From Crotophaga sulcirostris (taxonomy: Eukaryota; Chordata; Aves; Cuculiformes; Crotophagidae), in NCBI GenBank assembly GCA_013397455.1, contig VYZB01000526.1, positions 120,440-184,439 of the forward strand: DNA of 64,000 nt, written 5' to 3'. Under the pieces are notes generated by a model. The model was given only the letters and a program-made list of their open reading frames with translations. It had not been told where the DNA came from and did not search any database. Positions 1-64,000 of the stretch are shown here, in pieces (positions within the stretch are counted from its first letter, which is position 1; the number at the start of each line of letters is the position of its first letter). The translations under genes and the position numbers were made by a program.

Positions 1-40
1 TCCAGGCTGAATAACCCCAACTCTCTCAGCCTGTCAATAT
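1..40 (-). mobile_element. CR1 LINE fragment cut by the window edge
   Basis: Reads as the antisense of the CR1 segment that encodes the LFSLE region of the ORF2 C-terminus (CCAACTCTCTCAGCCTGTC). The same block recurs in the longer copies at 4670-4700 and 40079-40105. The remainder of the element lies outside the window. Confidence 0.7.
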
Positions 41-225
41 GTTATACAAAAGGCAAGAGGCTTGCAGTATCTTCCTTGAAGCATTCCATATTCTCATCCG
101 TACTGTAGCCTACAACATAAGGTCACCTCAGATGGAAACCCATCCCCATGTTGTTCATTGCATCTCCACTTCACAAGCAAGTGTAGAATCTCTCACTGCC
201 CTTCCTGGGCCAGGACAATAGAATA

Positions 226-298
226 GACTCATAGAATCATTAAGGTAGGAAAAGACCTCCAAGATCATCAAGTCCAACTGTCCAGACCAGACCTCTAA
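226..298 (-). mobile_element. CR1 3' tail fragment
   Basis: Begins with the antisense octamer tail (CATAGAATCATTAAGG) followed by AAAAGACCTCCAAGATCATC and AAGTCCAAC, the 3' end of a CR1 subfamily also seen at 26806 and 50094. Only about 70 bp are recognisable, after which the sequence becomes unique. Confidence 0.8.
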
Positions 299-1786
299 GC
301 ATGGAAAGTGTAGGGGAGAATATAAAGATCTTACTGAAAAACCATAACTGTTTAGACCTCATCACTTACAGAGGTACGGATAGCTCAACTACACAGGTCC
401 TCAGTCAGCATTTTACCAGCCTTTGCCTTGACTGCTTTCCTAATACACATAGGCTGTAAGCAAGGAGGTCTTCTTGGGTGAGGATGGTTGAAGAGTGCAG
501 GTCCATTCCCATAGGGTAAGGCTTTTCATGATGACCACTTGAACTCTTTCCAAATCCGCTGCTGTCATCCCACGGGGCCATTCTGAGAGCCTCCACTACG
601 GCCAACCTGGGACCCAGCTGAGTGCACTTATCCTTCACATCTGCCAGAAGCCTCCAGATCTATAGTAAGAGCAGATGAGCTCTTTGGCTGGGGTTGGGAG
701 ACATTCATCTGCCTGCATGTCTCCAGTCAGGCCGAGTCTGAGGGGTCCATTTCTCAGGGGATCTGAAGAGATTATGGCCATTAAGCATTGGAGGGAACTG
801 GCCTGCCAAGGTGGCCTAGGGCACAGGTCTGACAAGGCTTATCAGTCCCAAGCAGGCACCTCACCAGTTTCTCTTCCACCAATTCATGTATCTCTTGCAG
901 TATGGGCTGGGAAGCTTTTAATACCAAGTTTCTGCCCCAGTGCCCCTGGGATACCTCAAGAGGCTGGAAAGATTCATTGACAATGTGGCAGACCCTGCTC
1001 AATAATAATCTTTTCAAATCTGGAGGCTTGAGGACTGTCCTTTACATTTCCTTGAGATGACACTACATTGACTGACGTCTCCTTCTCATCCTGCTCACTT
1101 AAATCCCGAATTGACATCATGTGCTTTTAGCCAGTTTGACGTGTCTGTAAGTGCTGGCATTTCAGGATGAAGTTAAGCATCACCATGCAGCCTTCTGCAG
1201 TCCTGACAACCCCACCAATGGCCCCCAAATCAGTGAATGAGTACTCCAGATCATGAATTGACCTAAAAAAAAAATCACAATATCTTCCAAGTAGGGATAA
1301 ATGTTGGGTTCTTTTTTATTTGATTATCTGTCTGAGTCTGTAAGATCCATATTCTGATGTGATTATTCACATCAAGGTTTTTATTAGGTTAACTGGACAA
1401 TTAGGTCTGGAACATGACCCTGTAAAAATAATAATAAAAATATTTACCTATAAACACGATGTAGCAGCTGGTGCTGTAACAACAGGAAGATGCTACTCAC
1501 ATGCTGGATCATAGAGACATGGAACTGCTTGCCAGAAGTTGGTTAATGGTTTCAAGAGGAGGCTCCACACATTCTTGGAAAAGACATCTACTGACTGTTA
1601 CTAAACAGACAAGCGACAACTTGTCTCAGGAAATCCCCTGAGTTAAGAACAGCTGGAACCCAGTAGACTGTTAGAAGATTTATCACGTTTGTCCTCTCCT
1701 TAATTTTCCCATTGAAGAGCCTGCTTACAGCCACCAATGGAAAGAGGGCTCCGGCCAGGATTGACCCTTTCTTCTGCTCTGATAAA
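299..1786. other. Unique intergenic DNA, no gene seen
   Basis: No CR1 tail, tandem repeat or convincing reading frame was recognised here. Open frames of 60-100 codons exist on both strands, but they overlap one another and show no recognisable domain. An A10 run at 1265-1274 and an AT-rich patch near 1420-1450 are ordinary low-complexity features. Confidence 0.6.
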
Positions 1787-2548
1787 TCATAGAATCATAG
1801 AATGCTTTGGGTTGGAAGGGACCTTTACAGGTCATCTAATGCAAGCACCCCCCACCTTGCAGGAGTAGGGACATTTGTAACTATATCAGGTTGCTCAGAG
1901 CCCCATCCAATCTGACCTTGAATGTTTCCAGGGATGGGGACTCCACTACCTCCTTGGGCAACCTGTTCCAGTGCCTCACCACCCTCACTGTAAAAAATTT
2001 CTTCCTTATATCCAGTCTAAATCTCCCCTCCCTTAGTTTAAAGCCATTACTCCTTGCCCTGTCACAACAGGCCTTGCTAAAAGTCTGTCCCCATCTTTCC
2101 TGTATCTCCCTTCGGGTACTGGAAGGATGCTCTAAGATCTCGTAGGAGCCTTCTCTTCTCCAGGATGAAAAACCCCATCTCTCTCAGCCTACCATGTCCT
2201 CATAGGTGAGGTGCTCCGGCCCTCATATCGTCTTCATGGCCTCCTCTGGGCTCACTCTAACAGACTCACGCTCTTCCTTTGCTGAGGGTTCCAGCAGAGG
2301 ACACAGGACTCCAGATGAGGTCTCACAAGAGCAGAGTCGAGTCGCAAAATCACCTCCCAATACCTGCTGGCCATGCAACCCAGGATACAGTTGGCCTTCT
2401 GGACTGCAAGCACATATTATTGGCTCACATCCAGTTTTTCATTGATCAGTACCCCAAGTTCTTCTCTGCAGGGCTACTCTCAATCACATCGTCCCCCAAG
2501 CTGTATTTAAACTGATTGCCCTGACACAGGTGTAGGACCTTGCACAAT
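1787..2548 (-). mobile_element. CR1 LINE, long 5'-truncated copy
   Basis: A copy of about 760 bp in antisense. The 3' octamer tail is at 1789-1803 (CATAGAATCATAGAAT), then GGTTGGAAGGGACC, the ORF2 C-terminal region, and an upstream part matching other long copies (CAGGATACAGTTGGCCTTCT near 2390, TGCAGGGCTACTCTCAATCA near 2470, GTGTAGGACCTTGCAC near 2530). The coding frame is broken by stops and shifts, so no functional ORF2 remains. It is among the longest copies in the left contig. Confidence 0.92.
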
Positions 2549-4137
2549 ATTGCAAAATTAATAATGTCGTAAGACCATGGGTAAGTGTGACCATGATCAG
2601 GAGTGACCATGCTGGCTTTGGCCCTTTTGGCCCTCATTTCATCATCCGCTTGTGGAGGTATTCTTAACGAGGTCTCACAGCCCCTCAAATTTGGGTGGTG
2701 GAAATTTGAGTCAGCAATGCAAAAATTATTTAATCTTGTTAAAGCAATGAAACACCCGCCCAAGGCATCAAAGGGGATTTGTTTCCTTTTTGTGTAAGCT
2801 CCAGGCAAGACCTCCTCTGCCCAATTGTCCTTTGCCTGTAAGCTCTTAAGTGGATGACTGTATAATGAGGCCATAGAAAGTGTTTGTTTTACAGTGGTTT
2901 GAAGAGTTTTAACGGGGCTCATCTGCCCCTCTCTATGTCCATGGACATCCTTGAGTTCAAAGAACCCTCTGCAAGGAAAACTATTGGGATCTGGTCTCAC
3001 CTGGAACACTCAGAGAATGCTATCTCTGCACTGGTGGTGGGCTCCAAGTCCACATCACTCTCCTCTGTAGATAATCTACATCAGCCACAACTCCCTGCGT
3101 CACTCAGAAATGCATCCTGGTGCTTTCCCTCTTTTCTCCTCTTCGACATGAGCATCCTGAATCCTTGCAACAAAAATGCTGCCACTGTTTCCTCAATGGC
3201 ATGAGGAAAGATTTCATGGCACGGGTCAAATGAGTGACTAACGAGTCGCTTCATTGGAGGAGGCAGGTAGGTGGAAGAGGAATATTACTATTGACATCCT
3301 CAGCCCTTCGGTCTCTCCTGGGTGCTTGGGAAGGCGAAGGGGTGGTTTGGGGCAGGGAATGTTTGTACACCCTGAGCACTGGGGACACCTTAGACCTGGT
3401 CAGACTCTTCGGCTCAGTTGCAAAACAAATGAAGAAGGAAGTGTAATGAGCAAGATTGCTACCTGTGGGTGCTGTGTCCAGAGGCATAGAGACACCACAC
3501 CGCTGGCACGGGCCAGGTACAGCTATATGAGCCAAAATAAAGCACCTGCAGGGCTAGCTTGGCTCCAGACAGAAGACAGCAATGCACATACGGTGCTGTC
3601 CCAACCTCCTAAAACCTTCTAGACTGAAACAGCAGCTGCAAAGCTCTTTTGATCTCTCTAGAGCATCCCACAGGGATCATCTTAGCCTTAAAAAAACAAA
3701 ATCCTTCTTCCAGTCACTACATACCCCAGAATCCCAGACACATCCCTCCTGCTTGTCGGCACTTAAGTGAAGTACCTGACTTCAAAGTATTTTTGCCCTC
3801 AGCTAATTCTGTATCCAATGGAGAGGGTCAGGCAGAGAACCAACACAGCCTGCTGCTTCCCTGTGTTCTCAGATCCTTTGGAAAGGCTGGACCCGTTACC
3901 TGATAGTCCCTCTCCTCCCAAAAGGGTGCCCCGTGTCTCTTCCAGGATTATATCAGAGGTGTCTAGAGGGCAGAGGGCTGGTTAGAACAAGTTACAAGCT
4001 TGGATGCAAACATCATCACCACTCCAGAGGAGTGCAGAGATCCTGACCTGCTCGCTTTCACCGACTCAGGTCTGTGTCAGCTTTTTCTTTGTTGTTCCTT
4101 TAAGCAGCTTTTCAAAGTGATGCTACTGAGAAATAAT
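2549..4137. other. Unique intergenic DNA, no gene seen
   Basis: No repeat family was recognised. The longest open frames (around 3254-3622 plus and 2446-3009 minus) overlap on opposite strands or run into CR1 and have no recognisable domain, so they are treated as chance. Nothing structured was found beyond short A-rich runs. Confidence 0.55.
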
Positions 4138-4690
4138 AAAAAAAAAAAAGTCTAAAAAACTAGAAAAGTCTTGCAAGGCACAATGGGGACTGGCCCAAGG
4201 CAGAGTGGAATTGTTGCTGTGGTCTCTGATCAGGGATAAGGTCCCATGGCACAGAGCTTCGCACTCGTGTGAGAGCAGCCTGTCCTATATATCATAGAAT
4301 CGTAGAATGGTTTGGGGTGGGAGGGACATTAAAGATCATCCAGTTCCAACCCCCCTGCCATGGGCAGGAACACCTCCCACTGCACCAGGTTGCTCAAAGC
4401 CTCATCCAGCCTGGCCTTGAACACCTCCAGGGATGGGGCATCCACAACTTCAGTGGGCAGCCTGTGCCAGTGCTTCAACACCCTCACAGTGAAGAATTTC
4501 TTCCTAATATCTAATCTGAATCTCCCCTCTTTTAGTTTAAAATACTTGCCCCTCAAACTATCACTGCAGTCCCTGATAAAGAGCCCCTCCCCAGTTTTCC
4601 TGTTGCCCCCTTTAAGTACTGGAAGGCTGCTATAAGGTCTCACGAGAGCCTTCTCCTCTCTAGGATGAACAATCCCAACTCTCTCAGCCT
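4138..4690 (+). repeat. Left arm of an inverted duplication (partner 25631-26181)
   Basis: From about 4150 to 4289 there is non-CR1 sequence containing TTGCAAGGCACAATGGGGAC, CTCTGATCAGGGATA and CCTGTCCTATATAT. Its reverse complement recurs at 26027-26181 with scattered mismatches. The CR1 copy begins at the same junction (TATATATCATAGAAT) in both arms, so the CR1 was present before the copies separated. Homology appears to stop at the A12 run (4138-4149) on one side and inside CR1 near 4690 on the other. A dispersed composite repeat family is the main alternative. Confidence 0.75.
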
Positions 4691-4912
4691 GTTCTCCTAT
4701 GGCAGGTGTTCCAGCCCTCTGATCATCTTTGTGGTCTCCTCTGGACCCATTCCAACAGATCCATGCCCTTCTCATGCTGAGGACTCCAGAACTGGGTGCA
4801 GTACTTCAGGCAAGAGCAGAGAAGAAGGGGATAATCCCCTCCCTCATCCTACTGGTCTCACTTCTTTTTGATGCAACCCAGGATATGGCTGGCTTTCTGG
4901 GCTGGAAATACA
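4289..4912 (-). mobile_element. CR1 LINE, 5'-truncated copy
   Basis: Antisense tail at 4292-4310, then GGGTGGGAGGGACATTAAAG, the block CTGCCATGGGCAGGAACACC, and continuing through CTCTCAGCCTGTTCTCCTAT to a region matching CAACCCAGGATATGGCTGGC near 4877. The antisense frame 4329-4775 preserves part of the ORF2 C-terminus (GEGLFIRDCSDSLRGKYFKL), with no catalytic reverse-transcriptase domain. It abuts a second CR1 at 4913. Confidence 0.93.
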
Positions 4913-5192
4913 TCACAGTATCACAGCATCACAGTATTACAAGTTTGGAAAGGACGTCTGAGATCATCGAGTCCAACCTATAACCCAACACTAACACCAA
5001 CTCATCATCTAAACCATGGCACTGAGTGCCTCAGCCAATCTCCTCTTCGACACCTCCAGGGTTGGCAACTCCACCACCTCCCCGGGCAGCGCATTCCAAT
5101 GGCCAATCACCCTTTCAATGAAGGAATTTTTCCTAATATCAAGCCTAAACTTTCCCTGATGAAGCTTGAGTCCATGTCCTCTAGTTCTGTCA
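4913..5192 (-). mobile_element. CR1 LINE, TACTGTGAT-tail subfamily
   Basis: Tail read in antisense as CACAGTATCACAGCATCACA, followed by GGAAAGGACGTCTGAGATCA and GAGTGCCTCAGCCAATCTCC. Members of this subfamily also occur at 17735, 24939 and 49052. It starts directly where the neighbouring CR1 stops (4912), which suggests insertion into that element with loss of its upstream part. It ends near the TGTCCTCTAGTTCTGTCAC block. Confidence 0.92.
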
Positions 5193-5299
5193 CTAAGTAT
5201 CGAGCCCTGCCCTGTGTTCCCAGTCTCTGCCAGTGCCTTTCCTTGAGTCTGCTCTCTCCTAGGCTCCCACAGACCTGTCCTTCACACAGACAACCTTTG

Positions 5300-5552
5300 C
5301 AGTCCTGGGCGCAGGAGCCTCCACTCGTACGCAAACACACATGCACAGACAAATCCTTGCTCAGGTGGGTACATGCAAATAGAGATTGCTCCTCCATCCT
5401 GCTGCATTCCTGGTGTGGATATCACACAGCCACGTGTGCGAGCACGTACCACACACACACACACGTGCATACAGACAAATCAGTGCCAAACTGCTTTTCC
5501 ACCTTGTGCACTCATACACCCTCCAGCACACACCCTAGGTTCTCTGATCCTG
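5300..5552. repeat. CA/CACGTG-rich low-complexity DNA
   Basis: Skewed sequence rich in ACAC, CACGTG and CACATG, with a short CA microsatellite at about 5451-5464. It grades into the 126-bp tandem duplication that follows. Frames through it (for example 4868-5815 plus) give His/Thr/Pro-rich low-complexity peptides and are not taken as genes. Confidence 0.75.
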
Positions 5553-5806
5553 CCCCACATGTGTGTAAACCTATTTGGGGGGAAGGGGTGTACAGACCCA
5601 CACGTGCTCCCTCTACCCTGTCCCACACACTGCGAGCTCTACTGATGCTCCTACTGAAGCCAACTCCATGGGAAGCTGACCCCTCCCCACACGTGTGTGC
5701 ACACCTACCCCAGGGGCACAGACCCACACACACTCCCTCCACCCTGTCCCACACACCCCCAACTTTACCGATGCTCCCAGCGAAGCCAACCTCATGGGAA
5801 GCTGCT
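5553..5806. repeat. Minisatellite, two 126-bp diverged units
   Basis: ACAGACCCACAC starts at 5592 and again at 5718, a 126-bp offset. Matching blocks follow in the same order: CCTGTCCCACACAC, TACTGATGCTCC/TACCGATGCTCC, GAAGCCAAC and ATGGGAAGCTG. A further partial match upstream (CCCCACATGTGTGT near 5553 against CCCCACACGTGTGT near 5684) suggests the array extends to the left. Confidence 0.85.
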
Positions 5807-6059
5807 GCATCCTAAGACTTGCTCCTAAGGGGGGACCAAGTGGGTAAGAATCCCACCCCACAACCTGCACTCAGCTCAACCACCACCTCCCCGGCCTCGC
5901 AAAGAGGCTTTACGATCCCTTCCACCCCGCGCATGTCTTCATTTTTTTACTCTTCCCTCGCAGCCACTAGACGGCAGGTCAAGCTCGCAGAAATTCTCTT
6001 TCCAACCAAGCAGTCGATGGGCTCATTTGTCCCAACTCCCCCCAAGTCGATGGGGCTGA

Positions 6060-6360
6060 CACTCGGCAGTCAACGCTCTGATTAAGATGCCACAGTTGAG
6101 TTAAAGCGCACATTAAGATTTGATGAGTAATTGATCAGCGCATCAACAGGGATGCAGGGCTGGAGAGAGAGAAGCCAAGCTGCAGACACCTGGGTAAAAG
6201 CTCCAGTTGCACGCACAGGCTCCGTCTTTAAATAAAACTTATTAGAGAGTTTGAATCTTAAAGGGATAATGTCGGGTTTATATGAGGTGGGACTGCTATG
6301 GAGCCAGTGAGTGCAATAAAGCGACTTGACATAATATAAATGGTGATTTAAAATTCTGGC
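6060..6360. promoter_or_regulatory. Candidate conserved regulatory island
   Basis: Repeat-free DNA dense in AT-rich homeodomain-like words: TAATTGATCA at 6128-6137, GCAATAAA at 6313-6320, TTATTAGAGAGTTTGAATC, and TTTATATGAGGTGG. There is no coding potential. The call rests on base composition and motif density only. An enhancer-like conserved element is inferred, not shown. Confidence 0.3.
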
Positions 6361-7814
6361 TCCCTTGTATCCTTTGAGGGACGCATCCAGACGGAGCAGG
6401 AGAGAGGGGGCTGGGCTTGAGCTTGGCTGGATCGCCTTTATACTGATGGGAAAGTGCTGACATTGATGGATTCGTTCCTGATTTTACACCAGCGTAGCTG
6501 GGTGTCTCTCGCCAGACCGGGAGGTATAAATAGGCATGTGTGTGTCTGATGCAGATACCCAGGGCTCCAGCCTCTCTCCTGCCTTTTTAACTGGTGTGGG
6601 ATTTTTGTGGATGGGGAAAAAATGAATGAGAAGTGACTGTAAAATGGTAGTCCCTCGCTTCTCAATTCAATCAAAGCCACACTTGTGCATAAGTGTTCAT
6701 AGAAACAGGGACTTTACTGCCAGCCCGCCAGAAAAAAGGCTTTCCTTTAAACTCTGTGCTGTCACGGGAAGACAATGTAAGTAGGTATAATAGACCTATA
6801 ATAAGAATACACAATTCTTGCAGAGAAAGTCTGATTTTCTTTTTACACGCCTATCCATACACTCTATAATAAACATGCACATGAAAATGTAAAATAAATC
6901 CTGTGCATCACAGGTGAGGGAAAAATCTCTTATAAGTCTGTGTCTCTTCCTTGTTCTTAAGGAAAGATAACAGAAAAAGACCTGGTCCACACCCTGCACA
7001 AAAATAATAATGTTATGAGCTGTCGTAAGAATAAATACACACTTCCACCCCCAAAAAAATGTCAAATCATTCTGTGTTCTGGCATTTGACTGCAGGCAGA
7101 TCTTTCCAAAGGATTTTTTGTTCAGTTTCTGCCAACATTCAAATAATATCAAGATCTGGAGTGTGGGGTTAATTTCATTGAACACACTGAGCCTTTCTCC
7201 CACTCAGAGTTGCGAGCACACTTACGTGGCCACACAAGCATCACCCTCCTGGGAAGGGATTTGGGTTTGTTCTGCTGAGGAGATAAATAATTACAGCACA
7301 AATCGATTATTGAGCATTGAGATAGGGTCTGCCTCTTCTTTTCTATTGCCTCAGCTGTTTCGGCTTTAGAGGACTCACTTGAGCCGGGGGCGGGGGTGTG
7401 GTTGGTAAGAGCACAGAGTGAGACACACACCCTGTGTCATCTCTTGGTGCCCCCCTCTTTAAGCTCCATCTCTTCCTTTGGGTGGCAGGATCCTGGGAGC
7501 AGGCACTATTTTCTTACTGAGGGTTAACTCAGCTCTTACCAAGTGCTGAGCTGTTTTCTGACTGCGGGTCCAACGTTCTTTTTTAGCACAAGCAGTGATA
7601 ACCAGCACACATCTGGAAAACTCCTGGGATATAAACAGCATTAGGCAGAAAAACACTGATGATGCCTCTGAAGAAATGTTAAAAGCTTGATTTCTTTTTG
7701 CAAGGCAAAAGGACTTTAAACCAGCTGGCATCCTGAGTCCTTTTCTTGCACCCATTGGTTTTGGTGTCTGAGAGCCCCAAGGCAGTAACTGAAGTGAATT
7801 TTGTAAATTTGTAA
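6361..7814. other. Unique intergenic DNA
   Basis: No repeat or gene was recognised. The stretch is AT-rich from 6590 to 7160. A GC-rich patch lies near 7382-7400 (GAGCCGGGGGCGGGGGTGTG). Open frames on both strands are short and overlapping. Confidence 0.5.
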
Positions 7815-7903
7815 GTTTGGGGTTTGTCCTGTGCAGGGACGGGAGTTGGACTCAATGATCCTTGTGGGCCCCTTCCAACTCAGGTTATTCTGTGATTCTG
7901 TGA
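7815..7903 (+). mobile_element. CR1 3' tail fragment (TCCTTGTGGG subfamily)
   Basis: GGACTCAATGATCCTTGTGG, then CCTTCCAACTCAGGTTATTC and a TGTGATTCTGTG tail. This is a CR1 3' end distinct from the main subfamily. The same subfamily is present in antisense at 59711 and truncated at 62805. Confidence 0.88.
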
Positions 7904-7952
7904 AGTATCCAACTGCACGAAGACAAATGCCCACGGAGCAAGAACATATTTT

Positions 7953-8167
7953 ATAGACTCATAGAATTGTTTCGGTTGGAAGGGACTTCCAACCCCCCTT
8001 GCCACAGGCAGGGACACCTCCCACTGGATCAGGTTGTTCAGATCCTCATCCAACCTGACCTTGAACACCTCCAGGGATGGGGCACCCACAACTTCCCTGG
8101 GCAACCTGGGCCAGTGCCTTCCCATCCCCACAGTAAAAAATTTCTTCCTAATATCTAATCTAAATCT
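7953..8167 (-). mobile_element. CR1 LINE fragment
   Basis: Antisense tail CATAGAATTGTTTCGGTTGG at 7961, then ACACCTCCCACTGGATCAGG, CTCCAGGGATGGGGCACCCA, and ending after TTCTTCCTAATATCTAATCT. About 215 bp of the 3' end survive. It faces the tail at 7815-7903, so the two fragments are convergent. Confidence 0.92.
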
Positions 8168-9844
8168 CTGTTTCTGCCCAATCGATCCATGTGCTGATCG
8201 TTAATCACATTTGCATCTGGAGTCCTCTCACATCCATAAGCGCACATGTGAAAAAATAAGGTCTTAAAAAATATATGCTGTTAAGGGAAGGCTGAGGAAA
8301 ACTCACACGGGAACCTGGAATTATTTTTGGAGCAGTCACCTAAGTGTGCAACACATCGTTTTGCTGGAAAATGACATTTTATTCTGCTTGAAAAACCTGA
8401 CATCTGGAAATGGGGTTGCATTCTGAAGCCAAAAATACATGTAGGAATTTGAAATTTATCCCTAGAACAAAATCAACCTGGAAATGCTTTGTTCTGAGGT
8501 TACACTGGTTTAGTTCAGTCTAATAAAAATATTCCATCTCGCAAGCAATGAAACATGGCAGAAATCTCAACTTTATAATCCAATATATTGTTAAATCCAA
8601 GTTTTAACTATAAACACTGAAAAAAACCAGAATACCTCAGCAGAGCTGAAGCAGAATGTTTTCCCTCGGCATTACAAAATATTTTGTCACTTTGAAAGCA
8701 AAGCGAGACAGTTGAAACAACTCATTTCAATATTTTTAATATAAAAAAACATCGCCACAATCAGCCTGATCCCAAGGCGATTTTTGACAAGAAGATGTTT
8801 TCCGGTAGAAAATTCCACTATCGAAAAAGTGTTGACCAGCATTTTGTGGCATTATCGCAAAGGCACAGCTTCAAATAATACTTAGATAGGTATAAGCTGC
8901 ATCTCTACGGACTGCAAGATTTGCCCAGGTTTTCACTTCGTTGGGGTGGGGGGAAGGTACCTGCGACAAATTCAGGGCAGTGGAGGGATGAGAGTCAGTC
9001 AAGAGCTTGGGCTCCAGCTGAGGAATAGCAGCATCATGAAAGCCTGTCCTTAAAATAAAAGAAGGGCTCCCAAAGCTAAAATTGAGGAGAAAAATTACTC
9101 CACAGCAAGGAGAGGGTGAGAGACTGAGTCATGACTGCTCTCCAGGGACACAAAGGTGATGCACGACCGAGCCAAAACCACAGCTGAGCCAAAACCCACT
9201 GATCTGGCACAGAAAGTGAAGCTCCTGGCTAGGGCTGGCTGCAGAGGTGCCCTGGATGCTCTCAAACCAGCCTCGGTTTCCCTCTTAACCTTTGTTTCAT
9301 TTGTTGTACAGGCAGCCCTAGGGCTGGGTCCAAATTTGAGGCTGGAAAAGAAGAGCGAGAAGGGAAACTGCAGCCGTCGTGCTGCAAAGAAGCTCTGCTG
9401 GGTACAAGGCAGTCATCACCTTGCTGAAGGGAGCCCAGAAGAACCAAAAGGAATGGCAAGTGTGCATGCATGCAGCAAGCCAGTCTGCTAAGAACTGTTA
9501 GAGTTCATGATCTGATGAGATCACCCGATTCACCAGAAAGAGAGATATTAGGGAAAAAAGTGAATGAATGGATTGCAGTCCTAATATTTGCCATCACATC
9601 TTGTGAAGTGTTTTCCTGCTGGCTAGAAATAAAGCAGGAGGTCAGTGAAAGAAAAGCAAAATCCCAGGATTTTAGAAGCTGGAGATTTCTCTGAAAGAAA
9701 CAAGAAGAAGAAAGAAAAAATATTACGTGGGCTGATTTTATTCTGGATATTTTGGAAGTGGTCATGCCCGGAGGCAGGCCAGTGCCAGGGAATGGGCAGT
9801 GCCCTGGCAGCGCTCTCCGGGGCTGCGGCAGGGAACAGGCTGGC
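8168..9844. other. Unique AT-rich intergenic DNA
   Basis: AT-rich from 8220 to 8900, more mixed afterwards. No CR1 tail or tandem repeat was recognised. The open frame 9156-9491 plus has no recognisable domain. Nothing else could be supported. Confidence 0.5.
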
Positions 9845-9975
9845 TTATCTGCAGCCACAATTGAAGGTGGCATTTCGAGTGTGCAATTACGCACATCCTT
9901 TCTTTTCTCATCTCCGCCAGCTCTTTCAATCCTGCTGCTCCTGCTAGTATTTACTGCTGAGGGCGGCTGAATTCT
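9845..9975. promoter_or_regulatory. Candidate conserved regulatory island
   Basis: Compact repeat-free DNA with a GATA-type word in antisense (TTATCT, 9845-9850), CACAATTGAAGG and GTGCAATTACGCAC. It lies next to the CA microsatellite. Only sequence character supports the call. Confidence 0.25.
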
Positions 9976-10004
9976 GTACACTGCCTGCTTGGCCTGAATT
10001 TCAT

Positions 10005-10031
10005 CACACACACACACACACACACACACAC
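10005..10031. repeat. (CA)n microsatellite
   Basis: An uninterrupted CA dinucleotide tract of about 13 units. It produces the CVCVCVC stretch in an antisense open frame spanning 9505-10188, one reason that frame is rejected as a gene. Confidence 0.97.
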
Positions 10032-10078
10032 GGAGACACAGAGCATCCCACCTCCATCTGAATGCAGAGGTGGCAAAT

Positions 10079-10100
10079 AAAAAAAAAAAAAAAAAAAAAA
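10079..10100. repeat. A22 homopolymer
   Basis: Twenty-two consecutive A's following GGCAAATA. No CR1 body or gene-like sequence precedes it. It lies in the left contig, so it is unrelated to the A11 blocks found after 21337. Confidence 0.95.
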
Positions 10101-10589
10101 GCCTGCTCTTTGTTTTCCAGCCATCTCTATTTATTGTACAGGGAAGGGAGGGCTTCCAAGGTGGGGTGGAAGGAAAATTTGGGAGCACGGAGGAGACATG
10201 GGGGGAGAGAAGAGGTTAAGAACTGCTGTATTTAGTGTAAATCTTTCTGCTTTTTATTTTCTTTTTTTCCTTTTTACTCTCTTGTACCTCCCTGTCAGCT
10301 TCAACCCTGCCTGCTCCAGTGGAAATTCCTGCTGTGGAAAGGTGGGTTTTTTTCCCTTCTACAGCTGTGCTGGCAGCACATGGGTTTTATGCCAGCAGAT
10401 GAGCAGTTTTGGTACCCTGGAGGCCACCAGACCCTTCCTGCAGCTGGGATGTGTCTGAGAGCCCTGGGCCATCAGAAGTGCTTGGAGTCTAATGAGGGGC
10501 TCATTCCTCTGCCCCCAGAAACTCCTTTTTTTGCAGACTTGGCAGAAAAGCCATTCCCTCCCTGCAATATCCACCCCCTTGGTGGATTT
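10101..10589. other. Unique DNA with T-rich tract
   Basis: A pyrimidine-rich stretch at 10240-10290, otherwise unremarkable. No recognisable gene or repeat. Confidence 0.5.
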
Positions 10590-10655
10590 GGGTTATAGCC
10601 TGGACTCGATGATCTCAGAGGTCCTTTCCAATCTTGTAATACTGTGATACTGTGA
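10590..10655 (+). mobile_element. CR1 3' tail fragment (TACTGTGAT subfamily)
   Basis: GGACTCGATGATCTCAGAGG, CCTTTCCAATCTTG, then TAATACTGTGATACTGTGAT. It carries only the last part of the element, comparable to the ends of the copies at 17735 and 49052. Confidence 0.9.
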
Positions 10656-11051
10656 TTTGATAGAAATCAAGCTATGGGTTGTAGTCATCTAAGAGTATTT
10701 AGGGGTATTGGTGAAGACGGCTTGAGGGGCAGGATTGGCCAGGCATTAAATACTGGCCTCCGTGGATTCTCCTGGCTTCTTAAGATGCTTCATCAGCCCG
10801 ATTCATCACCCAGAAGGGTTAAATGACAGCAGACCCACAGCCCTGTCCTCAGCAACCATAGGGATGCAGAGCCACCCTTAGATCCCTGCATCCCTCTTGC
10901 TGGTCCCCATAGACCAGGCCCTTCCAGCCATGTCAGAGACACTTTCTGTTCAGTGGTGTTCCAGCAGGCAGAGAGGGGCCAAAAAATTCAGGAAGGAGGG
11001 ACCTCTTAAAACGCTAGTAGAAAAATCAAGCCCACTATTACAAAAAAGGCA

Positions 11052-11148
11052 ACTTGATCCAGTGGAAGGTGTTCCTGTCCTTGGCAGGGGGATTGGAATT
11101 GGATGAGTTTTAAGGTCCCTTCCAACTCAAACCATTCTAGGATTCTAT
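11052..11148 (+). mobile_element. CR1 3' fragment
   Basis: CTTGATCCAGTGGAAGGTGT, TTGGCAGGGGGATTGGAATT, AAGGTCCCTTCCAACTCAAA and an ATTCTAGGATTCTATT tail. About 97 bp. Confidence 0.92.
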
Positions 11149-11737
11149 TTGAGAAAATAGAAATCTGTGAACTCTCCAGCATTTAGCAGACCTAACTCGG
11201 GTCAAAATTACAACAGCAGTATCCCACCCTCCCAGGGACATCCCTCTGTGACAAGAGGGATGCAGAGGGGACAAAATACCTTGTTTTGCTCAGCAGAGGA
11301 CGTTGCACCTGAAATCCAGCCAACTCTCAGGTGAGCCCAACCTGTGCCAGAACAAGGTGGCTGCACTCACTCCTTTCCTACAGCAAACCAAGCCAAAGGA
11401 TGGAGTGAAGCCTGGAGCTTTCCCCCCCCGGTTTCTCCTTGCACAGCAAAATAATGGTTCCAAATGCTGGTTCTCTTCCAGCATCCCTTGCATTTCTCCT
11501 CTGTTTTGACTTAAAATGTGACTTTGGCTTTCAAGTTTAAAAGAAGAGAAACAAGAGCTGACACTTGCGTCAATATGAAACAACAGTTTTTGCCTCATTT
11601 AGACTTAGCACCACGAGTGTTTCTGCTTGCTGGTTTTTAAAAAGGAAACGAAACAACATCTGACACTGATTGCTGGGTATCCCTTTCTTTCAGAAAGCTT
11701 CTCTGCAGCAAAGCGTCCTGCTCACATTCACAAAAGT

Positions 11738-11772
11738 GATTTAGGTTGAATGGGACCTCTGGAAATCTCAAG
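11738..11772 (-). mobile_element. Possible degraded CR1 tail
   Basis: AGTGATTTAGGTTGAATGGG followed by ACCTCTGGAAATCTC resembles the antisense CR1 3' end (GGTTGGAAGGGACCTCTGGAGATC). The octamer tail itself is not clear, so this is weak. Confidence 0.35.
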
Positions 11773-11989
11773 AAGGGTCAGCTTAGAGCCGGGTTTTATA
11801 CTTCACTTCTGAAAAAAAATGGAATTTTCTGTTCAAAAAATTATGAAGTGGGTTTCTATTTGTAAATTATCATTGGAAAAAATCTCTTTCTCTCCTCCTG
11901 TGTGTTTTTGTAAGCATCCCAACACTTTTCAACCGTCCAGAAGTGATCCAGGTGAGGAATTTCAGTAACAACCGCTAGCTCCATCCTGT

Positions 11990-12440
11990 CTGACTTGTCA
12001 CTTATGGTCATTTGTATCGTTCTGAAATCACGCTCAGAGTTTGCAGATCATTTAGCAAATGACTTGTGCTTTCAGCCTGCTCTCCCCATACAATTTTCGG
12101 TGCTTCAAACCGCAGAAGGAGGCCATGGGTGTGCATTAAGTGCATGCATGCTGTGTGTTTACAAACACATCCAAACGCTGCGGATCAGCTTTATGAGCAC
12201 CGTGCACGGCACTGGATGCAAATTGGTTTCGCTCAGTCAATGAAGCCGGAGAGTTTTGCAGCAGCCATAAGACCTGCATATTCCTCTGCAGTGTATATTT
12301 ATCTAACTAATCTTCAAGATATTAGCGATAATCTTTGCCATTTTCCTTTAATGAATGGCTGACACGCTCGCCTGGAAGCTGTTACTGTAGAGACCACCAG
12401 AGAGAAGAAATCAGATATCCTATCTCCAATCGTTTATCAC
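11990..12440. promoter_or_regulatory. Candidate conserved regulatory island with octamer and FOX-like motifs
   Basis: Repeat-free DNA with several well-formed transcription-factor words: TGTTTACAAACA (12156-12167, a forkhead-like near-palindrome), a perfect POU octamer ATGCAAAT (12216-12223), TGCATGCATG, and AT-rich homeodomain-like words such as TTTATCTAACTAATC and CCTTTAATGAATGG. Two overlapping plus frames here have no recognisable domain. It is the best candidate enhancer in the left contig by motif content. Function is inferred. Confidence 0.38.
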
Positions 12441-12695
12441 TATCAGATCAGGGACAGAGCTTTTTCCCCTGTCTCTTTCCTTGATACCTCCCAGCGTGTT
12501 CGGTTATTAACCTCACTTAGCCTCCAGTAAAGCCTGGGAGACCAAACCAGAAACGTTCACATTTTATTCCCCATCTGCTCCTTGCCGGAAATATCGGGGC
12601 AGAACAAGATAAGGAGGGAGGACAAAGCTTGGCAGGGGTATCCTTAAAGATCTTGGCCACAAATAGGGTTTTCTGGGGAGGTACTTTTTTACACA

Positions 12696-12975
12696 GGCAT
12701 ATAGATAGAATGAGAGGGAATGGTTTTAAATTGGAAGAGGGAAGATTTAGATTAGACAGCATGGAGAAATTCTTGACGATGAGGGTGGTGAGACACTGGC
12801 ACAGGCTGCCCAGGGAAGCTTTGGATGCCCCACCCCTGGAGGTGTTCAAGGCCAGGTTGGATGGGGCTTTGAGCAACCTGATCCAGTGGGAGGTGTCCCT
12901 GCTTATGGCAGGGAGGGTGGAATTGAATGGGCTTTAAGGTCCCTTCTAACCCAAACCATTCTATCATTCTACGGT
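12696..12975 (+). mobile_element. CR1 LINE fragment
   Basis: GAGAGGGAATGGTTTTAAAT, GGGAAGATTTAGATTAGACA, GTGGTGAGACACTGGCACAG, GGAGGTGTTCAAGGCCAGGT and a tail ATTCTATCATTCTAC. The sense frame 12629-12937 keeps ORF2 C-terminal residues ([20 protein letters not shown]) but no start or catalytic domain. Confidence 0.93.
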
Positions 12976-13825
12976 TCCTTAAACCATGTCACTCACCCAG
13001 TGATGCCAATTGCCGCTGAGCTGGGAATCAAGGAATTACTTGCTTGTTATCAGCTCCCCACCAAGGACTGTGATCTCATTAGCTCGCCCAGACTAACGAA
13101 AGAGGGATGCCGGCCAAGAACGCTGCGGGATCAAAGGATGATGGAGCAAAGGATGCTAACGGCCACCGTGCTGCTGTGAGCAGGACAGATTTCCCAGTAA
13201 GGGGACTCCTTCTCTGAGTTAATATCCCTCCAGTAACCAGGTTTCCCCCACAGTCATCCCAGTGCACAGCCAGAGGGTGTCTGCTTTCAGAGCACTTCTA
13301 TCCAAGCCTGCATCCCACAGGGTTGCTAAAATCCCCGAGTTAGCAAGAGTCTGTGCCACAGGGCTGACCAAATTCTGCATCCATTAACTACTTAACAAAA
13401 TTCCTTGTGCTCATCCCCGCCTCCAACACATTAGAGTTAATGCTCTTCCCCATTTCCAGGCCAAAAGCCAAGGCAGATCTTTGCAGAAGTGGTTTTCCTC
13501 CTATCCTTGGAGTGTTTGGGTTGTGAAAGGCTGCACAATGAGCACTGCAGTCATCTAGTTCAGTCTGAACTATCTTACCCCCCACATCTACATCACACCC
13601 TGGATACAAATACGTAGAAATATTGATGCAGCCCTTCTTCTCAAGGGAATCCCATTAAAAAAAACAGGAGGCATCAGCTTCTAAGTCCTCTATGGAAAAT
13701 CTACAAGCTGTGCTCATTGGAACTGCAAATATCTACAGTTTCTTGCTGCTTTGGGGTTGCTTTTCACCTTCCAGGTGGCATACGGGATCCTCAGTTATTT
13801 CTAACAGATGGACCACTCAATGGAT
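12976..13825. other. Unique intergenic DNA
   Basis: No gene or repeat family was recognised. Short overlapping open frames only. Confidence 0.5.
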
Positions 13826-14573
13826 AAGGAATTGCACCTGGGTTGGGGCAATCCCAAGCAGAAATTCAAGAGAAAGGATAAATAGCAGTTCTGAAGAGAA
13901 GGACTTGAGGGGGAGTTGTGGATCAGAAGCTCACCATGAGCCAGCAATGTGCACTTGCAGCCCAGGAAGCCAACTGTATCCTGGGCTGCATACAAAGTAG
14001 TGGGACCAGCAAGTCAAGGGAGGGGATTCTCCTCCTCTATTCTGCTCTGGTAAGAACCCACCTGGAGTCCTGCATTCAGCTTTGGATCCCTCAGCACAGG
14101 AAGGACATGGATCTGTTACAGCAAGTTCAGAGGAGGCCAGGAAGATCATCAGAGGGCTGGAGCACCTCCAGGCTGAGAGTTGGGGATGTTTAGCCTGGAG
14201 AAGAGAAGGCTCCGGGGAGGCCTTAGAGCATCTTTCCAGTATTTAAAAGAAGCCAACAGGAAAGATGAGGAGGGGCTGTCTATCAGTAATTGTAGGGATA
14301 GGATGAGGGGAAATGTTTTTAAGCTGAAAGAGGGGAGATTTAAGCGAGATATTAGGAAGATATTTTTTCATGTGAGAGTGGTGAGGCCCTGGCACAGGTT
14401 GCCCAGAGAAGCAGTGGATGCCCCACCACTGAAGGTGTTCAAGACTCGGTTGGATGAGGTTTTGAGCACCCTGATCCAGTGGGAGATGTCCCTGCCCATG
14501 GCAGGAGGGTTGGAACTGGATGAGCTTTAGAGTCCCTTGCAACTGAAACCGTTCTATGATTCTGTGATTCTAT
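13826..14573 (+). mobile_element. CR1 LINE, long 5'-truncated copy
   Basis: Begins near TGCACCTGGGTTGGGGCAAT and runs through ATGAGCCAGCAATGTGCACT, CTGCTCTGGTAAGAACCCAC, CAGCACAGGAAGGACATGGA and AGCCTGGAGAAGAGAAGGCT to the ATTCTATGATTCTGTG tail at about 14553-14570. The C-terminal ORF2 region is readable in pieces (frames 13918-14193 and 14180-14530) with a frame change between them. Confidence 0.94.
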
Positions 14574-15061
14574 GACAAGGAATGCTTCAAGCTCCCAAGC
14601 CTGGCACACACTCATTGCCTTTTCCCTTCTCTGTGTTCAGGGTGAACATGTTAGCCCAGCTCTCTTCTGCACTCTGGCTTCACCCTGTTGTCCAGCTGAA
14701 AACCTAGTTGCTGGAAGCCAGCCCACCTCTCAAATGGGTAGCAGAGGGGCCTGGAGCCCAAGTTAAGCAGATAAATCTGGATGTGACTTTTTGGGATACT
14801 TCAGGTCACCTGGACACAAATGACAAGCCCTTCCAGATGCCCATTCATGCTGGCTGTTGGCAGCATCGCCCTCCCAGGAGTCATTTATTAATTTTCTCCC
14901 TCTATATGGAAGTGTTATAACTTTAAACCACAATGAGAACTTTCACCAAGTCCAGTTGCTTTGCACCCCAGTCACCACAAACCTACCCTCTCAGGGACTA
15001 CAGTACACACAAATCACATTTCGATGGCTGCAATGAACACAAAGGAACATTCTTATAGGAA
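14574..15061. other. Unique intergenic DNA
   Basis: No gene or repeat was recognised between two CR1 fragments. Confidence 0.5.
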
Positions 15062-15112
15062 GATCCTGTAGGTCTTTTCTAACCTTAATGATTCTATGAT
15101 TTTATGATTCTG
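15062..15112 (+). mobile_element. CR1 3' tail fragment
   Basis: GATCCTGTAGGTCTTTTCTA, then ACCTTAATGATTCTATGATT and TTATGATTCTG. Only the terminal 50 bp. Confidence 0.85.
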
Positions 15113-16682
15113 TATATGTTAATTTGAACACTGAATTGAGTCTTGGCTGAGTTTGGACTGCCAAGCTTGGAAGCCACTGAAAATCCTTCGAACATCTGAC
15201 ATGACAGCAAGAAGGGTCTTCAATAGAACTTGACAGCTGTCCATTTTTTCACTTACAAGTTGTGAGTGACAAGCTTTTTACTCTTTCCCCATGATTGGAT
15301 GGATATGGAGATTGAGGTCTATACATCTGAATTAAAAATCTTGGGTTAATCGGGTCATCTCCTGGATAGAGACAGACAAGTGATGTACACAGGCCCTCTT
15401 GGTTTGTTCCTCAGAGTGAGGAAATTGGATTAGAAAGTCTGGTGGACATGGATGTCAGTGATCATGTGCATTTCATGGAGGGGGTGTTAAGAGACACATT
15501 ATCCAAAGGGAACTCCCTTGAAGCCATCTAGGTAAGTTGTTTTGTGACTTCCTAAAGGCTCAATTGTCTAATTTGCATCATTTTTTGCAGTCAGTTCTGA
15601 CTAAGGCTCCTGCCACATCTGCAAGGAAATGGATTCAAATTCTGCTTTGGGATTCTCAGGTCAGCCTCCATGTGCAACACTGGGTTAACTGGTGGTTTTG
15701 GGTGAAGACATGCAATGCTTGCTCTAGTCTAAGGAAAGAATAAATCCTCAGGAAGCCACAAATAAAACATTTCACAGTTTCACAGAGTCTTTCTTCAAAC
15801 AGCTGAAGATAAAGTCGTTGTCCTCTTATGCCAGTGGAGACACAATCCCTTCACCTACCTATCTTGAGTGTCTTCTGACAGAGTTAAATTGCATTTTCTT
15901 GTTGTTGTTCTTGCTCCATTAAACTCCATTTCCATCCTTGGCTTTGGGGTGTCCTCCTCTCTCCTTTGTCCCTCCCAGCCTGGACTATTCTGATCCACAG
16001 GATATTATCCCACCTATTCCAATCATCTCTCGAGCTTGTTCACCGCATGTCCCTGCCAGATCCCCTGCTCCCTTTCTCTGGGAGCAGGACTTAGCAGGGA
16101 GGACCCCAAAGAGTTAATCCTCCTCAATAGTTATGCAGGTGCACCTCCACAGTTCCTGGGCAAAGCTTCCTGGAGCCAGCAATACTGCTGAGGGTTTCGG
16201 CAGGGCGACAGAGCCACTTAGTGCGCGCCACTGTCGGTAACGGAGCGGCAGTGGTGGGATGGGGCTGAAAGCAGATCCCCACTTTCAGCTGACACTAAGG
16301 AGGGGAGATAGGGTTTCTCCTAGGGGAGGAGGAGGTGAGGAGCAGCCCAAGGAGAGGATAGGTACAGAGGGCTGGGAGGGAGAAGGTGGCGTCTGTCATA
16401 GACAGATGACCTCTGACCATTATATCCTGCAGCAGATCTGTCGCTGGCATTTCCCCAACAGCTTGAAAAGTGGGATAACCAACGGTTAAATCCTTTACAG
16501 AGAATCAGTAGGGCAAGATGAAGAAACCTCCACCTTGGATTAAGCTTTTAAGTAGACCTTTGATGGGAGACTCAGGCAGAGGCAAAGATGGAATGCTTCC
16601 CAGTGTGAGTGCAATGAGCTGAAGCAGTGCAGTGCACAGAGAGAGGCTATCCAAGGGCAAACCCTTGGTGTGCTCTCACTAG
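15113..16682. other. Unique intergenic DNA with a GC-rich patch
   Basis: No repeat family was recognised. A CpG-containing patch lies at about 16195-16260 (TAGTGCGCGCCACTGTCGGT), followed by purine-rich DNA to 16390. A short plus frame 16259-16489 has no recognisable domain. The CpG patch could be a small regulatory site, but it is too short to call a CpG island. Confidence 0.45.
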
Positions 16683-17560
16683 GTTTGTACACAACATCAA
16701 ATTGTGCTGGAGGGTTGATCTTTTTTAGGGTAAGAAAGCTCTACAGAGGGATCTGAACAGGCTGGATCCATGGGCTGAGGGCAACAGAATGGCTTTCAAC
16801 AAGGCTCACTGCCGGATCCTGCACTTGGGTCACAGCAACCCCATGCAACGCTACAAGATTGGGGACAAATGGCTGGAAAGATGCCTGATAGAAAAGGACC
16901 TGGGAATGTTGATCGACTGTGGTTGACCATAAGCCAGCAGTGGCCCAAGAGGCCAAGACGGCCAACAGCATCCTGACATATCAGAAATGGTGAGGCCAGC
17001 AGGAACAGGGAGGGGATTGTGCCCCTGTACTCAGCATTGGTGAGTCCACACCTCAAATCCTATGCTCAGTTTTGGGTCCCTGACTACAAGAAAGACACTG
17101 AGGTGCTGGAGTGCATCCAGAGAAGGGGAACAAGGCTGGGGAAGGGTCTGGAGCACAGGGGTTATGTGGAGCAGCTAAGGGAACTGGAGCTATTTAGTCT
17201 GGAGAAGAGGAAGCTGGAGGGAATACTTGTCACTCCCTACAGCTTCCTGAAAGGAGGTTGTAGTGAGGTGGGTGTCTTTTTCCCAAGTGACAAGTGATAG
17301 GACAAGAGGAAATGGCCTCAAGTTGTGCCAGGGGAGGTTTGCATTGGGTATTAGGAAAAACTTCTGCACTGAAGGGCTTGTCAAGCACTGGAAGAGATTT
17401 CCCAGGGAAGTGGTTGAGTCACTGTCCCTGGAGATATTTAAAAGACGTGTAGATGTGCTGCTTAGGGACATGTTTTAGTGATGGACTTGGCAGTGCTAGG
17501 TTTATTGTTGGAGCCGATAATCTTAACGGTCTTTTGCAGCCTAAATTATTCTATTATTCT
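16683..17560 (+). mobile_element. CR1 LINE, longest copy in the left contig
   Basis: Starts near ACACAACATCAAATTGTGCT and includes CAGAGGGATCTGAACAGGCT, CTGCACTTGGGTCACAGCAA, TGAGTCCACACCTCAAATCC, AGTCTGGAGAAGAGGAAGCT and GGGGAGGTTTGCATTGGGTA, ending in ATTATTCTATTATTCTA. About 880 bp of ORF2 3' sequence plus tail. The frames are interrupted, so it is dead. Confidence 0.93.
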
Positions 17561-17734
17561 AAACCAGCTCCTGGCAAACAGATGACTTAACTCTGCACTT
17601 ATATGAGTACAATATGACAACTGAGGTAACCACGTTGATTGTCCCTACACGAACATGTTGGTATCAGGCTGGAGAGCTCAGAGATGGTGAGAGATCTGGC
17701 TGCATGCTGCTAACCCTAAGCCCTCACACAAGAG

Positions 17735-18081
17735 GTTATCAACTCTACAACTACCTAAAAGGAGGCTGTAGTCAAGCGGGCGTTGGTCTCTTCTCACAGG
17801 TGACCAGGGACAGAACTAGAGGACATGGACTTAAACTTCGTCAGGGGAGGTTTAGACTTGATGTTAGGAAGAAGTTCTACACTGAAAGGGTGATTGGCCA
17901 CTGGAATGCACTGCCCAGGGAGGTGGTGGAGTCGCCGACCCTTGATGTGTTTAAGGGAAGATTGGATGAGGCACTCAGTGCCATGGTTTAGGTGATGAGC
18001 TGGTGTTAGTGTTGGCTTATAGGTTGGACTTGATGATCTCAGAGGTCTCTTCCAACCTGGTTATACTGTGAAACTGTGAAA
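17735..18081 (+). mobile_element. CR1 LINE, TACTGTGAA-tail subfamily
   Basis: TCTACAACTACCTAAAAGGA, CAGGTGACCAGGGACAGAAC, AGGTTTAGACTTGATGTTAG, GGCACTCAGTGCCATGGTTT and tail TATACTGTGAAACTGTGAAA. Closely resembles the copy at 49052-49568. The plus frame 17614-17991 reads the C-terminal coding part up to EALSAMV. Confidence 0.93.
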
Positions 18082-18117
18082 CCAGGTTTTCCAACCAAGC
18101 AATTCTATGATTCTATT
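18082..18117 (+). mobile_element. Residual CR1 tail next to another copy
   Basis: AGGTTTTCCAACCAAGCAAT then TCTATGATTCTATTTG. This is the 3' end of a different CR1 subfamily, stranded between two plus-strand copies. It is consistent with insertion of the 17735-18081 element into it. Confidence 0.75.
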
Positions 18118-18126
18118 TGTCAGGCA

Positions 18127-18285
18127 CAGAAAGAGGCTGCCCAGGGAGGTGGTTGAGTCATCATCCATTGAGTTATTTAAAAGACAGGTAGAGGAAGTGC
18201 TCAGGGATTTGGTTTAGTAGTGGACAGGTATGGTTGGACTCGATGATCTTAAATGTCTTTTCCAACCAAGGGATTCTATGATTCT
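18127..18285 (+). mobile_element. CR1 3' fragment
   Basis: AGAGGCTGCCCAGGGAGGTG, TTATTTAAAAGACAGGTAGA, TGGACTCGATGATCTTAAAT and GGGATTCTATGATTCTAT. It is the third plus-strand CR1 end within 560 bp. Confidence 0.92.
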
Positions 18286-18479
18286 ATCAGTGGAGAAAAG
18301 CATCCCAGAAACAGGAGGAAAGGACCAGCAGGCAAAGTGTTAAGAGAAACCACTCTGGTGAAATACATTCAGTAAGAACTGGATGAAAGAGAGGGAGAGG
18401 AGATTGAAGTCCAGCTGGACCTTTCCTTTATCCCCCCCGTTTGATTTTATGGGCTCTGAAATGTTGCCCATCTGCCCTC

Positions 18480-18990
18480 GGTGTACGCTGCTCTTTTTTA
18501 ATTGAAACGGACAGAGGGTATTGACTAGCTATCAAAATTCATATCTATGCAACATTTCATTTCCAGTGGCCTCAGCACTCCACCGCCACCTCTCCCTTAT
18601 TCCCCATCCTTTCGCTATAAAGGCAACTGTCACTTCGATAAACGGCCCCTAATGGTGGGCGGCCAAGGTGGGAGCTGGGGGAGAGCTGCAGGCAGGGGTG
18701 GGACAAAAAGCTTTCAGATCCTGCTGGAAAACTTCATCAGGAAAGGATAAAAAAGCCCTCCAAGTGCTTTTATTTTTTTTAATAACTGGGAGATTTAATT
18801 AATTGATTGCCTATTAAGGCTAATATAATTTTGATGATGTCGCCTATCTTTTCTGCCATTGATTTTAAGTCAGGGTCTCTTTCTCGCCTTTTGGTTGTAT
18901 TTTTGGTAATGGGGCCCATTGTTATTAGAATTCAATTGAATTTTCACTATCTCTGCACCATAAGCCAGATGAGCCAAAAAGAAGGATGGA
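18480..18990. promoter_or_regulatory. Candidate conserved regulatory island, AT-rich homeodomain words
   Basis: Repeat-free DNA with TTTAATTAATTGATT at 18794-18808, CTAGCTATCAAAATTCATA, GCTATAAAGGCAAC and a palindromic ATTCAATTGAAT at 18930-18941. A same-frame reading over 18807-18995 has no recognisable domain. Conservation cannot be tested here. Confidence 0.35.
18930..18947. promoter_or_regulatory. Palindromic 18-mer, first copy
   Basis: ATTCAATTGAATTTTCAC. The first twelve bases are a perfect palindrome. An identical 18-mer occurs at 19111-19128, 181 bp downstream on the same strand. It could bind homeodomain dimers. Chance in AT-rich DNA is possible but unlikely for an exact 18-mer. Confidence 0.35.
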
Positions 18991-19110
18991 AATGAGTGTT
19001 ATTGGTATTTATTCAGTTGAACATCCACTACTTCTGGTTTGGCTCTTCCTTCTTACCTCGACAAGCTGCTCTTCACGACAGATAGCAGGAAAGAAATGCC
19101 CACACTGTTT

Positions 19111-19128
19111 ATTCAATTGAATTTTCAC
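19111..19128. promoter_or_regulatory. Palindromic 18-mer, second copy
   Basis: Exact repeat of the 18-mer at 18930-18947, containing the palindrome ATTCAATTGAAT. The flanks (CTGTTT before, CTACTT after) differ from the first copy, so the repeated unit is short. Confidence 0.35.
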
Positions 19129-19301
19129 CTACTTTCCCCTTCAGTAATGAGAGAATTTCTTAATCCAAGGTAACACAAAGAAAAAGAGAAACAGGATCCA
19201 AAGCAAAGCTGCCTGTTTCTGATGTTGAGAGCAAATACATGGAGGTCACGGGAAGGCAAAGGCTTCATTTTTGCTATTTTCATGCATATGTTAAAAAATT
19301 A

Positions 19302-19612
19302 TCATGGAATGGTTTGGGTTGGAACGGACCTTAAAGCCCATCCAGTTTCAACCCCACTGCCATGGGCAGAGACACCTCCCACTGGATCAGGTTGTTCAAA
19401 GCCCCATCCAACGTGGCCTTGAACACCTCCAGGGATGGGGCATCCATGACTTCTCTGGACAACCTGTGCCAGTTACTGAGCACTCTCACAGGAAAAAATT
19501 CCTCCTAATATGTAACCTAAATCTCCCCTCTTTGAGCTTAAACCCATTCCCCCTCATCCTATACCTCCACTCTCTGATAAAAAGCCCTTCCCCAGCTTTC
19601 AGTACTGGAAGG
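19302..19612 (-). mobile_element. CR1 LINE fragment
   Basis: ATGGAATGGTTTGGGTTGGA, ACACCTCCCACTGGATCAGG, CTCCAGGGATGGGGCATCCA and CTAATATGTAACCTAAATCT, ending near CAGTACTGGAAGGAAATG. About 310 bp of the 3' end in antisense. Confidence 0.93.
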
Positions 19613-19964
19613 AAATGATGAAAGAATTTCTCCTTGCCACTGGGTCCATCTCTCTGACATATCAGGATGACATTTTGCTGGCAGCGCACGTTTAGGATCC
19701 TTGTTTTCTCCATCAGCAGCTCCCCAGTTCATGTCAGAGTAATCTGATCATTTGCAGCAGTGATTTGGGAGAAGATCACTGGGTCAAGCCACGATGCATA
19801 AATGTACTTTGGTGCCAACAGCCCACACCTCCAGTGCTGGCCATAGCCCCCAGCCCCAGCTGCCCCTCAAATCCCACATTTATCCCTCACCAGCTTACCT
19901 GGATCACCCTGCCACAGGGTTGTGGGTCCAGAAGGACAGATAATGATGTGCAGCTCAAGAGCCG
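19613..19964. other. Unique intergenic DNA
   Basis: No gene or repeat was recognised. Confidence 0.5.
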
Positions 19965-20433
19965 ATGAGTCCTGTGTTCAGTTTTGAGCCGTTCACTACA
20001 AGAAAGATATTGAGGGACTGGAGCATGTCCAGACAAGGGCAACAAAGCTGGTGAAGGGGCTGGAGAACAAGGATTATAAGGAACAGCTGAGGGAACTGGG
20101 GTGTTTAGCCTAGAGAAACTACGGAGACCTTTTCACTGTCTACAACTGCCTGAAAGGAGTTTGTAGCGCGGTGGGTGTTCTCCCAAGTGACAGGTGATAG
20201 GACGAGAGGTAATGCAACAGGGGAGGTTCAGATTAGACATCAGGAAAAATGTCTTCTCTGAAAGGGTTCTCAGGTGCTGGAAGAGGCTGCCCAGGGAGGT
20301 GGTTGAGTCACCATTCCTGGAGGTGTTTAAAAGACAGGTAGGTGAGGTGCTCAAGGATCTGGTTTAGTAGATGACAGGTACAGCTGGGCTCAATGATCTC
20401 AAGGGTCTTTTCCAACCAAGTGATTCTATGACT
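19965..20433 (+). mobile_element. CR1 LINE fragment
   Basis: GTCCTGTGTTCAGTTTTGAG, GACTGGAGCATGTCCAGACA, GGAGAACAAGGATTATAAGG, CCCAGGGAGGTGGTTGAGTC and GGTGTTTAAAAGACAGGTAG, ending GTGATTCTATGAC. A small internal loss precedes GGGGAGGTTCAGATTAGACA. Confidence 0.92.
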
Positions 20434-20982
20434 TTCTACTTGGCCTGCTGCCCTCAGCTTTCCCTTCTGATATTTGGGTTGTGCAGAATATCCAGGAACA
20501 TTTGTTCCCTGACTCCCATCTGTGCCGCAGGGAGACCAGATCCTGCCAGGTGCTGCCTGCCTGTGCTGGTTGCTCCTTTTCCATGGTCCTGGCCATGCTG
20601 ACCAGACCCTCTTTCTGTCCCCTAAACCTGATGCTGGCAGACCTGGGAAAGACCCTTCATTTCCCAAGTGTTTTGCATACCTCTGACTGGGCAGGCTGCC
20701 CACCCATATCTCCACCCTGGCTCAACCATGCAGCATCTGCTGTCCCTGGAGGACCCTGCCCTTCCCTCCTGCCTTCCCCTCGCTGGTATGCGCCCATGGG
20801 ACCAACCTCACCGGTACCACACTCCTGCAGTGAGCAAATGCCACCCCACAAGCATGTGCTTCCCCTCACATCCCACACATGCTTTCTGACATTCCTGCCT
20901 GCAGAGATCACTTTGCAAGCCTGGGTGACATCCGCAGGGGGTTGCTCAGATCCTTGGAGCCACCCTCTCTTGGGAGAGTGAT
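20434..20982. other. Unique C-rich intergenic DNA
   Basis: Pyrimidine-rich on the plus strand. Open frames occur on both strands over the same bases (plus 20481-20981, minus 20657-20911), which points to composition rather than coding. No domain was recognised. Confidence 0.5.
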
Positions 20983-21128
20983 CATAGAATCAATCATAGA
21001 ATGGTTCGGGTTAGAAGGGACCTTAAAGTCCATCCAGTTCCAACCCCCCTGCCATGGGCAGGGACACCTCCCACTGGGTCAGGCTACTCAAGGCTCCATC
21101 CAGCCTGACCTTGAACACTTCCAGGGAG
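20983..21128 (-). mobile_element. CR1 LINE fragment near the contig gap
   Basis: TCATAGAATCAATCATAGAA, CAACCCCCCTGCCATGGGCA and ACTTGAACACTTCCAGGGAG-type blocks. It lies 70 bp before the N run, and a plus-strand CR1 follows the gap. Repeat content may explain why assembly broke here. Confidence 0.92.
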
Positions 21129-21199
21129 GAGTAAGATCAAAAGCAGCACAGAGAGACCAGCACTTGCACTGGCAGAGCCACACTCTGACATCTTATATA

Positions 21200-21336
21200 N
21201 NNNNNNNNNNNNNNNNNNNNNNNNNNNNNNNNNNNNNNNNNNNNNNNNNNNNNNNNNNNNNNNNNNNNNNNNNNNNNNNNNNNNNNNNNNNNNNNNNNNN
21301 NNNNNNNNNNNNNNNNNNNNNNNNNNNNNNNNNNNN
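21200..21336. other. Assembly gap (N run)
   Basis: 137 consecutive N between two contigs. Sequence quality differs sharply across it: no A11 grid blocks to the left, many to the right. CR1 fragments lie close on both sides in opposite orientation. Confidence 0.99.
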
Positions 21337-21445
21337 ATTGGATGAGGCACTCAGTACCATGGTTTAGATGAAAAAAAAAAAATTGTGCTGGGTTCTAGGT
21401 TGGACTCGGTGATCTCAGAGGTCCTTTCAAAAAAAAAAATACTGT
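21337..21445 (+). mobile_element. CR1 3' fragment at contig start
   Basis: ATTGGATGAGGCACTCAGTA then CATGGTTTAGATG, GGTTGGACTCGGTGATCTCA and TACTGTGATA. Two A11 blocks (21372-21382 and 21429-21439) overwrite it. The second replaces what related copies show as CAACCTGGTAA. The 5' part is lost in the gap. Confidence 0.9.
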
Positions 21446-21472
21446 GATAATATATATAATATATATACATAT
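21446..21472. repeat. AT dinucleotide-rich tract
   Basis: AATATATATAATATATATAC directly after a CR1 tail, a common place for microsatellite growth from the tail. Confidence 0.8.
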
Positions 21473-22014
21473 CAGGTCACCCTTGCATTACATGCATCAT
21501 GTTGCTTTTTGTAGCCTCAGGTACCTACTTAGTAAAAACAACAAAAAAAAAAATCAAAGCAGGTGCAGGAATCTCCTCTTCCCATCCAACATCAGATTAA
21601 AAAAAAAAAACAACCACCTATTTCCTCCTACCCATGTGTGGCTCCAGAAGCAGCCTAAAAAAAAAAAAATCTGACAATTAAACTAGCATTATGACATTAG
21701 CTTTTAAAACCCTAAAAAAAAAAAATAATGTCCCCGTGTTAGCACAGCGCACACAGAAAACGCCAGGGGCAAAAAAAAAAAATTATTAAAATTAACATTT
21801 AAAACCCGTACCATGAAGTAATGTGTGAAAAAAAAAAAGATAAATCAGACAGTTAAACTAGTAACGTAACATTAGCAGTTAGAATCGTGGCCATGAAATA
21901 AAGTCAAGGTTAGGAGGTGGATAAATCAGGTTGCTCAGCCAGAGCTTCTTTATGTTGACGCTTGAAAAACCCTGACCAGGGGGAAAAAGAGCCAGATGAA
22001 AAAAAAAAAAGGAA
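21473..22014. other. Unique DNA with dense A11 blocks
   Basis: Consecutive grid slots from 21543 to 21828 all carry A11. No gene or repeat was recognised. The words GACAATTAAACTAGCATTAT... (21674 on) and GACAGTTAAACTAGTAACGT... (21848 on) resemble each other over about 40 bp, so a degraded local duplication is likely. Confidence 0.5.
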
Positions 22015-22463
22015 CATGAAGATGATCAGAGGGCTGGAGCACCTCCTATATGGAGACAGGCTGAGACAGTTGGGGTTGTTCAGCCTGGAGAAGAGAAGGC
22101 TCTGGGGAGAACAAAAAAAAAAATTCCAATACTGAAAGGGGCTCCAGGAAATATGGGGAGGGGCTCTTGATCAGGGTGTGTGGGGATAGAATGAGGGGGA
22201 ATGGTTTTAAGTTGAAAGAGATTTAGGTTAAGCTTAAAGTTTTAGATGAGGTATTAGGAAGAAATTCTTTAGTGTGAGCGTGGTGATGCACTAACCAAGT
22301 TGCTCAGAGAAGTCACAAATGCCCCGTTTCTGCAGGTGTTCAAGACCAGGCTGGATGAGGTTTTGAGCAACCTGATTCAGTGGGAGGTGTCCCTGCCCAT
22401 CACAGGGGAGCTGGAACTGGGTGATCTTTAAGGTCTCTTCCAACCCAAACCATTCTGTGATTA
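22015..22463 (+). mobile_element. CR1 LINE fragment
   Basis: GATGATCAGAGGGCTGGAGC, TTCAGCCTGGAGAAGAGAAG, AGGATGAGG-type block, TTTGAGCAACCTGATTCAGT, AGGTCTCTTCCAACCCAAAC and ATTCTGTGATT. One A11 block at 22113-22123 interrupts it. Confidence 0.93.
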
Positions 22464-22663
22464 AACAGGGCCCAAAATTTACCGATGCATTGCCTGATTC
22501 TGGTGTTGTGCAGACATGGGCTAAGCCAGGAGACACTCAGAAGTAGAAAAAAAACCACACAATAAAAGAGGAGATTTGGGCTGTTCTGGTCTTTTGGAGC
22601 CTTCAGGGACATTCCTCTGGTCTATGGTGAAAGATGGTGTAAAGGAACTTCATTGCAGATGTC

Positions 22664-22945
22664 ACAGAATCATAGGATGCTTGGGGATGGAAGGGATCTT
22701 AAAGCCCATCCAGTCCCATCCCCCTGCCATGGGCAGGGACACCTCCCACTGCATCAGGTCGCTCAAAACTCCATCCAACCTGGCCTTGAACACCTCCAGG
22801 GATGGGGTATCCACAACTTCTCTGGGCAACTTGTGCCAGTGCCTCATCACCCTCATAGGAAAACATTTCTTTCCAATATCTCATCTAAATCTCCCCTCTT
22901 TCAGCCTAAAACCTTGCCCCTCATCCTATCCCTGTTCTCCCTGTC
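22664..22945 (-). mobile_element. CR1 LINE fragment
   Basis: CACAGAATCATAGGATGCTT, CCTGCCATGGGCAGGGACAC, CTCCAGGGATGGGGTATCCA and TCTCATCTAAATCTCCCCTC. The minus frame 22662-22856 reads the C-terminal ORF2 residues (REVVDTPSLEVFKARLDGVL). No grid block falls in this copy. Confidence 0.93.
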
Positions 22946-24938
22946 AAAGGTCTAGGAAAAGTCCTTTACTTCTGAGTGAATCTGCAAAGGAAAGACTTTG
23001 GGAAAAGAGGAGACGAGGATGTGCAAAAAAAAAAATCCAAAGCCTTTTGCAATCCAGACCAGCTCCTCAGCCACCTTCTTGAGACATAAGACTGCACCAA
23101 GGTGCTGACTTCAGAGCAGCTGATTTCCTCATCATCCCTCACCCCATCTGCATGACTGGGACGTGTGGGTCTGAGCACAGCCATGCACATGGTGAAGTTG
23201 GCTCAAATCCATCATCCAGGCCCATCTCTTAGTTGTTCAGAATATCTAAGTGAGGTACCTAGTGCTCTTCCTGGACATGATTGGAGGTGGTACTGGTTAG
23301 TTAAGATGTCATTGAATTAATCCAGATTGGTCTCAGAGCCCTCCACAACCTGATAGAATTTGAAAAAAAAAAAAAAAAGAAAAAAAAATGGAAAGTAGGA
23401 AGTAAACTCAGGATACACCATAGAAAAAAAAAAATTTGGTGCCTTAGAAAGTGCAGGAAGGGTTCAACAAGTCATTTGTCTTTCTCCTAAGAAAGGCCAT
23501 TTTTTGTTCTTTGCCCTGTTTCTCGCACAACCCTGGCAAAAAAAAAAAAAGATGTTTAGAGACCTGTTGGTCTGTCTGGATCCTGCCAAAGTGTTTTCTA
23601 ACCCAAGTGATGCAGCAAGGAGCCCTACTAGCATCCCTCTCAGGGTGGACAAAAAAAAAAAACCACATTGCGCTGTGTAAGCTCAGCTCCCCATGGTCTC
23701 CCATGTACCTGACTTTCTGGGTGGATTTCAACACCACAGCCAATGAGTTTCACTGAACATGTGGAAGAAGGGCCATGGAATGATGCCTTGGTTGACAGCA
23801 CTGGGTAAACTCTCATCTGCTCCCAAGTGATTGGTGTTCCCTGAGGTTTGATTTCATGGCCTGAGGGTGGCTGGACTCCAAAAAAAAAAATGCTTGGTCT
23901 GCTGGAGATAACACTGGGCAGCAGCAACTGGAGGACCTGGAGGAAAAAGTTCATTCACCGGTGACAGCCATGCTGTGGGTCACCTTAGGACACTTGTACT
24001 TATCCATATTCTCCACAGCGACAACCTGCACCTCTATAACCTCAGCCATAACCTATATTGCCACCACAGACCATCAAGAAAAATTTCCAGCACAGCTCCA
24101 CACAGTAGGATCCTTCTTTACCAATTTTCTGTCTTCTGGTCATGAGATTCAGGCCTTGCTTTCTACCATGAAGTTTGCTAGGACCTTTACCTTTTTTGCC
24201 CTACCATCTTTTCCAAGAAGAGACAACACCAAGCTGCTTTCACCTACTCAGCAAAACCATCACAGGATCATCAAACTCAAAAAAAAAAAGTTGGAGACAG
24301 AAAATGATGCCCGGTTTATCTTATCTTTTTCTGGATAGCTGGTAGGACCAAAGCCCTGGCCAAGAGGGACATGGCCTTAGAGGGTTACACAAAAAAAAAA
24401 AAAGATGTCCCCAGTTTTTTAGCTGCATGAAGATTCAGGTGCACAGAAATGACAAGAAGGAGGGAAGGAAAAGGCAGGGTGGCGATGGGGATGGGGTGGG
24501 ATATGATGTCATCTTCCTACCCCCAGGGGAACCCTGAATTATTAATCAGAACTAAAACGGTCCCTGCAACCCAAGCTGAGGCGGCTCTGATTTCATCTCT
24601 CGACAGCCCTGGCGCTTGGCTGTGCCGACTCGTCCCGCTTCCGGAAGGGAGCGCGTCTCACAGGGAAAGCCAACGGCAGAATGCTGGAGGGAGCTCTGGT
24701 GGGGAGATGATGCAGGCAAGAGTCCACACAGCATCAGTGCTGATATCAGCCTCCAGCCACATCTCCTCTCAGGTGGTGGGATAAGGAGGATGGAGCCTTT
24801 TTCCCTCTTCACTACTCACTGGGGCTTCTTGACATGGATGGAGCTTGTTGGAGACATCCCATCCTATACAGGGTTTGGAGGATGACCTCTAGCAATCATA
24901 GGCGCAAAAAAAAAAATCACCTATGGATGAACCAAAAG
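22946..24938. other. Unique intergenic DNA
   Basis: No repeat family was recognised. A11 blocks at 23025, 23367, 23424, 23538, 23652, 23880, 24279 and 24393 create lysine or phenylalanine runs in otherwise unremarkable frames. A compact patch at about 24530-24640 (CTGAATTATTAATCAGAACT) resembles a small regulatory element but is not called separately. Confidence 0.5.
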
Positions 24939-25256
24939 TCACAGTATCACAGTATTACAAGGAAAAAAAAAAACTCTTAGATCATCAAGTCCAACCTATA
25001 ACCCAACACTAACACCAACAAAAAAAAAAAACCATGGCACTGAGTGCCTCATCCAATCTCCCCTTAAACACCTTCAAAAAAAAAAAATCCACCACCTCCC
25101 TGGACAGCGCATTCCAATGGCCAATCACCCTTTAAAAAAAAAAATTTTTCCTAATATCAAGTCTAAACTTTCCCTGACAAAGTTTGAGTCGATGTCCTCT
25201 AGTTCTGTCACTGGTCACCTGAGAGAAGAGACCAACCCCTGCCTGACTACAACCTC
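24939..25256 (-). mobile_element. CR1 LINE, TACTGTGAT-tail subfamily
   Basis: CACAGTATCACAGTATTACA, CATCAAGTCCAACCTATAAC, GGCACTGAGTGCCTCATCCA and TTTCCTAATATCAAGTCTAA. It parallels the copy at 4913-5192, which shows what five A11 blocks (24963, 25020, 25077, 25134 and the one at 24906 just outside) have replaced. Confidence 0.93.
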
Positions 25257-25437
25257 CTTCTTCTTTATCCTTCTTCTTCATCCCAGTGCTATGTAACTAT
25301 CTTTAAAAAAAAAAAGTGCAATGAGTTGCACAGGTCTCAGCCTATGTAGAGAAAATAGGGCAAAAAAAAAAATCTTCAGCATCACTCTTACTGCCCAGTC
25401 TCATCAACCTGGACTTATAAAAAAAAAAACGCCTTGC

Positions 25438-25460
25438 CCTTTCCTTCCTTCCTTCCTTCC
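25438..25460. repeat. (TTCC)n microsatellite
   Basis: Five TTCC units after CCCT. It is preceded and followed by A11 grid blocks at 25419 and 25476. Confidence 0.95.
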
Positions 25461-25630
25461 CATTTGTGGATTCCAAAAAAAAAAAACATGTTCCTGAAGA
25501 CCAGATCCTTTCCCAATTAGTTTACTTTTCGCTCTCTCAATCTCTAGTAACGACAATTCTAAAATACTTAGTGGCATTTGTGATGCCCCAAGGGCAAAAT
25601 TCTGCCCTTATTGCTGTGAGATTTCAAGAA

Positions 25631-26026
25631 GCATGAGAGAATTGGAATTGTTCAGCCTAGAGAAGAGAAGACTCCAGGGAGAACTTACAGCAGACTTTCA
25701 GAACTTAAAGTGGCTACAGGAAAGATGAGGAGGGGCGTTTTATCAGGGAGTGCAGGGATAGGATAAGGGGGAATGGTTCTAAGCTGACAGAGGGGAGATT
25801 CAGGTTAGATATAAGGAAAAAAAAAAAAACTGTGAAGGCGGTGAAGCATGGGACCAGGCTGCCCAGGGAAGTCATGGTTGCCCCATCCCTGGAGGCGTTC
25901 AAGGCCAGACTGGATGAAGATTTAAGCAACCTGATCCAGTGGAAAGTGTTCTTGCCCATGGCAAGGGGGTTGGAACAGGATGATCTTTAATGTTCCTTCC
26001 ATCCCAAACTGTTCTATGATTCTATC
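25631..26026 (+). mobile_element. CR1 LINE inside the inverted-duplication arm
   Basis: GAGAATTGGAATTGTTCAGC, AGAAGAGAAGACTCCAGGGA, GGCCAGACTGGATGAAGATT, AACCTGATCCAGTGGAAAGT and tail TTCTATGATTCTATCAT. It is the counterpart of 4289-4690, sharing the unusual GTTCCTTCC/AACATTAAAG ending near 25990. Confidence 0.92.
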
Positions 26027-26181
26027 ATATATAGGACAGGCTGCTGTCTCACGAGTGCAAAGCTCTGTGCCATGGGACCCTATCCCTGATCAGAGACTCC
26101 GTAAAAAAAAAAAGCAAAGAGTCCACCCTGCTTTGGGCTAGTCCCCATTGTGCCTTGCAAACCTTTTCTTGTCTTTTAGAC
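25631..26181 (-). repeat. Right arm of an inverted duplication (partner 4138-4690)
   Basis: 26027-26181 is the reverse complement of 4149-4289 with scattered mismatches: ATATATAGGACAGGCTGCTG, GTGCCATGGGACCCTATCCC, TAGTCCCCATTGTGCCTTGC. The CR1 tail joins at the same place in both arms. A block of 11 A's at 26103-26113 hides part of it. Beyond 26181 the sequence runs into a different CR1 fragment. Confidence 0.75.
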
Positions 26182-26189
26182 TGGAGCCT

Positions 26190-26311
26190 TGAGGCCAGGC
26201 TGGATGAGGCTTTGAGCAACCTGATCCAGTGGAAGGTGTCTCTGACCATGGCAGGGGGTTTGGAAATAGATGGACTTTAATGTCCCTTCCAACCCAAACC
26301 ATTCTGATTCA
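26190..26311 (+). mobile_element. CR1 3' fragment
   Basis: GAGGCCAGGCTGGATGAGGC, AACCTGATCCAGTGGAAGGT, GACCATGGCAGGGGGTTTGG and CCTTCCAACCCAAACCATTC. It follows the duplication arm immediately. Confidence 0.92.
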
Positions 26312-26805
26312 TTTTGACCTCTTGGTATCAAATGGGAAAAAGATGAGGAAGCTTGGAAAAGAATTGCATCATCTGCTAAAACTTTTTAAAAAAAAAAAAT
26401 CTATTTGAGGATATGGATGATTTTTTTTTAATTAAATGTATATTTTAATCAATGAAAGGGTAATGAGTACTGTTTAGGAGGGGGTAAGGAGTTATCTTTA
26501 AAAAAAAAAAAAAGAGTAATTTCCCCCAAAACTCAGATTTCTCTCCAGTTTGGAGGGTGTCCAGACCTCTGATGCTTCTCTGTGGCCCACTGTAGAACAG
26601 TAGCTCATGGTAGCTAAAAAAAAAAACTGCAGCAAGGCTCATCCTTACTTTCAAGTGTGGGAGGAAGGAAGCTGAGGATTTCTGACCTTCCTGGTGAGTC
26701 ATACCTGCAGGTCATGATGGCTGATCCTCTCCTCCAAACTCAGGGTCCTGTATGAGAAAGAAGATTCCTCATCTCTCTCATCGTAGAAAAAAAAAAAAAA
26801 ACACT
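26312..26805. other. Unique AT-rich DNA
   Basis: No gene or repeat was recognised. A11 blocks at 26388 and later slots. A natural T9 run lies near 26421. Confidence 0.45.
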
Positions 26806-26860
26806 GAATCATAGAATCATTAAGATTGGAAAAGACCTCTAAGAAAAAAAAAAATAACCA
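26806..26860 (-). mobile_element. CR1 3' tail fragment
   Basis: AATCATAGAATCATTAAGAT then TGGAAAAGACCTCTAAG, cut by an A11 block at about 26844. Confidence 0.82.
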
Positions 26861-27216
26861 TCAGCCCAAAACATGAAAGCTGTTATTTTCCATTTCAACA
26901 AAAAAAAAAAAGGCTCTTCTGCAGAGGACAGGGACTGTGACAAGCCGATAGCACAGCAAAAAAAAAAATTTTGCATCTATCTTTAATTCTGCAACCCTAT
27001 ACCATTTTCTCACCCTTAGGGAGCCGGCGCTGGGCTGATTCAGCCAAACAAATCCAGGAGTGAGGTGAGCTCTGTCCTGAACTCAAGCATTTGACTAAGC
27101 CTGCATTGACTCCAGAGAAAGCGCAAGGTAACCAGCCCAGATAAGGGCACGGCAGATATTTCCCTTGTAGGAAAAAGGAGACATGGTTAGTTGGTAGTTA
27201 GGAGAGAGAAATCAGC
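26861..27216. other. Unique DNA with CpG-containing patch
   Basis: Contains GAGCCGGCGCTGGGCTGATT near 27022 and GAGAAAGCGCAAGGTAACC near 27115. It could be a small regulatory element but is not gene-like. Confidence 0.4.
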
Positions 27217-27965
27217 ACTGCACCTGGGTCAGGGCAATGCCAAAAAAAAAAAAAGGTTGGTCAGATTGAGAGCTGCCCTGACAAGATGGTCTTGAGGTGC
27301 TGGTGGATAAGAAGCTCAATATGACCAGGCAATGTGCGCTTGCAGCCCAAAAAACCAACTGTGTCCTGGGCTGTTTCAAAAGAAGTGCACTCAGCAGGTC
27401 AAGGAAAGGGATTCTTCCCCTCTAGTCTGCTCTTGTGAGACCACATCTGGAGTCCTGTGCCCAGTTATGGAAAAAAAAAAACAGGAAAGACCTGGATCTG
27501 TTAGAGTGAGTCCAGAGGAGACCACAAAGATGATCATAGGGCTAGAGGACCTCCTCTATGAGGACAGGCTGAGAGAGTTGGGTTTGTTTAGCCTAGAGAA
27601 CAGAAGGCTCCAGGAAGACCTTATAGCACCCTTTCAGTACTTAAAGTGGGCCTACAGGAAAGCTGGTGAGGGGCTCTTGATCAGGGAGTTCAGGGATAAA
27701 AAAAAAAAAAACGGTTTTAAGCTGGAAGAGGGGAGATTTAGGTTAACTATCAGGAAGAAAGTTTTTCCTGATAAAGTGGTGAAGCACTGGAACAGGCTGC
27801 CAGGAGATGCTGTGGATGCCCCATCCCCAAAGGTGTTCCAGGTCAGGCTCGATGACGTTTTGAGCAACCAAAAAAAAAAAGAGGTGTCCCTACCCATGGC
27901 AGAGGGGTTGGAACTGGATGATCTTTAAAGTCCTTTCCAACCCAAACCATTCTATTATTCTATGA
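27217..27965 (+). mobile_element. CR1 LINE, long copy with an almost continuous ORF2 remnant
   Basis: GCACTGCACCTGGGTCAGGG, GCAATGTGCGCTTGCAGCCC, GTGAGACCACATCTGGAGTC, GTGAAGCACTGGAACAGGCT and tail ATTCTATTATTCTATGATT. The plus frame 27332-27928 reads 198 codons of ORF2 C-terminus ([20 protein letters not shown]), but the KKK stretches within it are A11 blocks, for example 27870-27880. No endonuclease or reverse-transcriptase domain is present. Confidence 0.94.
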
Positions 27966-28677
27966 TTTTTTTGCATTTTTATGAGTTGAGGTGTCACTCA
28001 TGGGCTACGTAATATCCCTCATGATGCTGCTTTGTATCACAAAAAAAAAAATGAAGGCCATGGAGCGCATCAGCAACGTGTGGTTTTGATGCCTTCAAAA
28101 AAAAAAAAAATATTGGGAAGACAGGATGAAATGCCACTGGAAGACTGATCAGTAAGGTCGGTGAAACATAGGGAGCATTTCCTCCTCTCAAAAAACAAAT
28201 CCTACATAAGGAAAAAAAAAAAATCCTAAATTCCACCAGCAGTATTGACTGGCTCTGCATAAGAGGAGTCTGGATATCAAGCTCAGATCTAGATGACTTT
28301 GGTCTTGGCTCCTCTACTCAGTGAGAAAAAAAAAAACCAAAGTTTTTAGTGAAAATACCTATTAACATTTGTTATCATGCCTGACAAGGTCTTACTCCCT
28401 GAGACCTGCTGCGTTGAACATGCTGAAAATATGGCTTTAAGTAAAGAGGGTGTCTACAGGTTGATTCAAGTGCTTTGTATGCAAATTGCAATGTGGCTGC
28501 GATATATCAAAGTTGAGAAGTGTGCAAGTTCAGTTATTCAAACTGCAATAATGGAAACAGATCTTAAATTCACAGGAGCATGTTGGGAGAACAGTACAGA
28601 GTTACAGTGTAAAAAAAAAAAGACAAGTCCAACAAAGACCAAATAGTTCAGCATTTGCAGACAAAAAAAAAAAAAAA
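27966..28677. other. Unique intergenic DNA
   Basis: No repeat family was recognised. A plus frame 28377-28646 (89 codons) has no recognisable domain and ends in an A11 block. A11 at 28041 and neighbouring slots. Confidence 0.45.
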
Positions 28678-28998
28678 ACTAAAAGGAGATTGTAGCCAGG
28701 TGAGTGCGGGTCTCTGCTCCTAAGAAAAAAAAAAACAAAAAAAGAAACGACCTCAAGTTGCACCAGGGGAGGTTTAGATTGGATATTAGAAAAATTTCCT
28801 TTACTGAAAAAGTGGTGAAGCATTGGAACAAACTGCCCAGGGAAGTGGTGCAGTCATCTTCCCTGGAGGTGTTCAAAAAACACGTAGACATGGTGAAAAA
28901 AAAAAAGGTTTAGTAGGCACAGTAGTATTGGGCTGATGGTTGGACTGAATGATCTTAGAAGTCTTTTCCAACCTTAACAGTTCTATGATTCTATGGCT
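28678..28998 (+). mobile_element. CR1 LINE fragment
   Basis: AAAGGAGATTGTAGCCAGGT, GTTGCACCAGGGGAGGTTTA, GAACAAACTGCCCAGGGAAG, TGGACTGAATGATCTTAGAA and AGTTCTATGATTCTATGG. Several A11 blocks interrupt it. Confidence 0.92.
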
Positions 28999-29546
28999 CT
29001 TCGGGCCTTCAGAGCAAATTGAGAGGTGAATCTGTAAAAAGTGACTGAAAAAATGGAGCTGAGTCTAAAAAAAAAAATGCAGAATTATGGAGAACAAGGG
29101 TGGTAAAGCAGGTACAGACATCAAAAAAAAAAAATAAGTGAGAAGAGGTGAACTGCTATGGCTATACTCTGAGTTTATCAAAAAAAAAAAATATTAAAAT
29201 TACCCCAGTCCTCAGGGAAACTTTGAAAACTGTTTAAAAAAAAAAAAAAAATATTAATAATAAAATCTTTGCAGTGAGAGCAGAAGATCACCAGAAAAAA
29301 AAAAAGATTTATAGCCTGTGAAGGCTAATTTTAAAGTACCTAAATGAGATTAAAAAAAAAAAGGCAAAGGAAGACATGAAGGGCTGAAATCATCAGCAAC
29401 ATGTCTGATCCCTAACAGACCCTCATTCCCAGTGCTTTAGTTTTCATAGTGTAAGAGTTGGTCCGAAGGATTTTCTTTGCGCTTCGAGGTCACGGCAAAC
29501 GAACCATCATGAGTCCACTGAGTGAACCATGACACATAGCTTTCAT
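28999..29546. other. Unique DNA dense in A11 blocks
   Basis: No gene or repeat was recognised. Many successive grid slots between 29070 and 29360 are overwritten, so motif reading is unreliable here. Confidence 0.45.
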
Positions 29547-29874
29547 ATAATGGTTTGGGTTGGAAGGGATCTTAAAGGGAAAAAAAAAAAGCCCCCCTGC
29601 CATGGGTAAGGACACCTTCCACTGGATCAGGTTGATAAAAAAAAAAACGAACCTGGCCTTGAACACCTTCAGGGATGGGGCATCCACAACTTCTCTGGGC
29701 AGCCTCTACCAGTGCCTTACCACCCTCACAGGAAAAAGTTTCTTCCCAATAAAAAAAAAAAATCTCCTCTCTTTCAACTTAAAAGCATTCCACTCATCCT
29801 ATGACTGCATTCCTGATAAGGAGAGCCTCCCTAGCTCTCCTATAGACCACCTTTAAGTACTGGGAGGCTGCTAT
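29547..29874 (-). mobile_element. CR1 LINE fragment
   Basis: AATGGTTTGGGTTGGAAGGG, CCCCCCTGCCATGGGTAAGG, CAGGGATGGGGCATCCACAA and CTTTAAGTACTGGGAGGCTG. Blocks at 29580, 29637 and 29751 replace CR1 bases. Confidence 0.92.
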
Positions 29875-31019
29875 ATTTTCATCTCTGAGAACCACTTTGC
29901 AGAGTGGGTTCCTGCAGATCTAAAAAAAAAAATGAAGGAAACAGTGGAGAGAGTCCCCTTGCAGTGAAACCTTCGTTCAAAAAAAAAAATTACTTTCCTC
30001 TTTGTTACTTAATTTAAAAAAAAAAAGTCCTAAATAAAAAAAAAAATTAGAGCATAGGTCTGCCAAGGAGGTTACACTTAAGTCTTCTCTCTGCCTAAAT
30101 GCTCACCTTCATTTTAAACAGCCCTGGAGAAAAACCTCCTGTTTGCACCAAAAAAAAAAACTCGGCATGTGGCCTTTCTCATCCTTACTTTCTTATCTCC
30201 TTCGTTTTGATCTTCTACCAAGGGAATTGGGGCTGACTGTAGAAGTCCACATCTTCCACAACAAAAAAAAAAAAAAACCGGTCGAGTTTTTCTTTGAGTA
30301 TCCCAGTGATGCTGTGGGTCTGCCATGAGATTCGAGGCAGTAGGTCTCCCTTTACTCCTGCCTCTTCTTCCTCCCTTTGAGGCCAACTTGTAGATTTCCT
30401 ATCTGCATCATGGCAATGGGGTGATTATCAGTGAAAAAAAAAAAATCAACAAGAAAGAGCTTTGTTAGCATTTTCATTGTCTTCAGGAGTGAGTTCAGGG
30501 CATGAAATCTGAATATGTGTTTGCATTTATGGATACATGTAGGTCCATATAGGTAGGTATACCTTGAAGTGTCTGCACAAATAGATACCCATGTGCATCT
30601 CTCCACATAATACATATTTGCATATGTGTGAATACCTAATGCTTATTTCAACTGGGCCCCGAAATCCAGCTGAGACCTCTTGCAGTTCCTACCACGGATG
30701 GCTACTCAGAAAGGCTGATAAAAAAAAAAAGATTCCTGGGAGACCTCTCTCTCTCTCTGCCTCATAAGCAAAGTGCAAAAAAAAAAAGGTTTGAGGATGC
30801 AGAAGGGAGCTGCTCGCTCAGCAGCTGTGCTACAAGGCATGTTTCCTAATGGGGTACTTGCAACTGGGTCGATGGGGCAGAACCAGTTTCTGGAGGGAAG
30901 ATACGTGGGGAAGAGAAAACTTTCTCCCCTTGATTTAGGGGATGGCTGTCCAGCTTTAAATCCATACCTCATCTTTCAATTATAGATTGTGTTTTCCTCC
31001 TTCTAGCAGCCACAAGAAG
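29875..31019. other. Unique intergenic DNA
   Basis: No gene or repeat family was recognised. A short CT run (about 30746-30757) and the A11 blocks are the only low-complexity features. Confidence 0.45.
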
Positions 31020-31110
31020 CTTGAATACGCCTCAGCTGTCACATTAGACCCAAACATGTACAGCCAATATTTAGGAAACTTCACTTTTCCCGAAATAAGA
31101 ATTCCTCAAT
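31020..31110 (+). repeat. Direct repeat flanking a CR1, left copy
   Basis: CTCAGCTGTCACATTAGACC (31031 on) and AATATTTAGGAAAC match 31811 on with an ungapped 780-bp offset, through AATAAGAATTCCTCAA. The CR1 at 31107-31799 lies between the two copies. Confidence 0.7.
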
Positions 31111-31799
31111 CATACAATAAAAAAAAAAAATGGTTTAGGTTGGAAGAGCTCTTAAGGATTACCTAGCTCCAACCACACTGCCATGGGCAGGGACATCCTC
31201 CACTGGATCAGGTTGCAAATAATCTCATCCAGAAAAAAAAAAAACACCTCCAGAGATGGGGCAGCCATGACTTCTCTGTGTAAGCTCTTCCACTGTTTCA
31301 CCACCCTAACGAGAAAATACTTCTTTCTAATATCTCATCTAAATCTCCCCTCTCAGCTTAAACCTATTCCCCCTTGTCCTATCCCTTCACTCCCTGATCA
31401 AGAAAAAAAAAAAAGCTTTCCTGTAGCCCCTTTAAGTACTGGAAGGTTGCTCTAAGGTCTAAAAAAAAAAATCTCTTCTCTAAGATAAACAACCCCAACT
31501 CTCTCAGCCTGTCCTCATATCGGAGGTGCTTCAGCCCTCAGGTCATCTCTGTGGCCTCCTCTGGACTCACTCTAACAGATCCATGTCCTTCCTGTGCTAA
31601 GGACACCAGAACTGAATGCTGAGGTCTCATGAGAGCCGAGCAGAGGGGCTGAATCCTTCACTTCCTGAACACTTCTTTGGATGCAGCCCAGGATACAGTT
31701 GGCTTTCTAGGCTGCAAGCACACATTGCCAGTTCATGTTGAGCTTAAAAAAAAAAAGCATCCTCTCCCCAGATCCTCTTCTTCAGCGCTACTCTCAATC
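31107..31799 (-). mobile_element. CR1 LINE, long copy flanked by direct repeats
   Basis: TGGTTTAGGTTGGAAGAGCT, ACTGCCATGGGCAGGGACAT, ATGGGGCAGCCATGACTTCT, CCTGTCCTCATATCGGAGGT and GTTGGCTTTCTAGGCTGCAA. The 5' side ends near GCTACTCTCAATCC. CR1 normally makes no long target-site duplication, so the 90-bp flanking repeats are unexpected. Confidence 0.93.
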
Positions 31800-31890
31800 C
31801 ATCAATGCACCCCAGTTGTCATGTTAGACCCAAAAAAGTAGAGCTAATATTTAGGAAACAAAAAAAAAAACTGGACAAGAACTCCTGAAA
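31800..31890 (+). repeat. Direct repeat flanking a CR1, right copy
   Basis: CCCAGTTGTCATGTTAGACC (31811 on), AATATTTAGGAAAC, then an A11 block at 31860-31870, and CTGGACAAGAACTCCTGAAA. It matches 31020-31110 at constant offset with scattered differences. Confidence 0.7.
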
Positions 31891-31895
31891 TTCTC

Positions 31896-31916
31896 TTTTG
31901 TTTTGTTTTGTTTTTT
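31896..31916. repeat. (TTTTG)n short tandem repeat
   Basis: CTTTTGTTTTGTTTTGTTTT, adjacent to a grid block at about 31917. Confidence 0.85.
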
Positions 31917-32389
31917 AAAAAAAAAAAGGGTTGTAGGTCTCAGCAATCTTCCATGTCACTTACAGTATCACAGAAAAAAAAAAACACAGTCCAGCATCCA
32001 ACAGGATTTTTCCCCAGTGCTCCATGTATCAAAAAAAAAAAGAACAGAGGTGGAGGGGTTTCAGCATGCATTACCCTTTGTCCCAAAAAAAAAAAAAAGC
32101 ACTAGCTTCTACCAAGGAGGGCTCGTGGCTTTGTGACTGGGGCAATGAACGGTAGATTTAAAGTTCTTGGATCTCCAGTTTAACCCGCAGATTTTCCAAG
32201 TAAAAAAAAAAAAGTAAAACATTTCCAAGAGTGGAATTTACTGTCATAATTAATAGGTAAAAAAAAAAACAATAACTTTCATCAACCTAGCTGGGAGAGA
32301 ACCTATTAATGAAACAAAAAAAAAAAGTAAACTCTATGGAGAAGATAGGAGGGAGAATTTACAACTTCCCAGAAGCCCTAGTAACTAAA

Positions 32390-32665
32390 GGGACGATTTA
32401 CAGGAAGTAAAATGAACCGGGCGCCCATAAAACACAACCAAAATTATACCCATATCCAAACAAGACAAATTAAAAAGGTTTAAGTGGATTTCTCAGCCCA
32501 AATAAAACAGAGCATCTCAATTGAGAGGAGACATTTCATGTTGCATTTTATGGAGTGCGGGAGGGGAAGATGCATGGAAATGTGAGAGCATATCAAACAG
32601 GTCAATAAGAAATCAGTGGCATAGCCTGACACTACTGATTGCCCCTTCGGTCTTAGCCCATAGGA
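32390..32665. promoter_or_regulatory. Candidate conserved regulatory island
   Basis: Repeat-free DNA with GGGCGCCCATAAAACACAAC, CAAATTAAAAAGGTTTAAGT and CATTTTATGGAGTGCGG. No A11 block falls in it. The call rests on AT-rich motif density in otherwise repeat-free sequence. Confidence 0.3.
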
Positions 32666-32952
32666 TGTGGTCTAGTGGTCACAGCCAACTCTAAAGTAAC
32701 AAGACAGCACTGTCAAAAAAAAAAACCACACCACGGTCAAAATACAGAGGGCCTAGATTAAAATTCAGAAAAAAAAAAAAAAAACACGTTCATCCTGCAG
32801 TCACTGGAGAGAAGTGCTTTCCATTTTGAAAAAAAAAAAGGGACATTGCCCAACACCACAGAGTAAACCACTTCAGTCATTGCCCAAAAAAAAAAACTCC
32901 TACAGACATGTCACCACATCTTTCTATTCATTTATTTATTTAAAAAAAAAAA

Positions 32953-33133
32953 AAATGATCATCCAGTTCCAACCCTGACCATGGGCAGAGACACCTCCCA
33001 AAAAAAAAAATTACTCAAAACCTCATCCAACCTGGCCTTGAACACCTTCAAGGATGAAAAAAAAAAAACTTCTCTGGGTAACCTCTTCCAGTGCCTCACC
33101 ACCCTCACAGGAAAAAAAAAAAAAATAATATCT
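32953..33133 (-). mobile_element. CR1 fragment, left arm of a fold-back pair
   Basis: GATCATCCAGTTCCAACCCT, GACCATGGGCAGAGACACCT, CATCCAACCTGGCCTTGAAC and TAATATCT. It lacks the octamer tail. It is followed with almost no spacer by an inverted CR1 copy covering the same part of the element. Confidence 0.88.
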
Positions 33134-33396
33134 GGGATAAGATGAGGGCTAATGGTGTTAATCTGAAAGAGGGTAGATTCAAATTAGATATTAAGAAGAA
33201 ATGTTTTCTTGTGATGAGGCACTGGCACAGGTTGCCCAGAGAAGTGGTGGCTGCCCCATTCCTGGAGGTGTTCAAAACCAGGTTAAAAAAAAAAATGAGC
33301 AACCTGATCCAGTGGAAGGTGTCCCTGCCCATGGCAGTGTGAAAAAAAAAAATAAGGTCCCTTCCAATCCAAACCATTCTGTGATTCTTTCAGTTC
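33134..33396 (+). mobile_element. CR1 fragment, right arm of a fold-back pair
   Basis: GGGATAAGATGAGGGCTAAT, AAATTAGATATTAAGAAGAA, GAGGCACTGGCACAGGTTGC, CCTGATCCAGTGGAAGGTGT and tail ATTCTGTGATTCTTT. It is complementary to 32955-33133, so the strand could fold into an imperfect stem of roughly 175 bp. Confidence 0.9.
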
Positions 33397-33829
33397 TCAA
33401 AAAAAAAAAGCAAATTTATACCTGCCAATCACCAGGCATCTATTAGTTTTGTTGTAAAAAAAAAAAAATTGCCGTGTTAAAGTTCGTTTCTTCATCACAC
33501 GTGTTGGAGTGCCAAAAAGCACCACTGTGATCAACCTTTTGAAGGTCTTGGATACCACAACCTGAACGGAAAAAAAAAAAACATTACTGTCCTAAATGAA
33601 TGTTCTCTGCAGCTACAGTGGCTGTGGTTGAAGTGTTTTGATTCCAGTCCCTCCAGAAATGGAGAAAACACCCATTGTTCTGCAAAAAAAAAAAATCACA
33701 TTTTTTTAAACAAAACTTCTTGATTTAAACATCCACCCAAAAAAAAAAAAAACAACTTTCAGCAAGTTCCTCTAATAGTTAATTATCCACACGCTTGAAA
33801 AAAAAAAAATAAAAGCTACTTAATTTGAC
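33397..33829. other. Unique DNA with A11 blocks
   Basis: No gene or repeat was recognised. Confidence 0.45.
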
Positions 33830-34080
33830 AAGACCGATTTCCCATAACCCCCTGCTGATTAGCATCATGTTCCTGTAGTTCTTTATTAATCGAGTCCTTG
33901 TGAGGTGTTCCAAAAAAAAAAAAAGAATCAATGACAGGCAATAATTATCCAAGTCATCCTGTTTATACCATTTTAATCTACTAGCATAACATTAGTTTTC
34001 TTCTAGCCCCGTGGATTGCCCAGTAAAAAAAAAAAACTTGAAAACCAACAATGATTCTCCTTGACCACTTCCTACAAAAG
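33830..34080. promoter_or_regulatory. Candidate conserved regulatory island
   Basis: CTGCTGATTAGCATCATG, TTTATTAATCGAGTC, CAATAATTATCC and CTACTAGCATAACATTAG are typical of AT-rich developmental non-coding elements. Two A11 blocks (about 33912 and 34026) hide parts of it. Confidence 0.32.
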
Positions 34081-35064
34081 ACTTGGATGTAGTTAAGACC
34101 TGTTTCCGGAGAGCGTGGTGTTTTTAAGAGGCGCTATTTTATATGTTTCACAGTTAACGCTGGCCTGTAAAGTGTCCCTTCACTTTAATCAGATACAAAT
34201 CTGCTTTTCCCCCCAAATACAAAACAAATTTCTATTGAAAATGCCTGCTTTGCACATTTCCCTTCCAAGGAGGAATCAATACTGTGGTTATTATAGCTCC
34301 TTCTGTTCCCAAAGTATTTAAACTCTGCTGTCCTCAGCTCTACTGGCCAGAGACGTCTTATGTCTTTTTGCTCATCTTACTGATTTTCCACATTTCTACT
34401 GCAAATTCAATGTCCTTTACTCTTTTTTTCCTCATTTGATGTGTCTCTTGCCACTTTCTCTTCGCCTTTAAGCCAAGCCAGTTTTTCAAACCAGTGTCAG
34501 TCTTGGGGCGGGGGGGAGGGCGATTATTGCTGTGGGGGAAGTTTGTTGTTCACTTGATTTTTTTTTAAACCATCTCCTATCGTCATTCACACTTTTTTAT
34601 TCCATTTCTTTTTTCTACCAGCTGAATTGTCCTTTAGGAGATTTTAGTTTTCCATGAACCTGACCCTTGTAAAATAATAGATGAGCAGTTCTGAGCTAAT
34701 TTTGTTTGAACATGATAGATGTAAAGAAGGATGGGCACTGTCACCCAAAAGCTGTCCTCAGACACTATTCTGGCCAGCCAGCATCCCTTTGAATGCCAAG
34801 ACAAGGTCCAACAGAGAGTTCTACACCTCAGACCAGATCTGAGGTCTGCAGTTGTCACTTGTGATTTTTGGAAGATCCCAAGGTTATCTGAAGGCTGGCG
34901 ATCTGACAACTGCAGCACATATTGGATCAGGTAGAATGCTTAAGCAGCCTTTTCCGTCTCACCTATACGTTGCAGGTAAGTGGTGAGGGTGCTGGTCAGC
35001 CCATTTTGTGGTGGGAAGTGTTGTCAAGGTGCAAACATCACCAACAAACACAGCTTCTATTCAG
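34081..35064. other. Unique DNA with a small inverted repeat
   Basis: CTGCAGTTGTCA at 34846-34857 is repeated inverted at 34904-34915 (TGACAACTGCAG). A G-rich run lies near 34506. No A11 block occurs in the grid slots here. A weak tail-like ending is not evident, so it is left as unique. Confidence 0.45.
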
Positions 35065-35653
35065 TCTGTTAGGAAGCGTGGCCAGCAGGTCAGGAGGTGA
35101 CTCTCCCCCTCAACTGTGCTCTCTTGAGACCCCAACAGGAGTCCTGTGTCCAGTTCTAAAATCCTCAATAGCAGAAGGGTATGGAACTGTTGGAACAGGT
35201 CCAGATGAGGTCACAAAGATGATCCCAAGGGCTGGACCACCTCCCGTAAGAGGACAGGCTGAGAGAGTTGGGGTTGTTCAAAAAAAAAAAGAAAAGACTC
35301 TGGGGAGACATTATAGCGGCCTTCCAGCACCTGAAGGGGCTCCAGGAAAGCTGGGGAGGGACTTTTTAGAAGGGTCTGTAGTGATAGGATGAGGGGGAAT
35401 GGCTTTAAATTGGAAGGGGGAAATTTAAATGAGACATTATGAAGAAATTCTTCACTATGATGGTGGTGAAGCACTGGCACAGGTTGCCCAGGGAAGTCAT
35501 GGGTGCCAAAAAAAAAAAAGAGTCCAAGGCCAGGTTGGATGGGGCTTGGAGCAGCCTGATCCAGTGGGAGGTGTCCCTGCCCATGGCAGTGGGGTTGGAA
35601 CTAGGTGTTTTTTAAGGTCCCTTCCAATCCAAACCATTCTATGATTCTATGAC
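35065..35653 (+). mobile_element. CR1 LINE, 5'-truncated copy
   Basis: AGGAAGCGTGGCCAGCAGGT, CCCCAACAGGAGTCCTGTGT, GGACAGGCTGAGAGAGTTGG, GTGGTGAAGCACTGGCACAG and GGGGTTGGAACTAGGTGTTT, ending ATTCTATGATTCTATGAC. Blocks at 35280 and about 35508 interrupt it. Confidence 0.94.
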
Positions 35654-36354
35654 ATTGACCCGTACCTAATCAGAATAATTTGCATCCAAGTTGTCCATGG
35701 CTTGCAAATAGATAATGTTGTTTCGACACTTTCACAAAAAAAAAAACTTTACTTGCTCAGAATACATTGCAACAAGATACTCAAGCATACCGAAAAAAAA
35801 AAATGGTGGAAAAACTTTCCATGGAAGCATTTTTTTCTTACAAAAATAGAAATTTTGGATTAAAAGAATTTTTTTCCATTTACTGCTGCGTCAGGCTTCC
35901 ACTAAACATTTATGAACTCCGAACCAGTTAATTTTTCAGACTTGGGTTTTCTCTGAGGGAAAATGTTTCAGTTTATACTGTTTTGTTACACTTTACCTTT
36001 TATCCTCTTCTTTTCCATCCAAAAAAAAAAAAATAGCCTAAAGAAAAAAAATTGGGAATGCTTTTTTTTTTTGCCTCAAAAAAAAAAAGTTATTTATATT
36101 TCTAGTCCCTTCCATTGCTTCTCCCCTTGAATCTGCCAGGCTTGCAGTAATTTGAGATTCACACTCAAAGTAACTGAGTCGCCACTAGCGTGGCAAAGAC
36201 TCTGCATGACCAGGACGGCTGTGCTTGGAGGTGACCCTCTGGCCTGAGCTGGTGAATTTAAGTTGGGGGATTCCAGCAGACTGGGAGCCATTTCTTTACT
36301 TCTTCAGCCCCTTTATTCCTTCAGATGATCCTGAAATTATCTATGGCGGGGGAG
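35654..36354. other. Unique AT-rich DNA
   Basis: No gene or repeat was recognised. T-rich runs lie near 35830-35880. Confidence 0.45.
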
Positions 36355-36901
36355 CTGGCAATAAAAAAAAAAATCCCAGAAAGCCAACAGTATCCTGTGC
36401 TGCACCCGAAGAAGCGTGACCAGCAGGTCAAGGGCAGCTATTCTGCCCCTCAATTCTGCATTGAGACCTCAGCTGGAGCCTTGTGTTCAGTTCTGAAGTC
36501 CTCAGCACAGGAAGGACATGGATCTGTTAGTGCAAGCCCAGAAGGGGCCACGAAGATGATCAGAGGGCTGGAAAACCTCCCACCCAAGGAAAAAAAAAAA
36601 AAGTTGAGGAAGGTGCTCTTTATCAGGAACTGCAAGGATAGGACGAGAAAAAAAAAAATTAAGATGAAAGAGGAGAGATTTAGTTTAGATATTAGGAAGA
36701 AATTAAAAAAAAAAAGGGTGGTGAGGCAGTGGCACAGGTTGCCCAGAGAAGTTGTGGATGCCCCATCCCTGGAGGTGTTCAAGATGAGGTTGAATGGGGC
36801 TTTGAGCAACCTGATCCAAAAAAAAAAAACCCTGCCTATGGCAGAGGGGGTTGGAACTGAATGATCTTTAAGGTCCCTTCCAACCCAAACCATTCTATGA
36901 A
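36355..36901 (+). mobile_element. CR1 LINE, 5'-truncated copy
   Basis: AGCCAACAGTATCCTGTGCT, TGACCAGCAGGTCAAGGGCA, GTCCTCAGCACAGGAAGGAC, GGCACAGGTTGCCCAGAGAA and TTTGAGCAACCTGATCC, with CCAAACCATTCTATGA at the end. Four or more A11 blocks turn the frame 36325-36864 into a lysine-patterned peptide. Confidence 0.94.
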
Positions 36902-37436
36902 CTTGCCAGTTCAGTGCAGCAGATGGTTTCCCCAGGGAATGAAGTTTCAAAGACAATAAGGAGACATTTTTCCTAGTCAGCATCCTGGAGGTTAACATAT
37001 CCATCCTGGATGCCAGGCACAAAAAAAGTGGTTTTTTTTAAATATGAAAAAAAAAAAGAGGAGGAAGTAAGGGAACACAGACCTTCAGGCTTGTGTTATA
37101 TGATCAGGACACTCACCTGAGGGAGAGAGATTCAAACTCCATCTGGCTGATTCAGAAGCGACAGTCAAGTAAAGTGACTGACGGAAAAGAAGATGGAAGC
37201 AGATCTGAGGTCTGAGAATGGGCAAAGTTTCTGTACTTCAACAGCTTCTGCTGGAGTTTTTCACTGGCTCATCTCTGTTGCTTTGAGGTGTCTGGACTGT
37301 TTCAGGCCTTTAAATGTTTTTGCAATTGTTCAGCTCCACTGACTGAAAATCCCACCAACTTACATTGGAAAAAAGCATGGAGGATTCCAAAAAAAAAAAG
37401 TGGAATGTGTCCGTGTTTGTGTCAAGGGGGCTGAAA
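36902..37436. other. Unique intergenic DNA
   Basis: No gene or repeat was recognised. T- and A-rich runs lie near 37021-37060. Confidence 0.45.
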
Positions 37437-37485
37437 CAGATGATCAAAAAAAAAAATTCCAACTCAAACCATTCTATAATTCCAT
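37437..37485 (+). mobile_element. CR1 3' tail fragment
   Basis: TTCCAACTCAAACCATTCTA then TAATTCCAT, following an A11 block at about 37446. Confidence 0.75.
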
Positions 37486-37743
37486 ATCCCAGGTCGTCTG
37501 GCCCTCGCATCCCCTTCCAATGGCCCTTGGGTGTGCTCATACTTCCTGCAGGGTGAACTGGAAACAAATCAGCTACATCTCAGTAAGTCAGTCAGAACCA
37601 ACTGCAAAATGAGCAAAAAAAAAAAAAGGGAGTGTAGGTGTTAGGTGTCGGTGTTAGGCATGAGTGAAGTTGTAAAAAAAAAAAAAGGCATTCAGGATTG
37701 GTTGGAGGTGTGTTTAGGACCCAGGCTTTTAATTGGTCAGCAT

Positions 37744-37852
37744 TTGCACATAAAAATGAATTATTACATGTGTAAAAACATCATTGCACGTGTTAAAGTA
37801 AATTATTGTGCGTATAAAAACTTTACTGCACATCTAAAAGTAAAAAAAAAAA
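37744..37852. repeat. Degenerate minisatellite, units of about 20-24 bp
   Basis: Successive units: GTGTAAAAACATCATTGCAC, GTGTTAAAGTAAATTATTGT(GC), GTATAAAAACTTTACTGCAC, then ATCTAAAAGTA, with a related first unit at 37744. Each unit alternates GTRTAAAA and a TTRYTGCAC-like end. An A11 block cuts its right side. Confidence 0.6.
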
Positions 37853-38397
37853 AAAGTGAAATAGATTTCTGCATATTTTTTTTCTTGTACCTCCCCTCCC
37901 GGTCATTATTTTCTTAACACTTGTAATCTCTCACTTGGAACATGCTGCAGTTACGCTGAAGATTCCTTCCCTCTCTGCTTTAGCAGTTTCAAAGCAGATT
38001 CACAGCTCCTCTTTGAAGAGGAGTAGCCAAAATATGGTTTGACCTCCAAAGAACTTGTTGAGGGCTTGATGCTCCTGGAAATCATTCCTTGCCACCTCGA
38101 CTGCATGGATTACTTTCTAAGCAGGAAGAAAAAAAAAAAAGAGTGCAGACACAGCAATGCACGTTCATGTTTACAAGCACTGGCAGTATCAGGCATATAG
38201 GACATGGGGGAATCAGAAACCGAAGGAGCAAGTCAAACTCCTCAAAAAAAAAAATTGTGTGCACAGTTTCCATGATTGCATGTGAATTCCTGGCAACTGC
38301 AAAAAAAAAAAACGATCACAAAACTGCCTGCCATACGCCTGCAGTAGCCTGATGTCCGCATGCCTTCAGATTCCTGCGATGGTCAGAGCCTGTCTTT
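37853..38397. other. Unique intergenic DNA
   Basis: No gene or repeat was recognised. A11 blocks create the lysine stretches in frames on both strands. Confidence 0.45.
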
Positions 38398-39155
38398 CAC
38401 AGAATCACAGAATGAAAAAAAAAAACATCCAGTTCCAACCCCCCTGACATGGGCAGGGACACCTCCCACTGGATCAGGTTGATCAAAACTCCATCCAACC
38501 TGGCCTTGAACACCTCCAGGGATGGGACAAAAAAAAAAACTCTGGGGAACCTGTGCCAGTGCCTCACCACCCTCACAGGAAAGGATTTCTTCCTAAGATC
38601 TCCTCTAAATCTCCCCTATTTCAGATTGTAACTATTCCCCCTAAAAAAAAAAATACACTCCTTGATCAAGAGCCCCTCACCAGCTTTCCTGGAGCCCCTA
38701 AAAAAAAAAAAAGGCTGCTTTAAGGTCTCCACAGAGCCTTCTCTTCTCCAGGCTGAACAATCCCAACTCTTTCAGCCTGTCCTTATAACAGAGGTGCTGC
38801 AGCCCTCAGATCATCTTCATGACCTCCTCTGTACCCCTTCCAACAGTTCTATATTCTACTTACATCAGGGATTCCAGAACTGGATACAGAACTCCAGGTG
38901 GGGTCTCACCAGAGCGGAGCAGAGGGGCAGAGTCCCCTCCCTCACCCTGCTGGCCACACTTCCTTGGATGCAGCCCAGGACACGGTTGGCCTTCTGGGAT
39001 GGAAACACATGTTGCCAGCTCATGTCAAGTTTCTCATCAACAAAAAAAAAAAGTCCTTCTCCACAGGGTTGCTCACAGTCACATCATGTTTTGAAACCAC
39101 AGATTTCCCTGACCTATATGTAGGAACTTGCACTTGGCCTTGTTGAACCTCATGA
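38398..39155 (-). mobile_element. CR1 LINE, long copy
   Basis: CACAGAATCACAGAATG tail, CAACCCCCCTGACATGGGCA, CTCCAGGGATGGGAC followed by a block at 38529-38539, GAGCCTTCTCTTCTCCAGGC, CCCAGGACACGGTTGGCCTT and CTTGCACTTGGCCTTGTTGA at the 5' side. About 760 bp. Confidence 0.94.
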
Positions 39156-39705
39156 TGTCCTAATATCCAGAAGAAAATTTCAGCACTTCAGGGACTGGAT
39201 GCCACTATGAAGAAAAAAAAAAATGAAGAAAATGTAGTACAGCATTTCCCTTCAATGTAGTTATTGATCTATGCTGTAAAAGACCAACGTTATCCAGTCT
39301 TGACCCCATTCTGAAATATCATACAATGTTATCATGACGAGACATCACTGACATCAAGGCTGTGAGTTGATCCAATGCAATGTCCCAGGGTAGTATTGCA
39401 TTTATGATATTTCTGATCCCGGGGAGATAATCCAAGATGTTTGTTGGGGTCTGGCATCACTTGGTACCTGCAAGCTAGAATAAGCCATGATCATTTATTT
39501 AAGGGTTAGAGGCTACAATGGAAAGATGTTTGAATATGTCACTTTATCTGCATCTCTGCAATTATTGACCAACCTCTCTGCAATGGAGTATACTTGGCCT
39601 GGCATCTGAGGTTGTCCTGGACCAAAGTCTGAGTGGTGAGAATTGAGAAGTCTCAGCAGCTCAGGCTGTACAGCTTGTAACTCTTGCTGCAGTCTTTAGA
39701 AACAT
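39156..39705. other. Unique intergenic DNA
   Basis: No gene or repeat was recognised. Only one or two grid slots are overwritten (around 39213), so the sequence is mostly reliable. Confidence 0.5.
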
Positions 39706-40295
39706 AGATTCATAGAATGATTTGAGTTGGAAGGGACCTTAAACATCATCTAGTTCCAACCCCCCTGACATGGGCAGAGTCAAAAAAAAAAAAACCAGGG
39801 TGCTCAAGGACCCATCCAATCTGGCGTTGAACACTTCCAGGGATGAGGCATCCACAACTTCACTGGGCAACCCATGTCAGTGTCTCACCATCTTCAAAAA
39901 AAAAAAATTTATTCTAATGTCTAACCTAAATCTTCCCCCTTCCAATTTAAAGCAAAAAAAAAAAGTCCTATGGCTACAAAACCTTGTAAAAAGCCCCTCC
40001 CCTGCTTTCTTGTAGCCCCCTTCAGGTACTGAGAGGCTGCTCTATGATCTCCCTGGAGCCTTCACTTCTCCAGGTTAAACAACCCCAACTCTCTCAGCCT
40101 GTCCTCATAGCAGAGGTGCTCCAGCCCTCAGATCATCTTTGTGGCCTTCTCTGGACCCATTCCAACAGTTCCATATCCTTCTTATGTTGGGGACTCCAGA
40201 ACTGGACACAGGACTCCAGGTGGGGTCTCACAAGAGCAGAGCAGAGGTGGAGAATCCCTGCCCTTACCCCTGCTGGCCACACTTCTTTTGATGCA
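39706..40295 (-). mobile_element. CR1 LINE, 5'-truncated copy
   Basis: GATTCATAGAATGATTTGAG, CAACCCCCCTGACATGGGCA, CAGGGATGAGGCATCCACAA, TCCTCATAGCAGAGGTGCTC and ACTCCAGGTGGGGTCTCACA. The 5' end is near CTTTTGATGCAGCCCTG. Confidence 0.94.
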
Positions 40296-40729
40296 GCCCT
40301 GCTGACACCTTTACTTACGCACTTTCTGCAGATGACTCAGGTGGCACGAACCACCGATGCTAAGTGGAGCATCCCTTGAAAATGGAAACAATGGTCCATC
40401 TCCTCTCTTCACCCACTGCATCCTCTCCAATAAATCCCAGGGCAGTTCAATAACCTATATTCCCAGAAAAAAAAAAATCAGCAAATACTCAATAGAAAGC
40501 AGGTGATATACATTCTATCCATAAAAAAAAAAAAACGTCTGATTAATAATCTACAATGGTACAAACTAGAACGATGTAATAAAAAAAAAAATGCTCTCTC
40601 CCCTGCTCCCTCCCTGCCCTGGCCATGCCAAAGGCAAAAAAAAAAAAATCTCCTCTTCTCCCCCCTCCTCCTTTCCCCCTTTGCTCCTTATCTGAAAAAA
40701 AAAAAAAATTTATGGCCAAATTGAAATGA
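40296..40729. other. Unique C-rich DNA with A11 blocks
   Basis: No gene or repeat was recognised. A11 occurs at 40467 and four further consecutive slots. Confidence 0.45.
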
Positions 40730-40880
40730 AATGCAATTTAGTTCCCGTTCTGCTTTCAGTCCATCACCTCGCAGGCCAGTCCCGGAGGATCTCCTAACCT
40801 AATCGCAGGATGGCAGTAACTTCATTAGTGCTGCCAGCGATCCCTTGCTTTCTGCTGCGTGTGGCAAAAAAAAAAAATGG
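40730..40880. promoter_or_regulatory. Candidate conserved regulatory island
   Basis: AAATGCAATTTAGTTCCCGT, CCTAACCTAATCGCAGGATG and AACTTCATTAGTGCTGCCAG in repeat-free DNA. Motif character only. Confidence 0.3.
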
Positions 40881-41131
40881 CTGACACCTCTCCCTGGGAA
40901 TTACTGGAAGCAAGAGCTTTCTCAAGTTTTTCTGTTTTATTTCTGACTTGTGACCGGTCAGCACATTTGCTTCCTTTGGGGTGATCAGATCACCACTTCT
41001 TGGCTGGGTGCTTTACGCCCAAAAGCCATCTCCAGCTCCCAAGATGTAGGTCAAGGTGGAAGCAGAGGCAAGTTGGGGAGAAATGCTGAGATGAAAAAAA
41101 AAAAAGCATACATTGCCAGATTGCCTTGGGT

Positions 41132-41680
41132 CATAGTATCATAGAATTCTAAAAAAAAAAAGGGACCTTTACAGGTCATCTAGTTCAACCCTCTGCAGGA
41201 ACAGGAAAAAAAAAAAAAAGATCAGGTTGCTCAGAGCCCCATCCAATCTGACCTTGAATGTTTCAAAAAAAAAAACCTCCACTACCTCCTTGGGCAACCT
41301 GGGCCACTGCCTCACCACCCTAAAAAAAAAAATTAATAGTAAACTTCCCCACCCCTTAGTTTAAAACCATTTACCCTCAAAAAAAAAAAGCACTCCCTGA
41401 TTAAGAGCCACTCCCCAGCTTTTCTGTAGGCTCCTATTAAGGACTGGAAGGCCACTAAAAGTTCTCCTCAGAGTCTCCCCTTCTCCAGGCTGAAAAAAAA
41501 AAACTCTCTCACCTCCTCGCATAGGAGGTGCTCCAGCCCTTGGATCATCAAAAAAAAAAACTCTGGATGCACTCTAACAGATTCATGTCCTTTCTGTGCT
41601 GAGGGCCTCAGAGCTGGACACAGCACTCCAGGTGAAGTCTCACTGGAACCAGGTACAGTGGCAAAATCCCCTCCCTTGAC
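41132..41680 (-). mobile_element. CR1 LINE, 5'-truncated copy
   Basis: TCATAGTATCATAGAATTCT, GGGACCTTTACAGGTCATCT, ATCCAATCTGACCTTGAATG, CTCCTTGGGCAACCTGGGCC and CACTCCAGGTGAAGTCTCAC. It shares the rarer TTTACAGGTCATCTA 3' end with the copy at 1787-2548, so both belong to one subfamily. Confidence 0.93.
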
Positions 41681-42327
41681 CTGAGCACCTCCTGTGGACC
41701 TGAGCAAAATGATGGCCAGGGAAATGGACAGAGAGACAGCTCTGCGTGACATTGTAAATGATGTTGCTCACACCAAGAAATAAGCATGAGCATCCTGGGG
41801 AAGAAGCCCCCTACTATCACCCCATCAAACTGTTGTACATATCCCAGCACTCATTTGCATTGCCTTGTGGGTCTGCCAAAACACTGGAAAAAAAAAAAAA
41901 AAGGACATTTATCTTCCCTGCCCCCAGCTCTGTGGCAAGATCCCTTCTCTTTAAGCCCTTCTTGACACATTTGTCCTCCAAACCTCCAACACTGGTGATA
42001 CCACCCTTCCTTCCCCCTCCCAGCAATTAATCCCAGCCCTTCTCTATCCTCACAGCTCTAAATCTCCTTTGCTGGCTTTTAAGCTCCTTATTACTTGTCC
42101 TATCCACAGGGAAACATGTAAAAAAAAAAATCTTGCAGAAGCCTTTTACATAATTGCAGGCTGTTATCCCATTTCCCTTCAGTCTCTGGACAAAACAATC
42201 TCATGTCTTCCCAACCTTTCCTCATAGGCCATATTTTCTTGGCTTTTGAAGAGGTTTAGTACAGAATTCCAAGGTCCTGTGCAAGCTGGCAAAAAAAAAA
42301 ACCACCAGCCTATTGCTAAGGGCCCAA
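41681..42327. other. Unique intergenic DNA
   Basis: Pyrimidine-rich from 41900 to 42110. No gene or repeat was recognised. Confidence 0.45.
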
Positions 42328-42857
42328 GAATCATAGAATAGTTGGGGTTGGAAGGGACCTTAAAGATCATCCAGTTCCAACCCCCTTGTCATGGGCAGGG
42401 ACTCAAAAAAAAAAATCAGGGTGGTAAAAGCCCCATCCAACCTGGCCTTGAACACCTCCAGAAAAAAAAAAACTACAGCTTCTCTGGGTAACCTGTGTCA
42501 CTGCCTCACCACCCTCACAGGAAAATATTTCTTCCTAATATCTAATCTATATCTCCCCTCTTTCAGCTTAAAACCAAAAAAAAAAACCTATTCCTGCACT
42601 CCCTGATAAAGAGCCCCTCTCCAGCTTTCCTGAAAAAAAAAAAAGTATTGGAAGCTGCTCAAAGTTCTCCCCAGAACCTTCTCTTCTCTAAAAAAAAAAA
42701 ACCAAACTCCCTCAGCCTGTCCTCGTGTGGGAGGTGCTTCAGCCCTCTTGATCATCATCGTGGCCTCCTCCAAACTTACTCCAACACATCCATGTCTTTC
42801 CTGTGCTGAGGGCTCCAGAACTTAATGCAGGACTCCAGGTGGAGTCTCACAAGAGAG
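42328..42857 (-). mobile_element. CR1 LINE, 5'-truncated copy
   Basis: GAATCATAGAATAGTTGGGG, CAACCCCCTTGTCATGGGCA, ATCCAACCTGGCCTTGAACA, TCCTCGTGTGGGAGGTGCTT and ACTCCAGGTGGAGTCTCACA. Several A11 blocks (42405, 42462, 42576 region onward). Confidence 0.94.
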
Positions 42858-43104
42858 ATTAAAAAAAAAAATAAAAACATTCAGAAAGCACCAGAGGAGA
42901 TTCTCTAGGTGTCTCCCAAAAAAAAAAAAAGGATTTTTTTTTTTTTCAGTGCTTTGTTGATATTAAAAGGGAGGGCTGTTTCAGTGTGAGAAACTGAATC
43001 CAGAGGTGAAAGTCTTGTAATATAATAACTAAAAAAAAAAAATTGTTCAGGGCCAAAATGCATACAGGTGCATGCTCCTACATGTGTAAAAAAAAAAAAA
43101 TACA

Positions 43105-43436
43105 AATCATAGAATGGTTTAGGTTGGAAGGGACCTTGAAGATCACCCAGTTCCAGCCACCCTGCCATGGACAGGGACGCCTTCCACTAGATCAGGTTGC
43201 TCAAAGCCTCATCCAACCTGATCTTGAACACCTTCGGGGATGGGGCATCTACAACTTCTCTGGGCAACCTGTGCCAGTGCCTCACCTACCCTCATAGGAA
43301 AAAAATTCTTCCTGATATCTAATCTAAATCTCCCCTCTTTCATCTTAAAACCATTTCCTCCCATGCTATCACTAAAAAAAAAAATCAAGAGGCCCTCTTC
43401 AGCTTTCTATAGGCTCCCTTTAAGTACTGGAAGGAA
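43105..43436 (-). mobile_element. CR1 LINE fragment
   Basis: AATCATAGAATGGTTTAGGT, CACCCTGCCATGGACAGGGA, CTTCGGGGATGGGGCATCTA and CTCCCTTTAAGTACTGGAAG. Confidence 0.94.
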
Positions 43437-44269
43437 TTAAAGATATATCCACTGCATCTGTTTGTGGTTCATGAGTCAAACTCTCTAATATTTAGCTTTG
43501 ATTTGGATTTTGAATCCAAACTCATCTAAGTTATTTCATTTCCCATACCTGCCCATACACACACTTGCCCCAGTAGAAGGCCCGTCCACATCTGTAGAGG
43601 CAAAAAAAAAAAGGTGCTGTTAGTTCATTAAGGCAGGAAGTAGAAAGGTCCCAAGGAAGGCAAGTCTCATTAACACAAGTAGCTTAGCAAGAAAAATGAT
43701 GCAAGCAGAAATGTCTGGAGAGATCAAGAGGGATGCTCAGAGCTAAACGTGCTTCTGCCTTTCCCTCAGGGAGGCAAAGGCTACCTTAGAGCACAAACAG
43801 AAATAAAATAGGTTAAAAAAGAAGGGGGAAAAAAGAGGTGAGGGAGACTCAGTAGGTGGTGCTCTTCCCTCTGCATCTGCACAGGGTCTGGGGAGAGGAT
43901 GGTTGATGCCCAGGTGGGAAAACAATTCTAAGACCACTCCCGATCCTGACTCCTAGCAAGGGTGGTGAACGAACTATCTCAGAACTCAGTGTGCTCCACT
44001 CTAGTGGCATTTAGGTACATGATGGTTTCAAAGTACAACATCCAGCTTCTGCCTCACCCCCAAATCCACCCAAACATTAAATGAAAAGCAAAAATATCAG
44101 CAAATGGCTTCAGTCAGAACTTGAGTTCCCAAGAAGAACTGAGCCTTGACCTTGTTTCTGACACACCTATTTTACTACATTCAGGGCATCTCTGGCACAC
44201 ACCAGGGTAAAATCCTTGCAAAAAAAAAAAAAAAAAAAAAATGTTGATTAATTTTGTGTTTTAAGAGAA
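43437..44269. other. Unique intergenic DNA
   Basis: No gene or repeat was recognised. A long A run at 44220-44241 includes one grid block plus natural A's. Confidence 0.45.
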
Positions 44270-44640
44270 GGAAGTTGAATAGCACCAGCCCTGGACCTGC
44301 ACAGCCCCTGTGCTGGAGAGGAGACGAGCCCAATTGATCTAGTAACGCAGAGCCATAGATCAGCACAGCCTCTCCCATTAGTTTCCCTGATGGATTCCCA
44401 TCCAATGAGCTGATCTGAAAGTGATAAAGGGAAGACCGGAGCATTTTCAACACGCCAAAAAAAAAAAAACCGGGCTCAATAATCCTGCAGATTGATGACA
44501 CCTAAAGAGCGGGAAAAAAAAAAAGAGCAGACCAGGCGGGGAGTTTATTTAATACTCACAGCATTAACCGAGCGCACATTCATCTGGGTAAATGAGAGGG
44601 CAGGACAGGTACCACTGCCAGGGAAATAAAAAAAAAAACA
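44270..44640. promoter_or_regulatory. Candidate conserved regulatory island
   Basis: CCCAATTGATCTAGTAACGC, CTCTCCCATTAGTTTCCCTG, GATCTGAAAGTGATAAAGGG and CAGCATTAACCGAGCGCACA. Several A11 blocks (about 44457, 44514, 44628) hide parts. Regulatory nature is inferred from motif density alone. Confidence 0.32.
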
Positions 44641-44993
44641 AAAAGCAATATGAGGCTCTCAGATCGGGTCCCAGGCTAGGCAAGAAAAAAAAAAACCAGA
44701 AAGGGCTCAGGTTCAGGATGGGGAACCGGAGCTTGCCTGCAGAATAACACCTTTCCCACAGTTCATCTTTTCCCCTTCTCCCTCAGTTTTCATGTCCTTG
44801 TGGGTTATCATAAAATCAACTCAGACAACTTCAGTCTGGACAACGAAGCCCTAGCCAGCAGTGGGACCTTCCTTTCTTGTCCTCCTGGCTGAAGGAATTT
44901 CCATTTCCATTGCCTTCAGATTGAGAGTGGATGAAATACCCTTTCAAGGGCTTCTCTAAGACCAGATTTCATGGGCAACATGTTTTCTGTCTG

Positions 44994-45312
44994 AATCATA
45001 GAATCATTTAGATTGGAAAACATCTTTAAAACCACCAAGTACAACTGTTAACCTAACACTGCTAAGGCACCACTAAACCATATCCCTAAGTGCCACATCC
45101 ACACGTCTTTTAAATACCTTCAGGGCTGGTGACTCCACCAAAAAAAAAAAAAGCCTCTTCCAGTGCTTGACAATCATTTGGTGAAATAATATTTCCTACT
45201 AAACCTCCTCCGGAGCATCTTGAGGCCATTTCCTCTCACTATATCACTTGTCACTTAGGAAAAGAGACATTTTCCTTCAGGGTCCCAGCAGGCCCCTTTA
45301 GAGCTCACAGGA
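44994..45312 (-). mobile_element. CR1 LINE, AAAAGACCTTT-type subfamily
   Basis: GAATCATAGAATCATTTAGA, TGTTAACCTAACACTGCTAA, ACACGTCTTTTAAATACCTT, AAACCTCCTCCGGAGCATCT and CTATATCACTTGTCACTTAG. The 5' side ends near GGCCCCTTTAGAGCTCACAG. Confidence 0.92.
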
Positions 45313-45330
45313 AAAAAAAAAACCTCTGCT

Positions 45331-45829
45331 GTGATTGTGATAGGGTCTTCTACAGCCCCTGAGGTCTAAAAAAAAAAAATGGAAGCTGCTGTTGGAGGAC
45401 ATAAGTCTTGAACAGGATGTCCCCTGTGCTCTGGCTCACCAGAGAAGCAAGATCTTGGAGGAAGGAACTGCATCTGAGCCAGAAAAAAAAAAAGCCATCA
45501 GCAGATGTCGTAGCCAAAAAGGCATCCCAGAACTGTCCAAAAAAAAAAAAAATGAGTTGTCCTTCTATTGTACAAGCAGCTGCTTTAAAACCCAACAAAA
45601 AAAAAAAAGTTAAACCTCACTGCCTGATCCTTCAGCCAGGGCAAGGAGACCTCAAGCTGCTCTTCATGAACCCCTCAGTCCCCTGGAGTACACAATACCA
45701 TCCCAGCTGGCATCCTCACCCTCCAGCTCCTCCAAGCTGCATCTCTCCACTTCCATCCTCACCGTCAAGATCTCAAGTCAGCAGGGATTTCGATCTCAGG
45801 AGGCAGCTATTGTGCTGTAATTAAACAAC
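45331..45829. other. Unique intergenic DNA with A11 blocks
   Basis: No gene or repeat was recognised. Overlapping plus frames at 45392-45613 and 45408-45824 owe their lysine runs to A11 blocks. Confidence 0.45.
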
Positions 45830-45960
45830 AATTGATTGCAAATAGGGTTCTTTTGTGTTTGGGATTAATGAGAGGCAAGAAGATAAATTTGGTCACCACT
45901 AATTAACCCCAATTACAGAACCAATAAATTAGGAGTGTACCAGGCTACGTGGCATCCACT
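45810..45960. promoter_or_regulatory. Candidate conserved regulatory island
   Basis: CTGTAATTAAACAACAATTG, GGGATTAATGAGAGGC, CACTAATTAACCCCAATTAC and CCAATAAATTAGG: five TAAT-core words in 150 bp of repeat-free, block-free sequence. Confidence 0.38.
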
Positions 45961-46054
45961 GCCACTGTCTAAGCCATGGGGAGGGCTCTGGGTCCTTCCC
46001 CCTTTCTTGATTCTTCCTACAAGTCTGTGGAGCTTTCAGAAGTTAAATGAATAT

Positions 46055-46430
46055 AGAGAAGGGCTGTGGGGACTCATGGCGACCTTATAATGGCCTTCCA
46101 GTACCTGAAGGGGCCCTACAAGAAAGATGGGGAGGGACTTTTTGCAAGAGTTTGGAGTAATAGGACAAGAGGGAATGGCTTTAAATTAGAAGGGGAAAGA
46201 TTTAGATGAAACATTAGGAAGAAATTCTTCATGATGAGAGTGGCGAGGCACTGGCACAGATTGCTCAGGGAAGCTGTGGATGCCCCCTCCCTGGAAGTGT
46301 CCAAGAACAGGTTGAATGGGGCTTTGAGCCATGTGGTAAAAAAAAAAATGTCCCTGCCCATGGCAGGGGAGTTGGGACTGGATGGGCTCTAAGGAAAAAA
46401 AAAAACCAAACCATTCTATGATTCTATGGA
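46055..46430 (+). mobile_element. CR1 LINE fragment
   Basis: ATAGAGAAGGGCTGTGGGGA, TTCCAGTACCTGAAGGGGCC, TGGCGAGGCACTGGCACAGA, GTTGGGACTGGATGGGCTCT and CCATTCTATGATTCTATGG. Blocks at 46338 and about 46395. Confidence 0.93.
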
Positions 46431-47734
46431 TACACTGGGATGTGATGAATGGGCAGCAGTTGGGATTTTGTCCATGCACAGATCATGAGGCATGAGCACA
46501 CTGTCATGAGAAAAGCAAGCTGGGCGAGCCTTTTTGATCCCTAGTGCCCCAACGGGAATCGATGATTTCACTAATTCTATCTACTAATCCCTGGCAATTT
46601 TTAAGAGCTTTGATTTTGCATGCTGGTTGAATAGGGGCAGACTTTGTGGAATGGGAAAGATGCATGTGCTCAGTCCAGGCAGCGTGCACTGCTTTACTGC
46701 CAACAGCACATTATCCTGCTGGATCCTGGGGGTGAGGTCCATGTGCAGCTGGAGAGGGAGTGGGCTCAGCCCCTACCAGCTCCTGAAGCAATGGGAAGTA
46801 CAAAACTGAGGGAGGCTGGAATTTCCTTCAGCTCATTTCAGTCCTGGGACTGAACTGCCGCGCTGAGTACCGGGTTGTGGTACCCTACTCACAGCATCAA
46901 TTCCCAGGCAGAGGAGGGGTTGTTTCCTCTCTGCTGCCTTCCTCCTGTTTGTGTGACTCCAGACACCATCCTGCCTGGTGCCCAAAAGCATTTGCAAAAC
47001 ATTTGGCTTTAGCCTCAGCTGTTTTCATAGGCGAACAACTTTGAGGTTGGGCCATTGACCCCTGCACCAACAAAGCATTAAAGCAGATGCTTAGGGGCTT
47101 CCCAGGACCCGGGGCCTTCCAAGGTTTTCTTTGCATGAAAGCCCTGCAGTTACAAAAAGGATTCATGCCCCAGTCCAAGGAAGGGCAAGCCCAAAAAAAA
47201 AAATAGGTGCAAACTCCTCATCCTGCATCGCAGAAGCTTTGGGGAATAGAAAAAAAAAAATGCTCTCAGAAAAGTGCCATGGTTGTGGGGAGGGCCACAA
47301 TAAAATCTCTGCAGTGCTCCAGCCCCACGTTGAGAGCCTCTAGAAGCCTCCAAAGAGGAAGTCAATCACAGCCTAACATTTAAAGCACGTTCCCTGGGGG
47401 ACCTGTGGCAGACATAGGAGATTTAAGAGATTTAGGCCAGGTTTTGTGTGTGAGCACCCAGGTGAGACCCCTAGCTCAAAAAAAAAAAGGGATGAGAGGT
47501 GTCAACATTCTTGTCCCCACCAGCCCTGTATCCCTTGTGCACATCTGAGACCCTGGCCCTGCTGCCTGGGGTTGCTGTCATGCTCTTTCTTACAGGGAGG
47601 AAGAGCAAAGGGTTCAATAACAGCTCTTCATCTCATTTTTCCTACTGCATCCCCACTTGGAGGGGTGTGCACATCCAGGAAGGGGTCAGCGGGTGCCGGT
47701 GCTCAAAAAAAAAAAAAGATCTCCATGGCTAATT
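46431..47734. other. Unique intergenic DNA
   Basis: Mostly block-free. The patch 46500-46640 (CGGGAATCGATGATTTCACT, CTATCTACTAATCCCTGGCA) has the look of a small conserved element. No gene was recognised. Confidence 0.45.
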
Positions 47735-48010
47735 CTATAATCCTTCCCCCTTTCAGGCAACAGGAAAGCCCTGGCCCGGCAGGATCCCTGTGCAGACAGG
47801 GTGTAAAAAGCCATGGCATCTCCAAAGCAAACACTCCCACATCTTCATTCCTTCCACCCTATTGGCCATTGATTTCAGATAAATATCCATCCGGCCCTGA
47901 CAGGGCTCAATTCTCCTAATTATAGCCCTATTGACATGTGATCTTTAGCTGCTCAGCTTGTCAGGAGCCATCTATCAGGCAGACAGATTTCTTTGGCTCG
48001 GGAGGAAATG
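47735..48010. promoter_or_regulatory. Candidate conserved regulatory island
   Basis: CACCCTATTGGCCATTGATT, TCAGATAAATATCCATCC, CTCCTAATTATAGCCCTATT and AGCCATCTATCAGGCAGACA. It includes a CCAAT-like word in antisense (ATTGG), AGATAA (GATA type) and a TAATTA core. Block-free from about 47718. Confidence 0.4.
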
Positions 48011-48510
48011 AGATGAGAAGGGGGGAGAAAAGAGGAGCAGGGTCTGGGGAGGGGAGAAAGGTTGTATTACTGCGCCAGAGAGATCTTCTGGCCCAGATTT
48101 TGGTAAAAAAAAAAATATTTTGTGGATGGCCCCAAACACCATTCTTTAGGGCAGAAGTAGAAAAAAAAAAAAGTTCCTAGTTAGGGAACAGTGTGTGTGA
48201 ATCACTGCTGTGCATAGAGTGCTCACATTTCACACCTCCTTCCTCTTCACACACAGAAGATCTGATTTTCTTAGGTCTGCACAACCCAGAAATAGCAAAG
48301 ATGCCTCCTGTCAGGCCATGCTTACCTTCAACCACTGCGTTCTGCCATCAAGCTGAGGAACTCCTCGCTGCAGGATGTTCAAATTTGCCTGGCTAATGAG
48401 CACGTTCATACAGGAAAACTCCATCCTCTACCATAATACAGAGGCAACACCTCTGGTTCAAGAGGTCCCTGAGCTCAAATTGTTGGCAGCAGTAGGAACA
48501 CACTGCTTGT
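48011..48510. other. Unique intergenic DNA
   Basis: Purine-rich at 48011-48060. No gene or repeat was recognised. Confidence 0.45.
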
Positions 48511-49052
48511 TCATAGAATCATGGAATTCTTTGGGTTGGAAGATACCATCCATTTTCAACCCCTCCTGACATGGGCAGGGACACCTCCCACTGGACTGGG
48601 ATGCTCAATGACCCATCCAACCTGGCCCTGAACACTTCCAGAGATGGGGCAGCAACAGCTTCTCTGGGCAACCTGTGCCAGTGCCTCACCACCCTCATAA
48701 TGAAGAATTTCTTCATAGTGTCTAATCTGAATCTCCTCTCTTTCAGCTTAAAACCGTTGTCCCCTCATCCGATCACTACTTGTCCTTGTAAAAAGTCCCT
48801 CCCCAGGTTTCCTGTAGCTCCTTCAGGTACTGGAAGGGAGCTCTAAGTTCTCCCTGGAGCCTTCACTTCTCCATGTTGAACAACCTCAACTCTCTCAACC
48901 TGTCCTCATAGCAGAGGTGCTCCAGCCTTCATGGTGAGGATTCCAGAACTGGACACAGGAAAAAAAAAAAGGTCTCACAAGAGCAGAGCAGAGGTGGAGA
49001 ATCCCCTCCCTCGCCCAAAAAAAAAAACTTCTTTTGATGCAAGCCAGGGCAT
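48511..49052 (-). mobile_element. CR1 LINE, host copy of a nested insertion (3' part)
   Basis: CATAGAATCATGGAATTCTT, CTCCTGACATGGGCAGGGAC, TTTCCTGTAGCTCCTTCAGG, TCCTCATAGCAGAGGTGCTC and TTCTTTTGATGCAAGCCAGG. It is interrupted at about 49052 by a plus-strand CR1 and resumes at 49569. Confidence 0.93.
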
Positions 49053-49568
49053 CAAAACTGGGCCCCTCAGTTTAAAAAAAAAAACAGGATACTGGAGAAT
49101 GTTCAGAGGAGGGCAACAGAGATGGTGAAGAAAAAAAAAAACAAGCCCTACGAGGAGCGACTGAGGGAGCTGGGGCTGTTTAGTCTGAAAAAAAAAAAGC
49201 TCAGGGGAGACCTTATTGCTCTCTACAACTGCCTAAAAGGAGGCAAAAAAAAAAAAGGGGTTGGTCTCTTCTCTCAGGTGACCAGGGACAGAACTAGAGG
49301 GAAAAAAAAAAAGCTTCGTCAGGGGAGCTTTAGACTTGATGTTAGGAAGAAGTTCTTCAAAAAAAAAAAGATTGGCCACTGGAATGCGCTGCCCAGGGAG
49401 GTGGTGGAGTCGCCGAAAAAAAAAAAGTTTAAGGGAAGACTGGATGAGGCACTCAGTGCCATGGTTTAGGTGATGAGATGGTGTTAGTGTTGGCTTATAG
49501 GTTGGACTTGATGATCTCAGAGGTCTCTTCCAACCTGGTTATACTGTGAAACTGTGTGATACTGTGAT
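49052..49568 (+). mobile_element. CR1 LINE nested inside another CR1
   Basis: AAAACTGGGCCCCTCAGTT, GGAGAATGTTCAGAGGAGGG, CTGAGGGAGCTGGGGCTGTT, GGCACTCAGTGCCATGGTTT and tail TACTGTGAAACTGTGTGATA. Every one of eight consecutive slots from about 49068 to 49467 carries A11, which gives the reading 49122-49469 its KKKK every 19 residues. It resembles 17735-18081, which shows the true bases. Confidence 0.94.
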
Positions 49569-49685
49569 ATGCAAGCACACATTGCCAAAAAAAAAAAAGC
49601 TTCTCGTCAACCAGCACTCCGAAGCCCTCCTCTGCAGGACTGCTCTCAATCACATCACCCCCCATCCTGTATTGAAACCATGGAT
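49569..49685 (-). mobile_element. CR1 LINE, host copy of a nested insertion (5' part)
   Basis: ATGCAAGCACACATTGCC, CTTCTCGTCAACCAGCACTC, CTCTGCAGGACTGCTCTCAA and CCCCATCCTGTATTGAAACC continue the minus copy broken at 49052. About 18 bases of the expected host sequence at the junction are missing. Confidence 0.88.
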
Positions 49686-50093
49686 TACATTCATCCTGCC
49701 ATGCGTTTCTCCAGGCATCAGCTGTGGGCTGCTGTCAGAACATGGAGCAAGACAATGAAAAAAAAAAAACCAGCCCTGGAGAGAATGAAACTGCTATTTT
49801 CTTCTCCCAGTCCCAGCCTTGGACTGGCAAGACAGGGCTAGGACTTCTGACCAGACTGGATCCATTGGGAAGCAGGGAGACATGGCCAGGAGAGTCGGAT
49901 GGGGCGTGGGTGGGGAACACACACTTTTAAAAAAAAAAATATAATGCTTTTCCAGCTGGATTGCATTGGTTCAAAAATCAGCCAGTCTGAGGGGCCTTCC
50001 AGGCTGCTCCTCCTGTTGGACGGATTGCGTGGGTAAAGCCAGAAAAAAAAAAAACCAGGGAGGGCTGCTTGTATTTCCCACACACCCCAGTAA
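49686..50093. other. Unique intergenic DNA
   Basis: No gene or repeat was recognised. Confidence 0.45.
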
Positions 50094-50530
50094 TCATAGA
50101 ATCATAGACTCACTTGCTTGGAAAAGACCTTTGAGATCATCAAGTCCAACCGTACCTGTCCACCAATAAACCAGATCCCTAAACACCTCATCCACCTGTC
50201 TTTTAAACACCTCTAGGCATGGGGACTTCACCACCGCCCTGGGCAGCCACTTCCCGTGCCCTTTTGGTGAAGACATTTTTCCTGATATCTAAACTGAACC
50301 TCCCCTGTAGCATCTTGAGGCCATTTCCTCTCATCCTCTCACCTGGGAGAAGAGACCAACACCCACCTCACTACAACCTCCTTTAAAAAAAAAAAAGACA
50401 GTGATGAGGTCTCCCGTCAGCCTGCTTCTCTCCAGGCTAAAAAAAAAAAAAACCCCAGTCGCTCCTCATAACATTGGTTCTCCAGCCCCTTCACCAGCAA
50501 AAAAAAAAATCTCTGGACTTGCTTCAGAAG
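50094..50530 (-). mobile_element. CR1 LINE, AAAAGACCTTT-type subfamily
   Basis: ATCATAGAATCATAGACTCA, TTGAGATCATCAAGTCCAAC, CACCTGTCTTTTAAACACCT, AACTGAACCTCCCCTGTAGC and CACCTGGGAGAAGAGACCAA. The 5' side is near CTCTGGACTTGCTTCAG. Confidence 0.93.
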
Positions 50531-51239
50531 AAATAAATTTCTGCACCTTTAGCCTAAAAAAAAAAATCATAACCTCAGCACACTGCATTGATGGCTGAGG
50601 AGCTCATCGGTGGCTGCTGTTATGGCATCTTAGGCTGGGATACAGGAGAAATCAGGTAGGATGGATGGGGGCCAGTCCTTGCCCTTGGAGGAGGTGTCAG
50701 CCAACATTGCAAAGCGGTGTCAGGCCGGCATTGGGTCAGTGATCAGGGAAAGAGCCCTGTTAGCTGACTCATATCCTGGTCTGCACGTCTCTGTATTGTG
50801 AAAGGACTCAGACAGCCAGAGTGTCTGGAGATAACAGCCTTTACCACGGAGCCCTGAGAGCACAGTGTTCATTTACAAAGCTGGGCTTATTCGTGCCGGA
50901 CCAGCTCTCTCCATATCTGCATTATCGATCCTTTCCCTGCTGCCCCAACCCGTCTGCAGTATCAGCCCCTCCATGGAGATAGCTGTCTGCAATACCTGCT
51001 TCCACCCGGCTCGGGTATCCAGCACAGCCTTACTCTCACATCACTTTAAGAGCAGCAAGGACTGGCTTTGCGGAATTGCTGAGCACTCAGAAAACCCAGC
51101 CCTGGTGGAAAAAGCAAAGCTCGAGCAGCATCCACCGCCCTGCAGTGGGAAAGGGGGAACCACCTCTGCTTTGTTGCTGGGGAAACTGAGGCATGGAAAG
51201 AAGGAGTGATGCAATCCGCAGTTTCAACACAGAAGGGGT
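50531..51239. other. Unique DNA with possible regulatory patch
   Basis: Block-free from 50570 to 51239. The patch 50825-50950 (AACAGCCTTTACCACGGAGC, TCTGCATTATCGATCCTTTC) is CpG-containing and could be conserved. The plus frame 50865-51209 (114 codons) has no recognisable domain, and I do not call it a gene. Confidence 0.4.
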
Positions 51240-51244
51240 AAAAA

Positions 51245-51943
51245 AAAAAATGAGAGCAGCCCTGTGGAGAAGGACTTGGGGGTCCTGATTGAACAGAAGC
51301 TCAACATGAGCCAGCAACATGTTCTCGCAGTCTAGAAGGCCAACGGTATCCTGAAAAAAAAAAAAAGAAATTTGGCCAGCACAAAGACGGAGGGGATTCT
51401 CAGCTTCTATTCCCCTCTCAGGAGATCCCATCTAGAGTCCTGGGTCCAATTCTGGAACATACAAAGGAAAAAAAAAAATTGGAACAGGTCCAGAGGAGGT
51501 CAAGAAGATGATCAGAATGTGGGAAAAAAAAAAAAACAGGGACAGGCTGAGAGAGTTGAGGTTGATCAGCCTGGAGAAGAGAAAAAAAAAAAGAGACCTT
51601 ATGGTGACCTTCCAGTACCTGAAAGGGCTAGAGGAAAGCTGGGGAGGGACTGTTTAAAATGTTCTGTAGTGATAGGATGAGGGGGAAAGGCTTTAAACTG
51701 GAAGGGGGAAGATTTAGATTAGGCATTATGAAGAAATTCTTCACAATGAGGGAAAAAAAAAAATGGCACAGGTTGCCCAGAGAAGTTGTGTCTGCCCCAT
51801 CCCTGAAAGAAAAAAAAAAAAGGTTGGATGGGACCTTGAGCAGCCTGATCCAGTGGGAGGTGTCCCAAAAAAAAAAAGGGGGGGTTGGAACAGGATGATC
51901 TTCAAAGTCCCTTCTAACTCAAACCATTCTATGATTCTATGAC
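51245..51943 (+). mobile_element. CR1 LINE, long copy
   Basis: GAGAGCAGCCCTGTGGAGAA, CTCAACATGAGCCAGCAACA, GGTCCAGAGGAGGTCAAGAA, AGCTGGGGAGGGACTGTTTA and ATTCTATGATTCTATGAC. The 5' end coincides with an A11 block at 51240. More blocks follow. Confidence 0.93.
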
Positions 51944-52273
51944 TCCTTGGAAGCCTCATTGATTTGAACTACCTCTTAGATGCCCCAATACTTATTGTGT
52001 CCAAGCAAAGCCTTGCTTTCAAATCACTCTAAGCAGATGCAGAATGACAAGTGCTGTCTAAACTAGAATTTCTTTGACTCCTCGGTTAAACTTGAGCTTA
52101 GAGAAAGGAGACTTTGTCTGAGCACTGAGAGAGCTTCTTGTGAAACAAGTGCCCCATTGCCGCATCGTTTCAGTTGAACTTTGCAGTGGCATGACAGGTC
52201 TTCTCAGGTGGTCCAAGGGCAGTCCTTCCCTCTCCAAGGGTTTAATCTCAGAGGGAAAACTGTGTTGAAAAAA
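51944..52273. other. Unique intergenic DNA
   Basis: No gene or repeat was recognised. Confidence 0.45.
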
Positions 52274-52333
52274 ATCACAGAATCATAGAATCATTTGATT
52301 GGAAAAGACCTTTGAGATCATCGAATCCAATCA
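52274..52333 (-). mobile_element. CR1 3' tail fragment
   Basis: ATCACAGAATCATAGAATCA, TTGGAAAAGACCTTTGAGAT and CATCGAATCCAATC. Confidence 0.88.
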
Positions 52334-52969
52334 AGAAGTCTGGGGAACACGGGGTTGGTTCTTGGCATAAGCCAAGGAAGGACAAAACAACTTGGTAGCT
52401 CCAGAGGAGGTAAAGAGGATTCGCAGGAACAGGAAAAAAAAAAAAAAAGCGGCTGAGCATGATGCAAGCTGTCCCTCAGCTCTTCGATCACTCAAAAAAA
52501 AAAAGTAGCAGGAGCAAATCAGTATTTTCAGCCTAGGAAGTTAAAAATTCAAAAAAAAAAATGGAGAAAACAGTGGCTGAAACGTGTATGAGGGACGGGC
52601 TTTGAGTGTGTCTGATTCTCCTCTTGCACTGTTTGATATCCCTGATTCCAGGGTCAATTATCATGACTGATACAGGATCAGCATGACAAAAACAGATCTT
52701 AACACACCCACGGGCCCTGTGAGCTGACATCATTTTGTCTGGACCAGGTTCAGTGCCTGAGGAGCAAAGCAGGCTCAGCACCACACAGCAAAAGCCTCAC
52801 CTGCCTCACATCCCTATAGGCATGGGAAATGCAAAAAAAAAAAAGTAGTCCCGCATCTTAGCAAGTCGACAGGGCTGTGGGTGCTGAGTCAGCATCCCCT
52901 GTCCTGCGCTCCATCCCAGGGAGGAGGAAAAAAATCTCCTGCTCAACCGAAACACATCTGACTGCTCCG
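52334..52969. other. Unique DNA containing the -2 grid shift
   Basis: The grid changes phase between 52562 and 52833 without a visible block in between. No gene or repeat was recognised. Confidence 0.5.
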
Positions 52970-53190
52970 CGAATAAAAGCGCATCCGCTCCCCTTCGCCC
53001 CCAGCAGAAGCACCAGCAGATCCTTCACTTTAATGTTAACTGAGTTTTAGCGTTGGCCCCGGGCTCTGCCATTTATCTACAAGGCTCGGAACAGCGGGAG
53101 AGCAGAGTTAATAAATCCGCTCATGTGTCGCCTGTAATCAGGTCTGTAAATAAAGTGGAGCTGTCAGAGAGCGGCAGCCCGTGCTGCTGG
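52970..53190. promoter_or_regulatory. Candidate conserved regulatory island
   Basis: GCGAATAAAAGCGCATCCGC, CTTTAATGTTAACTGAGTTT, GCCATTTATCTACAAGGCTC, AGTTAATAAATCCGC and TGTAAATAAAGTGGAGCTG (a FOX-like TGTAAATA). It is rich in CpG and TAAT words and block-free. One of the better candidates in the right contig. Confidence 0.38.
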
Positions 53191-54265
53191 GCTCCTCACC
53201 GTCCCGTGGGGTCGGGGGTATCACATCGGTGTTGTCCTCTCCATGGGGTGCAGGATGTGATACCCCACTCCATCTGCCCATCCTGCAGCAAAAAAAAAAA
53301 ATCAACTGCTCTTTCCTGGCTGTTAATGTACTTTTTTCCTACGCTGAAAAAAAAAAAAAATGGTTTAAGGATGCTTACAATTTGTATTCCCCAAATCTGC
53401 AGAATCCATGAACATGGGAAGAGCAGAACCTCCTGGAAATAAGCAGATTTACTATCTCAAAGACAAAACCACTGCCTCCAGGCTCACACTCCAAGCACCC
53501 CCTCCTTCCCACCCAGGCTACCCAGTCAGGTCTAACATCTCCCATGAGATACCCCTATACCTCAAGACAACATCCTGACTATGAGAGGGGAAACCGAGGC
53601 ACGCTGGGAAGGGAAGCAGCACACCAAGGTCAAAAAAAAAAACAGTGGCAGGATCCCAACGGCAGCCTGCCGCTTCCTCCGACTGCAGGCAGAGGGGAAT
53701 TGATTCCAGTTAAGTCCCCCGGCAGGCGCGGGGACTGCGGAGCGGTTCAGTAGGGGAAGATTTCCTGTAAGACGGGAAGTTTTCCTCCTGCTCTGCCCTG
53801 CTTCCCCCATTCTGGTCCAGCTCTGGGAGGCAATCCAAGCACTACTTATCTTTAATTATAAAAAAAAAAACCATCGTAGTTACTTATGTGCAGTGGAGCC
53901 TCCGGGATGTTCCTGCCAGCAGTACCAGGGCACAAAGCATCCCTCGATGCTTCCTCTGCTGCGGCTGAATCACAAAAAAAAAAAAATTGACATCCACCAC
54001 AACTCCGCACACAAGAACATCCACCTGCTCAAAAAAAAAAACTCCACCACCAACACCCCCTCCCCACCCTCTCCGAGCCCCTGGGAGAAAAAAAAAAAAC
54101 TGCTACCAATTGCAAAGCTGTTACAGAAAGGTGGACAGAGGTGCAAAAAAAAAAATCATGACCCAGAAGGAGCCATCGGGTTGTGGAGCATCTTGCAGAT
54201 CAGCAGATTATGGCAGGTCTGGGGAAGGACCCAAGAAAAACTTCCTCATCCTTTCCTCTGAGTTT
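53191..54265. other. Unique DNA, partly CpG-containing
   Basis: No gene or repeat was recognised. Frames at 53053-53442 and 53181-53411 carry artefactual lysine runs. A11 at 53632 and further blocks to 54150. Confidence 0.45.
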
Positions 54266-54800
54266 AGAATCATAGAACTATTTCATCGGAAAAGACCTTT
54301 GAGATCATCGAGTCCAACTGTACCTGTCCACTACAAAATCATATCCCTGAGCTCCTCATCTACCCATCTAATAAATACTTCCAGGAATGGGGACTCCACC
54401 ACCTCCCTGGGCTGCCTCTTCCAGTGCCTGACAACCTTTACAGTGAATACATTTTTCCTGATGTCCAATATGAACCTTCCCTGGTGCAACTTGAGGCCAT
54501 TTCCTCTCGTCTATTTCTTGTTGCTTGGGAGAAGAGACCCACCTTGCTACAAACTCCTTTCAGGGAGTTGTAGATAGTGATAAGGTGTCCCCTCAGCCTG
54601 CTCTAGGCTAAACAATACCAGCTTCCTCAGCTACTCCTGATAATCCTTGTTCTCCAGCCCCTTCACCAACTTTGTTGCCCTTGTCTGGACATGCTCCAGC
54701 ACTTCGATGTCTTTAAAAAAAAAAAGGGCCCAAAACTGAACACAGGATTCAAGGTGTGGCCTCACCGATGCTGAGTACAGGGGCACAACCACTTCCCTGG
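54266..54800 (-). mobile_element. CR1 LINE, AAAAGACCTTT-type subfamily
   Basis: GAATCATAGAACTATTTCAT, TTGAGATCATCGAGTCCAAC, ACCTCCCTGGGCTGCCTCTT, AATATGAACCTTCCCTGGTG and GACATGCTCCAGCACTTCGA. One grid block near 54715. Confidence 0.93.
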
Positions 54801-55721
54801 TCTTTTCCCTGCAGATCCTGAGAACTCCACTTTGGGTAGGCTCTGGGGCATGCTAATGAGGAGAAAACTGCAATAATTTTTTCAGAAAAAAAAAAACCAC
54901 CAACAAAATGGGCAGCCCATATCTCATGACCAAAACAGCCAAAAAAAAAAAAATAGACCCAGCATCACTTGCAAGAAAGATTTACTGGGCAGGGAAGTAG
55001 CTTAGTTTCGGGTGGGTCATGGAGAAGCCCCAGGTCAAGGTGAGTTTCCTCTGTGCTGATGGTATCAGCTCTTCAAAAAGCTGCATAATGCTGGTATCCT
55101 TCTAAGGCACAAAGGATCGGCTTGTGTAAGCCAGGAGCCCAATAGGTAAAGATGCTCCAAGGTAAGACACTCCAAGAGGTTCTAGCAATACACCCTGGCC
55201 TCTAACCACCACTCTTGGCACATCCTGAAAAAAAAAAAAGAGGACCCTGTCTCCTTTCAGCCACCTGCTGACAAATGCCTCTCCAAATATCTCTCCAGCA
55301 CAGAGTTAGAGTGAAAAATGCTGTGGTCAGAGCATGGGAGGGAGGCTCCTGCCCACAATTACATGTGTCCCAGATACCACTGTCTTTACACATCCCCTGT
55401 GACCATTGCTGCCCTCACACCACACTGATCTCCTCCTCATCTCCAAGAGCTGTGGAGCAAAGCAGTTTTCAGCAGCCCAGGGCAAGGTGAATCCCCTGCC
55501 TTCGACTTCCTCAGAGCTCATGCTTGCCAGAAGAGCTGAGCAAATATTTTTCATGGAGCATCAGAAAAAAAAAAAAAAAACAAAGCCTGAGCACTTCCAG
55601 GAAACACAGAGAGACGAGCAGCACTTGTAAAGGAAAAGTATTCAAAGATTTGCAGGTAAACTGGAAAGTCTGAGTTTGGTTGATTTATTATCATAGCATG
55701 AAACATTGACACAAACATGAT
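54801..55721. other. Unique intergenic DNA
   Basis: No gene or repeat was recognised. Overlapping frames 55275-55490 plus and 55327-55554 minus share the same bases without a domain. The last block of phase 52 is at 55570-55580. Confidence 0.45.
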
Positions 55722-55769
55722 TCACTTTTGGCTTTGAGATAGTAAACCTGTCACTTTTGGCTTTGAGAT
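55722..55769. repeat. 29-bp tandem duplication at a grid phase break
   Basis: TCACTTTTGGCTTTGAGAT begins at 55722 and again at 55751. After the first copy comes AGTAAACCTG, in the slot (55741-55751) where the phase-52 grid predicts a block. After the second copy comes an A11 block (55770-55780). The phase then moves by exactly +29. This looks like real sequence inserted beside its uncorrected, overwritten version. Confidence 0.85.
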
Positions 55770-55842
55770 AAAAAAAAAAACTGTTTCCAGGAGGCATTAC
55801 ACTGTTCCTGTGTTCACAGATACTGCAAAAAAAAAAAATGTG

Positions 55843-55950
55843 GGGAATTTCCTTACTGAAAGGGTTGTCAAGCACTGGAAAAGAAAAAAAAAAAAAGTGC
55901 TGGAGTCACCATCCCTGGAGGGATTTAAAAGACTTGTGGAAAAAAAAAAA
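55843..55950 (+). mobile_element. CR1 LINE fragment
   Basis: GGGTTGTCAAGCACTGGAAA, GTGCTGGAGTCACCATCCCT and GGAGGGATTTAAAAGACTTG, with two A11 blocks. No tail follows. Confidence 0.85.
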
Positions 55951-57194
55951 AAAAAGTTAACTACGCGTGGGAGGCTGGCACAGTGAATGGCTGAGCCATT
56001 CTGATCTGGAGGGAACCTACATCGACTGGGACAACAGTAACATCATGAAGGTCAAAAAAAAAAAATGAAAAGCTCTTTGCTTGTATTGGAATGACACCAG
56101 ATTGAGAACTGAAAAAAAAAAAGCAGAATAGTGGCTGGGAAATACCTGGTTGAGCAGCCATGGTGCTATGGGCTGACAACTGCTGTCAGTCTGGACGTGA
56201 GCCATCAGTCACTCTCATCCCAAACACACCAAAACACATCCAGGACTGCAGACTCCAGAAGATCTTCCCACCAGCTCCTCTAGGACTGCGATAGTCACCC
56301 AAATCTTAAGCACCGCTGGGTCCCACCACCGCCTGGTCTGGACCTCACGGACCTGCAGCATTGCAGCCTTTCTCCTCTGCCCCAAGCCTATACACCAGCC
56401 TGGGATCACTGCATGGAAAAGACCCTCAACAATGTCCAGTAGCAGAGTGAGGTCCATCTCCCGAAGAGTTTTCCCTGAATGCACAAAACCAGATGCAGTC
56501 CATTCCTGGTAAAAAAAAAAATCACAGCTCTCCTCCCCTTAACACAGAAAGAGATCTGCTTTATATTTCATGAGCTGGGGAGTTCTGATGAAACCCTGAC
56601 CAGACAAGAGCTTTGTAACAGCAGCAAATCCAGCATCCTATACCTCAAGTCCCTGTGGCAGGTGTCTACCCGTCCATCTTTGGATGAACTGCGTGAATGA
56701 AGCTGCAAGCTAGACAGTGGTGAGAAGATGGGAGACAAGTCTTGGATCATGGCCAAGGAAGTGGGAACCCAGCACATGGATGGATCACGTGATACTAGGG
56801 CTTTGCTCTGTCATTCCCTTGGAGGCCACCCAGCAAGGGTCACTCCCTAGCAATGAAGTTCATACCTGATGGATCCCCAGCAGAATGTAGGAAAAGAAAG
56901 GGCTCCAGTGGTTCAAATCAGGCAGACTTCAAAGAGAATTTTTGAGCCTACAAAAAAATTTACTGAAAAATGGACACAATTAAGGAAGAAGAAACAGGAA
57001 CCTATTATGTACACTAAGTTCCCAAAAAAAAAAAAGAAATTGCCCTCAGATACTTTCATATCCTGCCTTATGCGACAGCCAAAAAAAAAAAGACAAGATC
57101 AATCCACAGAGCCATCTGCGGGGATGTTGGTATCTCCCTCAAACAATGGCAACAAGGTTCAGTGGAGCAGCCACATATTGTCACACTGCTGATT
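55951..57194. other. Unique intergenic DNA
   Basis: No gene or repeat was recognised. Blocks at 56055, 56112, 56511, 57024 and 57081. Confidence 0.45.
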
Positions 57195-58055
57195 TTGAGC
57201 CAGATGGAGGCAATGTCATCCAGAGGGACCTGGACCAGCTGCAGAAGTGGACCTGTGTGAACAGCATGAGGTTCAACAAGGTCAAGCGCAACGTCCGACA
57301 CCTGGGTCGGGGCAGCCCCCAGTACCAATACAGGCTGGGGGGGATGATGAGATTGAGAGCAGCCCTGCAGAGAAGGACTTGGGAGTGTTGACTGATGAGA
57401 AGCTCGACATGAGCTGGCAATGTGCACTTGCAACCCAGAAGTCCAACCATGTCCGGGGTTGCATCAAAAACAGTGTGACCAGTAGGTCAAGGGAGGGGAT
57501 TCTCCACCTCTACTCTGCTCTTGTGAGACCCAACCTAAAAAAAAAAATCCAGTTCTGGAATGTCCAGTATAAGAAGGATATGGAACTTTTGGAACAGGTC
57601 CAGAGGAGGACTACAAAGGGCTGGAGAACCTCTGCTATGAGGACAGGCAGAAAAAAAAAAAGTTGTTCAGTCTGGAGAACAGAAGCCTCCGGGGTGACCT
57701 CATAGAGGCCTTTCAGTGCCTGAAGGGGAGCTGCAAGAAAGCTGGGGAGGGAGTTTTTACAAGGAAAAAAAAAAACAGGATGAGGGGTAATGGCTTTAAA
57801 TTGGAAGGGGGGAGATTTAGAAAAAAAAAAAAGAGGAAATTCTTCACCATGAGGGTGGTGAGGCACTGGCACAGGTTGAAAAAAAAAAATGTGGATGTCC
57901 CATTCCTGGAAGTGTTCAAGACCAGGTTGGAAGGGAAAAAAAAAAACCTGGCCTAGTGGGAGATGTCCCTGCCCATGTCAGCGAGGTTGGAACTGGATGA
58001 TCAAGTTTAAGGTCCCTTCCAACCCAAACCATTCTATGATTCTATGATTCTATGA
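57195..58055 (+). mobile_element. CR1 LINE, longest copy in the right contig
   Basis: CAGAGGGACCTGGACCAGCT, AGGTTCAACAAGGTCAAGCG, GAGAAGGACTTGGGAGTGTT, AGTAGGTCAAGGGAGGGGAT, GAGGGTGGTGAGGCACTGGC and ATTCTATGATTCTATGATTC. The plus frame 57247-57705 reads ORF2 residues such as [15 protein letters not shown]. Frame breaks and A11 blocks interrupt it. Confidence 0.94.
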
Positions 58056-59313
58056 GTCCTATGGAAGAGGAATTGCAAAAGGACCTGCCAGTGGTGTATC
58101 CAAAGTAAAAAAAAAAAACCTGTCCAGGCACAACCGAGGGAAAACACATTCAACCACTTAAGAGAAAGGAGTCTGCGAAGTTCCACTGATGTCCATCAAC
58201 TTTGCCACTTTCTCTCTTTGAAAAAAAAAAATTAATGAAAAGGTGGTTTTCTTCCAGATCATTTGCAGTAGGTTCCCAAAAAAAAAAACAGAGGAGTTCC
58301 CCGTTGCCAGCACCAATGAACTGAACTGGGATTCAAGGATGGAAAACAATTCAACCAGGAACTCCAGTAGTATAGCTAGCATGGGGACTGTTATGTCCCA
58401 GTTTCTCTGCCCTCATCCCCGTCTACCCCGTACCCTGAGCAGCCTTGCCTTTTCTGGAGAGCTGTGTTTTAAAGAGCTTGTGCAGAATCCACCCCCAGGA
58501 GTCCTTCTGGCTCTCCACAGGCTTGATTAGCTGGAGCTGCATTTCTGAGGGCTTCGTTGGACGACTTCAGCTCAGGAGGGAGCACAGACCACTCTGCAGC
58601 CTCAAACAACTTCTTGATGTTAAATTCCCCAATCTCCCAGTGCTGAATCCACCTTGAAATTGGTCTCGAAGCCTCTCTTTGCAAGCAGTCAGGAGCGGGG
58701 CTTAGGAGGAGGAGGGGAAAAGGAAGGGAAAATAAATTAGATACATTTTCTGCGAGAAGAAGAATTAAAAGGAGAAATTCAACTCAGCAGTGGAATAATG
58801 GAACTCTGTCTGGGAAATGCCCATTGTGAAAGAGCAGTGAGGAGAGGAAAAAAAAAAAAGCAGATACGCTGGCAGCAGTGGGAGGACTCCAGGAGCACCA
58901 CCGGAAAAAAAAAAATGAGCATCCTGCCAGGTCAGTCCTGGCCAAGGTCAAAAGCCAGGGTCTAAGTAGGAGGCTCTGACTAGGCTTGCTGGCAAGAGGA
59001 GTGCAGAAACATGGGAGGGTTTAACCACAGCAATAACAAATATTAAAAGCTTTTTTTCCTGTGCTTTCCAGCTATAAAAAAAAAAAGAGTGTGGAATTGC
59101 GTCTTCCCCATGGAGGGAAGGTGAGGACTAGTACTATTTCAAACTCTAGACACCAGGTTTCTGTGAAATGGTGGGAGGAAGAGACAGGATTTTATTCAAA
59201 CTGGTTGTTCTCTTCTTGCAAGACTCTGCCTGTCACTAAAGGAGGCACTTCTGGCTCTCTCCAGAGAGGAACAGGAGCAGCATATCCTTAAAATCAGAGC
59301 TTGATAGTTGAGA
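58056..59313. other. Unique intergenic DNA
   Basis: No gene or repeat was recognised. Blocks at 58107, 58221, 58278, 58848, 58905 and 59076. Confidence 0.45.
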
Positions 59314-59410
59314 AATCATAGAATCATAAACTAATTTGGGTTGAGAAGGACCTTAAATATCATCTAGTTTCAACCCTCCTGCCATGGGCAGGGATTCTAG
59401 ATCAGGAGTG
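59314..59410 (-). mobile_element. CR1 3' fragment
   Basis: AATCATAGAATCATAAACTA, AAGGACCTTAAATATCATCT and CAACCCTCCTGCCATGGGCA. Confidence 0.9.
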
Positions 59411-59710
59411 GCTTTCTAAAAAAAAAAAACTCAGAGACACCAATGTCATTGCCAGTCCATGGTTTTCCTTGAGTAAAAAAAAAAAACCCTGGCAAAGAGA
59501 TGGATTGGCAACATCTTCAAAGCTGGAAATGTTGCTCCTCCAGCCCTGCTGAAGGCAGGGAAAGTGGCAAATGTCTCTTGTGCCTGTTAAAAAAAAAAAG
59601 ATGGTTTACAAATCTCCTTTCAGGATATAAGAACTGATTTGTGGTGATAATTGGAAAGGATCTAAGTTCAGTTAAATACCAGCATTGTCTGGTTTTCATT
59701 GCCTGCCCAA

Positions 59711-59990
59711 AATCACAGAATCACAGAATGACCTGAGTTGGAAGGGACCCACAAGGATTAAAAAAAAAAATTCCTGTCCCTGCATAGAACCCAAACATTC
59801 ACACCGTGTTTCCGAGAAAAAAAAAAAAATGTTTCTTGCATATTGCCAGGCTTGGCACCATGACTGCTTCCTTGGGAAACTGTTCCACTGCTCCACCACC
59901 CTCTGAGTGAAGAACCTTCTCCTGATATCCAACCTAAACCTCCCCTGACCCATCTTCCTGCCATTCCCTCGGGTCCTAAATCATCCTTTT
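59711..59990 (-). mobile_element. CR1 LINE fragment (TCCTTGTGGG subfamily)
   Basis: AATCACAGAATCACAGAATG, TGGAAGGGACCCACAAGGAT, CCCAAACATTCACACCG, ACTGCTCCACCACCCTCTGA and CCTGATATCCAACCTAAACC. Blocks at 59760 and 59817. Confidence 0.92.
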
Positions 59991-60059
59991 CAGGGAGGAA
60001 GGCTATTTCTCCCTCCTCTTTTCTCCCCCTACCTCCCCCTCATCTGCTCCAAGCTTGAC

Positions 60060-60345
60060 AGGGACAGGTCAGTCAGTCCGTCACTGCTAATCTTTGGATA
60101 CTTTTAGTGTCACTCTAATGACAGCACACCTCTCTGCCGAGCCGCCGAGCCACAGCAAAAAAAAAAAAATAAGGCCAGCAGCCCCTCTGAGCAAAGTGGC
60201 TTGCCCGCTGCCAGGGCCCTTCTTTCCCCCTGCAAATGGCATCTGGACGATTAGCCCTGCCGCCCGTGACAAGAATCGGACGTGAAGCCTTCCACTTTGA
60301 GATGCATTAAAGCCCTTCGCTGGAAGCGCTCGGAAGTGCACCGCT
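60060..60345. promoter_or_regulatory. Candidate conserved regulatory island, CpG-rich
   Basis: CACTGCTAATCTTTGGATAC, AGTGTCACTCTAATGACAGC, CCGAGCCGCCGAGCC, GGCATCTGGACGATTAGCCC and GAGATGCATTAAAGCCCTTC. TAAT cores combine with local CpG richness. One A11 block at 60159. Confidence 0.36.
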
Positions 60346-61884
60346 CGCATCCTTCGCTTGCCCTCTCAACCTCTCTGCACCTCACCCTCCCTGCTCCCAC
60401 CCTTCTCCTCCTCTGTGAGGACCAAGTGGCTTGGGGGATGCTCTCAGGTGCACCCAGGATGGTTTAGGCTCATTCTCTCTACCCCTGCTCCCTGTGTGAT
60501 AAAAAAAAAAAGATGACGTATTTCCACTCTGTTAGGTTGTTATTAGGGCTCTGTGGTAAAAAAAAAAAGCTTTGCCATAGGACCCCAGGTTTGCCATGAA
60601 AGCGATCAGTATCTGTTCCCAGCATCTCTTTTCATATGGATAAATTGAGGGTACCCAGCCAGCACTTTGGATGCAGTTGCTCTGTTTTACAGAGTAAAAG
60701 GGTTTGATAGTGCGAAATCATCCAGCCTTGGAAACCAGAACTGTGCATTTTTAGCTTCGATAGAGAGGTTTGAGGCCACCAGCCCCAAACCAGATCTTCT
60801 TGCCACCTCTGTGCACAAGGAAAACAGAGTAAGATGACAGCCAGGGGGTGTTACAAAGCAATTCTCTTCCAAACTCCTATCTTCACTGGTTTTTGGTTCA
60901 AAAAAAAAAAGGTTGCTGTCACCAGCAGTACATGTGAACGAGAAAGCAGGACCCTCTTGGTTGGTATGTGAACCACACAGCGTTGCTGGGGTGAATGCCT
61001 AGAGCTTCCAGACAGTTGTCCCAACCCCACTCCACCCTGGGTCCTCTGCTCCCTCCTCAAGGGAACCAGCGTGCTCTTTCCCACCTTAAGTGGCTGCAGA
61101 GCTATGCCGTGCACTGGTAAAGAGCTGAAAAAAAAAAAGCGCAATGCTATTAATAATAAATAAGCTTGTCTGTTGGTTTAGAGGATTTTGTTTTGCTGCA
61201 GGGCTCATCAAGGCATCCATCGGGACCTGTTGCATCCGAAGAAAAAAAAAAATCCCTAAACCATTAAACCATCTCCGTTGCACCGTGCAATACAATCGAA
61301 AAAAAAAAACATTTGTGTGTTGGTACAGACCATCAATTCCAGCTCTCGGCATCATGGGATGTGGGAAGGCAGCGTGAGCTCTGGCACAACTCAAAGGCTC
61401 TCACAGCGTTTCCCCTCATTTCACCAAATTTGGGGTTGCAAGGTAAAAGGTTGAGAGCTCAGTATGGTTCTGTTCAGCTCAGCAATTCCGTTGCATTCAG
61501 AGAAGTGCACCCTGGGGAAGGTGAGATGTGTTATTCCCATGCCCTGGCGCATGTCCCAGGCAGTGTAGGGATGAAGTCAGAGGAAAAAAAAAAACAGATG
61601 GGTGTGCTGAGTGTTGTAGGCAGCCAGCGTGACCTGGAGCAGGGGATGAACCAGAACCAAGAGGCAGAAAGTCACCAGGAGTCAGAAAGGGCACAGTGGG
61701 AAACTGGGATTGCATGCTGCAGCCAGAACCGTTTCGGGGGGTTGTGGCTGACTGAAAAAAAAAAACACTTGACTTCATGCAAGACCTTGGGCGTGTCTCA
61801 GGCTCTCCCATTAGAAAACAATTTCGCCAATCCCTCCCCAGTCACTGAGGCTATGACTGTATTAGAAATCAGGCAGTGGTAAAG
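60346..61884. other. Unique intergenic DNA
   Basis: No gene or repeat was recognised. The plus frame 61313-61882 (189 codons) has no recognisable domain and contains artefactual lysine runs. Blocks at 60501, 60558, 60900, 61128, 61242, 61299, 61584 and 61755. Confidence 0.45.
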
Positions 61885-62060
61885 AATGTGGTCAAGCCCT
61901 GGAATCCAATCACTGTTAAATTATTAGTGCAATCCCTGAGCGTCCATGGACCAGCCCAATTAGCAGCCTCCCAGATGATTCACAAAGACATTGTGCACTC
62001 ATCCTGGGCCAAGAGGACATCTCCAGTAGATCATTAGATATTACCACAATGTTGAGGAGT
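61885..62060. promoter_or_regulatory. Candidate conserved regulatory island
   Basis: TGGAATCCAATCACTGTTAA, ATTATTAGTGCAATCCCTGA, CAGCCCAATTAGCAGCCTCC and AGATGATTCACAAAGACATT. Block-free, repeat-free. Confidence 0.33.
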
Positions 62061-62089
62061 GCAGGAGATTTAATGAGGCAAATACGGAT

Positions 62090-62470
62090 TGACAGTAGCC
62101 CTGAAGAAAAGGATTGAGAAGTTCAACATGAGCCAGCAATGTCCACTTGGAGCAAAAAAAAAAAACGATATCCTGGACTACATCAAAAGAAACATAAATA
62201 GTAGGTCAAGAAAAAAAAAAACGCCCCTCTACTCTGCTCTTGTGAGACCTCACCTGGATTCCTTTGTTCAGTTCTGCAGTCCTCAGCACAGAAAAGACAT
62301 GGATCTGTTAGACCGAGTCCAGAGGATGCCACAAAGATGACCCGAGTGCTGGAGCAGCTCCCATGCAAGGAAAGGCTGAGAAAAAAAAAAAATTCAGCCT
62401 GGAGAAGAGAAGGCTCTGAGGAGACCTTATAGCAGTCTTCCAGACTTAAAAGGACCTACAGGAAAGTCAC
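62090..62470 (+). mobile_element. CR1 LINE, truncated at both ends
   Basis: TTCAACATGAGCCAGCAATG, CTGCTCTTGTGAGACCTCAC, GTCCTCAGCACAGAAAAGAC, GGAGAAGAGAAGGCTCTGAG. It ends near CCTACAGGAAAGTCAC without the 3' tail, which is unusual for CR1 and implies a later deletion. Confidence 0.9.
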
Positions 62471-62804
62471 AAGAATGAGTGGGGAAGGTCTGGTGAAAAA
62501 AAAAAAGGAAAAGAAGTCTCCCTTGGGATCTCCACTTATGGCACAGATCTCTAAAAAAAAAAACCTTTCCCCACATTGTGGCTCCTTTCTATACAGCTGT
62601 GGGGCATTCAACCACTCCTCTATGCCTGTGCAGACACAGGCCCCCAAGCCCAGGGCAAGATGGGAAAAAAAAAAAAAGAAACCTATAGCACTTGTGAATC
62701 CATAACTAAGCTTCATGGCTGAAAGCGATGGGACAAGGGACCTTTTGGGGTGTCTGATATCACTCACTCCTGAGCTGGAGCTGCTTCAGATCATATCACC
62801 CAAG
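62471..62804. other. Unique intergenic DNA
   Basis: No gene or repeat was recognised. Blocks at 62496, 62553 and 62667. Confidence 0.45.
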
Positions 62805-63013
62805 GGAATGGCAGGAAGATGTGCCAGGGAAGGGTTAGGCTGGATGTTAGGAAAAGGTTCTTCACCCAGCGGACGGTGAAGTACTGGAACAGCTAAAAAA
62901 AAAAAGATTCGTGGCACCAAACCTGACAATATTCATAACCTTCTGACAACACCCTCAGACACGTGGTGTGAATGTTGGGGTTGTCCTCTGCAGGGACAGG
63001 AGCTGGACTCGAT
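62805..63013 (+). mobile_element. CR1 LINE fragment (TCCTTGTGGG subfamily), 3'-truncated
   Basis: GAATGGCAGGAAGATGTGCC, GTTAGGCTGGATGTTAGGAA, CGGACGGTGAAGTACTGGAA and GGACAGGAGCTGGACTCGAT. The expected ATCCTTGTGGG ending is absent, replaced by the 11-bp tandem repeat that follows. Confidence 0.9.
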
Positions 63014-63046
63014 GTTTAATATTTGTTTAATATATGTTTAATATTT
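63014..63046. repeat. 11-bp tandem repeat, three units
   Basis: GTTTAATATTT, GTTTAATATAT, GTTTAATATTT at 63014, 63025 and 63036. It sits exactly where the CR1 3' end should continue. Confidence 0.88.
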
Positions 63047-64000
63047 TGTGGTCTATTTATGGCATTTGACTCCACATCTCCCTCGTTTAGGGGCATCTGG
63101 TCACTGAGAACTTGGAGCCTCGAAAAAAAAAAAAATACAATACAATGGAAGGAAAAACCTCCCCTTCTCATGGCAACCCAAAAAAAAAAATCTACTTCTT
63201 CCCTGCTTTTCCATTCCCTTAAACCTCCACAAATCCAAAAAAAAAAAGCCATGCACATGCAGAAACTCTTCCTTCCCCTCCACACTCCTCCTCAAAAAAA
63301 AAAACCTCAAATTCCTCGTTTCCCCTCACACATCCTCGTTTCCCCTCCACACTCCTCCTCCTCTCTCTCCCCCTCCGGTTGCTTGAGAAATTCAAACCTT
63401 CTTCCTATTAGGAAGAAAAAAAGGACATGCTGCTAGGTTGAAAGAGAAAGCAGAGGAATGGGTTAAAGGGGTTGAAATTGGAGCTTTATGGATATTTCTC
63501 TCTCTCCTTTGTGAGCGCATTAAACTTTTCTTCGTTAAAAACCAAGAGGACAGGAATGGGAAAGGAGAGGCGAGAAAGGAAAGAGAAAGTGGGGGGAAAA
63601 AAAACCCTCAGATATTCATGTGTGACACAGCTCAGGGAGGTGAGAAAAAAAAAAAATTTGCTTAATGCTGACAGGTCTTTCTTCTTATTGGAAAGAAAAC
63701 ACAGCGGGGATCCTAAAATGTGCCATGTAAAGGTCCATGGCAGGAGCATTTCCAATCTTCCGTGGTGATGCTGCAGGCCAGGTATTCACACAGGGAAAAA
63801 TAACACAAAAAGTTCTTCAGTCGGCTCCTATTAACCTGCTGCCTATGGTAATGCTGAGCCTAAAGCTACTCCAAAAAAAAAAAAGCTCCCACGCTACCTG
63901 GCACGGGGATGTGTATGTGTTGGTGTGGATAAAAAAAAAAACATCTCAGCCTGCCCAAGTGGGACACACAAAAGCAGGAGGTGGGAGAAAAAAAAAAAAA
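63047..64000. other. Unique DNA to window end
   Basis: Pyrimidine-rich from 63140 to 63400, then purine-rich from 63530 to 63600. TCCTCGTTTCCCCTC occurs at 63313 and 63333. The grid shifts by +10 here. No gene was recognised. Confidence 0.5.
63645..64000. other. A11 substitution grid, segment 4 (phase shifted by +10)
   Basis: Blocks at 63646, 63874, 63931 (exactly 11 A) and 63988, with remainder 34 modulo 57. The +10 change falls between 63305 and 63645. The window ends inside the last A run. Confidence 0.9.

Follow-up and report, generated by a model that had tools for sequence, protein, structure and literature searches.

Within the window, by which we mean the whole stretch of 64,000 nt that was analyzed, the part of a contig at positions 21337 to 64000 is overlaid by slots of 11 bases at an exact pitch of 57 bases, each of which holds either ordinary sequence or a replacement of its bases by 11 A's (A11); the neighboring contig is free of this grid. 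The A11 grid is almost certainly an artefact of sequence assembly and not biology, and it should be read as a data-quality warning instead of a biological feature. A preliminary description had called it a corruption of the deposited sequence, and the artefact reading is supported by paralogs, by protein relatives, and by an onset bound to an assembly unit after an N gap. The corruption thus stands, but two phase steps indicate an origin before later edits of length, so that the final file is probably not where the damage arose.

A11 occupies exactly 264 of the 739 slots spaced 57 bp between 21337 and 64000, and the other 475 are ordinary sequence, with no slot partly converted; the count of 739 leaves out slots in the intervals that hold phase steps, and wider segment bounds give 264/748. 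The exact pitch that had been described is therefore correct, but only 36% of the slots are converted and most are intact. When all A-runs of at least 10 in the 64-kb window (n = 268) were listed with their starts modulo 57, the grid proved real: 264 of the 267 runs of at least 11 include a slot of the grid, and the remaining three are located off it, at 4138 and 10079 in the clean contig and at 30016. Runs were also said to be exactly 11 long where the neighbors are not A, which agrees with the 150 on-grid runs of that length; the rest are lengthened by flanking A, found on the left side of 59 and on the right side of 79 of the 264 slots. The clean contig has 14 A11 starts in 21189 positions, a rate that would translate into 0.49 A11 slots among 739, and a three-slot pattern matched 11 times in the window but 0.00 times on average in 100 shuffles. 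Counting the A's in each slot gives 11 for 264 slots, 0 to 7 for 475, and 8 to 10 for none (about 2.8 slots with 8 A's are expected from background 11-mers, and 0 were observed), which means that a slot is A throughout or else ordinary sequence. The A's are found on the + strand only, with two T-runs of at least 10 in the whole window, and no slot contains at least nine of C, G, or T, so that no other filler letter occurs. Base composition is flat across the other 46 offsets (11 to 56) of the 57-base period, and the A11 slots cover 2904 of the 42664 contig bases in the window (6.8%). The sole off-grid A11 run of the corrupted contig, at 30016-30026, has a remainder of 34 inside the phase-54 stretch and is probably natural.

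The grid follows assembly units. The contig at 1 to 21199 contains three A-runs of at least 10, with unrelated phases, and no remainder modulo 57 occurs more than twice among its 25 A-runs of at least 6. Past a scaffold gap of 137 N (21200 to 21336), the grid starts in the contig that directly follows. The first slot is located 35 bases into that contig (region 21337-21382). Phase 54 modulo 57 extends over 21337 to 52600, with A11 in 200 of 550 slots (counted to 52700), the first at 21372-21382 and the last at 52551-52561. An interval at 52562 to 52833 holds a step from 54 to 52, and phase 52 then continues over 52834 to 55580 (14 of 51 slots, counted over 52700-55600), phase 24 over 55770 to 63304 (46 of 137, counted over 55600-63450), and phase 34 from 63646 to 64000 (4 of 10, counted over 63450-64000), where the window ends inside the grid; all four segments lie on the + strand. 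The constant remainder that had been claimed holds for nearly all runs within 21371-52551, which start at 54 or, where a natural A precedes the slot, slightly below it, but later gives way to 52, 24, and 34, by steps of -2, +29, and +10 that all come after 52551.

Two of these steps have a counterpart in the surrounding sequence. A 29-bp tandem duplication on the + strand (55722 to 55769), recognizable by a 19-bp exact repeat at 55722-55740 and 55751-55769, adjoins the A11 slot at 55770-55780, and a 21-bp direct repeat at distance 67, also on the + strand (63273 to 63360), lies around the A11 slot at 63294-63304. The spacing of 29 equals the +29 step, the spacing of 67 equals 57 plus the +10 step, and each repeat is located in its own step interval. 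A scan for exact direct repeats of at least 19 bp (inner period above 6, distance 12 to 150, A11 slots masked) returned just these two in the corrupted contig and none in the clean one. The 19-bp threshold was chosen after both repeats were known, and the scan was repeated at minimum lengths of 11 to 19: the corrupted contig holds only these two repeats at 16 to 19, three at 14 to 15, four at 12 to 13, and five at 11, and the clean contig holds none from 17 up, one at 13 to 16, three at 12, and six at 11. A third near repeat (15 bp, distance 20, position 63313) falls in the last step interval with a spacing unlike the step, and the interval of the -2 step contains no direct repeat of at least 11 bp besides the A slots. 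The agreement of two steps with two spacings suggests that these copies were still missing from the version in which the grid arose, and that its length was edited afterward; judging from the two matching lengths, the grid is probably older than both edits. Such an order speaks strongly against an origin of the damage in the finished file or during the scan, and in favor of a mid-pipeline fault on one contig. The spaced copies touch A11 slots (55741-55780 and 63294-63308), one lying left of its slot and the other around it, which may reflect chance or a later edit acting at slots.

To compare the slots with related sequence, we aligned copies of repeats in the window to each other with the A11 slots masked, leaving out any pair in which a gap fell close to the slot (105 of 873 for A11 slots and 362 of 1749 for intact slots) as well as further pairs with a masked partner. 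A11 slots showed an identity of 0.246 to their paralogs, compared with 0.806 in their flanks (697 pairs, 77 slots), and intact slots showed 0.803, with 0.792 in their flanks (1245 pairs, 121 slots). Region 17743-17999 of the clean contig aligns without gaps to 49221-49477 through four A11 slots, and the copy at 24939 to 25212 (+ strand) of the repeat at 4921-5194 likewise aligns without gaps across four consecutive A11 slots. This latter repeat is interspersed and common to the clean and corrupted contigs. The repeat copies were called CR1 in the preliminary description, a name that we treat as putative; none of the 10 open reading frames (ORFs) tried matched a Pfam family. The slot at 27870-27880, cited there as an example of overwriting, holds up nearly as described: its best-matching paralog reads TGATTCAGTGG at this place, and the intact slot at 25932, which is also preceded by GCAACC, reads TGATCCAGTGG.

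Homologous proteins contradict the A's in the same way. In a repeat-derived ORF on the + strand (49038 to 49466), seven slots are translated into lysine runs at intervals of 19 codons, and the frame is kept. From 8000 candidates scored, 6554 relatives passed, of which 120 were listed; among these 120, 301 of 2448 residues match at slot codons (12%), against 9901 of 12750 outside them (78%), and none of the 120 carries at least two KKK runs. The named proteins among the listed relatives are from birds, several being called reverse transcriptase, and for this reason we read the genome as bird-type. A second ORF had three relatives, in which the grid was not seen by eye. A search of phage records with one ORF gave no match, nor did an Rfam scan of the window at gathering thresholds. 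Taken together, the paralogs and the protein relatives confirm the earlier claim that bases were overwritten without a change of length, and on these comparisons A11 replaces bases and is not inserted.

Which slots are converted appears to depend little on the sequence around them. The grid had been described as ignoring biological boundaries, and it is indeed blind to the features considered: A11 occupies 103 of 264 slots in repeat-like sequence and 161 of the 475 slots elsewhere (P = 0.17), and occupancy is not significantly related to GC content in 41 bins of 1 kb (P = 0.20). A11 slots have a slightly lower GC content in the 10 bases around them (0.459 versus 0.485; P = 0.007), a difference that loses significance when 23 or 46 bases are considered (P = 0.20 and 0.26). 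The 11-mers GGATAAGGGGG and CAGGGATGGGG are found among the intact slots and also among the sequences inferred to have stood in A11 slots, so that a choice of slots by the overwritten letters and nothing else can be ruled out. Slot index modulo 2, 3, 4, 5, 7, 8, or 16 had no effect either (smallest P = 0.20). Neighboring slots, on the other hand, agree weakly with each other: occupancy has a correlation of 0.18 at lag 1 and 0.08 at lag 2 (standard error, 0.037), and it forms 279 runs where 341 are expected, a value reached in 0 of 2000 permutations. Converted slots thus cluster weakly, at short range.

These observations point with high confidence to a fault in the middle of the pipeline, whether or not slots were refilled afterward. 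Such a data-processing fault would have put A over 11-base slots, at a pitch of exactly 57 bases, in one contig of a draft assembly of a vertebrate, probably a bird. Its coordinates would have been those of the contig, with a single strand affected, and it would have preceded a later step that altered the length of the contig in a few spots and, presumably, also the joining of contigs over the N gap. Somewhat favored, in our view, is a course in which slots were blanked and then refilled: most likely the blanking affected slots over the full length of the contig, after which a step based on reads would have restored about two thirds of them to their exact sequence, with A remaining in the others; this would be the reason why 64% are intact. 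The short-range clustering and the later edits suit this version. Yet the repair of 475 slots might be expected to leave some of them partly repaired or changed in length, while none is partly converted and the phase is steady over 31 kb, and read-based repair might link occupancy to repeats or GC content, for which no significant link was seen (GC in 1-kb bins). The -2 step with no located cause and the 15-bp repeat at 63313, whose spacing differs from the step, also count against the main explanation.

Alternatively, a mid-pipeline fault may from the start have struck no more than roughly one in three of the 57-base records, in short bursts, with nothing refilled and with the length edits coming later through ordinary polishing. 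We give this selective overwriting a serious chance, if somewhat below an even one. It is well suited by the 475 intact slots, all of them clean: slots are all or none without any sign of part-repair, intact slots resemble their paralogs as much as flanks do, and there is no significant dependence on repeats or on 1-kb GC content. However, by itself it gives no reason for hits on a third of the slots as opposed to every one, and the short-range clustering requires damage that came in bursts.

Corruption at the last step, be it in the writing, transfer, or extraction of the deposited sequence or in the scan's own pipeline, is very improbable. A fixed pitch irrespective of sequence content is what faults in the handling of files or records typically produce, and 57 bytes correspond to one 76-character line of MIME base64, an idea for the number 57 that would favor such an origin; a last-step fault is, however, not expected to start at a contig boundary or to step in phase by the distance between tandem copies in the sequence. 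A natural feature, such as chromatin-phased oligo(A) tracts or insertions, or a family of tandem repeats whose unit is 57 bp, has the periodicity alone in its favor and can be rejected with near certainty, as the preliminary description had already held, given that the 46 bases between slots are flat in composition and form no period-57 array (Tandem Repeats Finder returned 21 rows, none with period 57), that slots overwrite repeat-derived ORF sequence with its length unchanged, that the A count per slot is either 11 or background-like, and that the phase is strict over 31 kb and the grid is missing beyond the assembly gap; base replacement, all-or-none A counts, and the grid statistics likewise rule out natural poly(A) and phased elements.

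Because length is kept and 57 bases are 19 codons, reading frames survive the damage and show lysine runs, or phenylalanine runs on the other strand, at fixed spacing. The grid could thereby yield plausible but false ORFs, single nucleotide polymorphisms, and substitution rates. It is tempting to speculate, at odds that we would put just short of even, that fixed-pitch slots, blanked and partly refilled, represent an undescribed class of silent assembly corruption in public genomes, which quality checks miss since it preserves length and frame and shows up as lysine runs at intervals of 19 codons, and that it also affects more of the contigs in this assembly and perhaps other assemblies made with the same pipeline. 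A scan for A11 or T11 at a 57-base pitch would reveal further affected contigs.

A literature search covering titles and the starts of abstracts found nothing on such a grid in those parts of the records. The three-slot pattern had no match in viral_contigs and genome_contigs, two collections of viruses, bacteria, and archaea from which records close to the genome of the window may be absent and which serve as negative controls only. Two known behaviors of sequence software nevertheless offer comparisons. Sequence storage in 2 bits, or assemblers, can turn ambiguous or blank bases into A, and the grid would resemble such an N-to-A conversion in that A would stand on the stored strand for blank bases, with length kept; in contrast to ordinary N calls, the blanks here would lie on a strict 57-base pitch. 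Similarly, a collapsed tandem repeat can be expanded later by polishing, and the copies spaced by 29 bp and 67 bp would resemble such an expansion as length added at two phase steps, a likeness that is confined to these two steps and extends neither to the grid itself nor to the -2 step.
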